A stretch of 64,000 nucleotides of DNA from positions 1,698,501 to 1,762,500 of the forward strand of contig NZ_AP014809.1 in the NCBI RefSeq assembly GCF_002355515.1, written 5' to 3'. Origin of the DNA: Methylorubrum populi (GTDB lineage Bacteria > Pseudomonadota > Alphaproteobacteria > Rhizobiales > Beijerinckiaceae). This document shows positions 1-64,000 of the stretch, piece after piece. The notes beneath the pieces are model-generated. The model had not been told where the DNA came from, did not search any database, and saw nothing but the letters and a program-made list of their open reading frames with translations. Numbering within the stretch: position 1 is the first letter of the stretch; the number at the start of each line of letters is the position of its first letter. The translations under genes and the position numbers were made by a program.

Positions 1-490
1 TCAGGAACATGTCGGCGGTGGCAGCGGCCGGGGCGGTCTCGCGGTAATCGATCGCGATCGTCTCCTTGCCGGTCTCCTTGCCGGTCTCCTTGCCAGTCTC
101 CTTGCCTGTTTCCCCGCCCGTCTCCCTGGCCCCGGCGCGATGCACCATCATGAAGCCGCCGCCGCCGAGATTGCCCGCCCGCGGCAGCGTGACGGCCAGC
201 GCGAAGCCGACCGCCACCGCCGCGTCGACGGCGTTGCCGCCCTTCCGCAGGATCTCGACGCCGACGCGGGTGGCGAGCGCGTCCTGCGACGAGACCATGC
301 CGCGGCTGGCCAGAACCGGTAGGAGGCGGGCCTCGTCCGACTGGATCGGCGGCGGCTCGGGCGCGGGCGGCAGCGCCTGCGCGCGGGCCGGCCCCGAGAG
401 GCCGGCCGGAAGGCCCGCGAGGGAAGCCGCCAGGGCGGCGGCCAGGAGAAGCGTGCGGGCGGCGCAGCGAACGGGCGAGGTCGGACTCAT
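1..490 (-). CDS. ggt: Gamma-glutamyltransferase, N-terminal part (cut by window edge)
   Basis: The gene starts at 490 and runs off the left edge, so only about 163 residues are visible. A signal peptide (about residues 1-38, ending ARAQA) is followed by the typical start of the gamma-glutamyltransferase large subunit: GMVSSQDALATRVGVEILRK, then GGNAVDAAVAVGFALAVTLP, then NLGGGGFMMVH. In the family this periplasmic enzyme cleaves gamma-glutamyl bonds (glutathione) and self-processes at a Thr that lies beyond the edge. Odd feature: between the MMVHRAGA strand and the conserved TIAIDYRETAP strand there is an extra Gly-Lys-Glu-Thr repeat encoded by a 12-bp tandem repeat (60-131). The family identity is secure; whether the full gene is intact cannot be seen. 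Confidence 0.9.
   Translation of the reverse strand, partial: MSPTSPVRCAARTLLLAAALAASLAGLPAGLSGPARAQALPPAPEPPPIQSDEARLLPVLASRGMVSSQDALATRVGVEILRKGGNAVDAAVAVGFALAVTLPRAGNLGGGGFMMVHRAGARETGGETGKETGKETGKETGKETIAIDYRETAPAAATADMFL
60..131. repeat. 12-bp tandem repeat inside ggt
   Basis: Unit gtctccttgccg on the plus strand: two perfect copies (60-71, 72-83), two with one end change (84-95, 96-107) and two degenerate copies (108-119, 120-131). Because the unit is 12 bp, the gamma-glutamyltransferase frame is kept and reads a repeated Gly-Lys-Glu-Thr. It sits in a loop between two conserved beta strands. Confidence 0.9.
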
Positions 491-553
491 GTCGCGAACT
501 TACCGCAAATGCGGGGCGCAGCCATGCTCCGCGGCACGCCGCACCGTCCGGCG

Positions 554-835
554 CTACCGACCGCTCAGCGCCGGGCCGCCCGCGGTGCCGCCGGTGCCGG
601 GCGGTCCGCTGGTCGGTGTGCCGCCGATCACGGCGCCCGGCGTGCCGCCGATCACGGCCGGCTCGTTCGGAGTGCCGGCCGGGGGAGCGGCCGTGCTCGG
701 GCCGGGCACCGGCTGCGGCCCCGTGGCCGAGGCCTTCGGGCTCGGCGGTGAGGGCCGCGCGGCCTCGCCTGCCTGCGCCACGGCCGCGGTCGGAAGGCTC
801 AGTGCCAGAGCCAGGGCGATCGTCGTGAACCGCAT
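554..835 (-). CDS. Small exported Pro/Gly-rich protein, unknown function
   Basis: Ninety-three residues. The start at 835 gives a clean signal peptide (MRFTTIALALALSLPTAAVA, then QA) followed by a low-complexity mature part rich in Pro, Gly, Ala, Ser and Thr, with a repeated VIGGTPGAVIGGTP block. An in-frame ATG further upstream (1099) would place the signal peptide inside the protein, so 835 is preferred. No catalytic motif is visible. It is likely a periplasmic or secreted small protein of the kind common in Methylobacterium-like genomes; no function can be assigned. Confidence 0.6.
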   Translation of the reverse strand: MRFTTIALALALSLPTAAVAQAGEAARPSPPSPKASATGPQPVPGPSTAAPPAGTPNEPAVIGGTPGAVIGGTPTSGPPGTGGTAGGPALSGR

Positions 836-927
836 GGGGTGTCCTGTCCGGGGGAAGGGGCCTCCCTCAACCCGGCTTCCCCTGGAAAGTTCGTGCCGAC
901 CGATCCGGACCGCGCTCGCCCTCCCCG

Positions 928-962
928 GGCATCGTCCCGGATACCGGATCCGGGACGATGCC
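928..962. repeat. REP-like perfect inverted repeat
   Basis: A perfect 15-bp inverted repeat: ggcatcgtcccggat (928-942), loop accgg, atccgggacgatgcc (948-962). It lies in the 321-bp gap between two small leftward genes (836-1156) and is followed by a short direct repeat around ttcttgca (969-994). The shape fits a repetitive extragenic palindrome or a bidirectional hairpin. Nothing else is recognisable in this gap. Confidence 0.55.
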
Positions 963-1156
963 AGCGGCTCTTGTTCTTGCATCTGTTCTTGCACCTTTTC
1001 TTCGAAAGCCGGTGCCGCCCTCTCGGGATGACGTTCTGGAGCGGCATCCGACCGGATTGCGTCAGGCCGGCAGCGCTCGGTCCTCGTTTCGACGCGCATG
1101 TTTTCGACGAGCCGGTGGCCACTTCGTCGGGATGCGCTCGAGCGGTGGCCGAGCCA

Positions 1157-1438
1157 CTAGCGGGGATGGGCCCAGGCCGGGTCGCGCAGGTGCGGATCCG
1201 CGTCGCGCAGCGAGCGGCGGATCCGCCGCTCCGCCTCCGCCGGCTGATGATCGCGCAGCGATTCCTGATGGGCGTGGAAGTGGTGATCCCAGTGGCGCCT
1301 GCTGGCGTGCCACTCCACGGCCTCGACCGGGTGGCCGGCGACGAGGCCCTGCTGCAGTAGCGCGGGCATGGCGGAGGCCGCGGTGACGCCGAGAGTGCCG
1401 AGCACGAGGCCGGCTCCGATTGTGGGGACGAGTCGCAT
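1157..1438 (-). CDS. Small exported His-rich hypothetical protein
   Basis: Ninety-three residues starting at 1438, with a good GGAGGA ribosome-binding site about 9 bases upstream. A signal peptide (MRLVPTIGAGLVLGTLGVTA, then ASAMP) is followed by a short, charged mature domain containing RRHWDHHFHAHQESLRDHQ. The cluster of histidines could bind metal, but no family is recognised. A hairpin (1456-1474) lies directly before the ribosome-binding site. Confidence 0.6.
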   Translation of the reverse strand: MRLVPTIGAGLVLGTLGVTAASAMPALLQQGLVAGHPVEAVEWHASRRHWDHHFHAHQESLRDHQPAEAERRIRRSLRDADPHLRDPAWAHPR

Positions 1439-1455
1439 CGTCTTGTGTCTCCTCC

Positions 1456-1474
1456 ACACACGGGGATCGTGTGT
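1456..1474 (-). other. Hairpin immediately upstream of an RBS
   Basis: ACACACG / CGTGTGT arms (1456-1462 and 1468-1474) around loop GGGAT, ending next to the GGAGG ribosome-binding site of the gene starting at 1438. In the transcript it would sit just 5' of the site and might affect initiation. The rest of the gene-free stretch 1475-1846 shows nothing I can support. Confidence 0.35.
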
Positions 1475-1846
1475 CCTGATTTGTCATAAAACGTTCACAT
1501 GCCGGCTCCTCTTCCTGGAAAGCTGCGCGAATCGGTTTCAGAACCTGCTGAAATGATTGGGATTTTGTTCGACCGTGCGCCGTCACGCGCGGGGCCGAAT
1601 GATTCATCCGGCGTGCCGGGGCAGGTCGCGTGCACTGCGTGCCCCGCCGCACCTGCAACGGAAGCCGTCCGGGAAGCGGGAGGTGGCGTCCTTTCCCCTC
1701 CGATGCGTCCCGCCGCCTTGACGGCGGACAGCACGATGCCGACGACCGGTCCCCAGGATGGGCAGGGACCGGCGTCGGCACCGATGGTCGTGCGGGGGAG
1801 GTGACGGCGGGCGGACGCGTGGCGTCTTGCCCGCCTGGGAGGCCGG

Positions 1847-2038
1847 TCAGGCGGCGTCTTCCGCGTCGTCTCCGTCGAGGATCGATTCCAGATCGCCCGT
1901 GAGCGCATCGAGCTGATCCGGTGTCGCCCGGATCTTGAACTTCGTTCCGTCCGCGGCTTCCACCGCGATCTCGATATGGTCCTCGACCCGTGCGGCGAGC
2001 GCCTGCTTGAGGGTGTAGGTCGTCACGTCCTTGGCCAT
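1847..2038 (-). CDS. Small cytoplasmic hypothetical protein (63 aa)
   Basis: Starts at 2038 with a GGGAGA site in front. The protein begins MAKDVTTYTLKQALAARVED and ends in an acidic tail (ILDGDDAEDAA). Its middle reads as a short beta hairpin plus helix (IEIAVEAADGTKFKIRATPD, then QLDALTGDLESIL). It has no signal peptide and no membrane segment. No family is recognised; start, codon use and compact fold look like a genuine gene. Confidence 0.6.
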   Translation of the reverse strand: MAKDVTTYTLKQALAARVEDHIEIAVEAADGTKFKIRATPDQLDALTGDLESILDGDDAEDAA

Positions 2039-2207
2039 GCGGTCTCCCGTAGCGGCGTTGATCGTCGGGAGGTGGGAAGCGCCGTGAGGCGGAGTCGTTC
2101 CTTCGCCTGATCCGTCCGTTGGTCCGTCGACAGGCTTGTCGGTCGGTCGCCCTCGGGGGGCCGGGCCGTTAAGCCGGCCTTGACGGCTTCGGCGGCATCC
2201 CGCCGCC

Positions 2208-2639
2208 ATGAACGCGCCGAGGCTTCCCATTGCTCAGTTCGTGGCTCTGCTCTTGGCTCAACTCCTGGCACTGTCCGTGATCGGCGGCAGCCTGGGCCCG
2301 GCGGCGGCCGGGACGCGCGATCGCGAACTTTCTGAACAGACGCGGTCCCTCGAAGCGGTTTGGCACGGCTGCCTGCGTGAGGCCTATGCCCGGCAGCGGC
2401 CGGGACAGAGCCGGGCCGGCGCGCAACGCAACGTCCTCGACGAGTGCCGGGCGCACGAGGACCGGCTGGTGGCGGCCACGATGCGCGAACAGGCCCGCGA
2501 GGACGAGGCCGCGCGAAGGTCCGGCCTTCCCCTCGCCGTGCGGGCCGGGGCCGGAACCTGGGCCTGGGCGGCCTCGGTCGCGGCCTACATGGTCGATCCC
2601 GTGACCTCGTGGTGGCAGGGATGGCGTGCCGCCCGCTGA
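2208..2639 (+). CDS. Putative exported protein with two conserved-looking Cys
   Basis: One hundred forty-three residues with a hydrophobic N-terminus (residues 8-35, ending PAAAG) that could be a signal peptide or anchor. The mature part is helical and charged and carries two cysteines spaced as HGCLREAY ... LDECRAHED, which could form a disulfide. The C-terminus is Trp-rich (MVDPVTSWWQGW). There is no clear ribosome-binding site before the ATG, so the exact start is uncertain. Convergent with the OmpW-like gene. Function unknown. Confidence 0.5.
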   Translation: MNAPRLPIAQFVALLLAQLLALSVIGGSLGPAAAGTRDRELSEQTRSLEAVWHGCLREAYARQRPGQSRAGAQRNVLDECRAHEDRLVAATMREQAREDEAARRSGLPLAVRAGAGTWAWAASVAAYMVDPVTSWWQGWRAAR

Positions 2640-2653
2640 GGGCGCCCCACCGC

Positions 2654-3325
2654 TCAGAAGCGGTAGCCGATGCCGGCGCCGATGATCAGCATGTCGAGCC
2701 TGACGGTTGCGCTGCCGGATCCGATCCGGGAGACCTGCGGAGGCAGGAAGATCTTCTTGATCTCCAAGTTGGCGTACCAGTCGCCGACGAGGTGGTAGTC
2801 GAAGCCGGCCTGGAGCATCGGACCCAGTTGCGGGTCGGCCTTCATCGTGGTGACGAGCGGCTTTGCCGGATCGTAGGCGATCGGATGCGTGTAGCCGGCG
2901 CCGGCGCCGACATACGGGTTGAAGGCGTCGCCGGGCCGGAAGTGGAACTGCACCGCCCCGGTCGTGGAGAGGCTCCAGGTCGTGCCGACCGTCAGGTCGC
3001 CGATGACCGAGCCGCGGATCGAGGTCCGGGTCGACACGACGCCGATCTGGCCCGCCACCGCGAAATGATCGGACAGGAAATACGTCAGGTCGAGATCCGG
3101 CAGGGGACGCGCCGGGGTGATGACGCGTCCGCCGATCGGCTCGACCTGCGAGGACTGGCCGACCGGGATGCTGCCGATGACACGGCCGCGAACGAGGAGG
3201 CTCCCGGCGGCCAGTCCCCCTGCGGATGCCGTATCCGCGGCCGGATCGGCCGCCCGGCAGGGTGCGGAGGCCCCGAACAGGCCGAGCGCGATCGCGAGCG
3301 CGAGACCCCGTCGCGCCGCCTTCAC
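2654..3325 (-). CDS. ompW: OmpW-family outer membrane protein
   Basis: From a GTG start at 3325 the product is 223 residues with a proper signal peptide (KAARRGLALAIALGLFGA, then SAPCRA). The mature domain has OmpW hallmarks: LLVRGRVIGSIPV near the start, PLPDLDLTYFLSDHFAVAGQ, FNPYVGAGAGYT, ANLEIKKIFLPP and the C-terminal LDMLIIGAGIGYRF ending in Phe, as expected for an 8-stranded barrel. In the family it acts as a small hydrophobic pore. An upstream in-frame ATG at 3454 would add 43 Arg-rich residues before the signal peptide and is less likely. It lies just downstream of the diguanylate cyclase, same strand. Confidence 0.85.
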   Translation of the reverse strand: MKAARRGLALAIALGLFGASAPCRAADPAADTASAGGLAAGSLLVRGRVIGSIPVGQSSQVEPIGGRVITPARPLPDLDLTYFLSDHFAVAGQIGVVSTRTSIRGSVIGDLTVGTTWSLSTTGAVQFHFRPGDAFNPYVGAGAGYTHPIAYDPAKPLVTTMKADPQLGPMLQAGFDYHLVGDWYANLEIKKIFLPPQVSRIGSGSATVRLDMLIIGAGIGYRF

Positions 3326-3490
3326 CGGCCCTGACGTCCCGCCCGCGCCGCGCGACGGCCACCGGCGCCGGAGCGGCTTCCGGTCCGGCGCGGAGCGCTC
3401 GCGGCGGCGGTCTCGCCCGCACGCGGAAAGGGACAGGGCGATGGGTGCGAACATGATTGGTGTCGTTTCAAAGACGCGTGGGAGATCGGT

Positions 3491-4756
<1,266 letters not shown>

Positions 4757-4899
4757 TCAGGTCCTGTGCGGAAGGCCCGCATGTCGGGGGGCTCCGGTTC
4801 GGGAGCGGATGGCCGGTTCGGCGAGGGGCGGATCGAGAGGACGGTTCGGAGCCGAGCCGGCCGAGGGCCCGGTCGCGAGCGGCTGAGCGGCGAGGGCCA

Positions 4900-5940
4900 T
4901 CACGGGGCCGCGCGTTTCGGGGATCGCGGCGATCGTGCCGTCCGCCGCTTCCCTCGCGTCTGCTCCCGGAGAAGCGACGTTACGGCCTCGCCCGGGAGCG
5001 GCCGGCCGAACAGGAAGCCCTGCAGCTCCGCGGAACCGATCTCGCGAAGCATCCGGGCCTCGTCCTCGGTCTCGATCCCTTCGGCGGTCACCGCCATCCC
5101 GAAGTGGTGCGCGATGTCGTGCATCGTCCGGATCAGGAATCGGCTCTTCCGACCCTCGCTGAGGGCCCTGATGAACGAGCGGTCGATCTTGATCCTGTCG
5201 AAGGCGAGGTGCTGCAGGTAGCCGAGCGACGAGAAGCCGGTTCCGAAATCGTCGAGGGCGACGCTGACCCCGAGCGCGCGCAGGCCCGTGATGGCGTTGA
5301 GCGCGACGGCGCCCCCCATCAGGACGCCTTCGGTCAGTTCCAGTTCGAGGCGAGCGGCCGTCAGCCCGCTGGCCCGCAACGCGGCGGCGACCCTGGCCGG
5401 GAAGTCCGGCTCCTGCAACTGGACCGGCGAGACGTTCACGCAGACCCGGTAATCCTCCGGCCACGTCGCCGCCTGCCGGCAGGCGGTGTCGAGAACCCAC
5501 GCGCCGAGCGGGACGATGTCGCCCGTTCTCTCGGCCAGCGGGACGAAGTGGGCGGGTTGGACCGCTCCGAGGATCGGGTGATGCCAGCGCAGCAGCGCCT
5601 CGCAGCCCGTGATCGCCCCCGTCGCCGCCGACACGATGGGCTGGTAGGCGAGCGAGAGCGCGCCCTCGGCCAGAGCCGCCCGGATATCGGCCGATCCCAG
5701 ATCCTCGACGCGGGACACGGTGGTCCGGGCGCCCGGGCCGATAGCTGCGGCGGACGGTTCCGAGCCGGGAGCCGGCCGAGTCAAGTCGACCTCGTCGAAG
5801 GGCCCGATCGGATCGGGACGCCGGCTGGCCCCCGCACGGGACAGGCGAGGTGACGAGACCGCGGGTGCGCTCCTCATCGGACGCGCTTTGCGCGGGATCG
5901 AGGACCTGTCGTGTTCCACGCTGCCGCGCACATGTTCCAA
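4900..5940 (-). CDS. EAL-domain c-di-GMP phosphodiesterase
   Basis: Three hundred forty-six residues: a disordered N-terminal 80 residues, then a complete EAL domain. Visible motifs are LAYQPIVSA, CEALLRW (EAL at 114-116), NVSPVQL, LELELTEG, the loop-6 signature DDFGTGFSSLGYL, KIDRSFI, TAEGIET and LQGFLFGRP. All catalytic and metal ligands expected in active enzymes appear present, so it should hydrolyse c-di-GMP to pGpG. No membrane segment or sensor domain is seen. The start at 5940 is the first good ATG, but an internal start nearer residue 80 cannot be excluded. Confidence 0.9.
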   Translation of the reverse strand: MEHVRGSVEHDRSSIPRKARPMRSAPAVSSPRLSRAGASRRPDPIGPFDEVDLTRPAPGSEPSAAAIGPGARTTVSRVEDLGSADIRAALAEGALSLAYQPIVSAATGAITGCEALLRWHHPILGAVQPAHFVPLAERTGDIVPLGAWVLDTACRQAATWPEDYRVCVNVSPVQLQEPDFPARVAAALRASGLTAARLELELTEGVLMGGAVALNAITGLRALGVSVALDDFGTGFSSLGYLQHLAFDRIKIDRSFIRALSEGRKSRFLIRTMHDIAHHFGMAVTAEGIETEDEARMLREIGSAELQGFLFGRPLPGEAVTSLLREQTRGKRRTARSPRSPKRAAP

Positions 5941-6205
5941 GCCGCGCCCGTTGGGTGATCAAGCCAACAATTGATAGGCGGCGCCACCTAAGGAAAAGTT
6001 ATCGTATGTTTGTTTGTTCTCCGTGCTTTAGCGCGCGACCTGCACGCGGTGGGCGCCGGCGCGGTGGGGGCCTCGGATTCGCGATCGAACGATGCCGAGC
6101 GGACGCTTTCGGGCCGGATGCCCCAGCCCGGCCCTTGCGCGGGGCGGCCGGGCCGTCCGATCGGACGACGAGCCTCTCCGCCCCGGACCGGGGGGGTGAG
6201 AGCGA

Positions 6206-7192
6206 TCAGGCTTCCTTTCGGCGCATCGGGAGAAGGCGCATCGTCGCCTTCCAGGCCGGTGCGAGCACTTGGCCGGCGAGCGGAATCAGCGCGAAGCCCG
6301 CGACCAGCCCGATCACGCCCGCGCCGGCCGCGGTGACAAGCCACTCGATCGCTCCGCCGAGCGCCGGCACGGCTCGGCCCGCCGCCACCGCGGCCTCGTG
6401 GATCACGTGCTCCGGACCGGCGAAGCCGTAGCCGGCGAGGCTGTGGACGATGATGCCGCCGCCGACCCAGACCATGGCCGCCGTGCCGAGAACGGCGAGT
6501 CCCTTGAGGAAGACGGGCATGCCGCGCACCAGCCCGCGGCCGAGGGCCGCCAGGACGCCGCTGCCCCGTTTGGCCAGGGCCAGACCGATGTCGTCGGCCT
6601 TCACGATCAGGGCGACCGCACCGTAGACCGCGACCGTGATGCCGACGGCGACGACCGCCATCACCACGGCCCGCGACCAGACCGTGCCGTCGCCCAGGCC
6701 CGACAGGGTGATGGCCATGATCTCGGCCGAGAGGATGAAGTCGGTCTTGATCGCGCCGGAGACCCGCTGGTCCTCCAGCACCTGCGCGCTCGGCGCGGCC
6801 GCCTTCGCCGCGTCCTCGTGCGCGTGGGCCGCGTGCGGGGCGACCATCTCGTAGACCTTCTCGGCGCCCTCGTAGGCGAGGTACAGGCCGCCGAGCAGCA
6901 GGAGCGGCGTGATCGCCCAGGGCGCGAAGGCGCTGAGCAGCAGCGCGATCGGCAGCAGGAACACCAGCTTGTTGATCAGCGAGCCGCGGGCGATGCGCCA
7001 GACGATCGGCAGTTCACGGTCGGGCGAGAAGCCGACGACGTAGCGGGGCGTCACCGCGGCATCGTCGATCACGACGCCGGCCGCCTTGGTCCCGGCCTTG
7101 GCGGCCTGGGCCGCCACGTCGTCCAGCGAGGCGGCCGCGACCTTCGTCAGGGCGACCACGTCATCCAAGAGGGCTAGCAGTCCGACGCTCAC
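6206..7192 (-). CDS. DUF808 / YedI-type inner membrane protein
   Basis: About 328 residues from a GTG at 7192, chosen because it gives the family's usual start (SVGLLALLDDVV) with GAGG upstream; an ATG at 7213 is possible. The family signature is clear: RELPIVWRIARGSLINKLVF followed by LPIALLLSAFAPWAITPLLL and GGLYLAYEGAEKVYE, closely matching E. coli YedI. Several membrane helices follow, the last near TAAGAGVIGLVAGFALIPLA. The biochemical role of DUF808 is unknown. It is downstream of the desulfurase gene, separated by a strong hairpin, so probably a separate unit. Confidence 0.85.
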   Translation of the reverse strand: MSVGLLALLDDVVALTKVAAASLDDVAAQAAKAGTKAAGVVIDDAAVTPRYVVGFSPDRELPIVWRIARGSLINKLVFLLPIALLLSAFAPWAITPLLLLGGLYLAYEGAEKVYEMVAPHAAHAHEDAAKAAAPSAQVLEDQRVSGAIKTDFILSAEIMAITLSGLGDGTVWSRAVVMAVVAVGITVAVYGAVALIVKADDIGLALAKRGSGVLAALGRGLVRGMPVFLKGLAVLGTAAMVWVGGGIIVHSLAGYGFAGPEHVIHEAAVAAGRAVPALGGAIEWLVTAAGAGVIGLVAGFALIPLAGQVLAPAWKATMRLLPMRRKEA

Positions 7193-7283
7193 GATCGCCT
7201 CATCCCGTTCCACGCTCGGCCAGCATATGGCGCGGCGCAGCTTTTGGGCGAGGACGGGTTTCTGAGCGGGAGCCGAAGCCCCA

Positions 7284-7318
7284 CGCCTCGCCCCGGATCC
7301 GGTCTCCGGGGCGAGGCG
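7284..7318 (-). terminator. Strong hairpin at the end of the encapsulin operon
   Basis: Perfect 14-bp arms (7284-7297 cgcctcgccccgga; 7305-7318 tccggggcgaggcg) around a 7-base loop, 16 bp past the cysteine desulfurase stop. No T-run follows on either strand, so termination may need Rho or the hairpin may protect the 3' end. Confidence 0.55.
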
Positions 7319-7333
7319 GTTCGTCGGCGCGCG

Positions 7334-9341
<2,008 letters not shown>

Positions 9342-9355
<14 letters not shown>

Positions 9356-10733
9356 GGTAGTTGCCGAGCAGCACGTTATCGAGACGGGCGATCGCGTCCT
9401 CGACCAGCACGGCGGCCGAGAAGTAGCGGGTCACGAGATGCGAGGCGATGGAGTGGTCGTTGGTGCCCATGTATCGCACCGACAGGCCGGGCTCGATCTC
9501 GCCGGTGACGCCCGACTTGTGCAGGCCGACCACGCCCTGCTCGCCCTCGCCGACGCGCACCAGCAGGATCGAGGTGGTCTGGGCGCCGGTCGCCGGATCG
9601 ATGTCGATCGGCAGCTTGTCGCTCGGCACCAGCGGCACGCCGCGCCAGGTGATGAAGGGCGCGCCGAACAGGTGCACCACCACCGGCGGCACGCCGCGGC
9701 GGGTCGCCTCCCGGCCGAAGGCCGCGATGGCGCGGGGGTGCGCCACGAAGAAGGCCGGCTTCTTCCACACCAGCGTCAGCAGCTCGTCGAGATCGTCCGG
9801 AGTGGGCGGGCCGCCGCGGGTCGGGATGCGCTGGCGGCCGCTGACCTCGTTGAGCAGGCCGAACTGCGAGTTGTTGAGCAACTCCCACTCCTCGCGCTCC
9901 TTCACCGCATCGACGGTGAGGCGGATCTGCTCGCGGAGCTGGTCGATCTCGTTCGAGTAGAGGTCGGTGACGCGGGTATGGGTGTTGAGGATCGTCTGGA
10001 TCGTCGAGAGGTGGTACTCGCGCGGATCGACCTCGTAATCGACGAAGGTGGTGGGCAGGCGCGGCTCGCCGGCATGGACCGCCAGGAGCTCGATGCCCTG
10101 CTCGCCGTAGGAGTTGGTGTGACCCTTCAGCCGGTCGCGCTCCTCCTGGTGCTGGGTGATGCGGGCGCGGATCTCGTCGCTCTCGATCGCGGTGCGGTCG
10201 AGGGTCAGCAGGGTCACCGCCGAGAGCGCCTTCACGGCCGGGGCCGGCGCGGCCTCGCCGACGAGGTCGCCGTCACCGAAATAGTCGCCGCGGGTCGCGA
10301 GCCCCTGGCGCAGCCGGCCCTTGTAGGGACCCGATAGCGTCAGCTCGACCGTGCCGTCGGCGACCACGACGAGGCTGCGGCCGGTCGAGCCCTCCTCGTG
10401 GATCACCTCACCGGCCTTGTGCCGGCTCTCCGTGAACTTGCCCGCCAGCGCGGCGAGTTCGGCATCGCCCAGGCGGCTGAACAGCGGCACGGCGCGCAGC
10501 GAGCCCGGGCGCACGACGCGGCCCTTGTCCTCGGTGGCGAGATCGATGCGGCCGGGCTTGGCCAGCACCACGGCCCTGCGGTTGACGCGGTAGACGCCGC
10601 CCGGGACGTCGACGAAGGGCAGGAGCCGCAGGAGCCAGCGCGGCGTATTGGCCGCGTTCTGAACCGAGGTGACGGTCGCTGTCGCAAGGTTGCGTGCCGC
10701 TGAAGCGCTGACGCTCAAACCCGGTCCGCTCAT
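9342..10733 (-). CDS. Family 2 encapsulin shell protein with cyclic-nucleotide-binding-like domain
   Basis: Four hundred sixty-three residues from ATG 10733 (GGAGAC about 10 bases upstream). Residues 1-80 resemble the SrpI/MMPI-type N-arm. Residues about 82-190 form a cNMP-binding-like domain (VPLFSRLGDAELAALAGKF, GSTGRSLVVVADGTVELTLS, GDYFGDGDLVGEA). From about 225 the HK97-like shell fold follows (TTFVDYEVDPREYHLSTIQT, REEWELLNNSQFGLLNEVSG, PFITWRGVPLVPSDKLPID). Shells of this family self-assemble into protein nanocompartments that load desulfurase. Proteins lacking the cNMP domain are about 310 residues; those with it are usually called Family 2B. The nucleotide pocket looks degenerate: FGD instead of FGE, and no Arg where the phosphate ligand is expected. 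Confidence 0.9.
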
Positions 10734-10870
10734 CGTCTGATGTCTCCGTCCGTCGTGTTCGGCTGTTGAGGCGCGGCGTCCGGCCCGCCTGGGGCCGCGG
10801 CACACGAGGGTGCGGCCGCGATGAAGGGACCCGCACGAAACCTGGTAATCAGGTCGAGCGGATTGGTGTC

Positions 10871-10914
10871 GGCGCGCAAGATTGCGCGCCAATGACAATT
10901 GTCGTTCGCAATTG
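10871..10914. promoter_or_regulatory. Palindrome cluster upstream of the encapsulin gene
   Basis: Perfect 9-bp inverted repeat ggcgcgcaa-ga-ttgcgcgcc (10871-10890), then the perfect 10-bp palindrome gacaattgtc (10894-10903), then a third CAATTG (10909-10914). They lie 138-181 bp before the shell start codon and could be operators or a leader hairpin. A possible leftward promoter (TTGACC at 10978-10973, TATCCC at 10954-10949, 18-bp spacer) lies just upstream. The rest of 10734-11217 includes an unusually AT-rich tract (about 10975-11085). Confidence 0.5.
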
Positions 10915-11217
10915 TGCGGCGCGTTCAGTGTTGGTGCGTCGCGGCTCAGGGATAGGCGAAGTATCAAATCAGGGTCAACGGAACAATGTTCTAAATTTAT
11001 GTTGATATGGAGATCATATTGTTTTGTATATCGTATAAACAGGGATTGAATAATTTAAGTTCGTGATAAAATAGAGCCGTATTCCCTCGCTGGCAGGACT
11101 TTGCCGACTGAGGGAGGGCGATCTGACCGGATTGGATTTTCCCTCGAAGGCCGCTCAGAGTGCCCCACGGACCGCCTGACAGACCGCCTGTCCGCCGTCC
11201 GCATGCCCCGTCCGCGC

Positions 11218-12123
11218 TCAGATCCCGTCGCCGAAACCGAAGGACTGGTCCATGCTCAGGGCGGGCGCCTCGTCCGGGGCGATGCGCGAGACCACCCGCG
11301 CCGGCACGCCGGCCACGGTGGTGTGCGGGGGAACCTCGTGCAGCACCACCGCGGCGGCGGCGACCTTCGCCCCCTCCCCCACGCGGATATTGCCCAGCAC
11401 CTTCGCCCCGACGCTGAGCAACACACCCCGCGCGATCTTCGGATGGCGGTCGCCGCTCTCCTTGCCGTTTCCGCCGAGGGTGACCGATTGCAGGATCGAG
11501 ACGTCGTCGGCGATCACCGTGGTCTCGCCGATCACCACGCCGGTGGCGTGATCGATGAACACGCCCGAGCCGATCCGGGCGGCGGGATGGATGTCGCAGC
11601 CGAACACTTCCGAGATGCGGCTCTGGACGTGGAGGGCAAGCGTCGCCCGGCCCTGGTGCCAGAGCCAGTGCGCGACCCGGTAGGCTTCGAGCGCGGCGAA
11701 CCCCTTGTAGAACAGGAACGGATCGAGATAGCGCCGGCAGGTCGGGTCGCGCTCGCGGATGGCGATCAGGTCGCGCACCGCGTGCGCGCCGGCATGGGGA
11801 TCCGCCTCGAAGGCGGAGAGGCAGAGGTCGCGCATGGCGAGCCGCGAGAGGTCGCCGTCGCCGAGGCGGTGGGCGAGGCGATGGGCCAGCGCCTGGGCGA
11901 GGTTGCGCTGGTCGAGGACCGTCGCCTGGACGATCCCCGCATAGAGCGGCTCCTCGATCAGCGCCGCCTCGGCCTCCGCCCGGAGTTCCGACCAGACGTC
12001 GGCCTCGCGGGTGCTGCGGCTCGTGGTGCGCAGGGGCGGCGGGAAGGGCGGCGGGATCGCCGCGTGCGTCGTCACAGGTGTCGTGACTTGCGTCGCCGGC
12101 TGCGCCGTGATGTGCGCGGTCAT
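11218..12123 (-). CDS. cysE: Serine O-acetyltransferase
   Basis: Three hundred one residues. A helical N-terminal domain (VWSELRAEAEAALIEEPLYA onward) leads into left-handed beta-helix hexapeptide repeats: EVFGCDIHPAARIGSGVFID, HATGVVIGETTVIADDVSIL, QSVTLGGNGKESGDRHPKI, then GAKVLGNIRVGEGAKVAAAA. The His-Ala-Thr-Gly and GDRHPKI motifs match active CysE, which makes O-acetylserine, the precursor of cysteine. Twenty residues upstream of the helical domain are Thr/Pro-rich. In this operon it would feed cysteine to the encapsulated desulfurase; a serine acetyltransferase is a known neighbour of sulfur-type Family 2 encapsulins. It is 20 bp downstream of the 68-aa gene. Confidence 0.92.
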   Translation of the reverse strand: MTAHITAQPATQVTTPVTTHAAIPPPFPPPLRTTSRSTREADVWSELRAEAEAALIEEPLYAGIVQATVLDQRNLAQALAHRLAHRLGDGDLSRLAMRDLCLSAFEADPHAGAHAVRDLIAIRERDPTCRRYLDPFLFYKGFAALEAYRVAHWLWHQGRATLALHVQSRISEVFGCDIHPAARIGSGVFIDHATGVVIGETTVIADDVSILQSVTLGGNGKESGDRHPKIARGVLLSVGAKVLGNIRVGEGAKVAAAAVVLHEVPPHTTVAGVPARVVSRIAPDEAPALSMDQSFGFGDGI

Positions 12124-12143
12124 GGTCAGGCCTCCTCGGCCGA

Positions 12144-12350
12144 TCAGTGAACGCGGCGGAACAGGTCGGGCAGGTAGCGCTGCAGGGTTTCGTGGCCTTC
12201 GAACTTCACGTCGATGGTGGCCAGCCCCCGGCCCTGCCCGTGAATGCCGACGACCCGGCCGCGCGCATGGCGCCAGATCCCGAGGGCTTCGGCGAGGTCG
12301 AGTCGCTCGAACACGACCTGATCGCCCGGGATCACCGTCGCTGCAGCCAT
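12144..12350 (-). CDS. 68-aa hypothetical protein leading the encapsulin locus
   Basis: Starts MAAATVIPGDQVVFERLDLA at 12350 and ends YLPDLFRRVH. The pattern of short beta strands (PGDQVVFERL, ARGRVVGIHGQGRGLATIDV) suggests a small SH3-like or KOW-like barrel. It is 20 bp upstream of cysE on the same strand, so almost certainly co-transcribed. An in-frame ATG at 12500 would add a 50-residue Asn/Pro-rich leader that looks like upstream non-coding DNA. Family not recognised; it could be a minor shell component, an adaptor or a regulator of the sulfur module. Confidence 0.65.
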   Translation of the reverse strand: MAAATVIPGDQVVFERLDLAEALGIWRHARGRVVGIHGQGRGLATIDVKFEGHETLQRYLPDLFRRVH

Positions 12351-12756
12351 GGCATCGAACTCCCTCAAGCGGCCGCTGAGATCGGCCTGATTCCGGTTTT
12401 GCGGTTGCGAGTGGTTTGGGTTTCGGGGTTGGAAAGGGTTTTCCGAACGTCCCCGGCCGGCGGAGAAGATTTCAGTCGCGGCAGAGACAGACGAAAGCAT
12501 GTTATTCGCTAAGCTATTGTCTTATATTGATAATTGGAGATCTGGCGCGGTTTGGCAAGTCGTGATCGGGGAGGTGGGGCCGGCCGAGGCGGCGCGTCGG
12601 CACCGCCGCGGCGGCAAGGTCTGGCAAGGCCGGCGAAGAGTTGAGACGAACCTTCTCGCCCGTCCCGTCCGCGGAGAGGATTTGTGCCGGAGCGGCCGGA
12701 TTCCTGGCAGGACCTTCGCAAGGCCCATGACGAGTCCGCCGGCGCTGCCCGAAGTG
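12351..12756. promoter_or_regulatory. Intergenic region with AT-rich promoter-like tract
   Basis: About 400 bp with no supported gene. A tract of clearly lower GC (about 12495-12545, containing ttattcgctaagctattg and ttatattgataattgg) lies about 150-190 bp before the 68-aa gene and resembles the AT-rich tract before the shell gene. It is the most likely promoter region of the leftward cysE unit; no confident -35/-10 pair could be fixed. Confidence 0.35.
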
Positions 12757-12778
12757 AAAAATCCGCGAGGCCTCGCGG
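12757..12778 (-). terminator. Intrinsic terminator of the adenylate cyclase transcript
   Basis: Read leftward: the perfect 16-bp palindrome ccgcgaggcctcgcgg (12778-12763) followed by A and TTTTT (12761-12757). It lies 49 bp after the cyclase stop codon, has the hairpin plus T-run of a Rho-independent terminator, and separates the cyclase unit from the encapsulin locus. Confidence 0.75.
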
Positions 12779-12826
12779 GTTCGGAGCCTCGCAGACCGTC
12801 CGCGGTCTCCTGCGGCGTCCCACCGG

Positions 12827-15124
12827 CTACTTCGTGGCGGCGACGGTAACGCCGTCCCAATCGGCCGGCGGCGGCTCCCGGCGGAAGGTGTCGGCGCGCT
12901 CGACGTAGAGCGCGTAGAGGCCGTCGATCCGTCGATCCCGGGCCAGCGCGCGGCAGGCTTGCGCGGCGGCGGCGGTCTCGTCCCATTGCCGGGCCCGGTA
13001 GGCCGCGATCATTTCGGCGTGCCGGGCCGCGAGCCGTCGGAACCGCTCGGACCTGCGAAAATCCTCGTCGCCGACGAGGGTGAAGACGGTCTCGGGCTCG
13101 CTCTTGCCCTTCACCCGCACGCGATCGACCTCGAGCAACGGGAAGCGTTCGCGGATGGCGTCGGCCGTCGCCGCGCCCAGCACGATCTTCACCCCGTAGG
13201 GCTTCGATTGTCCCTCCAGGCGGGAGGCGACGTTCACGGGGTCGCCGAGCACCGAATAGTCGAAGCGCAGGTCGGAGCCCATGTTGCCGACGACGCAGGG
13301 CCCGGTGTTGATGCCGATGCCGACATCCAGCGGGAGGACCGGGTGCCCGCCCGCTTCCGCCTCGCTCCGGCGGGCGGCGTTCAGGGCGTCCATCCGCGCC
13401 AGCATGTCGAGGGCGGCCGCCGCGGCGTGGGCCTCGTGGTCGTCGACGGGCAGCGGCGCGTTCCAGAACGCCATGATCGCGTCGCCCATGTATTTGTCGA
13501 TCGTCCCCTGCCGGTCGAGGATGGCGCGGGTGAGCGGTGTGAGGAAGCGGTTCATCAGGGCCGTGAGCCCGGCCGGATCGTCCTTGTAGAACTCGGCGAT
13601 CGCGGTGAAGCCGCGCACGTCCGAGAACATGATCGTCAGGCGCCGCTCCTCGCCGCCGAGCCGCAGCGGCTCGGGCGAGTGGGCGAGCTGCTCCACGAGG
13701 TCCGGCGACAGGTAGCGGCCGAAGGCGGTGCGGATGCGGCGGCGCCCGGCCTGCTCGCGGAAGTAATTGGTGAAGACCAGGGTGAGGTAGACGGAGAAGG
13801 TCGTCAGCAGCGGGTAGGTGGCATCGAACAGGATGCCGTGGGCGGAGAACCGGTACCACGAGACGAAGACGAGCTGCGCCGCGACGAGGCTGCCGAACAT
13901 GAGCAGGCCGAGCGCACCGAGGATCGGGGCGAACAGGATGATGGCGAGCGACACCGCCGCCGTGGCCCCGACCTCGATCAGGGTCGCCTCGTTCGGCACG
14001 GTGAGGGTGGTGCCGGTCAGCAGATTTTCGAGAAGCTGCGCGTGGATCTCGACCCCCGGCATCGAGCGGTCCAGCGGCGTGGTTCGGTTGTCGAGCAGGC
14101 CCACGGACGAGGTGCCGACGAGGACGATCTTTTCGCGCAGCCGTTCGGGCGGGACCGTGCCGTTCAGGAGGTCCTTGGCCGAGACGTAGAGCCCCGGATC
14201 GTGCGGGCTGAAGCGCACCCAGATCTGCCCGCGCGGATCGGTCGGCACCGTGAGTTCGGGCAGGCGGATCGAGACGACGCCGGTCTCGTCGGTGCGGATC
14301 AGCAGGGTGTCGGCGCCGGTCGCCACCCGCAGGATGTCGAGGGCCAGCGTCGGCACTACGGTGCCGCCCGCCCGCAGCACCAGCGGCACCCGCCGCACCA
14401 CGCCGTCCCGCTCGGGGCTGATGGTGAAGACGCCCCGCCCGGCGGCGGCGTGCTCCAGTAGGGGCAGGTTGCGGATCAGGCCGGGAAAGCCGATCAGCGC
14501 CGTCTCCGGGTCGAGATCCGTCCCCACCACGGCGGTGCCGGTCTGCGGCGGCGGACCCTCCCCCGTCCAGTCGACGGGGGTGCTTGCGGCGGTTTGGCCC
14601 AGCACCACGGGCAGGCGCCCGATCGCCTCGGCGAAGACCGCGTCGCTGTCGGGCTGCGCCCGCAGGTCGGCGCGGGCCGCCTCGCTCAGCTCCGGCAGGG
14701 TCTCGGCGAGCAGCGGCGGCGACAGGCGGTCGGGCTCGGAGAAGACGATGTCGAAGGCGGCGATGGCCGCGCCGGCCTCCCGCAGCTTCCGGCAGAGCGC
14801 GGCCAGCCGCGTGCGCGTCCACGGCCACTGGCCGAACTCCCGGAGGCTCGCCTCGTCGATATCGACGATGGCCACCGGGCGCTCGGCCGGCGGCACCCGC
14901 GGCGCGAGCACCTGCAGCGCGTCGAAGGTGCGCACGCGCAGGGCCTCCACCGGCGGCGGATCGGTGATCCGCAGCAGCAGCAGCAGCACGAGCAGGCCGC
15001 TCGCCAGCAGCCGCCCGGGCCCGATGCGGCGGCCGAGGCGGCCGATCCAGCCGAGGAGGCCCCGGCCGGCGGACAGGGCGGGCATGATCGTCCTGCGCAT
15101 CCGCGGCCCTGTCCGCAGCCTCAT
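12827..15124 (-). CDS. CHASE2-domain class III adenylate cyclase
   Basis: Seven hundred sixty-five residues. One TM helix (about 38-52), an extracytoplasmic CHASE2 sensor (about 55-340: FDALQVLAPRVPPAERPVAI, VDIDEASLREFGQWPWTRTR), three TM helices (about 345-440) and a C-terminal cyclase domain. Metal ligands are in FSDVRGFT (about 500) and GDAIMAFWN; the substrate-selecting Lys (IDKYMGD) and Asp (SVLGDPVNVASRLE) are those of adenylate rather than guanylate cyclases. It should make cAMP in response to an unknown signal outside the membrane. A short TPR-like tail follows. The start has GAGGAG close upstream. It lies 26 bp after the autotransporter gene, so probably shares its transcript. Confidence 0.9.
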   Translation of the reverse strand: MRLRTGPRMRRTIMPALSAGRGLLGWIGRLGRRIGPGRLLASGLLVLLLLLRITDPPPVEALRVRTFDALQVLAPRVPPAERPVAIVDIDEASLREFGQWPWTRTRLAALCRKLREAGAAIAAFDIVFSEPDRLSPPLLAETLPELSEAARADLRAQPDSDAVFAEAIGRLPVVLGQTAASTPVDWTGEGPPPQTGTAVVGTDLDPETALIGFPGLIRNLPLLEHAAAGRGVFTISPERDGVVRRVPLVLRAGGTVVPTLALDILRVATGADTLLIRTDETGVVSIRLPELTVPTDPRGQIWVRFSPHDPGLYVSAKDLLNGTVPPERLREKIVLVGTSSVGLLDNRTTPLDRSMPGVEIHAQLLENLLTGTTLTVPNEATLIEVGATAAVSLAIILFAPILGALGLLMFGSLVAAQLVFVSWYRFSAHGILFDATYPLLTTFSVYLTLVFTNYFREQAGRRRIRTAFGRYLSPDLVEQLAHSPEPLRLGGEERRLTIMFSDVRGFTAIAEFYKDDPAGLTALMNRFLTPLTRAILDRQGTIDKYMGDAIMAFWNAPLPVDDHEAHAAAAALDMLARMDALNAARRSEAEAGGHPVLPLDVGIGINTGPCVVGNMGSDLRFDYSVLGDPVNVASRLEGQSKPYGVKIVLGAATADAIRERFPLLEVDRVRVKGKSEPETVFTLVGDEDFRRSERFRRLAARHAEMIAAYRARQWDETAAAAQACRALARDRRIDGLYALYVERADTFRREPPPADWDGVTVAATK

Positions 15125-15150
15125 CCGCCGCTCCTCGTGCCCGAGAGGCG

Positions 15151-18100
15151 TCAGAACGCGTAGCGCACCGAGGCGCCGCCGTGGATGGTGTCGCCGACCG
15201 GCTGCGGCCCGAGCGTGCCGAGGATGAAGCCGTCGAGCGCCAGATCCTGCCGTACGCGGTAGCTGATCCGCGCCCCGTACTCGGCCCAGGTGAGATCCTT
15301 GATCGGGGTCGTGAACGGCACGTCCGCCACCGTCCCGTTGAGGCCGCTCTTCAGGCCGAAGCCGTGGGCGACGCCGAGGTTGAGCTGCGCCTCGATCGCG
15401 GCGCCGAACAGATGCGTGACCTGCCCGCCGAGCTTGGCGATGTTGATGATGTCGGTGCCGCCGCGGCTCGCCAGGGCGTAGGGGTTCGGGGCGAGCAGGC
15501 CCTCGGTGTAGGCGCCGGCATATTGCCAGCCGCGGCTGTACTCGACGGCCGCCGCGACCTCGTCCTGCGGCGACAATCGGGCGACGGTACCGACCCGGCC
15601 GAAGACCGAGCCGCCGAGACTCGACACCCGCCCGGTGCCCTGGCCGGCCATGGTCCCGAAGGTGTAGCCGCGGCTGTAGGTCGTGGTCTGGCTCGGCGCG
15701 AACAGGCCGCCGACATCCACGAACGGCCGCACCGAGCCGAGGCCGGCCGGATCGTAGCGCAGCAGGCCGGCGAAGAGCGGCCCGCCGGAGACCCGGACCC
15801 GGCCGCTGTCGTAGCCGGTATAGGCGAAGCCGCCGATGGCGATCAGCTCCTCGGTGAGCGTCTTACGGCCCTGCGCGCCGACGCTGTAGGAGCCGGCCAT
15901 GCCGAAGCCGCTGACGCAGTCGCCGCAGCTGATCTGCTGGTTGAACCCGGTGAGCACGCTGCCGAGGATCCGCTGCGTCACGAAGGCGCCGAAGCGGTCG
16001 CGCGCCAGCCCCTGCGCCGAGGCGATCGCGCTCGTCAGGTCCCGCCCCGGTTCGGTCGGGCGGCCGGGTTCGACCTCGCCGAACTGGAGGTAGGCGCTGC
16101 CCGCGTCGTAGCCGACGATCGGCTGCAGGCCCCGCACCGGCGCGGTGAAGGTCACGGTCGTGAACTGACCGGTCAGCCCCGCGCTCGCCACCAGGATCGG
16201 CAGCCGCACCGGCGTGGTGTAGGCCAGCGTCGACGGCGTGATCTGGAGCGTGCCGCCCGATGCGATCGTCGCGGTGGAGGGTGTGACGAGCCGGCTCGCC
16301 GCCGTCAGCGACAGGGTCGTCGCCAGAGTGGAGCCGGCGCCGAGCACCACCGGCCCCTCCGCCGTCAGCGTGCCGGTGGGGTCGATCGCGTTGCCGGGCG
16401 CCACGAATCCCCCCGGCTGGACCGTGAGCGCGCCGACCCGGCCGGTGCCGGTCAGGCCCGCGCCGGGACCGACCGTCAGGATCGACGAGCCGGTCAGCGC
16501 CCCGTCGACCTGGAGGATGCCGGCCGTGACCGCGGTACCACCGGCATAGTTGCCGGTGCCGGAGACCACCAGCGTGCCGAGGCCGGCCTTCTCCAGGGCG
16601 CCGGGGCCGGTGATCGGTCCCGACAGGGCGACCGTGCCAGGGCCGGACTCGATCGTCGCGGGACCGGGCCCGGCGAGGCGGATCGCGTTCCCGACCGTGT
16701 AGCCGCTTCCGAGGAAGGCGAGGCGGGTGCCGGCATCGAGCGCGATAGCGCCGCTGCCCGCCGTGCCCGCCCCACCGAGCGCCAGGGTGCCGCCGGCCAC
16801 CCGCGTCCCGCCGCTATAGGGACTGGCCCCCGTGAGCGTCAGCGTGCCGGTCCCGACCTTCGCCAGGGACAGCGCGCCGCCGCCTGGACCGTCCTGCAGC
16901 ACGGTTCCGGCGCTGCTGCCGGCGCCCAGCGTCAGCGTCGCCGCCGTGGCGGCCCCGTTCTGGATCACCCCGCCCTCGCCCGTCAGGGTGCCGATGCCGA
17001 GGCTGTTCCCGGCCAGACTCACGGTGCCGGCATTGGTCATGGCGGTGAGGTTGGCCAGCGCCCCGGAGAGCGTGAAGCCGGCCCCGGCCGCGTTCGTCAC
17101 CGGCCCCGTGATCCGCCCTTGCGCCGTCACCGCGGCGCCGTTCGTCAGCGCGCCGTCGACGAGGCTGCCCGGGCCGAGAGCAAGGCTGCCGCCGGTGACG
17201 ATCACCGCGCCGTTCAGCGTGCCGGTATTCGTCACCGTGCCCGCCGTGCTGGTCAGCGCGCCGGCGGTGCCGCGGTTGACGAAGCTGCCGCTGTTCGTCA
17301 CCGGCCCGGTGATGGTGCCGTCGTTGCTGGCGGAGCCGGCATTGGTGAGGCCGCCGCCCACCGTCCCGGCATTGGCGAAGCTGCCCCCGGCCCCCGTCGT
17401 CACCGAGGAGGCCAGCGCGCCGGTGCCCGCGAGCGCCAGCGTGCCTGCCTCGATCGTCGTCGCTCCGGTATAGGTGTTCGCGCCCGACAGGGTCAGCGTG
17501 CCGGCTCCGAGCTTGCGCAGGCCGATCGCCGCCGTCTGCCCGGTCAGAGCGGTGGCGATGGTGGCGGAGACGCCCGGATCGACGGTGACGAAGCTCTGGC
17601 CCGGCGTGGAGAAGGGGTCGCCGGTCAGGTTGAGCGCGCCGGGGCCGCCGAGCCGATAGCCGTCGACCGTGAATTGCAGGCCCTGAACGTTCTGCGTCCC
17701 GGCCACCGTCACCGTGCCGGCGCTTCCGCCGAACAGGCCGACGCCGGAGCGCCAGAGGTCATTGATCTGTCCGCCGGGCAGGCGCGTCCAGTTGGTGCCG
17801 CCCGCGCTCCAGATGCCGGTGCCGCCCTGGCCGCCGGCCGCGGCGCCGTTGGTATCGGTGCCGTCCCAGAGCTGCACCGACTGGTTGCCGTTGGCCAGCA
17901 GCACGTTCACCTGACGCGGGATGTCGGTGTAGACGAGCGCGCTGGTGCCGGCGCCCGGCGTGGTGATCCCGTCGAAGGCGCCTGAGACCGTGCCGCCGTA
18001 ATTGAACAGCCGGTAGGCGCCCGAGACCGGTGCGGCCGTGGCGCCGGCCGCCGAGACGAGGCTGAGCGTGCCGCCGAGCCCGAGATTGCCGCCGACATTG

Positions 18101-21100
18101 ATGAGGTCGTTGCCGCTTCCGCCGACGATGCCGGGGTTTCCGAACTCGAACAGCGAGGTCGAGCCGGGATTGAGGGTGTAGTTGCCGGCGACCGTCAGCG
18201 TGCCCGGCGAGTTGCCGGCCGAGACGGTGCCGCCGTTGACGGCGACCGAGCCGGCGATCGTGCCGGACCCGTGCAGGGTGCCGCCGGCGTTGACGGTGAC
18301 GCGCGCGCGGTTGCCCGCGGTGTCGCCGAAGGTGCCGTTGATCGCCAGCGTGCCGGCATTGACGATGGCGGTGCCGGTGAACTGGGCCGCCGGCCCGTTG
18401 CTGCCGGCGAGCGTCGTCACGCCCGCGCCCGACTGGTTCAGGATGCCGGCCCCGGAGATGACGCCGGCCAGATCCAGCCGGTCCGAGCGGTCGAGGGTCA
18501 GCGTCCCGTTGGTCACGACGTTGCCGGGGATCGAGCCGGCCGTACCGCCGGCACCGACCTGCAGGGTGGCGCCGGCATTCACCAGCGTGCCGCCGCCGTA
18601 GCTGTTGGTTCCGGTCAGGACGACGCGGCCGGCCCCGGCCACGGTGAGTCCGCCGGGGCCGCCGACCACGCCGGTTAGTGTGAGGCTCGTCTCCGCACCC
18701 GGTGCCAGCGTGCCGCCCGAGGCGCCGAGGGTGAGTGCGCGGCCGGTGGTGAAGTTGCCTTCCGTGGAGAGCGTGCCGCCGCCGAAGCTCAGGCCGCCCG
18801 TTGCCGCGCCGAGGCTGGCATCGCTCGACACGAGGACCGAGCCGCCGTTGAGCGCCGTGCCGCCGCTATAGGTATTGGTGCCCGACAGGGTCAGAAAGCC
18901 GATCCCGACCTTCGCCAGGGACAGCGCGCCGCCGCCTGGACCGTCCTGCAGCACGGTCCCGGCGGTGCTGCCGGCGCCCAGCGTCAGGGTCGCCGCCGTC
19001 GCGGCACCGTTCTGGATCACGCCGCCCTCGCCCGTCAGGATGCCGATGCCGAGCGCGTTGCCGGCGAGGCTCACGGTGCCGGCATTGCTCAGCGCGGTGA
19101 GGTCGGCGAGCGCGCCGGAGAGCGTGAAGCGCGCCCCGGCCGCATTCGTCACCGAGCCCGCGATCCGGCCCTGGGCCGTGACCGTGGCGCCGTTCGTCAG
19201 CGCGCCGGTGACGAGGCTGCCGGGGCCGAGAGCGAGGCTGCCGCCGGTGATGATCACCGCGCCGTTCAGCGTGCCGGTACTCGTTACCGCGCCCGCCGTG
19301 CTGAACAGCGCCCCGGCCGTGCCGCGATTGACGAAGCCGCCGCTATTGGCGACCGGCCCGGCGATGGTGCCGTCGTTGATCGCGGAGCCGGCATTGGTGA
19401 GGCCGCCGCTCACCGTCCCGGCATTGGCGAAGCTGCCCCCGGCCCCCGTCGTCACCGAGGCAGCCAGCGCGCCGCCGGGCGCGAGCGTCAGGGTGCCGCC
19501 GGTCACGGTCGTGACCCCGTTGAAGCTGTTCGCGCCCGCCAACGTCTGGCTTCCGCCGGCGAGCACCACGTCGCCGAGGCCGGTGATGCGGCCGGAAAAC
19601 GTACCGGAGGCGTCCGTCAGGATGAGGCGGCTGGTGCCGAGTGCCACCGTGCCGGCCTGGCCCGCGGCGGTGTCGCCGAGGCTTCGGATGGCGGCGATGC
19701 CGCTGGTCAGCCCGGCAATGTCGAAGGTGGCGCCGCTGGCCAGGGCGACCCCGCTCGAGGCATTGATGGAGCCCGAGCCCGCGAGCGCCAGCGTGCCGGC
19801 GGCGACCGTCGTCGCGCCGGTGTAGGTGTTGGTGCCGGTCAGGGTCAGGGTGCCGAGCCCCCTCTTCGTCAGCCCGCCCGCGCCGACGAGCGGCCCGCCC
19901 GCGGCCATTGCCACGCCCGCATCCGCCTGGATCGCCCCGCCGGCCTCGCCCAGGGTGACCGTCCGGAACGTCGAGAGGGCGGCGGTGGCCCGGAGCGTTC
20001 CGCCGTTCAGCAGGATCCCGCCCGACGGCGCGCCGAGATTGGCATCCGCGCTGACCGCGAGCGCCCCGCCCAGCACCTGCCAGGGGGTCGCGGCCGGTGT
20101 CGTTCCGGTGAGCGTCCACGTGCCGGTATCGACCTTCTGGAACACGCCGAAATTCCGGTACTGCGCTCCGATCGCGGCCGTGGAGAAGGTCCCGTCGGCA
20201 CCGCCGCCGAGGATGAGCCGGTCGGCGGCGCTGAAGGCGACGACCGCCCCGTCGATCTGCGAGGTCGAGAGCAGGGTCAGGCTGTTGAGCCCGCCGGTGA
20301 AGCTGATGGCCCGGCCCGTCTCCGCCGCGGCGGGACCGGTGGCGCCGAAGCCGACCGCGATGAGGCCGGAATTGACGATGGCGAGACCGGCGCCGACGAC
20401 GGCCGTTCCGCCCAGGCCCGCGCTGCCCGTGGCGCCGCTGGCGCCGGGAGACCCCGCACCGCCGGTGATCGTCCCGGCATTGACCAGGGTGCCGCCGGCG
20501 GGAGCGAGCACGCCGATCCCACCGGCGCCGTTGCCGGTCCCGCCGGTTCCGCCCGCGATGCGGCCCGAAGCGGCGTTGGTGAGGCGGCCGGCGCCGTCGA
20601 GCAGGAGGCCGGTGCCGCCGGTTCCGCCGAGGCCGGCGACACCCGTCGCGCCGGCCGCGCCCGAAGCGCCGACCGTGCCGAAGTCTCCGCCCGCGCCGCC
20701 GCGTCCGCCGGCGATGAGCCCGGAATTGCTGAAGTCGGTGCCGGCGATCTCGGCCCCGATCCCGCCCGCGCCGCCCCGGCCCCCGGCCCCGCCGAGGCTT
20801 TCCAGGCTGAAGCCCGGCAGGCCGCCGTCACCGCCCCGTCCGCCGTCGCCGCCGAGAACGGTCCCGGTATTGCCGAGGGCGGTGCCGCCGCCGATCCGCA
20901 ATCCGGTCCCGCCCGTTCCGCCGGTGCCGCCCGTCCCGCCGGAGGCGTCGGGCGGACCGGCCGGTCCCTCGCCGACCCCGCCCGCCGCGCCGCCCGTTCC
21001 GCCGATGCCGCCGATGCCGCCGGCCAGGATACCGGTATTGCCGAAGCCGTCCGCGCCGGTGAGCTGCACGCCGGCCCCGCCGCGGCCGCCGGTCCCGCCC

Positions 21101-22209
21101 GTCCCGCCGGTTCCGCCGATGGCGACCGGCGCCCCCGAAGGTCCGACGATCTCGACGAAGCCGGGCGCGCCGACGGCGCCGGCGCCGCCGGTCCCGCCGG
21201 TGATGGTGCCGGCATTGGACAGGCTCGCGCCGGCCGGTCCGGAGAGGCCGGCGCCGCCCTCGCCGGACGCACCGAGAATCGTGCGCGGCGCTTGGCCGGG
21301 AAATCCGAGGCTTCCGCCGACGCCGCCGGCCCCGCCGGTGATCGTGCCGCCCGCCCCGTTGGTGAAGGGGCTGGGCCCCGACAGGAAGACGCCGAGCCCG
21401 CCCGCGCCGCCGGCCCCCGCGGGGCCGCCATCGGCCCGCGCCGTGCCGCCGCCATTGCCGCCGCCGCCGCCCCGGATCGCCCCGGCATTGGTGAAAGCGC
21501 CCGTCCCGGCATTGCGCAGTCCGATACCGCCCTCGCCGCCGCCGCCGCCGGCCTGCCCGTCGCCGCCCGCACCGCCGGCCCCGCCCTGCAGGATGCCGCC
21601 GGCGGCGTTGGTGCTCGCCGCTGCGCCCGTGACGATCGCCCCCTCGCCGCCGGCTCCTCCGCCGCCGCCGCCCTGGAAGCTGAAGGGCTGCGCCGAATCG
21701 TAGTTGACCGCCCCGCCGCCCCGGCCGCCATCGCCGCCGGTCAGCACGCCCGCATTGTCGAACCGGGCCTGTCCGGCGACGCCGTTGCCGCTCGCGCCGC
21801 CGCCGCCGCCGCCCGCGCCGCCCGTGGAGAAGATCGGCGCGTCCCCGCCGTCGCCGCCGTTGCGCGATCCATTCGTGCCCCCGGCCCCGCCCGTGCCGCC
21901 CGCACTCGCGACCAGCGGCCCGTCGCCGTCGGGAAAGGCGTAGCCGCTGCCGCCGGCCCCGCCCGCGAGACCCGGGCCGCCGCCGTTGCCGCCGCCGCCG
22001 GCACCGGAGTTGCCGAGATTGCCGTCGGGGTCGGCGCTGCCGGCGGGCGCATCGGCGCCGGGCCTGCCGTTGTCGAGCGTGCCGCCCGACGTCCGGCCGC
22101 CGGCCCCGCCGCTGGCCGGCCATGCCGGTGCGCCGGGGAGCAACACGGCGAAGACGGCGCTTCCGACGAAGACGGTCGTGAGCAGCGCGTCGCGCTTCTG
22201 CTGAGCCAT
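15151..22209 (-). CDS. Giant PGRS-like autotransporter adhesin
   Basis: Two thousand three hundred fifty-two residues. Signal peptide about 1-33 (LLTTVFVGSAVFAVLLPGAP). Residues about 35-650 are dominated by GGxGG / GGTGG repeats with NAGTI-type turns, superficially like mycobacterial PE_PGRS. From about 770 come autotransporter beta-strand repeats (GGLTKRGLGTLTLTGTNTYT, KVGTGTLTLTGASPYSGGT). Residues about 2070-2352 form the outer-membrane translocator barrel, ending HGGASVRYAF with the terminal Phe expected of type V secretion. A block of about 190 residues is duplicated 684 residues apart. Most likely a cell-surface adhesin or biofilm matrix protein. The adenylate cyclase follows after 26 bp. 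Confidence 0.9.
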   Translation of the reverse strand: MAQQKRDALLTTVFVGSAVFAVLLPGAPAWPASGGAGGRTSGGTLDNGRPGADAPAGSADPDGNLGNSGAGGGGNGGGPGLAGGAGGSGYAFPDGDGPLVASAGGTGGAGGTNGSRNGGDGGDAPIFSTGGAGGGGGGASGNGVAGQARFDNAGVLTGGDGGRGGGAVNYDSAQPFSFQGGGGGGAGGEGAIVTGAAASTNAAGGILQGGAGGAGGDGQAGGGGGEGGIGLRNAGTGAFTNAGAIRGGGGGNGGGTARADGGPAGAGGAGGLGVFLSGPSPFTNGAGGTITGGAGGVGGSLGFPGQAPRTILGASGEGGAGLSGPAGASLSNAGTITGGTGGAGAVGAPGFVEIVGPSGAPVAIGGTGGTGGTGGRGGAGVQLTGADGFGNTGILAGGIGGIGGTGGAAGGVGEGPAGPPDASGGTGGTGGTGGTGLRIGGGTALGNTGTVLGGDGGRGGDGGLPGFSLESLGGAGGRGGAGGIGAEIAGTDFSNSGLIAGGRGGAGGDFGTVGASGAAGATGVAGLGGTGGTGLLLDGAGRLTNAASGRIAGGTGGTGNGAGGIGVLAPAGGTLVNAGTITGGAGSPGASGATGSAGLGGTAVVGAGLAIVNSGLIAVGFGATGPAAAETGRAISFTGGLNSLTLLSTSQIDGAVVAFSAADRLILGGGADGTFSTAAIGAQYRNFGVFQKVDTGTWTLTGTTPAATPWQVLGGALAVSADANLGAPSGGILLNGGTLRATAALSTFRTVTLGEAGGAIQADAGVAMAAGGPLVGAGGLTKRGLGTLTLTGTNTYTGATTVAAGTLALAGSGSINASSGVALASGATFDIAGLTSGIAAIRSLGDTAAGQAGTVALGTSRLILTDASGTFSGRITGLGDVVLAGGSQTLAGANSFNGVTTVTGGTLTLAPGGALAASVTTGAGGSFANAGTVSGGLTNAGSAINDGTIAGPVANSGGFVNRGTAGALFSTAGAVTSTGTLNGAVIITGGSLALGPGSLVTGALTNGATVTAQGRIAGSVTNAAGARFTLSGALADLTALSNAGTVSLAGNALGIGILTGEGGVIQNGAATAATLTLGAGSTAGTVLQDGPGGGALSLAKVGIGFLTLSGTNTYSGGTALNGGSVLVSSDASLGAATGGLSFGGGTLSTEGNFTTGRALTLGASGGTLAPGAETSLTLTGVVGGPGGLTVAGAGRVVLTGTNSYGGGTLVNAGATLQVGAGGTAGSIPGNVVTNGTLTLDRSDRLDLAGVISGAGILNQSGAGVTTLAGSNGPAAQFTGTAIVNAGTLAINGTFGDTAGNRARVTVNAGGTLHGSGTIAGSVAVNGGTVSAGNSPGTLTVAGNYTLNPGSTSLFEFGNPGIVGGSGNDLINVGGNLGLGGTLSLVSAAGATAAPVSGAYRLFNYGGTVSGAFDGITTPGAGTSALVYTDIPRQVNVLLANGNQSVQLWDGTDTNGAAAGGQGGTGIWSAGGTNWTRLPGGQINDLWRSGVGLFGGSAGTVTVAGTQNVQGLQFTVDGYRLGGPGALNLTGDPFSTPGQSFVTVDPGVSATIATALTGQTAAIGLRKLGAGTLTLSGANTYTGATTIEAGTLALAGTGALASSVTTGAGGSFANAGTVGGGLTNAGSASNDGTITGPVTNSGSFVNRGTAGALTSTAGTVTNTGTLNGAVIVTGGSLALGPGSLVDGALTNGAAVTAQGRITGPVTNAAGAGFTLSGALANLTAMTNAGTVSLAGNSLGIGTLTGEGGVIQNGAATAATLTLGAGSSAGTVLQDGPGGGALSLAKVGTGTLTLTGASPYSGGTRVAGGTLALGGAGTAGSGAIALDAGTRLAFLGSGYTVGNAIRLAGPGPATIESGPGTVALSGPITGPGALEKAGLGTLVVSGTGNYAGGTAVTAGILQVDGALTGSSILTVGPGAGLTGTGRVGALTVQPGGFVAPGNAIDPTGTLTAEGPVVLGAGSTLATTLSLTAASRLVTPSTATIASGGTLQITPSTLAYTTPVRLPILVASAGLTGQFTTVTFTAPVRGLQPIVGYDAGSAYLQFGEVEPGRPTEPGRDLTSAIASAQGLARDRFGAFVTQRILGSVLTGFNQQISCGDCVSGFGMAGSYSVGAQGRKTLTEELIAIGGFAYTGYDSGRVRVSGGPLFAGLLRYDPAGLGSVRPFVDVGGLFAPSQTTTYSRGYTFGTMAGQGTGRVSSLGGSVFGRVGTVARLSPQDEVAAAVEYSRGWQYAGAYTEGLLAPNPYALASRGGTDIINIAKLGGQVTHLFGAAIEAQLNLGVAHGFGLKSGLNGTVADVPFTTPIKDLTWAEYGARISYRVRQDLALDGFILGTLGPQPVGDTIHGGASVRYAF
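16848..17423. repeat. Autotransporter internal duplication, copy B
   Basis: About 576 bp nearly identical to 18900-19475 at an offset of exactly 2052 bp (684 codons), so both copies are in frame. Shared anchors include ctggaccgtcctgcagcacg. It encodes a passenger block with SFANAGTV, SFVNRGTAGAL, SLALGPGSLV and VLQDGPGGGALSLAKVG. Confidence 0.85.
18900..19475. repeat. Autotransporter internal duplication, copy A
   Basis: Partner of 16848-17423. Differences are scattered substitutions, several of them amino-acid changing (GTVGGGL against GTVSGGL, GSFVNRG against GGFVNRG), so this is an established duplication and not a sequence-assembly artefact. Confidence 0.85.
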
Positions 22210-22785
22210 GCCCCCAAACCCCGTCCCGCGCCCGTGCCCCGGGACCGCCGGTCCCGCCGCACGCCGAACTGCCCGGCCCCGTCATCGCGTTTTTCAATCG
22301 TGGGCCGGGTTCGAGCCTTATTTTTCAATTTGTCTCACGCATAGCCGATGCTTCCATCGACACGGCGATTCCCTTGGCCGATCCCGTTGATGATGCATCG
22401 CCGGGGCCGAGCCTGTGCAGACCGGCGGAGAGCTCCTTCTGATCGAAAAGTCCCCGCGCGGAGACAGCCCTGCCGATGGCATGATCATGCGTTTGTTGGT
22501 TTGCCGGAGGGGCTGCTTGCGAACGATACCCTCTCGCCCTGTTCCGATGAAGCCGAACATTGTCGGTGAACTCCGTCGTCCGCAGGCGAATTTGGCGGGA
22601 TGGTCGCGAGGTGTGGGCTTGCCGCAACAGGGCCGGAGGCCGGATCTTTGGGCCGCCTTGGGATCACGGGCCGCTTGCTGCGGGTCGCCGATCGTGATTC
22701 GCCGCGCCCGGCATCGACGATGCGGGCGGGTTCCGGCACGGGTGCCGTGACCCGATCGGACGGTGGGATGCGGGGGGACGGAGGG
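22210..22785. promoter_or_regulatory. Divergent promoter region, autotransporter / glycosyltransferase
   Basis: A 576-bp gap between divergent start codons. It contains an AT-rich tract with a repeated ttttcaat (22289-22335) about 80-125 bp before the autotransporter start, and the perfect 12-bp palindrome gcatgatcatgc (22479-22490), a candidate operator. No gene is supported here. Confidence 0.45.
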
Positions 22786-24738
22786 ATGCCGACGATCGGC
22801 CTGTGCATGATGGTCAGGGACGAGGCGCATGTCGTGGAGCGCTGCCTCGACAGCGTCCGGCCCCTCATCGACCGCGCCGTCGTCGTCGATACGGGGTCCG
22901 GGGACGGAACGCCGGAGATCGTTCGCGCCTATCTCGCCCGCCACGGGATTCCCGGCATCGTGGTCGAGCACCCGTGGCGGGACTTCGCCCACAATCGCAG
23001 CGCGGCGCTGGCGGCTCTTCGGCAGGACGCGACGATCGACTACGCGCTGGTGATCGATGCCGACGACCGGCTCGTCTTCGAGGCCGGGTTCGACCCGGCC
23101 GCCTTCAAGGCCGGCTTGTCCGCCGACGTCTACGACCTCGACATCCATCACGGCGGAGCGGTGTACCGCCGGCCGCAGCTCTTCGCGAACCGCCTCGCCT
23201 TCCGCTACCGCTCGGTCCTCCACGAATTCCTCGACATCCCGGCCACCGCGCGGTCGCACGTCGCGGCGGCGGGCCTGCACATCGTCTACGGCGGCGACGG
23301 CGCGCGCTCGCGCGATCCGCACAAGTTCGCCCGGGATGCCGCCCTCTTGGAGGCCGCGCTGGCGGGGGAGGCCGACCCGTTCCTGCGCGCCCGCTACACC
23401 TTCTATCTCGCCCAGAGCCTGCGCGATTCCGGCCAATTCGGGCGGGCGATCGAGGCCTATCTCGCGCGGGCCGAACTCGGCTTCTGGGATCAGGAGGTGT
23501 TCGAGAGCCTGCTCAATGCCGGCAAGCTGATGGCGCGGGAGGGGGCGCCGACGGAAGCGGTCCTGGCCGTGCTCGATCGTGCGAGCGCGACCGTGCCGGA
23601 GCGCGTCGAGGCCCTGCACGCCGCGGCCCTGATCTGTCGGCAGCGCGGCGAGTGGGCCCTCGGCCTCGCGGCCGCGGAGCGCGGGCTCGGCCGCCCGCGG
23701 CCGGAGGCCGGCCTGTTCCTTCAGCCCTGGATCTACGCGATCGGCCTGCTCGATGAATTCGCGGTCAACGCCTACTGGGCGGGCCGCGACATGGATTGCC
23801 TCGTGGCCTGCGCGCTCCTCCTGTCGCGGGAGGATCTCGACGCCGCGACCCGCGAACGGGTGCGGGCCAACCGCGACTATGCCGACGAGCGCCTGCGGGC
23901 CCGCGCCTCGCTCTGGACCGGGACGCTGAAGGACCGCGCCCCGCGGATCGCGGTGGTGACGGCCTACCACTCGGAAAGTCCCGAGATGCTCCGGCGCTGC
24001 CTCGCCTCGGTGGCGGGCCAGACCGTGGCGGTGGACCACATCCTGATCGCGGAAGGGCCGCCGCGGGAGCGGCTGGAGGAGGAACTGAGCGCCGGGGTCG
24101 CCGACCTCATCCGCCTCGGCGGGACGGGCGCGGCCGGCGGGCGCGCGGCCTGGGCGGCCGGTGGCCTGCTCGCGGCGGCGCGGGGCTACACGGCGATCGG
24201 CTTCCTCGATGCCGGGTGCTGGTACGATCCGGACCATATCGAGAATTGCCTTGCGGCGGCTTTGCGCGTCGGGTTCGAGCGCTGCGGCATGGTCACGGCC
24301 TCCCGCCGACTCCGGCGCCCCGACCTAACCGTCATGCCGCTTCCCGAGGAGGATGCGGACAGCTTCGTCGATGCCAGCGGCTATCTCTTCCTGCCCGTGG
24401 CCTTCCCCCTGCTCGGCCATTGGGCGCTGACGCCGCCGCCGCTCGCCGAGATCGACGACCGGCTGTTCCTGCTCGGGGCCAGGGCGAGCGGCCTTGCCAG
24501 GGGCCGGACCCGGTCGGCGACGCTCAACCGCGTCGCGACCTACGCCGCGGCCTACCAGGCCCTGGGCGAGGCGCCGCCCCCGGGGGTCCGCGACAAGCCC
24601 GATCACGCCGGATTCCGGGCCTGGATCGAGGCCCTGCCGCCGGAGGCGGTCGCGACCCTCCGCCGTCAGATCGGGGCCGATCCGCGCGACCTCTACCGGA
24701 CCGGCGCCCCGGCTGCGGAGACTGCCAAGATCCCGTAG
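22786..24738 (+). CDS. Two-domain family 2 glycosyltransferase with TPR middle
   Basis: Six hundred fifty residues from ATG 22786 (GGGGGA about 7 bases upstream; an in-frame ATG at 22768 is possible). Domain 1 is GT2: MPTIGLCMMVRDEAHVVERC, then AVVVDTGSGDGTPEIV and the DxD motif VIDADDRL (about 90-97). A TPR-like helical middle (FYLAQSLRDSGQFGRAIEAY) follows. Domain 2 (from about 390) is a second GT2-like fold, PRIAVVTAYHSESPEMLRRC, but its DxD position reads DAGC, so it may not be catalytic. The N-terminal half resembles SunS/tetratricopeptide glycosyltransferases. It could modify the Ser/Thr-rich autotransporter or another surface glycan; acceptor unknown. Confidence 0.82.
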   Translation: MPTIGLCMMVRDEAHVVERCLDSVRPLIDRAVVVDTGSGDGTPEIVRAYLARHGIPGIVVEHPWRDFAHNRSAALAALRQDATIDYALVIDADDRLVFEAGFDPAAFKAGLSADVYDLDIHHGGAVYRRPQLFANRLAFRYRSVLHEFLDIPATARSHVAAAGLHIVYGGDGARSRDPHKFARDAALLEAALAGEADPFLRARYTFYLAQSLRDSGQFGRAIEAYLARAELGFWDQEVFESLLNAGKLMAREGAPTEAVLAVLDRASATVPERVEALHAAALICRQRGEWALGLAAAERGLGRPRPEAGLFLQPWIYAIGLLDEFAVNAYWAGRDMDCLVACALLLSREDLDAATRERVRANRDYADERLRARASLWTGTLKDRAPRIAVVTAYHSESPEMLRRCLASVAGQTVAVDHILIAEGPPRERLEEELSAGVADLIRLGGTGAAGGRAAWAAGGLLAAARGYTAIGFLDAGCWYDPDHIENCLAAALRVGFERCGMVTASRRLRRPDLTVMPLPEEDADSFVDASGYLFLPVAFPLLGHWALTPPPLAEIDDRLFLLGARASGLARGRTRSATLNRVATYAAAYQALGEAPPPGVRDKPDHAGFRAWIEALPPEAVATLRRQIGADPRDLYRTGAPAAETAKIP

Positions 24739-24890
24739 ATCTCTCGTCCCGGTCGGGGGCGGATACTTCGAGAATGGCTCGCGGGCTTGCCATCGATTTG
24801 CAACACCACCGGGAAAACCGGCCCGTACCGTTGCCGCCTCGGCGCGTTTCGCGTCTACGATGGCGCGACGACCCGAGGGACCGCGCCGCG

Positions 24891-25598
24891 ATGAGCCTCG
24901 TCAGACGGATCTGTTTCGCCGGCTTGGCCGGTGGCCTCGCGCTGGGCCTGCCGGGTCCGGCCGCGGCCCAGCAGATCGGCGCCACGACGGTGGTGCGGAA
25001 CGACGTGTCCCGCCTGAAGGGAGCGCAGAGGAACAGCCTCGCCGAGGGCGACACGGTGTTCCGGGACGAGGCGGTGCAGACTGGCGCGGACAGCCTCGCC
25101 AAGATCGTCTTCCTCGACCAGACCAACCTCTCGATCGGGCCGAACGCGCGCATCGCCCTCAACCAGTACGTCTATTCCGAGGAGCGGCCGGCGGGGAAGG
25201 TCGCGCTCAACCTGTTGAAGGGCACCTACCGCTTCGTGACCGGCGACCTCGACAAGAAGGCCTACGAGATCAAGACGCCGGTCGCGACGATCGGCGTCCG
25301 GGGCACCGTGTTCGATGTCTGGACCACCGGCGCGCGCTCGGTCATCACCCTCGTCGATGGCGAGGTCCGGGTCTGCACCCGGCAAGCGAGCCCGCAGGCC
25401 TGCCTCACCCTCGACCAGCCCGGCGCCGTCGCCATCGTGACCGCCAGCGGCGTGACCTCCGGCCCTCGCGGTTCCGCGACGCGTTTCGGCTTCAACGGCT
25501 ATTGCGGTGCCAATCCCGGCCTGTGCACGCCGACACGCTTCTCGGAGGGCGGCGGGGTGCCGCAACCGACCGCGTTGGCCGCCCTGTGCGGACGCTGA
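24891..25598 (+). CDS. Exported FecR-domain protein
   Basis: Two hundred thirty-five residues. Signal peptide (RRICFAGLAGGLALGLPGPA, then AAQQ), then a FecR domain: RNSLAEGDTVFRDEAVQTGA, SLAKIVFLDQTNLSIGPNAR, GTYRFVTGDLDKKAYEIKTP and the signature ATIGVRGTVFDVW. The C-terminal part has four Cys (VCTRQ, QACLTL, YCGANPGLC), possibly two disulfides. Unlike FecR sigma regulators there is no membrane anchor or N-terminal anti-sigma segment, so it is probably a periplasmic or surface FecR-fold protein. In related bacteria such proteins often occur with CHASE2 cyclases; here the cyclase is 10 kb away beyond the autotransporter. Confidence 0.85.
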   Translation: MSLVRRICFAGLAGGLALGLPGPAAAQQIGATTVVRNDVSRLKGAQRNSLAEGDTVFRDEAVQTGADSLAKIVFLDQTNLSIGPNARIALNQYVYSEERPAGKVALNLLKGTYRFVTGDLDKKAYEIKTPVATIGVRGTVFDVWTTGARSVITLVDGEVRVCTRQASPQACLTLDQPGAVAIVTASGVTSGPRGSATRFGFNGYCGANPGLCTPTRFSEGGGVPQPTALAALCGR

Positions 25599-25677
25599 AC
25601 CGATCGGATCGCGCCGCGACTCATGCCCTTCGCCGAGCCCGCCGCCCCCTCGGCAGCGAGCGCCCCGACCGGAGCGC

Positions 25678-25788
25678 CTAGGCCGCCCAGGCGAGGATCA
25701 GAACGCCGCTGAGGAACATGGCATAGGTCGCGAGCAGCGCGGAAATCTCACGATGCTTCAAAACGACGGCGCGGGAGACGGACAGCAT
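25678..25788 (-). CDS. Possible 36-aa single-span membrane peptide
   Basis: From ATG 25788 the frame reads MLSVSRAVVLKHREISALLA and then TYAMFLSGVLILAWAA before TAG. A positively charged start followed by one hydrophobic helix of about 20 residues gives the profile of a small membrane protein. There is no strong ribosome-binding site, so expression is uncertain. It is convergent with the FecR-domain gene. Confidence 0.35.
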   Translation of the reverse strand: MLSVSRAVVLKHREISALLATYAMFLSGVLILAWAA

Positions 25789-26016
25789 GACGGCGATCAA
25801 TCACGAGTGACCGGATCAGCCTGATAGCCAAACCTTGACAGTTTTGGAGAGGGCAGCGCCCCATTTCGCAGGAAAAGGCGAAGTGTTGCGCGCCGGAGAC
25901 TCGTCCGAGTGGGGCGTGACGATAGCCGGGCTGCGGCGGGTCGGTGCGGTTCCCGACCGAGCACGAACAACGGCCGTCACGCCGGGTTGCCCGTGCAGAC
26001 ATCGACAGGAACCGCC

Positions 26017-26295
26017 ATGAAGAACCAATCGACGATGACCTGTGTTTTGGGGTTGGCGCTCGCGGCCCTGGCCTGCCTTCCTGCCTCGGCTCAGCCTCGA
26101 CCCGGATCGGGGGTGATCGTGACGGATGACGGCAGCGTCACCGGCGGTCGCGACCGGGGTGTGACGATCTCGCGCGGCGCCACGGGAGCCGACACCATCA
26201 CCGGCAACTCTGCCGCCGGCGGCAATGCCAATCAGCCCGAGCGCGCCGTTCCTCAGGGAAGCGGCGGCGGCGGCGGCAACGGTCCGGGTCAGTAG
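26017..26295 (+). CDS. Small exported Gly-rich hypothetical protein
   Basis: Ninety-two residues, with CAGGAA before the ATG at 26017. A signal peptide (LGLALAALACLPASAQ) precedes a mature part with the beta-turn pattern VIVTDDGSVTGGRDRG, VTISRGATGADTITGNSAAG and a Gly/Asn/Gln-rich tail. No enzyme motif. Function unknown. Confidence 0.65.
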   Translation: MKNQSTMTCVLGLALAALACLPASAQPRPGSGVIVTDDGSVTGGRDRGVTISRGATGADTITGNSAAGGNANQPERAVPQGSGGGGGNGPGQ

Positions 26296-26306
26296 GCCGC
26301 CCCTCG

Positions 26307-26337
26307 GCCCCGCCCGGACCGACGGCGCGGGGCTTTC
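26307..26337 (+). terminator. Weak terminator-like hairpin
   Basis: Seven-bp arms gccccgc (26307-26313) and gcggggc (26327-26333) followed by ttt, 12 bp after the preceding stop codon. The loop is 13 bases, so stability is modest. The remaining gene-free stretch to 26744 contains nothing I can support. Confidence 0.4.
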
Positions 26338-26744
26338 GATATCCGGTGCGTGCGGCCCGGCGCATCGCGGGCGAACGGTGGCTCGCCCGAGCTCCGACGG
26401 CAGGCTTGGCGGCGAGCGCCCGACGCGGGAATCTTCTCTCCGGCGGAGGACGCGCTGCCGCCGCCACTCTCCCTACCGGCACGGACAACGGGCGTGGCGT
26501 CGTACTGGCCTCCGGATTCGCTGTGATCGCGCGCGGGAGAGCCGGGCTCGGGCATCGGCGCGGCTCCGCATCCGCCGATCCGTCCGCAGCCGCGAATCCG
26601 GCGGCTTCTGGCTGGACCGCACCGCCACCAGCGCTTCGGCACCGGCACCGACTGGCGTTATTTTGCAGGGAAGCGCTCGATAGCCTGTTCCACACGCTGA
26701 GGATCGGTATGATCGTACCAGGTTCCGACGCGTGGGAGTCATCG

Positions 26745-27077
26745 ATGACATCAGGTCTGCCGGAAGGTGCGAAGCCGGGCGATATCGTGACGCCGGACGG
26801 CCAGATTCTCTGCCGAGACCGGGAGCTTCACGAGTTCGGCTACTTCACCGTCACCTACGAGCAGGCCCAGATCGCGCGCAGGCACGGCTGGGGCTGCCGG
26901 GCCGGCGTCGTTCTCGATGGGGAGCATTCCGACGAGTGGAGCTGGAACTACGCCGAGGAGGAGCGCCGCTACGCGCTGGAAAACGGCGATGCGCCGCCCC
27001 TGGTACGGATCTATCGAGAGCCACCCGCCTCCTGCCCCGTCGAAACCCCCCTCTCCTGCCGCCTCGACAGCCGCTAA
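26745..27077 (+). CDS. Hypothetical cytoplasmic protein (110 aa)
   Basis: Starts MTSGLPEGAKPGDIVTPDGQ with GGGAG seven bases upstream. Main features: a beta-strand/turn start (DIVTPDGQILCRDRELHEFG), an acidic-aromatic segment SDEWSWNYAEEERRYALEN and a Pro/Cys-containing C-terminus. No signal peptide. No family recognised; an in-frame ATG at 26709 is less likely because it lacks a ribosome-binding site. The stretch 27078-27290 that follows shows no gene. Confidence 0.55.
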   Translation: MTSGLPEGAKPGDIVTPDGQILCRDRELHEFGYFTVTYEQAQIARRHGWGCRAGVVLDGEHSDEWSWNYAEEERRYALENGDAPPLVRIYREPPASCPVETPLSCRLDSR

Positions 27078-27290
27078 GCCCTATCTGACCTGACTGTTTC
27101 AGGCGGTGGCGAGGCTTCGCAGCGGCCATCGGAGCGTGGAGAACGGTGCCCGAAGGGGCCCTCCGGACCGTGAGGCCAGCGCTGGAGCGCCGAAGGGGCG
27201 GACGCCTCGGCGGGTGGTCGGGATCGAGCCGATCACGTTCCGGACAGGCTTGCGTCTCACATGGTCTTCGCCCCGGGCGCCCGTTTTCAT

Positions 27291-27335
27291 GGGGCCTTCG
27301 GGGCCTTCGGGGCCTGCGGAGCCTTCGGGGGCCTC
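27291..27335. repeat. Five tandem copies of a 9-bp unit beside a stop codon
   Basis: Units of ggggccttc: two perfect (27291-27308) then ggggcctgc, ggagccttc and gggggcctc, ending one base before the stop codon of the leftward oxygenase gene. Read through in that frame they would encode a Gly-Pro-Glu collagen-like tail. Confidence 0.8.
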
Positions 27336-27336
27336 G

Positions 27337-28173
27337 TCACCCGATCGTGGTGCCGTAGCGGACGCCTTTCTCCTTGAGCCAGCGCCGGTAGGCCACAGAG
27401 GACGAGTCGGCGCGGGTCGGGATCTCGGCGCGGGGTTCCAGCGGCAGCAGAACCGGTCGCTGGTTCTCCAGGATGATGCGGTCCTGCAGGAAGATCACCT
27501 GCTGAAACGCGACGAGATCGGTGAGGCGGGAGGCGTCGTCGATCAGGAACATCACCGGATGGGCCCGGCAGCGATCGGGATCGAGGGGCTGCACGAACAG
27601 GCAGATGACGTCCCACCGGTTCGCCGCGTTGGGGCAGGTCTTGTACAGCATGGTCACGTGGGGCGTGGCGACGCGGTACTGGTACTGTGTCTCGATCCCG
27701 CCCTTGGCCGAGAAGGCCGCCTGAGGCTGGAAGAAGCGGCAATTGGTGGCCCAGACCTCGTCGACGTCGCGGCGGATCTCGGTGGTGTAGTGCAGCACCT
27801 CGGTGTGCGGCTCGGCGCCGAGGATGTCGGTGTGGACGAAGGGGAAGTGGGCCATGTCGAGGAAGTTCTCGATGATCCGCAGCCCGGAGGCGCGCAGGCC
27901 GACGGCGCCGCAGAGCACGTGGCGCCGGTCGTCCTCGTCGGCCTCGGGGATGGCGGGCGGCTCGGTCTCCGGGGCCCCCAGGCTGACCCAGACGCAGCCG
28001 TAACGCGTGCGCACCGGCAGTTCGCGCCCGGACGCCGTCCGCGCCGAGACCGGATCGCTCCCGGAGACGACGATCTCGGTGCCGAGGAGGCGTGTCCGCA
28101 AAGGGGCCTCGCGGCAGGCCTCGGTCGACCCGACGACGTACCAATCGTCCCGGATCACGGGTTCGAGTTCCAT
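27337..28173 (-). CDS. Rieske-less oxygenase catalytic subunit (NdmC-like), paralog 1
   Basis: Two hundred seventy-eight residues from ATG 28173 (GAGGGGAG about 8 bases upstream). The mononuclear-iron motif E-x3-D-x2-H-x4-H is intact in ENFLDMAHFPFVH (Glu102, Asp106, His109, His114), with a likely third ligand Asp231 in LQDRIILENQ. The N-terminal 100 residues keep a beta-rich, Rieske-like layout (DDWYVVGSTEACREAPLR, RYGCVWVSLG), but the two Cys-x-His/Cys-x2-His ligand pairs are absent. So it cannot hold a Rieske cluster and must get electrons from another protein. Such Rieske-less catalytic proteins are known as NdmC in caffeine-degrading Pseudomonas. It is the last gene of the BMP-transporter operon. 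Substrate unknown. Confidence 0.85.
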   Translation of the reverse strand: MELEPVIRDDWYVVGSTEACREAPLRTRLLGTEIVVSGSDPVSARTASGRELPVRTRYGCVWVSLGAPETEPPAIPEADEDDRRHVLCGAVGLRASGLRIIENFLDMAHFPFVHTDILGAEPHTEVLHYTTEIRRDVDEVWATNCRFFQPQAAFSAKGGIETQYQYRVATPHVTMLYKTCPNAANRWDVICLFVQPLDPDRCRAHPVMFLIDDASRLTDLVAFQQVIFLQDRIILENQRPVLLPLEPRAEIPTRADSSSVAYRRWLKEKGVRYGTTIG

Positions 28174-28242
28174 CGCAAGGCTCCCCTCAGGGCCGCGCGC
28201 CGCCGGCGGACGCGCCCGGCTCATTGCCCGATCACCGCCAGT

Positions 28243-29637
28243 TCATTGCCAGATCCGCGCCATCGTGGCGGCGTGCTCGGCGAGCAGCGCCTCGAGGTCG
28301 AGGTCGCAGAAGGCGCCGTCGGCGATGATCGGGCGTCCGTGGATGAAGCTGTGCGAGACCCGGAACGGCCCGCACATCACCATCGCGGCGAGCGGATCGC
28401 GCTGCGTGCCGGACAGGCCGAGCTGGTCGAGCTTCACCGCGATGAGATCCGCGCTCATGCCGGGGGCGAGATGGCCGATGTCGTCCCGGCCCAGCAGCCT
28501 CGCGCCGCCGCGGGTCGCCATGACCAGGGCTTCCCGCGCCGACAGGGCGCCCGGCGTGCCGCCGAAGCCGCCGCGGCCGCCGGGGGGTTCTGAGCCGTAG
28601 CGCGCCGGCGCCACGCGCTGGAGGAGCTGCGCCAGCCGCGCTTCGAGGAAGAGGTTCGAGGTGTCGTTCGAGGCGGAGCCGTCGACGCCGAGGCCGCAGG
28701 TCATGCCGGCATCGAGCATCTCGCGGATCTTGGCGATGCCCTGGCCGCAGCGCATGTTGGCGGAAGGGCAGTGCGTCATGCCGGTCCCGGTCTCGGCGAA
28801 GCGCCGGATCTCGCCGGAATCGAGGAAGATCGCGTGGGCGAACCACACGTCCGGCCCGGTCCAGCCCACCGATTCGGCGAAGGCGGCCGGCCGCATTCCG
28901 TAGGCCTCGCGGCACCAGACCTCCTCGTCGAGATCCTCGGCGAGATGGGTGTGGAGGTGGACGCCGTGGACGCGGGCGAGCGCCGCCGCCTCCCGCATCA
29001 GGCCCGGCGTCACCGAGAAGGGCGAGCAGGGGGCCAGCACGATGCGGGTCATCGCGTATCGGGCCGGGTCGTGGTGGGCGTGGATCAGCCGCTCGGCGTC
29101 CTTGAGGATGTCCGCCTCGCGCTCGACGCAGGAATCGGGGGGCAGCCCGCCCTGGCTCTGCCCGCGCGACATCGCTCCCCGCGCCGCGTGGAAGCGCAGG
29201 CCGATCCCGCGCGCCGCCGCGATCGTGGAATCGAGCGTGACGTCGTTGGGCCGGATGTAGAGGTGGTCCGAACTCGTGGTGCAGCCCGAGGCGATCAGCT
29301 CGGCCATCGCCACCCGGGCGGAGACGCTGATCGCCGCGTCGTCGAGGCGCGCCCAGATCGGGTAGAGCGTGGACAGCCACGTGAAGAGCGGCTCGTCCTG
29401 GACCATCACCCGGGTCAGGTTCTGGTACATGTGGTGATGCGTGTTCACCATGCCGGGCATCACGAGATGGCCGGACAGGTCGATCACCCGGTCGGCGGGA
29501 GTTGCGCCGAGCTCGGCATCGGTGCCGACGGCCTCGATCACGTGGTCGCGCAGGTAGAGGGCGCCGTCGGTGATTTCGCGGCCCCCGTCGTCGAAGGTGG
29601 CGAGGTGGGCGATGTGGCGCAGGAGCAGCGTCGGCAT
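28243..29637 (-). CDS. 8-oxoguanine deaminase-like amidohydrolase
   Basis: Four hundred sixty-four residues. Amidohydrolase metal sites are complete: NTHHHMYQNLTR, LHTHLAE, FAHAIFL and LGVDGSASND. Segments that set 8-oxoguanine deaminases apart from guanine or triazine hydrolases are well matched: PLFTWLSTLYPIWARL, GCTTSSDHLYIRPND, RGAMSRGQSQGGLPPDS, LAPCSPFSVTPGLMREAA, THCPSANMRCGQGI. It would convert 8-oxoguanine to urate plus ammonia, feeding the urate genes at 46-52 kb. It lies directly after the ABC permease (14-bp gap) and before oxygenase paralog 1. Substrate is inferred; isocytosine or another amino-heterocycle is possible. Confidence 0.78.
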   Translation of the reverse strand: MPTLLLRHIAHLATFDDGGREITDGALYLRDHVIEAVGTDAELGATPADRVIDLSGHLVMPGMVNTHHHMYQNLTRVMVQDEPLFTWLSTLYPIWARLDDAAISVSARVAMAELIASGCTTSSDHLYIRPNDVTLDSTIAAARGIGLRFHAARGAMSRGQSQGGLPPDSCVEREADILKDAERLIHAHHDPARYAMTRIVLAPCSPFSVTPGLMREAAALARVHGVHLHTHLAEDLDEEVWCREAYGMRPAAFAESVGWTGPDVWFAHAIFLDSGEIRRFAETGTGMTHCPSANMRCGQGIAKIREMLDAGMTCGLGVDGSASNDTSNLFLEARLAQLLQRVAPARYGSEPPGGRGGFGGTPGALSAREALVMATRGGARLLGRDDIGHLAPGMSADLIAVKLDQLGLSGTQRDPLAAMVMCGPFRVSHSFIHGRPIIADGAFCDLDLEALLAEHAATMARIWQ

Positions 29638-29651
29638 GGTCTCAGCGCCCC

Positions 29652-30587
29652 TCAGCGCACGTCGCGATGGTAGGGCAGGCCGAGGGCGGCCGGGGCCGCG
29701 AACCAGCCGCGCAGGCGCCGCCACGCCACCACCGGCAGGATGATGAACGCGACGGTGCCGAGATAGGGCAGCATCGAGAGGATCGCCGGCGCTACCGGCC
29801 AGCCCCGGGCCTGACCGACGAAGCCGAGCGCCGTGATGACGCCGAAGAGCAGTGCGGCGGCCACCGCCGTCAGCGGCCTGAAGCCGGCGAAGATGACGAG
29901 GGCCACGGCGATCCAGCCGCGGCCGGCGACGACGCCCTCCGACCAGGACGGCACGAAGGCCAGCGTCAGGTAGGCTCCCGCACCGCCCGCGAGGCTCGAT
30001 CCGAGGGCGACGTACCAGAACCGGATCGCCGCAACCGGGATGCCGGCGGCGTCCGCCGCGGCGGGACTCTCGCCCACCGCGCGCAGGTTCAGCCCGTGCC
30101 GGGTCCGGAACAGCAGGAGATGCAGCCCGATCGGCAGGACGATGTAGATCGCGTAGAGCAGCACGTTCTGCGAGAACAGCGCCGGCCCGAGCACCGGGAT
30201 GTCGGCGAGCCCCGGGACCACGACCTGCGGGAAGACGGCGGCGGCGGGGGCGCCGGCATAGGAGCGGCCGAGCGTCGCCGCGAGCCCGGAGCCGAGGAGC
30301 GTGAGGGCGAGACCGCACAGCACCTGGTTGGCCCGCAGCAGCACGGTGGCGGCGGCGAAGACGCAGCCGAAGGCGAACCCGACGCCCAGCGCCGCGACGA
30401 ATCCGAGGGCCGGGCTCGGCACCGCCGCCACGGTGGCGATACCCGTGAGCGCGCCCAGCGACATCAGCCCCTCGACGCCGAGATTGACCACGCCGACGCG
30501 CTCGGCGAGCACCTCGCCGAGCGCCGCGAGGGCGAGCACCCCGCCCGCTAGGAGCGCCGTGGACAGGATGCCGGTGATCAGATCCAA
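29652..30587 (-). CDS. BMP-type nucleoside ABC transporter permease 2
   Basis: Three hundred eleven residues, about nine membrane helices. Family motifs: ERVGVVNLGVEGLMSLGA (the NLGxEG signature of NupQ/YufQ-like permeases) and GLNLRAVGESPAAADAAGIP, the coupling loop. It pairs with the permease at 30612-31664 to form the channel for an imported nucleoside or base. Twenty-four bp separate it from that gene. Confidence 0.9.
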   Translation of the reverse strand: MDLITGILSTALLAGGVLALAALGEVLAERVGVVNLGVEGLMSLGALTGIATVAAVPSPALGFVAALGVGFAFGCVFAAATVLLRANQVLCGLALTLLGSGLAATLGRSYAGAPAAAVFPQVVVPGLADIPVLGPALFSQNVLLYAIYIVLPIGLHLLLFRTRHGLNLRAVGESPAAADAAGIPVAAIRFWYVALGSSLAGGAGAYLTLAFVPSWSEGVVAGRGWIAVALVIFAGFRPLTAVAAALLFGVITALGFVGQARGWPVAPAILSMLPYLGTVAFIILPVVAWRRLRGWFAAPAALGLPYHRDVR

Positions 30588-30611
30588 ATGATCGCCTCCA
30601 CGCGGGTGCCC

Positions 30612-31664
30612 TTAGCCCAGGATCCGGGTCCGGCGCACGGGCCGGTAATGCACGATCTCGTCGCCGACCGCCGTGAACAGCAGGATCAGGCCGGTGATGG
30701 CGAGCACGGTGCTGGTGTTCACGCCCTGCGTCTGCAGCACGATGCCGGCATTGAGGAGCGCCGCCATCAGCACGGCGCCCGCGATCACGCCGAGACAGGA
30801 GCCGCGGGCGAGCACCGCGACCATGATGCCGAGATAGCCGTAATTGTTCGAAATGCCGCCCTGCAGCCGGTGCACGGTGCCGGCGAGTTCGATGGTCCCG
30901 GCCAGCCCTGCGACCGCCCCCGAGAGCAGCATCACGGCGACGATGCGCGCCCGGACCGGGATGCCGGCATAGAGCGCCGCGCCGGGATTGGCGCCGGCGA
31001 CGCGCACCTCGTAGCCGAAGCGGGTGAAAGCGAGCAGCCCGGCCGCGAGGATCGCCACCGCGATCGCGGCGGGCAAGCCCCAGTGCAGGGTATCGCCCAG
31101 CGGCGGCAGTTCGGCGGGGATGCGCGCCGTGGTCGCCAGCGCCCGGCCCGAGGGATCGCGCCAGGGGCCGGTGCAGAGCCACGCGACCAGAAGGGCGGCG
31201 ACGAAGTTCAAGAGCAGCGTGGTGATGAGTTCGCTCACGCCCGCGAAGGCCCGGGCAAGCGTCGGCACCAGGATCCAGGCGGCGCCCCCGGCCGCCCCGG
31301 CGAGCGCCATCAGCGGCAGGACCCAGGCGTCGTCGCCGCCGGCATGGAGGCCGACCGCGGTCGCGGCCAGCGCGCCGGCGTTGAACTGGCCCTCGCCGCC
31401 GATGTTCCACAGGCCGATGCGCTGGGTCAGCGCCACCGCGATCCCGGTGAGGATCAGCGGCGTGACGAGCAGGCCGAGATCCTCCAGCCCCGCGACGGAT
31501 CCGAAGGCGGAGCCGATCACCTCGGCGCCGAGGCGCGCGGGCGCGAGGCCGGCGAGCGACAGGACCGCCGCGACGCAGGCGAGCGCCGCCAGGATCGCCC
31601 CGACCCGTCCGGCCAGGGCGGCGCCGGCCGGGACGGTCGGAACCCTCTGGAACCGCCAGCTCAT
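30612..31664 (-). CDS. BMP-type nucleoside ABC transporter permease 1
   Basis: Three hundred fifty residues. Contains the partner signatures RIGLWNIGGEGQFNAGAL and ELITTLLLNFVAALLVAWL, plus the coupling segment FGYEVRVAGANPGAALYAGI and NYGYLGIMVAVLARGSC, as in NupP/YufP permeases. Its ATG overlaps the stop of the ATPase gene (ATGA), so translation is coupled. Confidence 0.9.
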   Translation of the reverse strand: MSWRFQRVPTVPAGAALAGRVGAILAALACVAAVLSLAGLAPARLGAEVIGSAFGSVAGLEDLGLLVTPLILTGIAVALTQRIGLWNIGGEGQFNAGALAATAVGLHAGGDDAWVLPLMALAGAAGGAAWILVPTLARAFAGVSELITTLLLNFVAALLVAWLCTGPWRDPSGRALATTARIPAELPPLGDTLHWGLPAAIAVAILAAGLLAFTRFGYEVRVAGANPGAALYAGIPVRARIVAVMLLSGAVAGLAGTIELAGTVHRLQGGISNNYGYLGIMVAVLARGSCLGVIAGAVLMAALLNAGIVLQTQGVNTSTVLAITGLILLFTAVGDEIVHYRPVRRTRILG

Positions 31665-33250
31665 GCCCGCGCCCCCCGGCCACCCATCATCAGTCCCAGC
31701 GTCTCGACGTCCGCCTCGGCGGCGGGCATCACACCCATGATCCGTCCCTCGAACAGCACCGCCACCCGGTCGGCGAGCGCGAGGATCTCCTCCAGCTCCT
31801 CGGAGAAGAGCAGCACCGCCCTGCCCCGGTCGCGCAGCTCCGCGAGGTAGGAGAGCAGGGTGTCGATGGCGCCGACATCGAGCCCCCGGCTCGGATAGGC
31901 GGCGACCAGGACCCGCTCGGCGACGCGGATCTCGCGGCGGGCGACGAGGCGCTGCTGGTTCCCGCCCGACAGGTTGCGGATGGGCATGCCGAAATCCGGC
32001 ACCGCGACGGCGGCGTCGGCGGCGATGGTCCGGGCGAGGCGCGCCGCCGCCCAGGGCCGGAACAGGCCGCCGCCGCCGACGCGCGGGCCGGCATATTCCC
32101 GCAGCACCGCGTTGTCGGCGACGCTGAGGTCGGGGGCGAGGCCGCTGCGCAGGCGATCCTCCGGGATATGGCCGATGCCGGCGGCCGCGAAGGCCGCCGC
32201 ATCCGTCCGGGCCACAGGCCGGCCGTCGATCCGGACCGCCCCCCCCGCGACCCGGCGCATGCCGGTGACGACCTGGCTCAGCTCGCGCTGCCCGTTGCCG
32301 GCGACCCCCGCAATGCCCAGGATCTCGCCGCCATGCAGGGCGAGGGTGACGTCGCGCAGCGCCACGAGGCCGCGGTCGTCCCGCGCGCAGACCCGATCGA
32401 GTTCGAGCACCGGAGCCGCCGAGACCGGCGTGCCGGCCGCCCGCGGACGCGCCCTGCGCAGGGTGATGTCGTGGCCGACCATCAGGGCGGCGAGGCCGCG
32501 CTCGTCCGCGCCCGCGGCGGGGCGCGTCGCCACCTTCCGGCCCCCGCGCAGCACGCTGATCCGGTCGGCGATGGCGACGACCTCGTCGAGCTTGTGGCTG
32601 ATGAAGATCACCGCGTTTCCGGAGGCGCGGAACGCCCGCAGGGCCGCAAACAGATCTCGCGCCTCCGCCGGCGTCAGCACGGCGGTCGGCTCGTCGAGGA
32701 TCAGGAGGCGGGCGTCGCGGGCCAGAACCCGGAGGATCTCGACCCGCTGCTGCTCGCCGGCCGAGAGGTCGCCGACGACCGCGTCCGGCCGCACCGCGAG
32801 GTTGAAGCGCGCGGCGAGCGCCCGCGTGCGCGCTTCGAGCGCCGCCGCCGAGGCGCGCCAGGGCGTGCGCGACCAGCCGAGATGGATGTTCTCGGCCACC
32901 GTGAAGGCCGGCACCAGCTTGAAGTGCTGGTGCACCATGCCGGTCCCGGCACGGATCGCCGCCTGCGGCGAGGGCAGCGCGCGGGCGTAGCCGTCGAGGA
33001 TGATCGTGCCGGCATCGGGCTGGTAGATGCCGGTGAGGATGTTCATCAGGGTCGACTTGCCGGCCCCGTTCTCGCCGAGCAGGGCGTGGATCTCCCCTGG
33101 CATCACCGTGAGATCGACCGCGTCGTTGGCGAGCACGCCCGGAAACGCCTTGGTGATCCCCTGCAACTCGACGAGGGCGGGGGTGCCGGGCGGGATTGCG
33201 GGTGCGGCGCCCGCGCCCGTCCCGGGTGGGAACGCGAGCGGCACCCCCAT
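31661..33250 (-). CDS. BMP-type nucleoside ABC transporter ATPase (two nucleotide-binding domains)
   Basis: Five hundred twenty-nine residues with two ATPase domains. Domain 1: Walker A GENGAGKST, signature LSAGEQQRVEI, Walker B LLILDEPTAVLTP. Domain 2 has the usual degenerate Walker A of this family (GIAGVAGNGQRELS) but a good signature, LSGGNQQRLV. This architecture is that of YufO/NupO nucleoside importers and sugar importers; the neighbouring BMP-type binding protein decides for nucleosides. The start ATG shares one base with the upstream stop (TGATG). Confidence 0.92.
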   Translation of the reverse strand: MGVPLAFPPGTGAGAAPAIPPGTPALVELQGITKAFPGVLANDAVDLTVMPGEIHALLGENGAGKSTLMNILTGIYQPDAGTIILDGYARALPSPQAAIRAGTGMVHQHFKLVPAFTVAENIHLGWSRTPWRASAAALEARTRALAARFNLAVRPDAVVGDLSAGEQQRVEILRVLARDARLLILDEPTAVLTPAEARDLFAALRAFRASGNAVIFISHKLDEVVAIADRISVLRGGRKVATRPAAGADERGLAALMVGHDITLRRARPRAAGTPVSAAPVLELDRVCARDDRGLVALRDVTLALHGGEILGIAGVAGNGQRELSQVVTGMRRVAGGAVRIDGRPVARTDAAAFAAAGIGHIPEDRLRSGLAPDLSVADNAVLREYAGPRVGGGGLFRPWAAARLARTIAADAAVAVPDFGMPIRNLSGGNQQRLVARREIRVAERVLVAAYPSRGLDVGAIDTLLSYLAELRDRGRAVLLFSEELEEILALADRVAVLFEGRIMGVMPAAEADVETLGLMMGGRGARA

Positions 33251-34389
33251 CAGGCGCCGAGGCCCGTCACGCCCTCGATCGACCAGTCCCAGTTGTAGAG
33301 GTCGAGATCGCTCATGGTCTTGCCCGCCGCGACCCGGACCTTGCTCTGGCTGTCCCGGATCTCGCCGACGAACGGCGTGTACCCGCCGAGGATCTTTTCG
33401 CGCACGGCGTCGGCCTGCTTTGCGACGGCCTCGGGCACGGTCCGGCCCCAGGCGTCGCGGTCGACGCCGCCGCCCATCGGCAGGAGCGTGGTGCCCGGCG
33501 TCCATGTGCCGGCGATGCGCCGGCCCACCTGATCGACGTAGTACTTGCGCGAATCCACCACGATCGAGCTGACATAGGCGTCGGGCCCGAAGCGGCGCAT
33601 GTCGGTGTTCCACATCGCCGCCTTGAGGCCGCGCTGCTGCGCCACCTGAAGGTAGCCGGCCTCGTCCATGATGCCGAAGAGGAAGTCGCAGCCGTTGTTG
33701 GCGAGCGCGACGCCGGCCTGGGTCGCGGCCTGCGGATCGAACCAGGAATTGATCGTGATGACCTGCACGGTCGCCTCGGGCTTCACCGTGCGCGCGCCCA
33801 TCAGGAAGGCGTTGGTCGAGGAGAAGCACGAGGGCACCGGGAAGGAGGCGACGTAGCCGAGCTTGCCCGTCTTGCTCATCAGGCCGGCCGCGACGCCGAG
33901 CACGTAGGTCGGGTACCAGTGCGCGAAGTAGTACCAGCCGAGATTGTCCGCCGTGGTGCGGCCGTCGCATTCGAGGAAGCCGACCTTCCGCGAGCGCTTG
34001 GCGACGTCGGAGAAGAAGTCGCCGTAATTCGAGGTGGCGAAGACGAGGTTGGCGCCGTTCGAGACGAATTGCCGGAAGGTGCGCGCGGCGTCGGCGGAAT
34101 AGGGGATCGACTCGACGAACAGGGTCTTGGCCTGCGGGAAAGCGGCCTGCACCGCCTTCATTCCCTGGTCGTGACTCCAGGTCCAGCCCTCGTCGGTCAC
34201 CGGGCCGACATGTCCGAAGGCGATCACCGCATCCTTCTCGGGAACCGCCGGCAGCGGCGCCTGGGCCCGGGCCGGGCACAGTCCGGGCGGCAGGATCAGG
34301 CCGGCACCGAGACCGGCTCCAAGGCCGATTCCGAGGCCGAGCAGATGGCGGCGGCTCGGCAGGGCGGCATCGCGCATGTCATCGCTCAC
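33250..34389 (-). CDS. BMP-family substrate-binding protein (Tat-exported)
   Basis: Three hundred seventy-nine residues from GTG 34389, chosen for GAGGGAG eight bases upstream; ATG 34377 also fits. A twin-arginine signal (SRRHLLGLGIGLGAGLG) ends at PARAQA, suggesting export of a folded protein, and there is no lipobox Cys. The mature part is BMP/PnrA-like: VIAFGHVGPVTDEGWTWSHD, ANLVFATSNYGDF, LGYVASFPVPSCFSSTNAF, QVITINSWFDPQ, CDFLFGIMDEAGYL. Family members bind purine nucleosides or, in some cases, bases. First gene of the leftward operon. Confidence 0.9.
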   Translation of the reverse strand: MSDDMRDAALPSRRHLLGLGIGLGAGLGAGLILPPGLCPARAQAPLPAVPEKDAVIAFGHVGPVTDEGWTWSHDQGMKAVQAAFPQAKTLFVESIPYSADAARTFRQFVSNGANLVFATSNYGDFFSDVAKRSRKVGFLECDGRTTADNLGWYYFAHWYPTYVLGVAAGLMSKTGKLGYVASFPVPSCFSSTNAFLMGARTVKPEATVQVITINSWFDPQAATQAGVALANNGCDFLFGIMDEAGYLQVAQQRGLKAAMWNTDMRRFGPDAYVSSIVVDSRKYYVDQVGRRIAGTWTPGTTLLPMGGGVDRDAWGRTVPEAVAKQADAVREKILGGYTPFVGEIRDSQSKVRVAAGKTMSDLDLYNWDWSIEGVTGLGA

Positions 34390-34474
34390 GGCACTGGCTC
34401 CCTCTCGGATCGCCGCCCGAATCCGGGTGGCGGGAGTGACCGCAGCCTCTCCGGCAGAACGTCCGGCGGAGGGC

Positions 34475-34528
34475 GTCGGCAAGAACGCGGCAAGATCCGA
34501 CGCGGCAAGATCCGGCGCGGCAAGAACC
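34475..34528. repeat. Four spaced 12-bp repeats in a divergent promoter region
   Basis: Copies of gcggcaagatcc or close variants at 34475-34486, 34487-34498, 34502-34513 and 34517-34528 (periods 12, 15 and 15). They lie about 85-140 bp before the BMP binding-protein start. Such evenly phased repeats may be regulator-binding iterons; no protein is known. Confidence 0.6.
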
Positions 34529-34687
34529 ATGCCTCGACGGGGGCCGCTCCGACCGCCGCATCGGCCAAGCGTGACCGCGCCGATCTGTCCCGGATAGCCG
34601 CCAATTTCCGACCACCCCGGTGCGTCCAGCGCAACAACGCCAGGGCGTAGGATCGCGGGTTTGCGCGGACTTGCGCGAAGAACTGAT

Positions 34688-34707
34688 GAAGCCTTAAGCA
34701 AGGCTTC
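34688..34707. promoter_or_regulatory. Perfect inverted repeat, candidate operator
   Basis: gaagcctt-aagc-aaggcttc (34688-34707), an 8-bp perfect inverted repeat 45-64 bp before the acylphosphatase-like gene and inside the divergent region 34390-34751. A natural candidate site for the LysR regulator encoded at 36321-37244; this is inference. Confidence 0.45.
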
Positions 34708-34751
34708 GAGGTGGCGCGAAACGAGGCATCGCGAGCCGGGAGGGCACGACC

Positions 34752-35033
34752 ATGGGCGGTGCAGCCGTCATGACCTTCACCGGACGGTTCCGGCCCGCGA
34801 GCTTCCGGGCCTTCGCGGAGGATCGCGCCCGCCTCCTCGCCTTGGACGCGGCCTGGGGCGAGGCGGCGCCCGACCGAATCGTCGTCGCCGTCGCGGGCCA
34901 GCGCGACTTCATCGATGCGTTCGAGATGGCCTGCAGCCTCGGGCCCATGGATTGCCTCGTCCACGAGATCGAGCGGCGCGAAACGGATTCGGCCGGGATC
35001 GCCACCTTCGAGCGGGAACATGTCGATGGATGA
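34752..35033 (+). CDS. Acylphosphatase-like small protein
   Basis: Ninety-three residues. The layout FTGRFRPASFRAFAEDRARL, followed by RIVVAVAGQRDFIDAFEMAC and SLGPMDCLVHEIERRE, follows the acylphosphatase alpha/beta fold. The catalytic Arg (SFRAF) is kept, but the phosphate loop residues (usually QGVGFR) are changed to RPASFR and the expected catalytic Asn is not evident, so ordinary acylphosphatase activity is doubtful. Its stop overlaps the start of the Rieske protein, so the two are translationally coupled and probably work together. An ATG at 34770 (MTFTG) is an alternative start. Confidence 0.6.
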   Translation: MGGAAVMTFTGRFRPASFRAFAEDRARLLALDAAWGEAAPDRIVVAVAGQRDFIDAFEMACSLGPMDCLVHEIERRETDSAGIATFEREHVDG

Positions 35034-35676
35034 GCCGGACGGTTGGTACGCGGTCGCGCTGGGCGCCGATATCGAGCCCTCGACCTCGGCGGGAACGCGC
35101 CTGTTCGGCCACGAACTCGTGGTCTGGCGCGACGCCGCCGGCGCCGTGCATGTCTGGGAGGATCGCTGCCCGCATCGCGGCATGCGCCTGAGCTTCGGCT
35201 TCGTGCGCGGCGATCACATCGCCTGCCTCTATCACGGCTGGCGCTACGACGCCGCCGGCCAGTGCCGCTTCATCCCGGCCCACCCGGATCTCGCGGTGAG
35301 CCCGATGATCCGGACGCGGACCTTTCCGTGTCGGGAGCGGGCCGGGCTGATCTGGGTCCGCTGGGGAAGCCCGGCCGACGACGCCCCGGAGGCCGCGCCC
35401 GACGAGGCCGCCCCCGTCTCGCCCCTGCGCAGCCTCTACCTCGACGCGCCGGCCGCGCGCCTCGCGGCGGCGCTCGGCGGCGCCGGGTCCGATGGGCTCG
35501 CCCGCCTCGATCTCGCCGGATCGCCCGTCCTCGTCGCGGTGCAGCCGCTCGCCGCGGAGGCGAGCGCGGCACACATCGTGGTTCCGGCCGCGCCCGAAGC
35601 GCCAACAGCCGATCTCGCCCGCCTCGCCGCCGCCTGCATCGCCCTGCGCCGGACCATCGAGGGAGCCGCGCCGTGA
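35026..35676 (+). CDS. Stand-alone Rieske [2Fe-2S] protein
   Basis: Two hundred sixteen residues. The ligand pairs are complete: Cys48-x-His50 in EDRCPHRGMRLSFG and Cys67-x2-His70 in HIACLYHGWRYD, with oxygenase-type surroundings (GWYAVALGADIEP, CRERAGLIWVRWG). After about residue 115 there is no mononuclear-iron motif, only about 100 Ala/Leu-rich residues. It thus looks like the electron-transfer half of a Rieske oxygenase on its own gene, the complement of the Rieske-less catalytic proteins at 27337-28173 and 41479-42339. Start 35026 has GGGAA seven bases upstream; ATG 35020 is possible. It overlaps both neighbours. Confidence 0.85.
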   Translation: MDEPDGWYAVALGADIEPSTSAGTRLFGHELVVWRDAAGAVHVWEDRCPHRGMRLSFGFVRGDHIACLYHGWRYDAAGQCRFIPAHPDLAVSPMIRTRTFPCRERAGLIWVRWGSPADDAPEAAPDEAAPVSPLRSLYLDAPAARLAAALGGAGSDGLARLDLAGSPVLVAVQPLAAEASAAHIVVPAAPEAPTADLARLAAACIALRRTIEGAAP

Positions 35677-36302
35677 GCCTTCGCCTCTACGACTACGAAC
35701 TCGACGAGAACGGCTACAAGGTCCGGCTCGCGCTGGGGGCGCTCGGGCTCGACTGCGAGACCGTGGCGGTCGACATGGTCCCGGGCGCCGAGCAGACCCG
35801 CTCCCCGCTGATCGATCTGAACCCCCTCGGCACGCTCCCGATCCTCGTCGATGGCGGCACGGTGCTGCGGGAGGCCGAGGCGATCCTCGCCTATCTGGCG
35901 CGCCGCTACGATCCCGCCGGGACGTGGCTGCCGCAGGAGCCGGCGGCCTTCGGCGAAACCCTGATGTGGCTCGCCTTCGCCACGCGCGAATTGCACGCGG
36001 CGAGCCTCGCGCGGCGCGCGGCCCTGTTCGACCATCCGGGCGACGGGCCGGAGCTGGAGAGCCGGTCGCGGGCGGCGTTCCGAGCCATGGAGGACCATAT
36101 CGTCCTGCGCGGGCTCTCGGGCGCGGGCTGGTTCGCCGGCACGGGCCTGACCATCGCCGATCTCGCCCTGTTCCCGGCCTTCGCCCTCAGCCGGGACTTC
36201 GGGATCGACCACGAGGCCTATCCGGGCCTGCGCCGCTGGAGCCGCCGCGTCCGCGGCCTGCCGGGCTTCCGCACCATGCCCGGCATTCCCGACTATCACT
36301 GA
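35673..36302 (+). CDS. Glutathione S-transferase-fold protein (NdmE-like candidate)
   Basis: Two hundred nine residues from a GTG that overlaps the Rieske stop (GTGA). N-terminal thioredoxin-like domain: LRLYDYELDENGYKVRLALG, LNPLGTLPILVDGGTVLREA, EAILAYLARRYDP. C-terminal helical domain: WFAGTGLTIADLALFPAFAL. Overall a normal-sized cytosolic GST. The coupling to the Rieske gene, and the presence of Rieske-less oxygenase genes nearby, recall NdmE, the GST-like structural partner of NdmC. A conventional conjugating GST cannot be excluded. Confidence 0.85.
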   Translation: MSLRLYDYELDENGYKVRLALGALGLDCETVAVDMVPGAEQTRSPLIDLNPLGTLPILVDGGTVLREAEAILAYLARRYDPAGTWLPQEPAAFGETLMWLAFATRELHAASLARRAALFDHPGDGPELESRSRAAFRAMEDHIVLRGLSGAGWFAGTGLTIADLALFPAFALSRDFGIDHEAYPGLRRWSRRVRGLPGFRTMPGIPDYH

Positions 36303-36320
36303 CGGCCGGACAGGACGCCC

Positions 36321-37244
36321 TTGGACCCGCACCGCCTCGGCCTCGTCTCGACGCGGCTGCACTACTTCCAGCTCGTCGCCCGCGCGGGCTCGATCCGGCA
36401 GGTCGCCCGCGCGCTCAACGTCGCGCCCTCGTCGATCAGCCGTGTGATCGTCCAGCTCGAGGAGGATCTCGGCACCAAACTGTTCGAGCGCGCCCGGCAG
36501 CGCCTGCGCCTCACCAGCGCGGGCGAACTCCTGCTCTACCGGGCGCGGCTGAGCCTGGGCGAGCTCAGCCGGGCCTGCACCGAGGTCGGCGAGTTGCAGG
36601 GCCTGCACCGCGGCACCGTCACCGTCGCCCTGGTCGAGAGCGTCGCCCGCGGCCTGTTCCCGGCGGTGATGGGAGCGTTCTGGGAGCGGCATCCGGGGAT
36701 CGCGGTCGATGTCCAGGTGATGCGATCGACGGAGGCGGCCGCGGCGATCGCGGACGGCGAGTGCGAGATCGCCCTCGGCTTCGACCTGCGCGCCCCGCGG
36801 GGGGCGCAGCGCCTCGCGGCGGCCCTGGTCTCGATCGGCGCGCTGATGCATCCGGCGCACCCGCTCGCGGGCCGTCAGGCCCTGCGGATGTTCGATCTGG
36901 CCCAAGAGGCGGTCATCCTCTCGGATACGAGCCTGACCCTCGGCGCCACGATCGAGGAAGCCCTGGCCGACGCCTCCGCCCATGTGGGGCGGCGTGTCAC
37001 CACCAACTCCGTCGGGACGATGGTGGCGCTGGCGAGCGCGGGCGCCGGGATCTCGCTCCAGGCCCGGCTCGGCGTCGAGGCCGAGATCGCCGAGGGCCGC
37101 CTCGTCTTCGTGCCCCTGCGCGATCCGAAGCTGCGCCCGCGTCGGCTCGTGCTCGTGGCGCGCAACCGCGACCGGCTCTCGGACGCGGGCGCGGCGCTCG
37201 CGGCGATGCTGGCCCGTGCCGTCGAGGCCCAGAGCCAGGCCTGA
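36321..37244 (+). CDS. LysR-family transcriptional regulator
   Basis: Three hundred seven residues from a TTG start with AGGAC upstream. HTH: LHYFQLVARAGSIRQVARAL then NVAPSSISRVIVQLEEDLGT. The effector domain follows (GTVTVALVESVARGLFPAVM, AVILSDTSLTLGATIEEALA, NSVGTMVALASAGAGISLQA). It is 18 bp after the GST gene in the same direction, so it probably reports on and controls this island; the divergent region 34390-34751 is the likely target. Confidence 0.9.
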   Translation: MDPHRLGLVSTRLHYFQLVARAGSIRQVARALNVAPSSISRVIVQLEEDLGTKLFERARQRLRLTSAGELLLYRARLSLGELSRACTEVGELQGLHRGTVTVALVESVARGLFPAVMGAFWERHPGIAVDVQVMRSTEAAAAIADGECEIALGFDLRAPRGAQRLAAALVSIGALMHPAHPLAGRQALRMFDLAQEAVILSDTSLTLGATIEEALADASAHVGRRVTTNSVGTMVALASAGAGISLQARLGVEAEIAEGRLVFVPLRDPKLRPRRLVLVARNRDRLSDAGAALAAMLARAVEAQSQA

Positions 37245-37380
37245 TGGAGGCCTGATGCGGACCCGATCCGGGCGTGAGCCGAGCTGTTGCGTGGAGCGCA
37301 CCGGACTGAGCGAAAAACGGCGGCTATTCAGGACATCGTCGGGCGTCGATCCTGCGATCCATGATGGAGCCCGACACCCC

Positions 37381-37881
37381 ATGACGCCTGGAGCCGTCGA
37401 CGCCGTGATCCGCGGCCTGAAGCGGGCGGGCGTCTCGATCGTCTGCTACCTGCCGGATTCCCTGTTCAAGGAGCTCTACCCGGCCCTGGACGCGGATCCG
37501 GACCTGCGCACCATCCCGGTCACCAATGAGGGCGAGGGCGCGGCGATCTGCGGCGGCGTCTTCCTGTCGGGCAAGCGCGCCGTGCTGGTGATGGAGAATT
37601 CCGGCCTGCGCGCCTCGGTCGAGCCGCTCGCCCGCATGGGCCTCGGCGCCGGCATCCCGGTGGTGATGCTGATGAGCTACCGGGGCGATCTCGGCGAGAA
37701 CAACTGGTGGGCGATCCCGCACGGCATCACCATGGAGCCGGTGCTGCAGGCCCTGCGCATCCCCTACCGGGTGGTGCGCGAGGAGGCTGCCATCGAGACG
37801 GCCATCGCGGACGCCTACGCCTCGGCCTACGCCTCCTACTACCACGCGGCGGTGGCGCTGGGCGGGAGCATCGTACGATGA
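37381..37881 (+). CDS. ThDP-dependent decarboxylase alpha subunit (sulfopyruvate decarboxylase-like)
   Basis: One hundred sixty-six residues. This is a ThDP pyrimidine-binding half like ComD: VDAVIRGLKRAGVSIVCYLP, IPVTNEGEGAAICGGVFLSG (with the conserved Glu that activates ThDP), AVLVMENSGLRASVEPLARM, PVVMLMSYRGDLGENNWWAI. The MSYRG-GE motif is typical of sulfopyruvate/phosphonopyruvate decarboxylases. It forms the active site with the beta subunit encoded next (ATGA overlap). Coenzyme M synthesis genes are not visible nearby, so the substrate may be another 2-oxo acid. Confidence 0.82.
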   Translation: MTPGAVDAVIRGLKRAGVSIVCYLPDSLFKELYPALDADPDLRTIPVTNEGEGAAICGGVFLSGKRAVLVMENSGLRASVEPLARMGLGAGIPVVMLMSYRGDLGENNWWAIPHGITMEPVLQALRIPYRVVREEAAIETAIADAYASAYASYYHAAVALGGSIVR

Positions 37882-38519
37882 GCGCGGATGGCGATGCGAC
37901 GGCCCGGCCGATGACCCGCTACGCCTGCATGCAGCGCCTCGCGGCCCGCCTGCGGGACGAGCTCGTGATCCTGTCCCTCGGGGGCAGCGTGGACGAGTGG
38001 TACAACGCGGCGCCGCACATGCGCGCCGCCAGCCTGTTCCAGCAGCAGCTCGGCTGCGTCACGCCCCAGGCCTTCGGCCTCGCCGCCGGGCTGCCGCACC
38101 GGCGCATCGTCTCCCTCGACACCGACGGGGGGCTGCTGTTCAACCTCGGCATCCTCGCCACCCTGGGCAACGAGCGGCCGAGAAACCTCTTCGTCGTCGT
38201 CTGGGACAACCAGTGCTACCAGTCGATCGGCGGCCCGCCCACGCACACCGCCAAGGGCCGTGTCGACCTCGCGGCGATCGCCCGCGGCGCCGGCCTCGAA
38301 CACGCCTACACGGTGCACGACCTCGACAGCTTCGAGCGGCACTGCGCCGAAGGGCTTGCGGCCGAGGCTCCCTATCTCGTCGTTGCCAAGGTCGCGGGCA
38401 CCGTCCAGCCCGGCATCCGGCGCAAACACAGCGACGGGCGCGAGGACAAGTACATCTTCGTGCGCCACGTGGAGGCGAGCGAGGGCGTCACCATCATGGG
38501 CCCGAGCGAGCACAACTGA
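37878..38519 (+). CDS. ThDP-dependent decarboxylase beta subunit (sulfopyruvate decarboxylase-like)
   Basis: Two hundred thirteen residues. This is the ThDP pyrophosphate-binding half, ComE-like: VTPQAFGLAAGLPHRRIVSL, then DTDGGLLFNLGILATLGN and NLFVVVWDNQCYQSIGG, giving the Asp-Gly and Asn that hold Mg-diphosphate. The Gly-Asp-Gly motif reads Thr-Asp-Gly here. The C-terminal KHSDGREDKYIFVRHVEASE is less typical. Its start overlaps the alpha stop, and the GMC oxidoreductase starts directly after its stop, so this is one operon. Confidence 0.82.
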   Translation: MSADGDATARPMTRYACMQRLAARLRDELVILSLGGSVDEWYNAAPHMRAASLFQQQLGCVTPQAFGLAAGLPHRRIVSLDTDGGLLFNLGILATLGNERPRNLFVVVWDNQCYQSIGGPPTHTAKGRVDLAAIARGAGLEHAYTVHDLDSFERHCAEGLAAEAPYLVVAKVAGTVQPGIRRKHSDGREDKYIFVRHVEASEGVTIMGPSEHN

Positions 38520-38520
38520 G

Positions 38521-40077
38521 ATGCTGCGCGACGCCGCCGACGCCCTGGAGGCCGCCTACGACGTGATCGTGGCCGGGGCGGGCACCGGCGGATGCGTCGT
38601 CGCGGGCCGGCTCGCGGCGGCGGGGCTGTCCGTGCTGCTGGTGGAAGCCGGGCCGCCGGACACCGCCGACCCCGCCATCGCCGATGCCGGGGCCTGGGTC
38701 GGGCTCCTCGGTGGTCCCTGCGACTGGGGCTACGCCTACGCGCCCGCCCCCGAGGTGGCCGGCCGCGCCATCGCGATCCCGCGCGGGCGGGTGCTCGGCG
38801 GGTCGAGCAGCATCAACGCCATGCTGTGGAACCGGGGCCACCCCTCCGACTACGACGGCTGGGCGGCCGCCGGAGCGACGGGCTGGGATTTCGCGTCCGT
38901 GCTCCCGTACTTCCGCCGGGCGGAGGATTGGGAAGGCGGCGAGACGCCCCTGCGCGGGGCGGGCGGTCCGCTGCGCATCGAGACCTCGCACGATCCCCAC
39001 CCCGTCGCGCGCGCCCTGCTCGCGGCCGCGGCCGAACGCGGCATGCCGGTGCTGGCCGATGCCAACGGGCCGAACGATGCCGGGGCGGCGCTCGCCAACC
39101 TGAACAAGCGCGGGGCCCGGCGCTGGAGCGTGGTCGACGGCTATATCCGGCCGCTCGCGGGCGACCCGAAGCTGACGATTCTCACCGGCGCGACGGTCCT
39201 CGGCCTCCTGGTCTCCGGCTCCGTCTGCTCCGGCCTGCGGCTCGGCCTCGAGCGCGGGATCGCCGAGGTGCGGGCCCGCCGCGAGGTGGTGCTGACATTG
39301 GGCGCGATCGGCACGCCTGCGCTGCTGATGCGCTCCGGCATCGGCGCTCCGGCCGACCTCGCCCGCCTCGGCATCGCCCCGCGCCACGCGCTGCCGGGCG
39401 TCGGGCAGAACCTCCAGGACCATCCCCTGCTGATGGGGATCAACTTCTCCGCCCGCGCGCCGCTGGGGCCGGTGCGCGACAACGGCGGCGGGGCGCAGCT
39501 CAACTGGCGCAGCCGGCCGGGCCTGCGCGCGCCGGACCTCCACGCCTTCGTGGTCCAGGGGCCCCATGCCGGCCCCGAGATCGCCGCAACCGCCGACCTG
39601 TCCGGTCCGGTCTTCGCCGTCTCGCCGGGGCTGATGGGCTCGACCAGTGTCGGCAGCCTGCGCCTGGAGAGCGCCGAGCCGGACGGCCCGATCACGCTGC
39701 GGCCGAATTTCCTGGCCGAGCCCGCCGACCGCGCGGCGCTGGCCGGCGCCGTCGACACGATCCTCGACCTCGCCGACACGGCCGCCTTCCGCGACCTCGG
39801 CGCCGTGCCGCTGACCCCGGCCCGAAGACTCGGCCGATCCGAGGCGGACGCCTTCGTGGCCCGGGCCTGCTCCACCTTCTTCCACACCTGCGGCACCTGC
39901 GCGATGGGCACGGGCCCGGCCGCCGTGGTCGATCCGGCCCTGAACCTGCATGGCGTGGCCGGCCTGCGTATCGCCGACGCCTCGGTGATCCCGACGATCC
40001 CGACCGGCAACACGCAGGCCGCCGTGGTGATGATCGCCGAGCGCGCCGCCGACCTGATCCGGAATGCCGCAGGATGA
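38521..40077 (+). CDS. GMC-family FAD-dependent oxidoreductase
   Basis: Five hundred eighteen residues. The FAD Rossmann motif is DVIVAGAGTGGCVVAGRLAA; GMC signature 1 is GRVLGGSSSINAMLWNRGHP; signature 2 is GAIGTPALLMRSGIG; the C-terminal active site has FFHTCGTCAMG (catalytic His near 455) and IPTGNTQAAVVMIAERAADL. Closest in style to choline or alcohol dehydrogenases that oxidise an alcohol to an aldehyde. It follows the decarboxylase beta gene by one base and overlaps or abuts the amidohydrolase gene. Substrate unknown. Confidence 0.88.
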   Translation: MLRDAADALEAAYDVIVAGAGTGGCVVAGRLAAAGLSVLLVEAGPPDTADPAIADAGAWVGLLGGPCDWGYAYAPAPEVAGRAIAIPRGRVLGGSSSINAMLWNRGHPSDYDGWAAAGATGWDFASVLPYFRRAEDWEGGETPLRGAGGPLRIETSHDPHPVARALLAAAAERGMPVLADANGPNDAGAALANLNKRGARRWSVVDGYIRPLAGDPKLTILTGATVLGLLVSGSVCSGLRLGLERGIAEVRARREVVLTLGAIGTPALLMRSGIGAPADLARLGIAPRHALPGVGQNLQDHPLLMGINFSARAPLGPVRDNGGGAQLNWRSRPGLRAPDLHAFVVQGPHAGPEIAATADLSGPVFAVSPGLMGSTSVGSLRLESAEPDGPITLRPNFLAEPADRAALAGAVDTILDLADTAAFRDLGAVPLTPARRLGRSEADAFVARACSTFFHTCGTCAMGTGPAAVVDPALNLHGVAGLRIADASVIPTIPTGNTQAAVVMIAERAADLIRNAAG

Positions 40078-40084
40078 GCCCGAC

Positions 40085-41482
40085 ATGAGCCAAGAGCCCA
40101 TCAGCCAAGACCGGATCCTCGCCGCCGACCTCGTCGTGACGATGGACCCGGACAACCGCGTCCTCACCGACGGCGCCGTCCTGATCCAGGGGAGCCGGAT
40201 CGGCGCGGTCGGCCCCCGCGAGGCGATCGCCGCCGCGAATCCGGGCGCGGCCGTCGTGCGTCTGCCCGACCGGCTGCTGATGCCGGGCCTCGTCAACGCG
40301 CACATGCATTCGGGCTTCCTGCGCGGCACCGCCGAGCATCTCCCGGTCTGGGACTGGCTGCGGCTGCACATCAACCCGATGCACCGGCTGCTGCGCCCCG
40401 AGGAGGCGGAGGCCGCCTCCTGGCTCTGCTACGCCGAGGGGCTTCTCTCCGGCAGCACGACGATGCTCGACATGTGGCGCTTCATGGAGGGCAGCGCGCG
40501 GGCCGCCGAGACCCTGGGCAACCGCCTCGTCTGCGTGCCCTATGTCGGCGAGCATCCCGACTACGACTATTTCGACCGCCTCGACGACAACGAGAGGCTG
40601 ATCGAGAGCCGGCACGGCAGCGCGAACGGGCGCATCAGCGTCTGGGTCGGGCTGGAGCACCTGTTCTACGCCGACGAGGCTGGGCAGCGGCGCGCCATCG
40701 AGATGGCCCAGCGCCACCGCACCGGCTTCCACACCCATTGCAGCGAGGCCGAAGTCGAGGTCGCCGAGTTCGAGCAGCGCTACGGCTGCCGGGCGATGTT
40801 CGCCCTCGACCGGCTCGGCTTCTTCGAGACGCCGCACGCGCTCATCGCCCACGCGGTCTGGCTCGACGCCGCCGAGATCGAGCTGATCGCCGCCCGCGGC
40901 GTCGCGGTGGCGCACAACCCCGTCAGCAACATGAAGCTGGCGAGCGGCATCGCGCCGGTCGAGGCGATGCTGAAGGCCGGCGTCGCGGTCGGTCTCGGCA
41001 CCGACGGCGAGAAGGAGAACAACAACCTCGACGTGTTCGAGGAGATGAAGGCCGCCTCGCTGCTCGGCAAGCTCAAGACCCTCGACGCGGCGGCCCTCGA
41101 TTCCTGGGAGGCGCTGCGGATGGGAACGATCCTGGGCGCGAAGGCGCTCGGACTCGACCGTGAGATCGGCTCCCTCGAACCGGGCAAGCGCGCCGACCTG
41201 ATCGCGATCCGCACCGACACGCCGCGGATGACGCCGCTCTTCGGCGACGGCCCCTGGTTCAACCTCCAGCACAACCTCGTCCACGCGGTGCGGGGCTCGG
41301 ATGTCGACGTGACCATGGTCGACGGCGTCGTGGTCGTCGAGGACGGCCGCCTCAAGACCGCCGACCTGCGCGCCCTGATCGACCATGTCCGCGGCCTCGC
41401 GCCGGGCCTGTTCGAGCGCCGCGCGGCGTGGCTCGCCGAGAACGAGACCGGCTCCGTCCAGTGGACCGGGCCCGGCCGATGA
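40085..41482 (+). CDS. ATZ/TRZ-type amidohydrolase
   Basis: Four hundred sixty-five residues from ATG 40085 (AGGATGA upstream; ATG 40064 also possible). Metal-binding motifs are VNAHMHSGFLRGTAEHLPVW, GFHTHCSEAEVEVAEFE, LIAHAVWLD, AHNPVSNMKLASGI and LGTDGEKENNNLDVFEEM. This is the family of S-adenosylhomocysteine/methylthioadenosine, guanine and triazine deaminases. It differs clearly from the 8-oxoguanine deaminase-like protein at 28243-29637, so the island has two separate deaminases or ring hydrolases. The stop overlaps the next start (ATGA). Confidence 0.85.
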   Translation: MSQEPISQDRILAADLVVTMDPDNRVLTDGAVLIQGSRIGAVGPREAIAAANPGAAVVRLPDRLLMPGLVNAHMHSGFLRGTAEHLPVWDWLRLHINPMHRLLRPEEAEAASWLCYAEGLLSGSTTMLDMWRFMEGSARAAETLGNRLVCVPYVGEHPDYDYFDRLDDNERLIESRHGSANGRISVWVGLEHLFYADEAGQRRAIEMAQRHRTGFHTHCSEAEVEVAEFEQRYGCRAMFALDRLGFFETPHALIAHAVWLDAAEIELIAARGVAVAHNPVSNMKLASGIAPVEAMLKAGVAVGLGTDGEKENNNLDVFEEMKAASLLGKLKTLDAAALDSWEALRMGTILGAKALGLDREIGSLEPGKRADLIAIRTDTPRMTPLFGDGPWFNLQHNLVHAVRGSDVDVTMVDGVVVVEDGRLKTADLRALIDHVRGLAPGLFERRAAWLAENETGSVQWTGPGR

Positions 41483-42339
41483 AGACCGACGACCGGGTGG
41501 CCCTCGACGAATGGTACGCCGTCGAGACCGCGACGGCCGTGACCGCGGCCCCCGTCGTCACGCGCCTCCTCGGCCAGGACATCGTCTGCGACCGGCTGCC
41601 GGACGGGTCGCCGCGGGTGCGCGAGCGCCTGGCCGATGGGTTCGGGCCGCCGCTTCCGGTGCGCGAGCGCTACGGCTGCCTCTGGACCACCCTCGGGCAC
41701 CCGAACCGCGACGTGGTCGCGATCACCGAAGCCGACGAGGCGGACCGCCGCCACGTCCCCTGCGGCTGGGTGAAGATGCGCACCTCCGGCCCGCGCGTGG
41801 TCGAGAACTTCCTCGACATGGCCCATTTCCCCTTCGTCCACACCGACATCCTCGGCGCCGAGCCGAACACCGAGGTGCCGGCCTACGCCTCCGAGATCCG
41901 CCGCGACGTCGACGAGGTCTGGGCGACGAATTGCAGCTTCTTCCAGCCCCGCATCGCCGCGACCGAGACGGAGGGCGATTTCGTCCGCCTGACCTACCGC
42001 GTGCCCTCGCCCTTCGTGGTGATGCTCTACCGGGTCTGCCCGAGCGCTCCCGACCGCCTCGACGCCATCGCCCTGTTCATTCAGCCGATGGAGGAGGAGC
42101 TGTGCCGGGCCCAGCCCGTGATGTACCTCGTGGATTCCTGCTCGACCCACACGGCGCTGCTGAACTTCGAGCAGGTGATCTTCCTGCAGGACCGCATCAT
42201 CGTCGAGAACCAGCGCCCCCTGAGGCTGCCGCTGGAGCCCCGTCACGAGATCCCGACGCGGGCCGACAAGTCCTCCGTGGTCTACCGGCGCTGGCTCAAG
42301 GAGAAGGGGCTGCGCTTCGGCACGGTGGGGCACGGATGA
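41479..42339 (+). CDS. Rieske-less oxygenase catalytic subunit (NdmC-like), paralog 2
   Basis: Two hundred eighty-six residues. Intact iron site ENFLDMAHFPFVH (Glu109, Asp113, His116, His121), likely third ligand Asp238 in LQDRIIVENQ, and no Rieske Cys/His pairs in the N-terminal domain. It is clearly related to paralog 1: both share HFPFVHTDILGAEP, EIRRDVDEVWATNC and YRRWLKEKG near the C-terminus. The substrate pocket region (paralog 2 about 150-180) differs, so the two may act on different positions or substrates, or pair as a hetero-oligomer. Translationally coupled to the amidohydrolase (ATGA); the molybdenum hydroxylase gene follows after 73 bp. Confidence 0.85.
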   Translation: MKTDDRVALDEWYAVETATAVTAAPVVTRLLGQDIVCDRLPDGSPRVRERLADGFGPPLPVRERYGCLWTTLGHPNRDVVAITEADEADRRHVPCGWVKMRTSGPRVVENFLDMAHFPFVHTDILGAEPNTEVPAYASEIRRDVDEVWATNCSFFQPRIAATETEGDFVRLTYRVPSPFVVMLYRVCPSAPDRLDAIALFIQPMEEELCRAQPVMYLVDSCSTHTALLNFEQVIFLQDRIIVENQRPLRLPLEPRHEIPTRADKSSVVYRRWLKEKGLRFGTVGHG

Positions 42340-42412
42340 GGCGCCCCGCTGAAGCCCGCCCCTGGCGCACCGGACGCGCCGGGGGATGGGGACCGGCCGG
42401 AAAGGTTCGGGC

Positions 42413-45400
42413 ATGAGCGGGCGGGCCCTGCGCGTCCTGCGGCCGCGCGAGGCCGGCGAGGCGCTCGCCGCCCTGTCGCGGCACGGCGGGGAGGCCCGGC
42501 TCGCCGCCGGCGCCACCGCGCTCCAGCTCGACTGGGCGGCGGGGGCGGAGCGTCCGGACCTTCTCGTCGACCTTTCCGGCTTGCCGGAACTGCGCGGCGT
42601 CGAGGCCGTGGGCGGCAATCTTCGGATCGGCGCCGCCACTCCGCTCGCGGAGATCGAGGCGGACGCGACCGTCGCGCGGCTCGCCCCGCTCCTCGGCCGG
42701 GCGGTGCGGACCGTCGCCGCCCCGGCGGTGCGCAGCCTGGCGAGCCTCGGCGGCAACGTGGCGGGGCGGACGGGCTGCTGCCTGCCCGCCCTGCTCGCCC
42801 TCGACGCGGCCCTGGAGATCCTGACGGCGGCGGGCCGGGAGCGGGTGGCGCTCGCCGACTGGCTCGGGCGGGCCGCGGAGTCGGCGAGCCTCCTCCTCGC
42901 CGTCACGCTCCCGCCGCAGCCGGAGGGGGCGCCCACGACGCTGCGGAAGGTGGGCCTGCGGGCGGCCTTCAGCCCGAGCGTCATCGGCGTTGCGGGCCTG
43001 CTCTCCCTCGATCACGGCGTCATCGGCGCGGCCCGCCTCGCGGCCGGGGGGGGGCCGGTGCGCCCGCAGCGTCTGCCCCGATCCGAGGCTCTCCTCGCCG
43101 GCCGCCCGCCGGCCGCCGTCGACTGGGCCGGCCTCCACGCCGCGCTCTTGGCCGAGATCGACGCGCCGGACGACAGCCTGCGCAGTGCCCGCTACCGGCG
43201 TCTGGCGGCGGCCAACGCCCTCGTCGCCGGCCTCGGCGGGGCCGGCATGCTTCCTGGCGCGGAAGGCCGCTCCGGAGCGCTTCCTCGTTACCGGCCCGTC
43301 GGCACCGGTGCCCCGGCCGGCGAGCGTGTGGTCTCGCGCGCGGCCGATCCGGCGGGATGGCACCGGCGGCCGGACATCGCCGACAAGGTTCACGGCCGGC
43401 TCGCCTATCTCACCGATGCGCGGGCGCCGGGGATGCTCGTCGGCCGCATCCTGCGCGCCGGCCGGCCGCATGCCCGCATCCTCTCGATCGACACCGCGGA
43501 GGCGGAGGTCCTGCCGGGGGTCGCCGCCGTGGTGACCCACCGCGACGTGCCGGGACTCAACGCCTACGGGATCATGGTGCAGGATCAGCCCGCCCTCTGC
43601 GGCGAGCGCGTGCGCTATGTCGGCGACGCGGTGGCGGCGGTGGCCGCCGTGGACGAGGCCACCGCCGAGGCCGCCCTCGCCCTGATCCGCGTCGCCTACG
43701 CGCCGCTGCCGGTCCTCGACAGCCCGGAGGCGGCGCTCGCCCCCGGCGCGCCGCCGCTCCATCCGGAGGGCAATCTGCGCCGCGAGGTCCGTGTCGCGCG
43801 GGGAGACATTGAGTCGGCCTTCGCGGCCTGCGCCCACGTGGTCGAGGACACCTACGTGACGCCGCGGCAGATGCACGGCTTCCTCGAGACCGAGGGCGGC
43901 TGGGCGATGATGGAAGCCGACGGCTCGCTCACGATCCGCGTCGGCGGCCAGCACGGCGCCCGCGACCGGCTGCAGATCGCCCGCATCCTCGGCTGGCCGG
44001 AAGCGCGGGTCCGGGTCGTCACCAGTCCCACCGGCGGCGCCTTCGGCGGCAAGGACGAGTTGACCGTGCAGCCGGCCCTCGCGCTGCTCGCGGTGAAGAC
44101 CGGGCGGGCGGTGCGCCTCCATCTCGGCCGGTCGGAATCGGTGGCGGCGGGGATCAAGCGCAACCCGATGCGGATCCGCATGCGCACCGGCTGCGATGCC
44201 GAGGGCCGCCTGCTCGCCGTCTCCGTGGAGCTGACCGCGGATGGCGGCGCCTACGCCTCCCTGAGCCCCGCGGTGATCGAGACGGCGCTGGAGCATTGCT
44301 GCGGCCCCTACATCGTCCCGAACGTCGCGGGGGTCGCGCGGCTCGTGGCGACCAACAACGGCACCTGCGGCGCGTTCCGCGGCTTCGGCGCCAACGAGAT
44401 GACCTACGCGATCGAGTGCCAGATGGGACGCCTCGCGCAGGCCGTGGGCTGCGATCCCGTCACGCTCCGCCGCCGCAACCTGCGGGCGCCGGGCAGTCCC
44501 GGCTTCTTCGGCCAGACGGTGGGACCGAGCGAGCGCCTCGCCGAGATGCTCGACGCCGCCGCGGCGAGCCCGCTCTGGTCGGCCGGGCAAGGACAAGGAC
44601 AAGGACAAGAGTCGGAGCCGGCGGCGGTCGGCGTTGGACTGGCGCTCAACTATCAGGGCAACGGCCTCGGCTCGCTGCCGGAGGATCGCGCCGCCGTCGA
44701 GCTGCGGCTCGCGGCCGACGGTGCGATCGAGGCGCTCTACGGCCTCGACGAGATCGGCCAGGGGCTCCAGGCGGCGATCCGCAGCGCCGTCGCCGCGCGC
44801 CTCGGGGTGGACCGCGCCGAGATCCGTCCGGTGATCGGCGATACCGGGCGCACTCCGGATTCCGGCTCCACCACGGCGTCGCGCGGCACCTTCGTGGTCT
44901 GGGAGGGGGCCCGGCGCGCCGCGCCCGCCTTCGCCCGCGCCCTGCTCGACGCGGCGGCGCAGCGCCTCGGCAGGCGGCCGCAGGGCGAGGCGCCGGACGG
45001 CTCGGGATCGGCCGATCTGGCCCTCGGCCCCGGCGGCATCCGCGAGGCGCGCTCGAACAGCGGGCGCCCGCTCCTCGGCTTCGCCGAACTCGCCGCCGGC
45101 CTTCCGCCCGAGGCCCTGCCGCGCTCCCGCGCCGCCTTCGACTTTCCCAAGGCCGACTACGTGGCGGGCAATGCCCGCTACCTCTTCGCCTTCGGCGCGA
45201 CCCTGGCCCGCGTCGCCGTGGACCGCGTGACGGGGGAAGTTCGCGTACTCGACCTCCATCAGCACACCGCCGCCGGCCCGGTGCTCGATGCCGCCGCCTA
45301 TCTCGGCCAGATCGAGGGCGGGGGCGTGCAGGGGCTCGGCTTCTCCCTCACCGAGGATGCGCGAATGGAGGCCGGACGCTACGCGGTCTCGAACCTCGAC

Positions 45401-45634
45401 GGCTACCTGATGCCCACCATCGCCGACGCGCCGGAGCGCAGCCGCGTCCTCGCCCTGGAGGATCTCGATCCGGACGATCCCTACGGCCCGCGCGGAATCG
45501 GCGAACTCGGCATCGGCGCGGTGACCCCGGCCATCGCGGCGGCGGTGGCCGACGCCGTCGGCCACTGGCCCGGCGCCGCGCCGTTCTCGCCCGAGACCCT
45601 CCTGCGGGCGCTCTGCGACGGAGCGGCGGCGTGA
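42413..45634 (+). CDS. Molybdenum hydroxylase, fused FAD + Mo subunits (xanthine dehydrogenase family)
   Basis: One thousand seventy-three residues. Residues about 1-290 are a CoxM-type FAD domain (LAAGATALQLDWAAGAERPD, VRSLASLGGNVAGRTG). Residues about 315-1073 are a CoxL/XdhB-type molybdopterin domain: DKVHGRLAYLTDARAPGMLV, SPTGGAFGGKDE, GTCGAFRGFGANEMTYAIE and the catalytic Glu in RGIGELGIGAVTPAIA. The 2Fe-2S subunit is encoded next (GTGA overlap), completing a hydroxylase that inserts oxygen from water into an N-heterocycle or aldehyde. Order FAD-Mo in one chain is unusual; the second hydroxylase at 60773 onward has a different fusion. A Gly-Gln repeat lies at 44585-44610. Confidence 0.88.
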   Translation: MSGRALRVLRPREAGEALAALSRHGGEARLAAGATALQLDWAAGAERPDLLVDLSGLPELRGVEAVGGNLRIGAATPLAEIEADATVARLAPLLGRAVRTVAAPAVRSLASLGGNVAGRTGCCLPALLALDAALEILTAAGRERVALADWLGRAAESASLLLAVTLPPQPEGAPTTLRKVGLRAAFSPSVIGVAGLLSLDHGVIGAARLAAGGGPVRPQRLPRSEALLAGRPPAAVDWAGLHAALLAEIDAPDDSLRSARYRRLAAANALVAGLGGAGMLPGAEGRSGALPRYRPVGTGAPAGERVVSRAADPAGWHRRPDIADKVHGRLAYLTDARAPGMLVGRILRAGRPHARILSIDTAEAEVLPGVAAVVTHRDVPGLNAYGIMVQDQPALCGERVRYVGDAVAAVAAVDEATAEAALALIRVAYAPLPVLDSPEAALAPGAPPLHPEGNLRREVRVARGDIESAFAACAHVVEDTYVTPRQMHGFLETEGGWAMMEADGSLTIRVGGQHGARDRLQIARILGWPEARVRVVTSPTGGAFGGKDELTVQPALALLAVKTGRAVRLHLGRSESVAAGIKRNPMRIRMRTGCDAEGRLLAVSVELTADGGAYASLSPAVIETALEHCCGPYIVPNVAGVARLVATNNGTCGAFRGFGANEMTYAIECQMGRLAQAVGCDPVTLRRRNLRAPGSPGFFGQTVGPSERLAEMLDAAAASPLWSAGQGQGQGQESEPAAVGVGLALNYQGNGLGSLPEDRAAVELRLAADGAIEALYGLDEIGQGLQAAIRSAVAARLGVDRAEIRPVIGDTGRTPDSGSTTASRGTFVVWEGARRAAPAFARALLDAAAQRLGRRPQGEAPDGSGSADLALGPGGIREARSNSGRPLLGFAELAAGLPPEALPRSRAAFDFPKADYVAGNARYLFAFGATLARVAVDRVTGEVRVLDLHQHTAAGPVLDAAAYLGQIEGGGVQGLGFSLTEDARMEAGRYAVSNLDGYLMPTIADAPERSRVLALEDLDPDDPYGPRGIGELGIGAVTPAIAAAVADAVGHWPGAAPFSPETLLRALCDGAAA
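44585..44612. repeat. Hexanucleotide repeat in the molybdenum hydroxylase gene
   Basis: Four units of ggacaa or ggcaa-type (around gggcaaggacaaggacaagg) encode a Gly-Gln run in a loop of the Mo domain between LWSA and ESEPAAVG, a place where family members have an insertion or linker. Confidence 0.75.
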
Positions 45635-46152
45635 GCGCGCCGCGCTTCCGCCTGAACGGGCGCGACGGCGTCCTCCCCGGCGATGCCGCCCGCAGCCTCC
45701 TCGACATCCTGCGCGAGGATCACGGGCTCACCGCGGCGAAGCCCGGATGCCGGATCGGGCGCTGCGGCGCCTGCACGGTCCTGATGGACGGGCGGCCCAT
45801 CAACGCCTGCCTCGTCATGGCCTATCGCCTGGAGGGGACCGAGATCCTGACCGCGGACCATCCCGAGGCGGGCCCGGCGGTGGCGATCGTGCGCGCGGCC
45901 CTCATCGACGAGAACGCCTTCCAGTGCGGCTACTGCGCCCCGGGCTTCGTCCTCGCGCTGGCCGCCCTGCTGAACCGCGCGCCGGAGGCCGGCGAGGCGG
46001 AGATCCGGGCGGCGCTGACCGGCAATCTCTGCCGCTGCACGGGATATGCCTCGATCCTGCGCGGGGCGCTGGCCGCGCGGGACCGGCTGCGCGCCGCGCG
46101 CGGGGCCACCGGGGCGGAGCCGGGCCCGTCCGGGTCTCAGCTGCCGCGATAG
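45631..46152 (+). CDS. Molybdenum hydroxylase 2Fe-2S subunit
   Basis: One hundred seventy-three residues from GTG (GTGA overlap). Both clusters are present: plant-type ferredoxin ligands [12 protein letters not shown] with the fourth Cys in INACLVM, and the second cluster QCGYCAPGF plus NLCRCTGY. It passes electrons from the Mo site to FAD in the enzyme made with the 42413 gene. The last five residues overlap the end of the convergent uraH gene by 16 bp. Confidence 0.92.
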
Positions 46153-46535
46153 GTGCTGTAGCCGTAGGGGGAGATCAGGAGCGGCACGTGGAGATGAGCG
46201 GGGGCGTCCCGGCCCTCCGGCGCGATCCGGAAGCGCACGGGCACGATGTCGAGAAAGGAGGGAGCGCCATCGGCGCTGCCGCCGGCGGCGAAGTAGGCGC
46301 CGACCTCGAAGGCGATCTCGTAGGTGCCGGGCTCCATCGCGCGTCCCGAGAGGAGGGGCGCGTCGCAGCGGCCGTCGGCATTGGTCGCGACCGTCTTGAG
46401 ACGCGTGCGGGTTTCGCCCTCGATGCGCAGGAGATGAAGGGTCAGACCCGCCGCCGGGCGTCCGGTGGAGGTATCGAGCACGTGGGTCGTGAGCCGCTTG
46501 GCATCCGGCGGTGCGGCGGGTGTTGCGACGGCCAT
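46137..46535 (-). CDS. uraH: 5-hydroxyisourate hydrolase
   Basis: One hundred thirty-two residues from ATG 46535. Transthyretin-like family: [20 protein letters not shown] at the start, [20 protein letters not shown] and the C-terminal YGYSTYRGS. Active-site His (HVLD), Arg, His (AHLHVP) and the Tyr-Arg-Gly-Ser end are all present. It hydrolyses 5-hydroxyisourate from urate oxidation to OHCU. Divergent from the PuuE-UraD gene, across a 248-bp region. Confidence 0.93.
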
Positions 46536-46783
46536 GGGATGCGGGTTCCTCCTGGGGAGCCGCCGGGCGACAGCAGCGGCCCTAAGGTCGCGCTTCGCCG
46601 GCCGCGCAACCCTTGCAGATCGGGTCCCGCGCACCAACCCGGATTTTCGCCAGGATTTTCGGGAGCAGCTTTCGAAAAGTCCGACAGATCGCGGAACGGC
46701 GCAGCGCTATCGTGGCGCCTTCGCGATGGGCCGAAACGAGCCGAAACGATCCGCGCGCCTGCGCGGCAGACCCGGGGTCATCG
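46536..46783. promoter_or_regulatory. Divergent promoter region uraH / puuE with TTTCGAAA motif
   Basis: Contains the repeated ggattttcg (46641-46649, 46653-46661) and ctttcgaaaag (46669-46679) with core palindrome tttcgaaa. A closely similar ttttcgaaaa occurs at 49208-49217 between the LysR gene and puuD. Shared operator for the local LysR regulator is an attractive inference. Confidence 0.5.
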
Positions 46784-48196
46784 ATGCACACCTCCCGCGA
46801 CTTGATCGGATACGGCCGCGACGTTCCGCAGGCGGACTGGCCCGGCGGCGCCCGGATCGCCGTGCAGATCGTGCTCAATTACGAGGAGGGGGGCGAGAAC
46901 TGCATCCTGCACGGGGATGCGGCCTCCGAGGCGTTCCTGTCCGAAATCGTCGGCGCCGCACCCTGGCCGGGCCAGCGCCACATGAACATGGAATCGCTCT
47001 ACGAGTACGGCGCCCGCGCCGGCTTCTGGCGGCTGTGGCGCCTGTTCACGCAGCGCGCCGTGCCGGTCACCGTGTTCGGCGTCGCCACCGCGCTCGCGCG
47101 CAACCCCGACGCCGTCGCCGCGATGCGGGAGGCGGCCTGGGAGATCGCGAGCCACGGCCTCAAATGGATCGATTACCGCGACATGCCGCGCGCGGAGGAG
47201 GCGGCGCAGATGGATGCGGCGATCCGCCTGCACGAGGAGGTGACCGGCGAGCGCCCCCTCGGCTGGTACACCGGCCGCTCCTCCGTCAACACGCTGGAAC
47301 TCGGCCTGGAACGGGGCTTCGCCTATCTCGCCGATTCCTACGCCGACGACCTGCCCTACTGGCTGTACGGCCGGGCCGGAACCGGCCTCGTGGTGCCCTA
47401 CACCCTCGATGCCAACGACATGCGCTTCGCCACAGCGCAGGGCTTCAACACCGGCGAGCACTTCTTCGCCTACCTGCGCGACAGCTTCGACGCGCTCTAC
47501 GCGGAGGGCGCCACGGCGCCGAAGATGATGTCGGTGGGGCTCCACTGCCGGCTGGTCGGCCGGCCCGGCCGCATCGCCGCGCTCGCGCGCTTCCTCGACC
47601 ACGTCGCCGCCCATGACGGCGTCTGGCTGGCGCGCCGCATCGACATCGCCCGGCACTGGGCGGCGCGGCACCCGGCCGAAGCCTTACGCCCGAGCAGCAT
47701 GAGCGCGGCGCAGTTCCTCACCCGCTTCGGCGACATCTTCGAGGACACGCCGGAGATCGCGCTCCGGGCGTGGCAGGCTGGCCTCACCGCCCGCGAGGAC
47801 AGCGCGGAGGGGCTCCATGCCGCCCTCGTCGGCGCCCTGCGCGGCCTGCCCGCCGAGCGCCAGCGCGCCCTCATCCGCGCCCATCCCGAACTCGCCGGAC
47901 GGCTCGCCCAGGCCGGGCAGCTGACGCAGGCCTCCACCGCCGAGCAGGGCAGCGCCGGCCTCGGCGCGCTCTCGGCCGAGGAACTGGCGCGGTTCGAGCG
48001 GCTGAACGCGGCCTATCGCGCGCGCTTCGACCTGCCCTTCGTCATGGCGATCAAGGGCAGCGGCCGCGAGGCGATCCTGGCGGCGTTCGAGGCGCGGCTG
48101 CGCAATGATCCCGAGCAGGAATTCCAGGAGGCGCTGCGCCAGATCGAGCGGATCGCGTGGCTGCGGCTGAAGGACCGCCTGCCGTCGGCGGGTTGA
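46784..48196 (+). CDS. puuE: Fused allantoinase PuuE and OHCU decarboxylase UraD
   Basis: Four hundred seventy residues from ATG 46784. N-terminal PuuE domain (1-305), a polysaccharide-deacetylase-like, metal-independent allantoinase: AVQIVLNYEEGGENCILHGD, ESLYEYGARAGFWRLWRLF, EIASHGLKWIDY, MSVGLHCRLVGRPGRIAAL. C-terminal UraD domain (from about 306): AAQFLTRFGDIFEDTPEIAL, LIRAHPELAGRLA, STAEQGSAGL, PFVMAIKGSGREAIL. It would convert OHCU to (S)-allantoin and open it to allantoate. Odd point: the catalytic His usual in the E-H-S-P motif reads Asp (EDTP), so UraD activity needs checking. Confidence 0.9.
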   Translation: MHTSRDLIGYGRDVPQADWPGGARIAVQIVLNYEEGGENCILHGDAASEAFLSEIVGAAPWPGQRHMNMESLYEYGARAGFWRLWRLFTQRAVPVTVFGVATALARNPDAVAAMREAAWEIASHGLKWIDYRDMPRAEEAAQMDAAIRLHEEVTGERPLGWYTGRSSVNTLELGLERGFAYLADSYADDLPYWLYGRAGTGLVVPYTLDANDMRFATAQGFNTGEHFFAYLRDSFDALYAEGATAPKMMSVGLHCRLVGRPGRIAALARFLDHVAAHDGVWLARRIDIARHWAARHPAEALRPSSMSAAQFLTRFGDIFEDTPEIALRAWQAGLTAREDSAEGLHAALVGALRGLPAERQRALIRAHPELAGRLAQAGQLTQASTAEQGSAGLGALSAEELARFERLNAAYRARFDLPFVMAIKGSGREAILAAFEARLRNDPEQEFQEALRQIERIAWLRLKDRLPSAG

Positions 48197-48224
48197 TCCC
48201 GCGCGGGCCTCCCGGCGCTCGCCC

Positions 48225-49157
48225 CTAACGCGCCAGGCGCCGGCCGATCAAGTCGAGCCCGGCGCCGACATGGGCGCGCAGGGCCTCGGTCGTCATCTCG
48301 ACGAAGGTCTTGGCACGGTTGGGCAGCATCTTTCGCGACGGATAGACCACGCCGAGGGTCACCGGGAGCGGCGGCGTCCGCGGCAGGACCGGCACGAGGC
48401 GGCCGTCGGCGAGATAGGGCGCCACCTCGAAGACGGGCTTGAGGACGATGCCCAGCCCCTGAATCGCCCATTCGGTCAGCACGTCGCCGTCATCCGCGTC
48501 GATGCGCCCGGACACGGGCAGCGTCACGACCTCGTCGCCGTCGCGCAAGCTCCAGCGGAATTGCTCGGAGCCGGGAAACCGCAGCAGCAGGCAGGAATGA
48601 TCGATGAGCTCGGCCGGGCTCCCGGGGGCGGGATGCTCGGCGAGATAGTCCGGTGAGGCGCACAGGATCCGCTCGATCTCGGCGACCTTGCGCAGGGTGA
48701 AGGTCGAGTCGCGCATCTGCGCCAGCCGGACCGCCACGTCGACCGCCTCCTGCACGAGGTCGAGCAGGTGATCGGAGAGCCGGAGGTGGACATCCGTCTC
48801 CGGATGGCGCTCGCGGAAGGCGGGGATCAGCGGCGCCACAACGCGCCGGCCCAGGGCCAGGGGGGCGGTGACCTTCAGCGTCCCGCGCGGCGCGGCGCCC
48901 TGGGTCTCGACGCTCTTCTCCGCCCGCTCCACGGAGGCGGCGATGTCGAGGCAGCGGTCGTAGAAGACGCGGCCGGCCTCCGTCAGGTTCATCCGCCGCG
49001 TCGTGCGGGTGAGCAGCAGGCAGCCGAGATGCTCCTCCAGCGTCTGGATGCGGTAGCTGATCACTGAGGGCGACAGGCGCAGCGCGCGGCCGGCGGCCGA
49101 GAAGCTGCCGGTCTCCGCCGCGCGCATGAAGATGCGGATACTCTCCAGCGACAGCAT
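48225..49157 (-). CDS. LysR-family regulator of urate genes
   Basis: Three hundred ten residues. HTH: LESIRIFMRAAETGSFSAAG then RALRLSPSVISYRIQTLEEH; effector domain SDHLLDLVQEAVDVAVRLAQ onward, AIQGLGIVLKPVFEVAPYLA. It sits convergent with puuE and divergent from puuD, so it most likely controls the urate pathway. An effector such as urate or a later intermediate is plausible but not shown. Confidence 0.9.
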   Translation of the reverse strand: MLSLESIRIFMRAAETGSFSAAGRALRLSPSVISYRIQTLEEHLGCLLLTRTTRRMNLTEAGRVFYDRCLDIAASVERAEKSVETQGAAPRGTLKVTAPLALGRRVVAPLIPAFRERHPETDVHLRLSDHLLDLVQEAVDVAVRLAQMRDSTFTLRKVAEIERILCASPDYLAEHPAPGSPAELIDHSCLLLRFPGSEQFRWSLRDGDEVVTLPVSGRIDADDGDVLTEWAIQGLGIVLKPVFEVAPYLADGRLVPVLPRTPPLPVTLGVVYPSRKMLPNRAKTFVEMTTEALRAHVGAGLDLIGRRLAR

Positions 49158-49202
49158 CCCCCTCCGCACCCCGCACGGTCGCCGAAACGATCTTCGATCT
49201 CG

Positions 49203-49217
49203 CGAAATTTTCGAAAA
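49203..49217. promoter_or_regulatory. Palindrome in the lysR-puuD divergent promoter
   Basis: cgaaattttcg (49203-49213) overlapping the perfect 10-bp palindrome ttttcgaaaa (49208-49217), in the 135-bp gap between divergent starts. The same core is found before puuE. Confidence 0.5.
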
Positions 49218-49292
49218 CTGGCAAGGAATTTGATGGGCATACAAGCCCGCCCGCAGCGGTAGGATCGCGGCCGGACAGGAGAGGAAGAGGCG

Positions 49293-50522
49293 GTGGAGAG
49301 CTTCGTCTGGGAATGGGGGAGCATGCTGCTGCGCTGGCTCCACATCGTTGCTGCGATGGCCTGGATCGGCTCGTCGTTCTTCTTCATGCATCTCGACGCC
49401 TCGCTGAAGCGGACGCCGGACATCCCGGCCGGCGAAGGCGCCGCGGCCTGGCAGGTGCATGGCGGCGGCTTCTACGAGATGCGCAAGTATTTCGTCGCGC
49501 CGGAGCACCTCTCCCCGGACCTCACCTGGCACAAATGGCAGGCCTATACGACGTGGCTGTCGGGCTTCGTGCTGCTGGCCTGGATCTACTACGCGCAGTC
49601 GCGGCTCTACCTCGTCGACCCGGCGGTGATGGACCTGTCGGCCCCGGTCGCGGCGGCGCTCGGCGTCGGGGCGCTGGCGCTCGGCTGGGTGGTCTACGAC
49701 CGCATCTGCCGCTCAAGGCTCGGGGCGAGCGAGACGGGCCTCGCGGCGATCGGCCTGCTGGCCATCACGCTCGCCGCCTTCGGCTTCTCGCAGGTGTTCA
49801 GCGGCCGCGGCGCCCTGATCCATACCGGCGCCCTGATGGCGACGTGGATGGCCGGCAACGTCTTCTTCATCATCATCCCGAACCAGCGCAAGGTCGTCGC
49901 CGCGCTCATGAAGGGGGAGCGGCCGGATCCGAGCCTCGGCAAGCAAGCCAAGCAGCGCTCGGCGCAGAACAACTACCTGACCCTGCCGGTCGTGCTGATG
50001 ATGATCGCCAACCACTACCCGATGCTGTTCGCGTCGAAGGCGGCGATCCCGCTCATCGTCGCGCTCGTCACCGCCTCGGGTGCGGTGATCCGCTTCTTCT
50101 ACAACGTGCGCCATGCCGACCACGCCCGCTCGCCGTGGTGGGCCTGGGCCGCGGCCTCGGCCGGGCTGGCCGCCGCCTTCGTCCTCGCGGTCGCCGGAAG
50201 TGCCGGGGGCCGCGCGGTGCTGGGCCTGCCGGTCGCCGCCCTGGCCTCGGCCGGTCACGGGGGCGCCGCGCCGCCGGACCACGTCGTCGAACTCGTCGCC
50301 GGGCGCTGCGCCATGTGCCACGCGGCCGAACCGATCTGGGACGGGATCGGCGTCGCGCCGAAGGGCGTTCGTCTCGACACCGCCGAGGCCATTGGCCGTC
50401 AGGCCGAGGCGATCCGGCGGCAGGTCGTGCTGACGCACAACATGCCGCCCAACAACGTGACCGAGATGACCGACGCGGAGCGCGGCGTGATCGCGGCCTG
50501 GCTGGCGGACGCCGCGCACTGA
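49293..50522 (+). CDS. puuD: Membrane urate hydroxylase PuuD with cytochrome c domain
   Basis: Four hundred nine residues from GTG 49293. About eight membrane helices carry the urate-hydroxylase core: LRWLHIVAAMAWIGSSFFFM, GGGFYEMRKYFVAPEHL, LTWHKWQAYTTWLSGFVLL, AQNNYLTLPVVLMMIANHYP. The C-terminal periplasmic cytochrome c domain binds haem through CAMCH (about 340) with distal Met in HNMPPNN. It oxidises urate to 5-hydroxyisourate and passes electrons to the respiratory chain rather than to oxygen as UricH2O2-forming uricase does. Confidence 0.95.
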   Translation: MESFVWEWGSMLLRWLHIVAAMAWIGSSFFFMHLDASLKRTPDIPAGEGAAAWQVHGGGFYEMRKYFVAPEHLSPDLTWHKWQAYTTWLSGFVLLAWIYYAQSRLYLVDPAVMDLSAPVAAALGVGALALGWVVYDRICRSRLGASETGLAAIGLLAITLAAFGFSQVFSGRGALIHTGALMATWMAGNVFFIIIPNQRKVVAALMKGERPDPSLGKQAKQRSAQNNYLTLPVVLMMIANHYPMLFASKAAIPLIVALVTASGAVIRFFYNVRHADHARSPWWAWAAASAGLAAAFVLAVAGSAGGRAVLGLPVAALASAGHGGAAPPDHVVELVAGRCAMCHAAEPIWDGIGVAPKGVRLDTAEAIGRQAEAIRRQVVLTHNMPPNNVTEMTDAERGVIAAWLADAAH

Positions 50523-50560
50523 GATCTCCGTCCGACCCCGTGACACCGGAAACCCTCGCA

Positions 50561-51396
<836 letters not shown>

Positions 51397-51400
<4 letters not shown>

Positions 51401-51894
51401 GCGACCGGCAGATCCCCGTCGAGCCGCTGACTCAGGCAGCCTTCGCGCCGTTCGGCACGCTCATCGACAGGGCGGGCGTCGCCCCGCGGCCGATGAACGC
51501 CGGCAAGGCTCGCCGCTTCCACGACCTCGCGCAGGTGGCCGTCGCGGGCGTGGGCGGACGGGTGGTGATCGGCGCCGTCGAGGCCGATCCCTACACGCTG
51601 CCGCTCCGCTTGAGCCTCGTCGAGCGCCACCCGCTCGGCGCCCAGGCCTTCATTCCCCTCGACGCCGCGCCCTTCCTCGTCGTCGTCTGCCCGGACGAGG
51701 GCGGCACGCCCGGACGGCCGCGGGCCTTTCTCACCGCTCCCGGCCAGGGCGTCTGCTACGCGCCCGGCACCTGGCACGGCGTTCTGACGCCGCTCGACCG
51801 GCCGCAGGATTTCTGGGTGATCGACCGGGACGGCCCCGGGGTGAACCTGGAGGAGCATCGCTTCGGCGAGCCCTGGATCATTTCGTTCGCGTGA
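51397..51894 (+). CDS. allA: Ureidoglycolate lyase
   Basis: One hundred sixty-five residues from GTG. Motifs: IPVEPLTQAAFAPFGTLID, LVERHPLGAQAFIPLDAAPF, VCYAPGTWHGVLTPLDRPQD. It splits (S)-ureidoglycolate into glyoxylate and urea, the last step of this pathway. Allantoate amidohydrolase (AllC), which should supply ureidoglycine, is not in the window. Confidence 0.93.
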
Positions 51895-52011
51895 CGGTCT
51901 TCGATCGTCCGGCAGGGCCGGTCGCGGCGCCGGCGATTGGTGGCGCGCGCGGGATCGGATAGGTGATCCGGGAGCCGCGCGAGGAGCGGCGAGGGATCGG
52001 GAGGCGCGGGC

Positions 52012-52653
52012 GTGGTCGGAAGCGGGATCGGGGCCCCTGCGCGCCGGCAGCGGCGCGACGGCGCCCTGCGCCGGGAAGCCGTGCTCGATGCCGGGCTGGA
52101 GGTCTTCTCGACCGTCGGCCTGCACGGCGCCAGCCTCGACCAGATCGCCCTGCGCGCCGGGCTCTCGAAGACGAACCTGCTCTATTACTTCCGCACCAAG
52201 GAAGACCTCTACGTCGCCGTGCTGCGGCGCGTGCTCGATGTCTGGCTCGACCCGCTCCACGCGCTCGACGCGGAATCCGAGCCGGCCGAGGCGCTCCGGC
52301 GCTACATCCGCTCGAAGATCACCCTGTCCCGGGACGCGCCGCGGGCCTCGCGGCTGTTCTGCCTCGAGATCGTCCAGGGCGCGCCGCTGCTGCGCGCCGA
52401 AATCGAAGGGCCCCTGCGGGCCCTGGTCGAGGCCAAGGCCGCGGTGCTGCGCGGCTGGATCGCGGACGGGCGCATCGCCCCGCACGATCCTCGCCACCTC
52501 GTCTTCGCGATCTGGGCGGTGACCCAGCACTACGCCGACTTCGCGGTGCAGGTGGAGGCCATCACCGGGCGCGACCTTAGCGACAAGGCCTTCTTCGAGC
52601 AGACGGTGGAGAGCACCCAGAGGCTGATCCTGGCGAGCCTCGGACTGGCCTGA
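52012..52653 (+). CDS. rutR: TetR-family pyrimidine regulator RutR
   Basis: Two hundred thirteen residues from GTG 52012. HTH: EAVLDAGLEVFSTVGLHGAS then LDQIALRAGLSKTNLLYYFR. The effector domain fits RutR (FCLEIVQGAPLLRAEIEGPL, VFAIWAVTQHYADFAVQVEA, DKAFFEQTVE). In E. coli RutR represses rut genes until uracil or thymine binds. It is followed by rutA, with a strong RutR-type operator between them. A 14-bp tandem repeat spans its stop codon. Confidence 0.92.
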   Translation: MVGSGIGAPARRQRRDGALRREAVLDAGLEVFSTVGLHGASLDQIALRAGLSKTNLLYYFRTKEDLYVAVLRRVLDVWLDPLHALDAESEPAEALRRYIRSKITLSRDAPRASRLFCLEIVQGAPLLRAEIEGPLRALVEAKAAVLRGWIADGRIAPHDPRHLVFAIWAVTQHYADFAVQVEAITGRDLSDKAFFEQTVESTQRLILASLGLA

Positions 52654-52667
52654 TCGGACTGGCCTGA
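52640..52667. repeat. 14-bp tandem duplication over the rutR stop
   Basis: tcggactggcctga at 52640-52653 and again at 52654-52667; the first copy includes the stop codon, so the duplication leaves the protein end unchanged. Confidence 0.9.
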
Positions 52668-52796
52668 TTCGCGCCGCCCCCGCGCCGAGACCCGAAGCGA
52701 ACCGAGCGAAACCGCATCGGCCGTGAGCAGAGTCGGCCCGCCCCGCGGGCATCGCGCGGAGAGTTTGTGCAAACGGTCAAATATCGGCTCTCAAAG

Positions 52797-52814
52797 TTTG
52801 ACCAAATGGTCTGA
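52797..52814. promoter_or_regulatory. RutR operator before rutA
   Basis: tttgaccaaatggtctga matches the E. coli RutR consensus TTGACCAnnTGGTCAA at nearly all positions. It lies 67 bp before the rutA start. A wider inverted repeat ggtcaaa (52775-52781) / tttgacc (52797-52803) overlaps it and may bind a second dimer. Confidence 0.85.
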
Positions 52815-52880
52815 CTTGCTACCGTCCAGTTGTCGCCGGCTCTTCCAAGTTCCGGCCGAACGAGCGAGCGGGGGTTTGTC

Positions 52881-53998
<1,118 letters not shown>

Positions 53999-53999
<1 letters not shown>

Positions 54000-54745
54000 T
54001 GGAGGCCGAGGCCCCCGCGGGCTACCGCGACTCGTCCGGCCGCCGCGGCGCGGTCACGCTGCCGGCGCGCCCCGAGCCGATCGCCTTCGACGCGGACACC
54101 ACCGCGCTGATCGTCGTCGACATGCAGAACGCCTACGCGACCAAGGGCGGCTATCTCGATCTCGCCGGCTTCGACGTCTCGCAGACCGGACCGGTGATCA
54201 AGCGGATCGCCCGGGCCGTGGCGGCGGCCCGCGCGGCGGGCCTCCTTGTGATCTGGTTCCAGAACGGCTGGGACCCGGACTACGTCGAGGCCGGGGGGCC
54301 GGGCTCGCCGAACTGGCACAAGTCGAACGCGCTCAAGACCATGCGCCGCCGGCCGGAGATGAACCAGCGGCTGCTCGCCAAGGGCACCTGGGACTACGCG
54401 CTGGTCGATGCGCTGAGGCCGGAGCCCGGCGACATCGTCCTGGCCAAGCCGCGCTACAGCGGCTTCTACAACACGCCGCTGGACAGCATGCTGCGGGCCC
54501 GCGGCATCCGCACCCTGGTCTTCACCGGCATCGCCACGAATGTCTGCGTGGAATCGACCCTGCGGGACGGCTACCACCGCGAGTATTTCGGAATCGTGCT
54601 CGCCGACGCCACCCATCAGGCCGGCCCGCCCGCCCTGCAGGAGGGCGCGCTCCTCAACATCGAGACCTTCTTCGGCTGGGTGTCGGACGTCGCCGCCTTC
54701 GAGGCCGCGCTTCACTCCGACGAGGCCCGCCGCATCCCCGCCTGA
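53999..54745 (+). CDS. rutB: Ureidoacrylate amidohydrolase RutB
   Basis: Two hundred forty-eight residues; ATG shares a base with the rutA stop (TGATG), with GGAGG six bases upstream. Isochorismatase-like: [20 protein letters not shown] (catalytic Asp), [20 protein letters not shown] (Lys), [20 protein letters not shown] (catalytic Cys). It hydrolyses the ureidoacrylate product of RutA to aminoacrylate and carbamate. Confidence 0.95.
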
Positions 54746-54759
54746 CCGGAGACTGCCCC

Positions 54760-55939
<1,180 letters not shown>

Positions 55940-55970
55940 AGCGCCCCACCCTCATGACAAGGCCGCCGCC

Positions 55971-56579
55971 ATGACCGAGCCCGCCATGACTGAGCCCGAG
56001 AGCGCCGTCCCCGTCGATGCGAGCGCCTACCGCGAGGCGATGTCCCGGCTCGCGAGCGCGGTGCATCTGATCACCACCGACGGGCCGGGCGGGCGGGCCG
56101 GCTTCACCGCCTCGGCCGTGTGCAGCGTCAGCGACGCGCCGCCGACGCTGCTGGTCTGCGTCAACCGCGCCTCCTCCGCCTACGCCGCCCTCACCCATAA
56201 CGGGACGCTGTGCGTGAACACCCTCGGCGAGGGACACGAGGCGGTGGCGGGCCTGTTCGGGGGCCGCACGCCCATGGACGAGCGCTTCGCGGCGGGCACG
56301 TGGCGGCGGCTGCGCAGCGGCGCGCCCGCGCTGGCCGACGCTCTCGTCAGCTTCGACTGCCGCATCGTCGGGCGCCACGCCGTCGGCAGCCACGACGTGC
56401 TCTACTGTGTGGTCGAGGCCCTCGCCGCGCCGGGCCAGGCCGACGCGCTGCTCTACAGCGAGCGCCGCTTCCGCACGCTTTCCTCCGCGCCGCGGAGCGG
56501 ATCCGCCCCGGCCCGCGCCGTTCGCGCCGTCGGAGTCCGGTCCGCCGAGGGGCCGGCGCGGGCTCTCCGGAGCGCCTGA
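55971..56579 (+). CDS. rutF: Flavin reductase RutF
   Basis: Two hundred two residues. Flavin-reductase-like domain: [74 protein letters not shown]. It gives RutA its reduced FMN. A C-terminal Arg/Ala-rich tail of about 30 residues is longer than usual. ATG 55986 is an alternative start. RutE (malonic semialdehyde reductase) and the RutG uracil permease are missing here; an ABC importer follows instead. Confidence 0.92.
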
Positions 56580-56816
56580 GCGGTGACCGGCCCGCGCCCG
56601 GCGTCGGTCGCCACCCGCACCCTGCGCATCGCCGGCCGGATGCCTTCGCCGTTCGGACCAGCCTTCGCGGCGGGCGCGGACGGCACGGAAAATGCTCGAT
56701 CCGGTGGAGCGAAGATGTCCGGCGGCGGGCCTGCCTTCCTCTCCTCCCCGGGCCGCCCCCGGCTCCCGGACGACCGACCGAGCGCCGACCCGAAACCCAC
56801 GGAACGAAGCCCTGCC

Positions 56817-57671
56817 ATGTCGCGTGCCGGCGCCCTCGCCCTCAAACAGCCGCCCGAGTTCGAGCCCGCGGCGCCGCGCCCGGTGCCGGCGGCACCCGTC
56901 ATCGCGGCACGCGGTCTGTCGCTGACCTACCCCACCGCCGACGGGCCGGTTCACGCCCTCTCCGACGTCGATCTCGCGGTGGCGCCGGGCGAATTCGTCT
57001 CCTTCATCGGCCCGTCCGGTTGCGGCAAGACCACGCTGCTGCGCTGCGTCGCCGACCTCGAACGGCCGACTGGCGGCGAACTGACGGTCAACGGCGTCGG
57101 CGCCGAGGCGGCGCGGCTGCGGCGCGACTACGGCTTCGTGTTCCAGGCGCCCGCGCTCTATCCGTGGCGGACCATCGCGCGCAACGTCGCGCTGCCGCTC
57201 GAGATCTTCGGCCTGCCGCGCGCCGAGCGGCGGGAGCGGGTGGCCCGCTACCTCGACCTCGTGCAGCTCTCCGGCTTCGCCAACAAGTTCCCCTGGCAGC
57301 TCTCCGGCGGCATGCAGCAACGCGCCTCGATCGCCCGCGCCCTCTGCTTCGATCCGAAGCTGCTGCTGATGGACGAGCCCTTCGGGGCGCTGGACGAGAT
57401 CGTCCGTGATCACCTCAACGCGCAACTGCTCGAACTATGGCGCAAGACCGCCAAGACGGTCCTGTTCGTCACCCACTCGATCCCCGAGGCGGTCTACCTC
57501 TCGACCCGCGTGGTGGTGATGTCGCCGCGCCCCGGCCGGATCGTCGACATCGTCGATTGCACCGCGCTCGGGCGGGAGCGTCCGCTGGAGATCCGCGAGA
57601 CGCCCGAGTTCCTGCGCCTCGGCCAGCGGGTGCGCGAGGGCCTGCGCGCGGGTCACGCCTATGACGCGTGA
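56817..57671 (+). CDS. ABC importer ATPase (NMT1/SsuB-type), pyrimidine locus
   Basis: Two hundred eighty-four residues. Walker A IGPSGCGKTTLL, Q-loop FQAPALYPW, signature QLSGGMQQRASIARAL, Walker B LLLMDEPFGALDE, His switch FVTHSIPEAVYLS. It is in the family that drives nitrate, sulfonate and pyrimidine-precursor importers. The 237-bp gap to rutF shows no other gene. Replaces RutG as the likely uptake route for pyrimidine. Confidence 0.92.
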   Translation: MSRAGALALKQPPEFEPAAPRPVPAAPVIAARGLSLTYPTADGPVHALSDVDLAVAPGEFVSFIGPSGCGKTTLLRCVADLERPTGGELTVNGVGAEAARLRRDYGFVFQAPALYPWRTIARNVALPLEIFGLPRAERRERVARYLDLVQLSGFANKFPWQLSGGMQQRASIARALCFDPKLLLMDEPFGALDEIVRDHLNAQLLELWRKTAKTVLFVTHSIPEAVYLSTRVVVMSPRPGRIVDIVDCTALGRERPLEIRETPEFLRLGQRVREGLRAGHAYDA

Positions 57672-58578
57672 GGCGATGTCCTTTTCGCGTGGCCGGGCGC
57701 TGCCGGTGGCCGGCGTCGTGCTGGCGCTTCTCGCAGGCTGGTATCTCGCCGCCCTGCTCGGCAACTGGAACGGCGCCGCGGACGCCTTGGCGCGGGCCGG
57801 CGCGGCGCCCGACGCCAGGGGCATCGCCGCGGCAACGATGGTGCAGGAGCGGCCCGTCGTGCCGGCACCGCATCAGGTGGTCTCGGAGCTGTGGCGCAGC
57901 ATCGTCGGCATGCCGCTCGGCTCGAAGCGCAGCCTTCTCACCCACGCCTGGGTCACCCTCTCGGCGACGCTGGCGGGCTTCGCCATCGGCTCGCTGCTCG
58001 GCATCGCGCTGGCGATCGCCATCGTGCACCTGCGCAGCGTCGAGGCGAGCCTGATGCCCTGGATCGTCGCCTCGCAGACCGTGCCGATCCTGGCGGTGGC
58101 GCCGATCATCATCGTGGCGCTCGGCGCGGCCGGCCTGACCGGCCTGCTGCCGAAGGCGGTGATCGCGGCCTATCTCTGCTTCTTCCCCGTCACGGTCGGC
58201 ATGGTGAAGGGGCTGAACGCCCCCGACCGGATCCAGCGCGACCTGATGCGGACCTACTCGGCCTCGCGCGGGCAGATCCTGGCGCGGCTGCGCTGGCCGG
58301 CCGCCCTGCCCTACCTGTTCGCGAGCCTGAAGATCGCGGTGGCGGCAAGCCTCGTCGGCACCATCGTCGCCGAGCTGCCGACCGGGGCCCAGGCCGGGCT
58401 CGGGGCGCGGCTGCTTGCCGGCTCCTATTACGGCCAGACGATCCAGATCTGGGCGGCCCTGTTCGCGGCGGCGGCGCTCTCGGCGATCCTCGTCCAGGGG
58501 ATCGGCCTCGCGGAAGCCGCCACCGCCCGCGCCCTCGGCGCCCGGCCCGCGGCAAGTGCCCCAAGGAGCGCCCGATGA
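57661..58578 (+). CDS. ABC importer permease 1, pyrimidine locus
   Basis: Three hundred five residues, six or more TM helices. BPD-type coupling segment RDLMRTYSASRGQILARLRW, with SQTVPILAVAPIIIVALG before it. It overlaps the ATPase gene by 11 bp; an ATG at 57676 with GTGAGG upstream is a reasonable alternative start. Confidence 0.9.
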   Translation: MTREAMSFSRGRALPVAGVVLALLAGWYLAALLGNWNGAADALARAGAAPDARGIAAATMVQERPVVPAPHQVVSELWRSIVGMPLGSKRSLLTHAWVTLSATLAGFAIGSLLGIALAIAIVHLRSVEASLMPWIVASQTVPILAVAPIIIVALGAAGLTGLLPKAVIAAYLCFFPVTVGMVKGLNAPDRIQRDLMRTYSASRGQILARLRWPAALPYLFASLKIAVAASLVGTIVAELPTGAQAGLGARLLAGSYYGQTIQIWAALFAAAALSAILVQGIGLAEAATARALGARPAASAPRSAR

Positions 58579-59540
58579 CGCATCGCGCCGCACGGATCGG
58601 CCTGCTCACCCCCGCCGCGCTGATCGGTGGAACGGCGCTCGCCATCGCCGCCCACCGGCCCGGCCTGGCCGGTACGGCGGGGCCGGGCTTCTGGCTCGCC
58701 GCCATCCTGGCCTGGCTCGCCGCCACGCTGGCCGCGCGCGACCTCGCCGCCTTGGAGCCGGGCACGGCCACGGGCCGCCGCCTCGTGCGGCTCGCCGTGC
58801 CGCTGCTGTTCGGCGCCCTCGTGCTGGTGCTGTGGGAGGTCGTCGTCGTGGGGGCGGGCGTGCCCACCGTGCTGATGCCGCCGCCCTCGGCGGTCGTCGC
58901 GCGCTTCGCCACCGCGCTCCCCGTCCTCGGAGCGGATTTTGTCCAGACCTGCCTGAAATCGGCCCTGCCCGGCTACCTCATCGGCTGCCTCTCGGGTCTC
59001 GGCGTCGCGATCCTGGCCGACCGGCTGCCCGTCCTCGGGCGCGGCCTCCTACCCGTGGCGAACGTCGCCTCCGCGCTGCCGATCGTCGGCATCGCCCCGA
59101 TCATGGTGATGTGGTTCGGCTTCGACTGGCCGTCGAAGGCTGCGGTCGTCGCCGTGATGACTTTCTTCCCGATGCTGGTGCAGGCCGGTGCCGGCCTCGC
59201 CGCCACGGGTTCGATCGAGCGCGACCTGATGCGCACCTACGCGGCGGGCTATTGGCGCACGCTGCTGAGCCTGCGCCTACCCATGGCCCTGCCCTTCCTG
59301 TTCACCGCCCTGAAGGTCAACGCGACCCTCGCGCTGATCGGCGCGATCGTGGCCGAGTTCTTCGGCACGCCGATCGTCGGCATGGGCTTCCGCATCTCGA
59401 TCGAGGCGGCGCGGCTCTCCCTCGACATGGTCTGGGCCGAGATCGCGCTGGCGGCGCTGGCGGGCTCCGCCTTCTACGGCCTCATCGCCCTGGCCGAGCG
59501 CGCCGCGACCGGCTGGCACCCGTCGGTGCGGACCGGCTGA
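58575..59540 (+). CDS. ABC importer permease 2, pyrimidine locus
   Basis: Three hundred twenty-one residues. Same family as permease 1: VASALPIVGIAPIMVMWFGF, RDLMRTYAAGYWRTLLSLRL, LKVNATLALIGAIVAEFFGT. Two N-terminal helices precede the usual core. ATGA overlap with permease 1. Confidence 0.9.
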   Translation: MTHRAARIGLLTPAALIGGTALAIAAHRPGLAGTAGPGFWLAAILAWLAATLAARDLAALEPGTATGRRLVRLAVPLLFGALVLVLWEVVVVGAGVPTVLMPPPSAVVARFATALPVLGADFVQTCLKSALPGYLIGCLSGLGVAILADRLPVLGRGLLPVANVASALPIVGIAPIMVMWFGFDWPSKAAVVAVMTFFPMLVQAGAGLAATGSIERDLMRTYAAGYWRTLLSLRLPMALPFLFTALKVNATLALIGAIVAEFFGTPIVGMGFRISIEAARLSLDMVWAEIALAALAGSAFYGLIALAERAATGWHPSVRTG

Positions 59541-59627
59541 CGCGGGGTCCGCCCGCATCCGTTCGAAAAACCACGGCTGAAGGCCGAAAGGGGAAGTCCC
59601 GCAGGGGACAGGCTGAAGGAGGCTGAG

Positions 59628-60632
59628 ATGGCGGGGAAAACGATGAGAGCGCTCCTCTGCGCGGGGGCGGCGCTGCTCGGGCTCGCTGCGGGCGGCGCCC
59701 GGGCGGCAGAAAAGGTGACGCTCCAGCTCAAATGGGTGCCGCAGGCACAGTTTGCCGGCTACTACGTCGCGCAGGCCAAGGGCTACTACAAGGAGGCCGG
59801 GCTCGACGTCACGATCAAGCCGGGCGGGCCCGACGTGGCCCCGCCCCAGGTCATCGCCGGCGGCGGCGCCGACGTCGTCGTCGATTGGATGCCCTCGGCG
59901 CTGGCTTCGCGCGAGAAGGGCGTGCCCCTCGTCAACATCGCGCAGCCCTTCAAGAAATCGGGCCTGATGCTGACCTGCCGGGCCGACACCGGCATCAGGA
60001 CGCCCGCCGACCTGAAGGGCCGGATGCTCGGTGTCTGGTATTCCGGCAATGAGTACCCGTTCCTGGCCTGGATGGCCAAGCTCGGCCTCAGGACCGACGG
60101 CTCGCCCGGCGGCGTGACGGTGCTGAAGCAGGGCTTCAATGTCGACCCGTTGATCCAGCGCCAAGCCGACTGCGTCTCGACCATGAGCTACAACGAGTAC
60201 TGGCAGGTGATTGATGCCGGCTTCAAGCCGGAGCAGCTCGTCGTCTTCCGCTACGAGGATCAGGGCGTCGCCGCGCTCGAGGACGGGCTCTACGCCCTGG
60301 AAGCGAAGCTGAAGGACAAGGCCTTCGTCGCCCGGCTGGCGAAGTTCGTGGCCGCCTCCGAGAAGGGTTGGGCCTATGCCGCCGCGCATCCGGACGAGGC
60401 GGCCGAGATCGTGCTGGAGAACGATGCCAGCGGCGCCCAGACCGAGACGCACCAGAAGCGGATGATGCGCGAGATCGCCAAGCTGCTCGACACGTCCGGC
60501 GGACGGCTCGATCCCGCCGATTACGACCGCACGGTCGCGATCCTGCTCGCCGGCGGCACCGACCAGCCGGTCATCACCCGCAAGCCCGAGGGGGCTTGGA
60601 CGCATGCGGTGACGGCGGCCGAGGGGCAGTAG
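59628..60632 (+). CDS. NMT1/ThiY-like substrate-binding protein, pyrimidine locus
   Basis: Three hundred thirty-four residues with strong AAGGAGG seven bases before the ATG. Signal peptide (LLCAGAALLGLAAGGARAA), then KVTLQLKWVPQAQFAGYYVA, YKEAGLDVTIKPGGPDVAPP, VDWMPSALASREKGVPLVNI, NEYWQVIDAGFKPEQLVVFR. This is the fold that binds formylaminopyrimidine in ThiY. In a rut operon the natural ligand would be uracil, thymine or a related pyrimidine; this is inferred from context. Confidence 0.88.
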   Translation: MAGKTMRALLCAGAALLGLAAGGARAAEKVTLQLKWVPQAQFAGYYVAQAKGYYKEAGLDVTIKPGGPDVAPPQVIAGGGADVVVDWMPSALASREKGVPLVNIAQPFKKSGLMLTCRADTGIRTPADLKGRMLGVWYSGNEYPFLAWMAKLGLRTDGSPGGVTVLKQGFNVDPLIQRQADCVSTMSYNEYWQVIDAGFKPEQLVVFRYEDQGVAALEDGLYALEAKLKDKAFVARLAKFVAASEKGWAYAAAHPDEAAEIVLENDASGAQTETHQKRMMREIAKLLDTSGGRLDPADYDRTVAILLAGGTDQPVITRKPEGAWTHAVTAAEGQ

Positions 60633-60657
60633 GTTTGACGTCGCGGTCCACACCGGA

Positions 60658-60687
60658 TCCCCTCTTCCCGGATGCGGGAAGAGGGGA
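60658..60687 (+). terminator. Strong hairpin ending the rut-transporter operon
   Basis: Perfect 13-bp arms tcccctcttcccg (60658-60670) and cgggaagagggga (60675-60687) around loop gatg, 26 bp after the binding-protein stop. No T-run follows, so it may act with Rho or as a 3' stabiliser. Confidence 0.7.
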
Positions 60688-60772
60688 ATGCCGCGCACCC
60701 TGAAATCTTCACCTCGAAACCGTGTAGGCTCCGGCGCCTGCCGTTGGATAGGAACTTGCGAGCCGGCCTCCG

Positions 60773-61588
60773 ATGGATCTCGACACGATCACCGCCGTCC
60801 TGAGACCGGCGCGCCTCGACGAACTGCCCGCCTGGCGCGAGGGCGATGCCTGGCTCGCGGGCGGGACCTGGCTGTTTTCCGAGCCGCAGCCGGCGCTCGC
60901 CCGGCTGATCGACCTGTCTGCCCTCGGCTGGAAGGCGGCCGAGATCTCCGAGGCGGGCCTTCGCCTGTCGGCGACCGGCACCATCGCCGAACTCGACCGG
61001 CTCGCCCTGCCGCGGGACTGGATCGCGGCACCGCTCGTCGGGCAATGCTGCCGGGCGCTGCTCGGCTCGTTCAAGATCTGGAACCGGGCGAGCGTCGGCG
61101 GCAACCTCTGCACCGCCCTGCCCGCCGGTCCGATGATCGCGCTGACCGCGGCCCTCGACGGCACCTGTATTCTGCATCGGCCCGGTGGCGGCGAGCGGCG
61201 CCTGCCCGTCACGGCGTTCGTCCTCGGGCCGCAGCGCACGGCGCTCGCCCCCGGCGAGATCCTGCGCTGCATCGATCTCCCGGCCTCCGCGCTGCGGCGG
61301 CGCACCGCCTTCCGCCGCATCGCCCTCTCCCCCGAGGGTCGCTCCGGAGCGCTGGTGATCGGGACGCTCGACCGGGCGGGTGCCTTCGCGCTGACCGTGA
61401 CGGCGTCGATCCCGCGCCCGGTCCAGCTCCGCTTCGACGCCGCTCCGACGAGGGACACCCTGCGGGGCGCGATCGCGGCGGCGATCCCCGAGGACGGCTG
61501 GTACGACGACGTCCACGGCGCGCCGGACTGGCGCCGGCACGTCACCGGGCTGCTCGCCGAGGAGATCCGGGAGGAACTCGCCCGATGA
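60773..61588 (+). CDS. Xanthine dehydrogenase-family FAD subunit
   Basis: Two hundred seventy-one residues. FAD-binding PCMH-like domain: DAWLAGGTWLFSEPQPALAR, LLGSFKIWNRASVGGNLCTA (GGN FAD motif), FVLGPQRTALAPGEILRCID. It accepts electrons from the fused 2Fe-2S/Mo protein that follows (ATGA overlap). In some relatives this form is called xanthine dehydrogenase small subunit. Confidence 0.88.
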   Translation: MDLDTITAVLRPARLDELPAWREGDAWLAGGTWLFSEPQPALARLIDLSALGWKAAEISEAGLRLSATGTIAELDRLALPRDWIAAPLVGQCCRALLGSFKIWNRASVGGNLCTALPAGPMIALTAALDGTCILHRPGGGERRLPVTAFVLGPQRTALAPGEILRCIDLPASALRRRTAFRRIALSPEGRSGALVIGTLDRAGAFALTVTASIPRPVQLRFDAAPTRDTLRGAIAAAIPEDGWYDDVHGAPDWRRHVTGLLAEEIREELAR

Positions 61589-64000
61589 GGCTCACCGTCA
61601 ACGGGCAAGTCCAGGAGGCCGCCCCGCGCCCCGGCCAGTGCCTGCGCACGCTGCTGCGGGATCTCGGCTGGTTCGGGGTCAAGAAGGGGTGCGATGCCGG
61701 CGATTGCGGCGCCTGCACCGTCCATCTCGACGGCGAGCCGGTCCATTCCTGCCTCCTGCCCGCCTTCCAGGCGGAGGGGCGCGGCGTGACCACGATCGAA
61801 GGGCTCGCCGGCCCCTGCGCGCCGGGCGACGGGGCGCCCGAGCACCTTCACCCGATGCAGGGCGCGTTCTGCGACGCGCAGGGCTTCCAGTGCGGCTTCT
61901 GCACGCCGGGCATGATCATGACGGCGGCCGCCCTCGACCAGGGCCAGCGGCAGGATCTCGGCACGGCGCTCAAGGGCAACCTCTGCCGCTGCACCGGCTA
62001 CCGGGCGATCCGCGACGCCGTGGCCGGGATCGCCCATGCCGACCTGTCCGCGAGGGCGGAGGGCGGCCCGGTCGGCCGCAGCCTGCCGGCCCCGGCGAGC
62101 CGCGACGTCGTCGCCGGCCGGGCCGCCTACACCTTCGACACCGCCGTGCCGGGGCTGCTGCACCTGAAGGTGCTGCGCGCACCCCACGCCCATGCCCGTG
62201 TCCGGCGCATCGACCGGGCCGCGGCGCTGGCGGTGCCCGGCGTCGTCGCGGTGCTCACGCACGAGGACGCGCCGCGCCACCGCTTCTCGACCGGGCGGCA
62301 TGAGAACCCCCTGGACGCCGCCGCCGACACGGCGGTGCTCGATTCCGTGATCCGCTTCCACGGGCAGCGGGTCGCGGCGGTGGTCGCCGAGAGCGCCGCG
62401 GCGGCGGCCGCGGGCGTGCGGGCGTTGCGGGTGGAGTACGAGGTGCGGCCCGCGGTGTTCGATCCGGAGGCGGCCCTGCAGCCGGACGCGCCCCTCGTCC
62501 ACGATCCCGCCGACCGCGACCCGCCGCGGCCCGGCGAGGATGCGCCGCCGCTCCTGGCCCACCCGAACCTCGCCGCCGAGGCGCACGGGACGATCGGCGA
62601 TGTCGAGGCGGGCTTCCGAGAAGCCGACCGGATCCACGAGGCGGAGTACGTCTCGCAGCGGGTGCAGCACGTGCATCTGGAGACGCACGGCGCCCTCGGC
62701 TGGCTCGACGCGGAGGGCCGGCTGACCCTGCGCTCCTCGACCCAGGTGCCCTTCCTGACCCGCGATGCCCTGTGCCGCCTGTTCGATCTCGACCGGGACC
62801 GGGTGCGCGTGCTCTGCGGCCGGGTCGGCGGCGGCTTCGGCGGAAAGCAGGAGATGCTGACCGAGGATCTCGTGGCGCTCGCCGTGCTGCGGACCGGCCG
62901 GCCCGTGTCCTACGAGATGAGCCGCGAGGAGAACTTTTGCGCGGCGACGACGCGGCATCCGATGCGGGTGAGGGTCAAGGTCGGCGCGCGGGCCGACGGG
63001 CGCCTCACCGCACTCGCGCTGAGAGTGCTCTCGAACACCGGCGCCTACGGCAACCATGCCGGCGGTGTGCTGCACCACGGCTGCAACGAGAGCATCGCCG
63101 CCTATGCCTGCCCGAACAAGCGGGTGGAGGGCTATTCCGTCTACACCCACACCCTGCCGGCCGGGGCTTTTCGCGGCTACGGTCTGAGCCAGACGATCTT
63201 CGCCGTGGAATCGGCGCTGGACGAACTGGCCCGCGATCTCGGGATCGACCCGTTCGCGATGCGCCGGCTCAACGCGGTGCGGCCCGGCGACCCGATGGTC
63301 TCGACGAGCCTGGAGCCGCACGACGTGATCTACGGCTCCTACGGGCTCGACCAGTGCCTCGACCTCGCCCAGGCCGCGCTGGCGGACGGCGGCGGCGAGG
63401 CCCCGCCGGGGCCGGAATGGCGCGTCGGCGAGGGCATGGCGATGGCCATGATCGACACGATCCCGCCGCGCGGCCACGTCGCCCATGCCCGCATCCGCCT
63501 GGAACCGGACGGGACCTACGCCCTCGCGGTCGGCACCGCCGAGTTCGGCAACGGCACCAGCACCGTGCACGGGCAGATCGCCGCCGAGGTGCTCGGCACC
63601 GCGCCCGAGCGCATCCGCCTGATCCAGGCCGACACCGACGCCGTCCGGCACGATACCGGCGCCTACGGCAGCACGGGCACCGTGGTCGCCGGACAGGCGA
63701 ATTTCCGCGCGGCCTCGGCCCTCGCGGACAGTCTCCGCGCGGCCGCCGCCGAGCGGGCCGGTGCCGCCCCCGCCGAATGCCGCCTGACCCGGGACGGCGT
63801 CGAGACCCCCACCGGCCTCGTCGCCCTGACCACCCTCGCGCAAGGGGCCGTCTTCGAGGCCGCGGGCGAGGCCGACGGGACGCCGCGCTCGGTCGCCTTC
63901 AACGTCCAGGCCTTTCGCGTGGCCGTGCATCCGCGGACCGGCGAGATCCGCATCCTCAGAAGCGTCCAGGCGGCGGATGCCGGCCGGGTCATCAACCCGA
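61585..64000 (+). CDS. Fused 2Fe-2S + molybdopterin hydroxylase subunit (cut by window end)
   Basis: At least 805 residues; the C-terminus lies beyond the right edge. Residues about 1-165 carry both 2Fe-2S clusters ([36 protein letters not shown]). From about 175 the Mo domain: ASRDVVAGRAAYTFDTAVPG, CGRVGGGFGGKQEMLTEDLV, LPAGAFRGYGLSQTIFAVES, GTAEFGNGTSTVHGQIAAEV, HDTGAYGSTGTVV. The catalytic Glu region is outside the window. Probably xanthine dehydrogenase or a close relative that makes urate, feeding PuuD. Fusion order differs from the 42413 hydroxylase. Confidence 0.88.
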   Translation, partial: MRLTVNGQVQEAAPRPGQCLRTLLRDLGWFGVKKGCDAGDCGACTVHLDGEPVHSCLLPAFQAEGRGVTTIEGLAGPCAPGDGAPEHLHPMQGAFCDAQGFQCGFCTPGMIMTAAALDQGQRQDLGTALKGNLCRCTGYRAIRDAVAGIAHADLSARAEGGPVGRSLPAPASRDVVAGRAAYTFDTAVPGLLHLKVLRAPHAHARVRRIDRAAALAVPGVVAVLTHEDAPRHRFSTGRHENPLDAAADTAVLDSVIRFHGQRVAAVVAESAAAAAAGVRALRVEYEVRPAVFDPEAALQPDAPLVHDPADRDPPRPGEDAPPLLAHPNLAAEAHGTIGDVEAGFREADRIHEAEYVSQRVQHVHLETHGALGWLDAEGRLTLRSSTQVPFLTRDALCRLFDLDRDRVRVLCGRVGGGFGGKQEMLTEDLVALAVLRTGRPVSYEMSREENFCAATTRHPMRVRVKVGARADGRLTALALRVLSNTGAYGNHAGGVLHHGCNESIAAYACPNKRVEGYSVYTHTLPAGAFRGYGLSQTIFAVESALDELARDLGIDPFAMRRLNAVRPGDPMVSTSLEPHDVIYGSYGLDQCLDLAQAALADGGGEAPPGPEWRVGEGMAMAMIDTIPPRGHVAHARIRLEPDGTYALAVGTAEFGNGTSTVHGQIAAEVLGTAPERIRLIQADTDAVRHDTGAYGSTGTVVAGQANFRAASALADSLRAAAAERAGAAPAECRLTRDGVETPTGLVALTTLAQGAVFEAAGEADGTPRSVAFNVQAFRVAVHPRTGEIRILRSVQAADAGRVINP

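Follow-up and report, generated by a model that had tools for sequence, protein, structure and literature searches.

In Rieske oxygenases (ROs), inter-site electron transfer is hard to dissect because both metal sites normally lie in one chain. This is the arrangement of NdmA and NdmB. In three-component ROs such as carbazole 1,9a-dioxygenase, a separate [2Fe-2S] Rieske protein delivers the electrons, but the oxygenase still keeps a Rieske domain of its own. The literature lists NdmA and NdmB as α3α′3 (PMC12445004) and describes NdmCDE of Pseudomonas putida CBB5 as the 7-methylxanthine N7-demethylase (PMC4408171), forming a 3:3:3 complex of about 360 kDa (PMC10380055); according to a paper of 2026, the NdmCDE structure is still to be solved (PMC13237722).

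The window, i.e. the whole 64-kb stretch of methylotroph DNA analysed here, resembles NdmCDE in having a Rieske-less catalytic protein (NdmC in that system), a separate Rieske domain, a GST-fold partner (NdmE, which that system requires) and a purine context. On the other hand, NdmD joins its Rieske domain to a flavin/[2Fe-2S] reductase in one protein, whereas the Rieske protein of the window, Rie, is free and its cluster has no reductase. We consider it probable that CatA/CatB, Rie, GST and a further protein, AcpL, constitute a split Rieske oxygenase, likely to catalyse purine N-dealkylation or C-H hydroxylation. Its genes adjoin others for purine import and breakdown:

27337..28173, minus strand: CatA, Rieske-less catalytic subunit, 278 aa (VanA_C)
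27832..27870, minus: iron motif of CatA, E102-x3-D106-x2-H109-x4-H114; third ligand D231
27970..28173, minus: remnant of a Rieske domain in CatA (residues 1-68), lacking the ligand lobe through a deletion (hhalign)
28243..29646, minus: 8-oxoguanine deaminase (NCBIfam NF006055, 611.6 bits, cut-off 532)
29652..34482, minus: putative importer of purines/nucleosides, made up of two ABC permeases, an ABC ATPase and a substrate-binding protein of the BMP family
34752..35033, plus: AcpL, acylphosphatase-fold protein without the catalytic Asn, 93 aa (PF00708 E 0.0032, short of the curated threshold)
35026..35676, plus: Rie (P0003), Rieske subunit, 216 aa, C48-x-H50...C67-x2-H70 (Pfam Rieske E 7.5e-23)
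35377..35673, plus: predicted collapsed catalytic domain of Rie, residues 118-216, without iron ligands
35673..36302, plus: GST-fold subunit, NdmE-like (Pfam GST_N/GST_C)
36321..37244, plus: LysR regulator (Pfam)
37246..38519 (starts approximate), plus: two-subunit TPP enzyme, sulfopyruvate/phosphonopyruvate decarboxylase-like (TIGR03845, TIGR03846, TIGR03297, all below cut-offs)
38515..40077 (start approximate), plus: GMC oxidoreductase (PF00732, PF05199)
40064..41482, plus: TRZ/ATZ-type amidohydrolase, probable deaminase (Pfam Amidohydro_1; NCBIfam matches below cut-offs)
41479..42339, plus: CatB, second Rieske-less catalytic subunit, 286 aa (VanA_C E 1.7e-14)
41803..41841, plus: iron motif of CatB
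42386..45634, plus: xanthine dehydrogenase-like fused FAD and Mo protein (Pfam; NCBIfam pucD 728 bits, below the cut-off of 784)
45631..46152, plus: xanthine dehydrogenase-like [2Fe-2S] subunit (Pfam)

As the first-pass annotation had described, CatA and CatB carry the full iron motif and lack Rieske ligands, and their open reading frames, like those of Rie and GST, lie at the coordinates and on the strands listed above. The two proteins are 61% identical and are matched by the Pfam model VanA_C but not by the Pfam Rieske model. Among 205 aligned relatives, D106, H109, H114 and D231 were invariant and residue 102 was Glu in 203 and Asp in two; the 2-His-1-carboxylate triad and the bridging Asp were present in every one, and the Rieske ligands (C-x-H...C-x2-H) in none. 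Residues 1-68 of CatA aligned with the Rieske domain of the Rie family (hhalign 98.3%, E 2e-14), the match spanning a deletion of about 46 residues in CatA at the stretch that holds the Rieske ligands. The predicted structure of CatA is of moderate quality (pLDDT 71, with residues 110-125, 149-158 and 224-254 under 50). In the cat tree CatB sits apart, within a clade of 11 rows; the tree has branches too long and outgroups too few and distant to order the split and the fusion in time.

Rie had been reported as a third protein with Rieske ligands and without the iron motif. We could confirm both points, Rieske being the sole Pfam domain matched and the 2-His-1-carboxylate motif being absent from its sequence. 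C48, H50, C67 and H70 were kept in 183 of 183 aligned relatives, a set that left out two Cys-less rows (L018_Rie_6564 and L035_Rie_4525) and a truncated L019 row. The AF2 model (pLDDT 91.8) has the RO-alpha fold over its whole length, with tied scores for GxtA and NdmA (17.9 and 17.1), VIA-align being the only structure comparison used. There is one metal site per protein here, instead of both in one polypeptide as in a single-chain RO alpha subunit. Likewise, a Rieske-type ferredoxin has about 100 residues and a Rieske domain only, and the ferredoxin of three-component ROs is of that size, is without a catalytic-domain relic and covers residues 5-114 of the Rie model (5bok); Rie, instead, has 216 residues and a catalytic-domain-like second domain. 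As modelled, Rie is no ferredoxin: it has the RO-alpha fold, in which the catalytic domain has collapsed. The earlier view of a free Rieske protein was right in that Rie is separate and without reductase, but it is not a Rieske domain alone, the collapsed domain having been missed.

The identity of this domain is hard to prove by sequence, and our assignment draws on two things, the match in fold and the corresponding NdmD-type segment, for which hhalign supports a collapsed catalytic domain (88%, E 3e-6). Against Cat, the collapsed domain of Rie gave 62% (E 7e-5) over only 20 columns, the free Rie forms alone gave 29% (E 6e-4), and the relic found no match in six intact ROs (0.1%, E 0.52). 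In several genomes the Rieske half of NdmD-type proteins together with the next segment aligned with Rie nearly full-length (for example over 6-216 and 6-215), and the segment matched the free Rie relic (hhalign 96%). We offer a reading of NdmD in which, judging from these alignments, the same collapsed domain appears to fill the segment between its Rieske domain and its reductase. Since Rie keeps the oxygenase-alpha fold entire, though its catalytic domain has collapsed, the Rie and Cat types appear to descend from one ancestor, each having degenerated in the opposite half.

The Rie gene is coupled to the GST gene, as previously noted, its stop overlapping the GST start in GTGA (35673-35676). 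At the positions that we take to be the Ser and Cys of the N-terminal active-site loop and the GSH-binding Ser, the window GST has D11, G14 and A68. The other split-form copies vary (S11 in 26/47, C14 in 24/47), and those of NdmD-type clusters have S11 in 17/17 and C14 in 16/17. At the level of the residues compared, this shows variation rather than loss of activity.

The gene for AcpL (34752-35033), which the first-pass annotation missed, overlaps the start of Rie by 8 nt. It was found in 30 of 31 split-form genomes and in none of the other 266 of our sample, an association that comprises only one or two independent evolutionary pairs; the 15 fused-type (NdmD-type) genomes of the sample gave no strong match. 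AcpL is a system-specific fourth component of the split clusters, absent from the earlier description. The family has the motif LID-x2-E-x2-C-x-LGP and aligns with ordinary acylphosphatases, the PF00708 cut-off being passed by the Paracoccus copy and not by that of the window, but it has mostly lost two residues, presumably the catalytic Arg and Asn. Arg occupies the first position in 6/6 ordinary homologues against 5/42 AcpL, and Asn, found at the second in 6/6 ordinary homologues, does not rank among the three residues most frequent there in AcpL. At these two positions the copy of the window carries Arg and Glu, respectively.

In a sample of 297 genomes of the order, 46 encode a Rieske-less catalytic protein; a Rieske partner is encoded nearby in exactly these 46 (Fisher p 4e-55, relatedness of the genomes being ignored), at a median Rie-Cat midpoint distance of 859 bp (45 loci). 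A GST lies within the cluster in 45. The partner is an NdmD-type Rieske-reductase fusion in 15 genomes and of the split form in 31. The transporter genes are kept beside the Rieske, GST and cat genes in L013-L015 and others, and their counterparts in L030, L031 and L034 are annotated as BMP family ABC transporter parts. Class-wide sampling with Rie (P0003) was too broad, matching 90 of 240 genomes; most of the matches listed lie in open frames of >340 aa and are probably intact ROs. Searches of a library of open PMC papers listed none whose title and abstract describe the split form, or AcpL with a Rieske oxygenase; Summers et al. 2013, who found ndmCDE-like clusters in 18 further organisms according to PMC4408171, may already mention split forms. 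Altogether, these findings suggest that the bacterial enzyme which demethylates caffeine has a relative that is widespread but has been little described.

The claim that no NdmD-type reductase is present holds: Rie has no reductase domain, and the seven Rieske and seven NAD_binding_1 matches of the source genome nowhere coincide. NAD_binding_1 has no match in the window, and a VanB-type reductase is absent from the stretch examined in 29 of 31 split clusters; the operon of L034 does carry one, a Paracoccus VanB-type reductase. Comparing the open reading frames of 45 split loci all-against-all, judged by eye, we saw no further Fe-S or flavin-reductase family that reached 8 loci, only an SDR-like one that did (9 of 45), in a scan that can miss genes because of its simple ORF rule, AcpL itself being found in 24/45. 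The electron donor probably acts in trans. One of the seven NAD_binding_1 places is VanB-like over its whole length and lies beside another RO (L022/L174); on sequence grounds we regard it as a candidate donor, nothing more. By analogy, the window system would work like NdmCDE, of which it is not a member since the Rieske-reductase fusion is absent.

We infer that an ancestral alpha subunit with a Rieske and a mononuclear-iron domain gave rise by duplication to two protein types with complementary losses. CatA and CatB would have kept the iron site while their Rieske shell was gutted, and Rie would have kept the [2Fe-2S] cluster while its catalytic shell collapsed, iron-free. Electrons from NAD(P)H would reach Rie by way of a flavin/[2Fe-2S] reductase whose gene lies at another place in the genome; Rie may dock in place of the missing Rieske lobe of Cat, beside the invariant bridging Asp106, and pass them to the Cat iron for O2 activation. 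GST and AcpL probably serve in assembly as subunits without catalytic function, and one Rie/GST/AcpL module may be shared in trans by CatA and CatB. Most likely, a substituted purine would be imported and then N-dealkylated oxidatively (or hydroxylated at C-H), and its products would pass to the deaminases, to xanthine dehydrogenase and into the urate pathway. The first reading is upheld in part: its split parts and GST link stand, and purine N-demethylation would be a plausible reaction.

One may go further and combine reciprocal degeneration with a Rie cluster seated in the Cat notch, a module serving several Cats and AcpL as reductase adaptor, a combination that we put forward tentatively and hold to be doubtful as a whole. 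A whole oxygenase subunit would have turned into a pure electron-delivery part, its cluster docking into the notch of the deleted Rieske lobe, which would fit C3 symmetry and the published 3:3:3 NdmCDE. A single Rieske/GST/AcpL module might serve interchangeable Cats, even from other loci, and the non-enzymatic AcpL, in place of the fused reductase, could be an adaptor for a general cellular reductase.

Instead of N-demethylation, the same split oxygenase might hydroxylate a C-H bond, or perform some other oxidation, on a compound resembling a purine or guanidine. We find this rather unlikely, as the nearest system by gene content, NdmCDE, is described as an N7-demethylase (PMC4408171); the fold scores of GxtA and NdmA for Rie are tied, and RO rankings say little on the reaction. 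Decay of CatA and CatB into paralogues devoid of oxygenase function, which their lack of a Rieske cluster might indicate, is extremely improbable given iron ligands and a bridging Asp that are invariant in all 205 relatives, and given 4,244 relatives at E<=1e-10, some of which may be intact ROs. On grounds of conservation we reject pseudogenes.

Other readings of Rie would leave the Cats with a different electron source. An ordinary soluble Rieske ferredoxin, encoded nearby by chance and feeding another oxygenase, would agree with the source names of its relatives (Rieske (2Fe-2S) protein or ring-hydroxylating ferredoxin subunit) and with the other Rieske proteins of the genome. We regard it as very improbable in view of the RO-alpha fold over the whole of Rie, its proximity to and co-occurrence with Rieske-less Cat (46/46) and the fusion of its counterpart to the reductase in NdmD-type clusters; on fold and co-occurrence we reject a plain Rieske ferredoxin. 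CatA/CatB might also be fed in a mixed ring by the Rieske domain of an intact oxygenase of the same genome, Rie being otherwise employed. Mixed rings may exist in the L018/L035 subgroup, because an intact RO precedes a cat gene there and the second Cys ligand is gone from the small Rieske protein. However, the four ligands are kept in 183/183 aligned Rie (L018 and L035 rows left out), and the window cluster has no intact RO, the nearest further Rieske match lying about 10 kb past the window end, which makes this reading quite improbable.

Returning to the split oxygenase, with the metal sites apparently in different proteins, the electron donor could be titrated, mutated or swapped while the acceptor is left as it is, and the other way round. 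The split form would be a simpler route to the NdmCDE architecture.

The nearest solved relatives of Rie and CatA by sequence, and of CatA by fold, are SxtT and GxtA (SxtDIOX), which, unlike the window proteins, hold both metal sites in one intact polypeptide and for which, to our knowledge, there is no GST or AcpL part. It speaks against the main reading that the closest solved enzymes by sequence are SxtT-type hydroxylases, not demethylases.

The four proteins from which the first-pass annotation had assembled a dismantled Rieske oxygenase (RO) were all found as described in the window. Pfam assigns VanA_C but no Rieske model to CatA and CatB, assigns Rieske but no catalytic model to Rie, and identifies the fourth protein as a GST. 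The genes for Rie and GST overlap in GTGA (35673-35676). One open reading frame absent from that annotation, encoding the acylphosphatase-fold protein AcpL, overlaps the start of Rie. The components are:

27337-28173, minus strand: CatA, Rieske-less catalytic subunit
34752-35033, plus strand: AcpL, 93 aa
35026-35676, plus strand: Rie, Rieske subunit with collapsed catalytic domain, 216 aa
35673-36302, plus strand: NdmE-like GST
41479-42339, plus strand: CatB, Rieske-less catalytic subunit

Among the matches listed, Rie is 99% identical to a Methylorubrum rhodesianum protein; the window spans G000:C1:1698501-1762500 of a genome measuring 5.9 Mb.

The first reading had been staked in part on the catalytic (Cat) genes not occurring routinely without Rie and GST, and across the order sample they do not. 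Fifty of the 297 genomes have CatA matches (E<=1e-35); in G277, G317, G351 and G381 the Rieske and Cat matches share a frame and overlap, and these were therefore counted as intact ROs, leaving 46. Rie is present in all 46 and GST in 45, counting the window (44 of the 45 fetched clusters, L160 being the exception). Rie matches (E<=1e-24) occur in 52 genomes: these 46, the four just named, and two more, G354 and G433. In the latter two, which have no Cat match, the open frames holding the Rie match are 467 and 533 aa long and are taken for intact ROs. In the 45 fetched clusters, nearest Cat-Rie midpoints are separated by a median of 859 bp and a maximum of 8.3 kb. Within a first set of 13 related loci, all three genes occur together in 11 among the matches listed; L019 has no GST match and L020 none of the three. 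Judged by Rie length, 15 of the 46 genomes carry NdmD-type Rieske-reductase fusions and 31 the split form; over all loci examined, fused chains span 554-588 aa and free ones 177-257 aa, a truncated copy in L019 apart.

AcpL accompanies the split form. A profile iterated from the 93-aa sequence detects it in 29/31 split versus 0/15 fused clusters among the order genomes, and across all loci of the Rie tree in 43/47 split rows (all but L017, L032, L136 and L168) versus 0/18 fused rows; since split and fused forms are separated there by one or two independent pairs, this correlation does not amount to many events. Genome-wide, a 22-member model derived from the same clusters it was then searched against gave at least 72 bits in 30 genomes, all among the 31 split ones, and in 0/15 fused and 0/251 other order genomes, the next matches reaching at most 52.5 bits. 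Four of the 30 matches cross a stop codon; among split genomes, G249 has AcpL on a different contig and G463 has none. Among 398 genomes sampled more widely, AcpL (E<=1e-14) was found in eight, four known and four further; each of the further ones also has cat, Rie and GST in the stretch that was fetched, although one (L202) is probably the same record as L016.

The acylphosphatase Arg is present in 6/6 ordinary homologues versus 5/42 AcpL members (window copy included), and the Asn, also 6/6 in ordinary homologues, is not among the three commonest AcpL residues at its position. Because the Arg is mostly lost and the Asn not common, AcpL is probably not an enzyme of the acylphosphatase kind. 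This apparent pseudoenzyme family was seen in the window (34752-35033, plus strand) and in clusters L125-L154, beside split ROs.

Cat residues D106 (bridging), H109, H114 and D231 are conserved in 205/205 aligned sequences and E102 in 203/205 (D in the other two), while the C-x-H...C-x2-H pair occurs in 0/205. This alignment comprised the window's two proteins, 120 database relatives of CatA and the remainder from fetched loci, without three matches belonging to intact ROs and those of 60 bits or less. In the RO family, the bridging Asp serves cross-subunit electron transfer; its retention in a cluster-less Cat suggests that an external Rieske protein docks at the usual site. All four cluster ligands of Rie are kept in 183/183 sequences, an alignment without the truncated L019 row and without L018_Rie_6564 and L035_Rie_4525, both devoid of the second Cys. 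Long Variovorax and NdmD-type chains were trimmed to their Cat or Rie portion before residues were counted.

These small Rieske proteins (L018:6564-6965 and L035:4516-5049) have D or G in place of the second Cys ligand; an intact RO, a Rieske-less cat, GST and a VanB reductase share their operons. They mark a further stage of disassembly and may form a mixed ring with the intact RO.

An NdmD-type reductase, which the first-pass annotation had reported missing, is indeed lacking: nowhere in the window's genome do Rieske and NAD_binding_1 matches coincide. Nor does a VanB-like gene lie within the stretch examined in 29/31 split clusters, window included. From these two observations we infer that the reductase would be supplied in trans. 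One NAD_binding_1 place in the genome is VanB-like over its full length and adjoins another RO (L174).

The system would work like NdmCDE, the P. putida CBB5 N7-demethylase, but the Rieske-reductase fusion, a defining feature of NdmCDE, was tested for and is missing; it is therefore a sister variant rather than a member. The Klebsiella fusion gives a match to the ferredoxin domain deposited for NdmD. In L029:9853-11610 and other NdmD-type proteins, hhalign relates the Rieske-to-reductase stretch to the collapsed catalytic domain of Rie at 96% and to the Cat domain at 88%. Gene arrangements in other organisms are:

P. putida, Klebsiella and Sinorhizobium plasmid records: cat, Rieske-reductase, GST
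Rhizobium plasmid record: Rieske, cat, GST, amidohydrolase, importer
Paracoccus plasmid record: Rieske, cat, GST, VanB reductase, importer, acylphosphatase, 8-oxoguanine deaminase
Variovorax plasmid, L032:6989-8803: Rieske-less cat fused to VanB-type reductase

The Variovorax protein is the converse of the NdmD fusion. In Lichenihabitans, whose cat gene lies near the record start, no Rieske or GST gene was found in the 14 kb seen.

In three genomes (G515, G336, G530) the CatB cluster occupies a separate contig, with no Rie or GST match across the 18 kb fetched (L170-L172); each genome has one Rie match (E<=1e-24), adjoining CatA and GST. The simplest reading of this layout is that one Rie/GST module would serve both CatA and CatB. 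Two different Rieske-less cat genes, like the window's pair, also stand with one NdmD-type fusion and a single GST in L031, L155, L162 and L164-L167.

A substituted purine is our best guess for the substrate, judging from neighbouring genes. The cluster encodes an 8-oxoguanine deaminase scoring above its curated cut-off, a second amidohydrolase, xanthine dehydrogenase-like proteins, urate oxidase, a polysaccharide-deacetylase/OHCU-decarboxylase fusion, ureidoglycolate lyase and a BMP-type importer. At least three importer parts accompany 16 of the 30 fetched split clusters, and an amidohydrolase match above 150 bits 11 of them. SxtT and GxtA catalyse hydroxylation. By analogy, the reaction may be of this type or an N-demethylation like that of NdmCDE. 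The latter is described in PMC4408171 and PMC10380055.

A sub-cluster at 36321-46152 (LysR, a two-part TPP decarboxylase-like enzyme, a GMC oxidoreductase, an amidohydrolase, CatB and xanthine dehydrogenase) recurs in L014, L015, L130, L170-L172 and L200, with GMC weak or unmatched in some; perhaps the CatB substrate has a side chain giving a 2-oxo acid or alcohol. About 10 kb beyond the window end, at about 1772559 (L173, G000:C1:1762501-1781000), lies an RO with both parts matched, neighboured by a further amidohydrolase, ABC genes and, by eye, an apparent 2-oxoglutarate/Fe(II)-type oxygenase. In M. zatmanii, the amidohydrolase adjoining CatA (L010:3260-4585) shares just 37% identity with the 8-oxoguanine deaminase of the window, and CatA (81%) is more diverged there than CatB (94%), pointing to a possible substrate shift.
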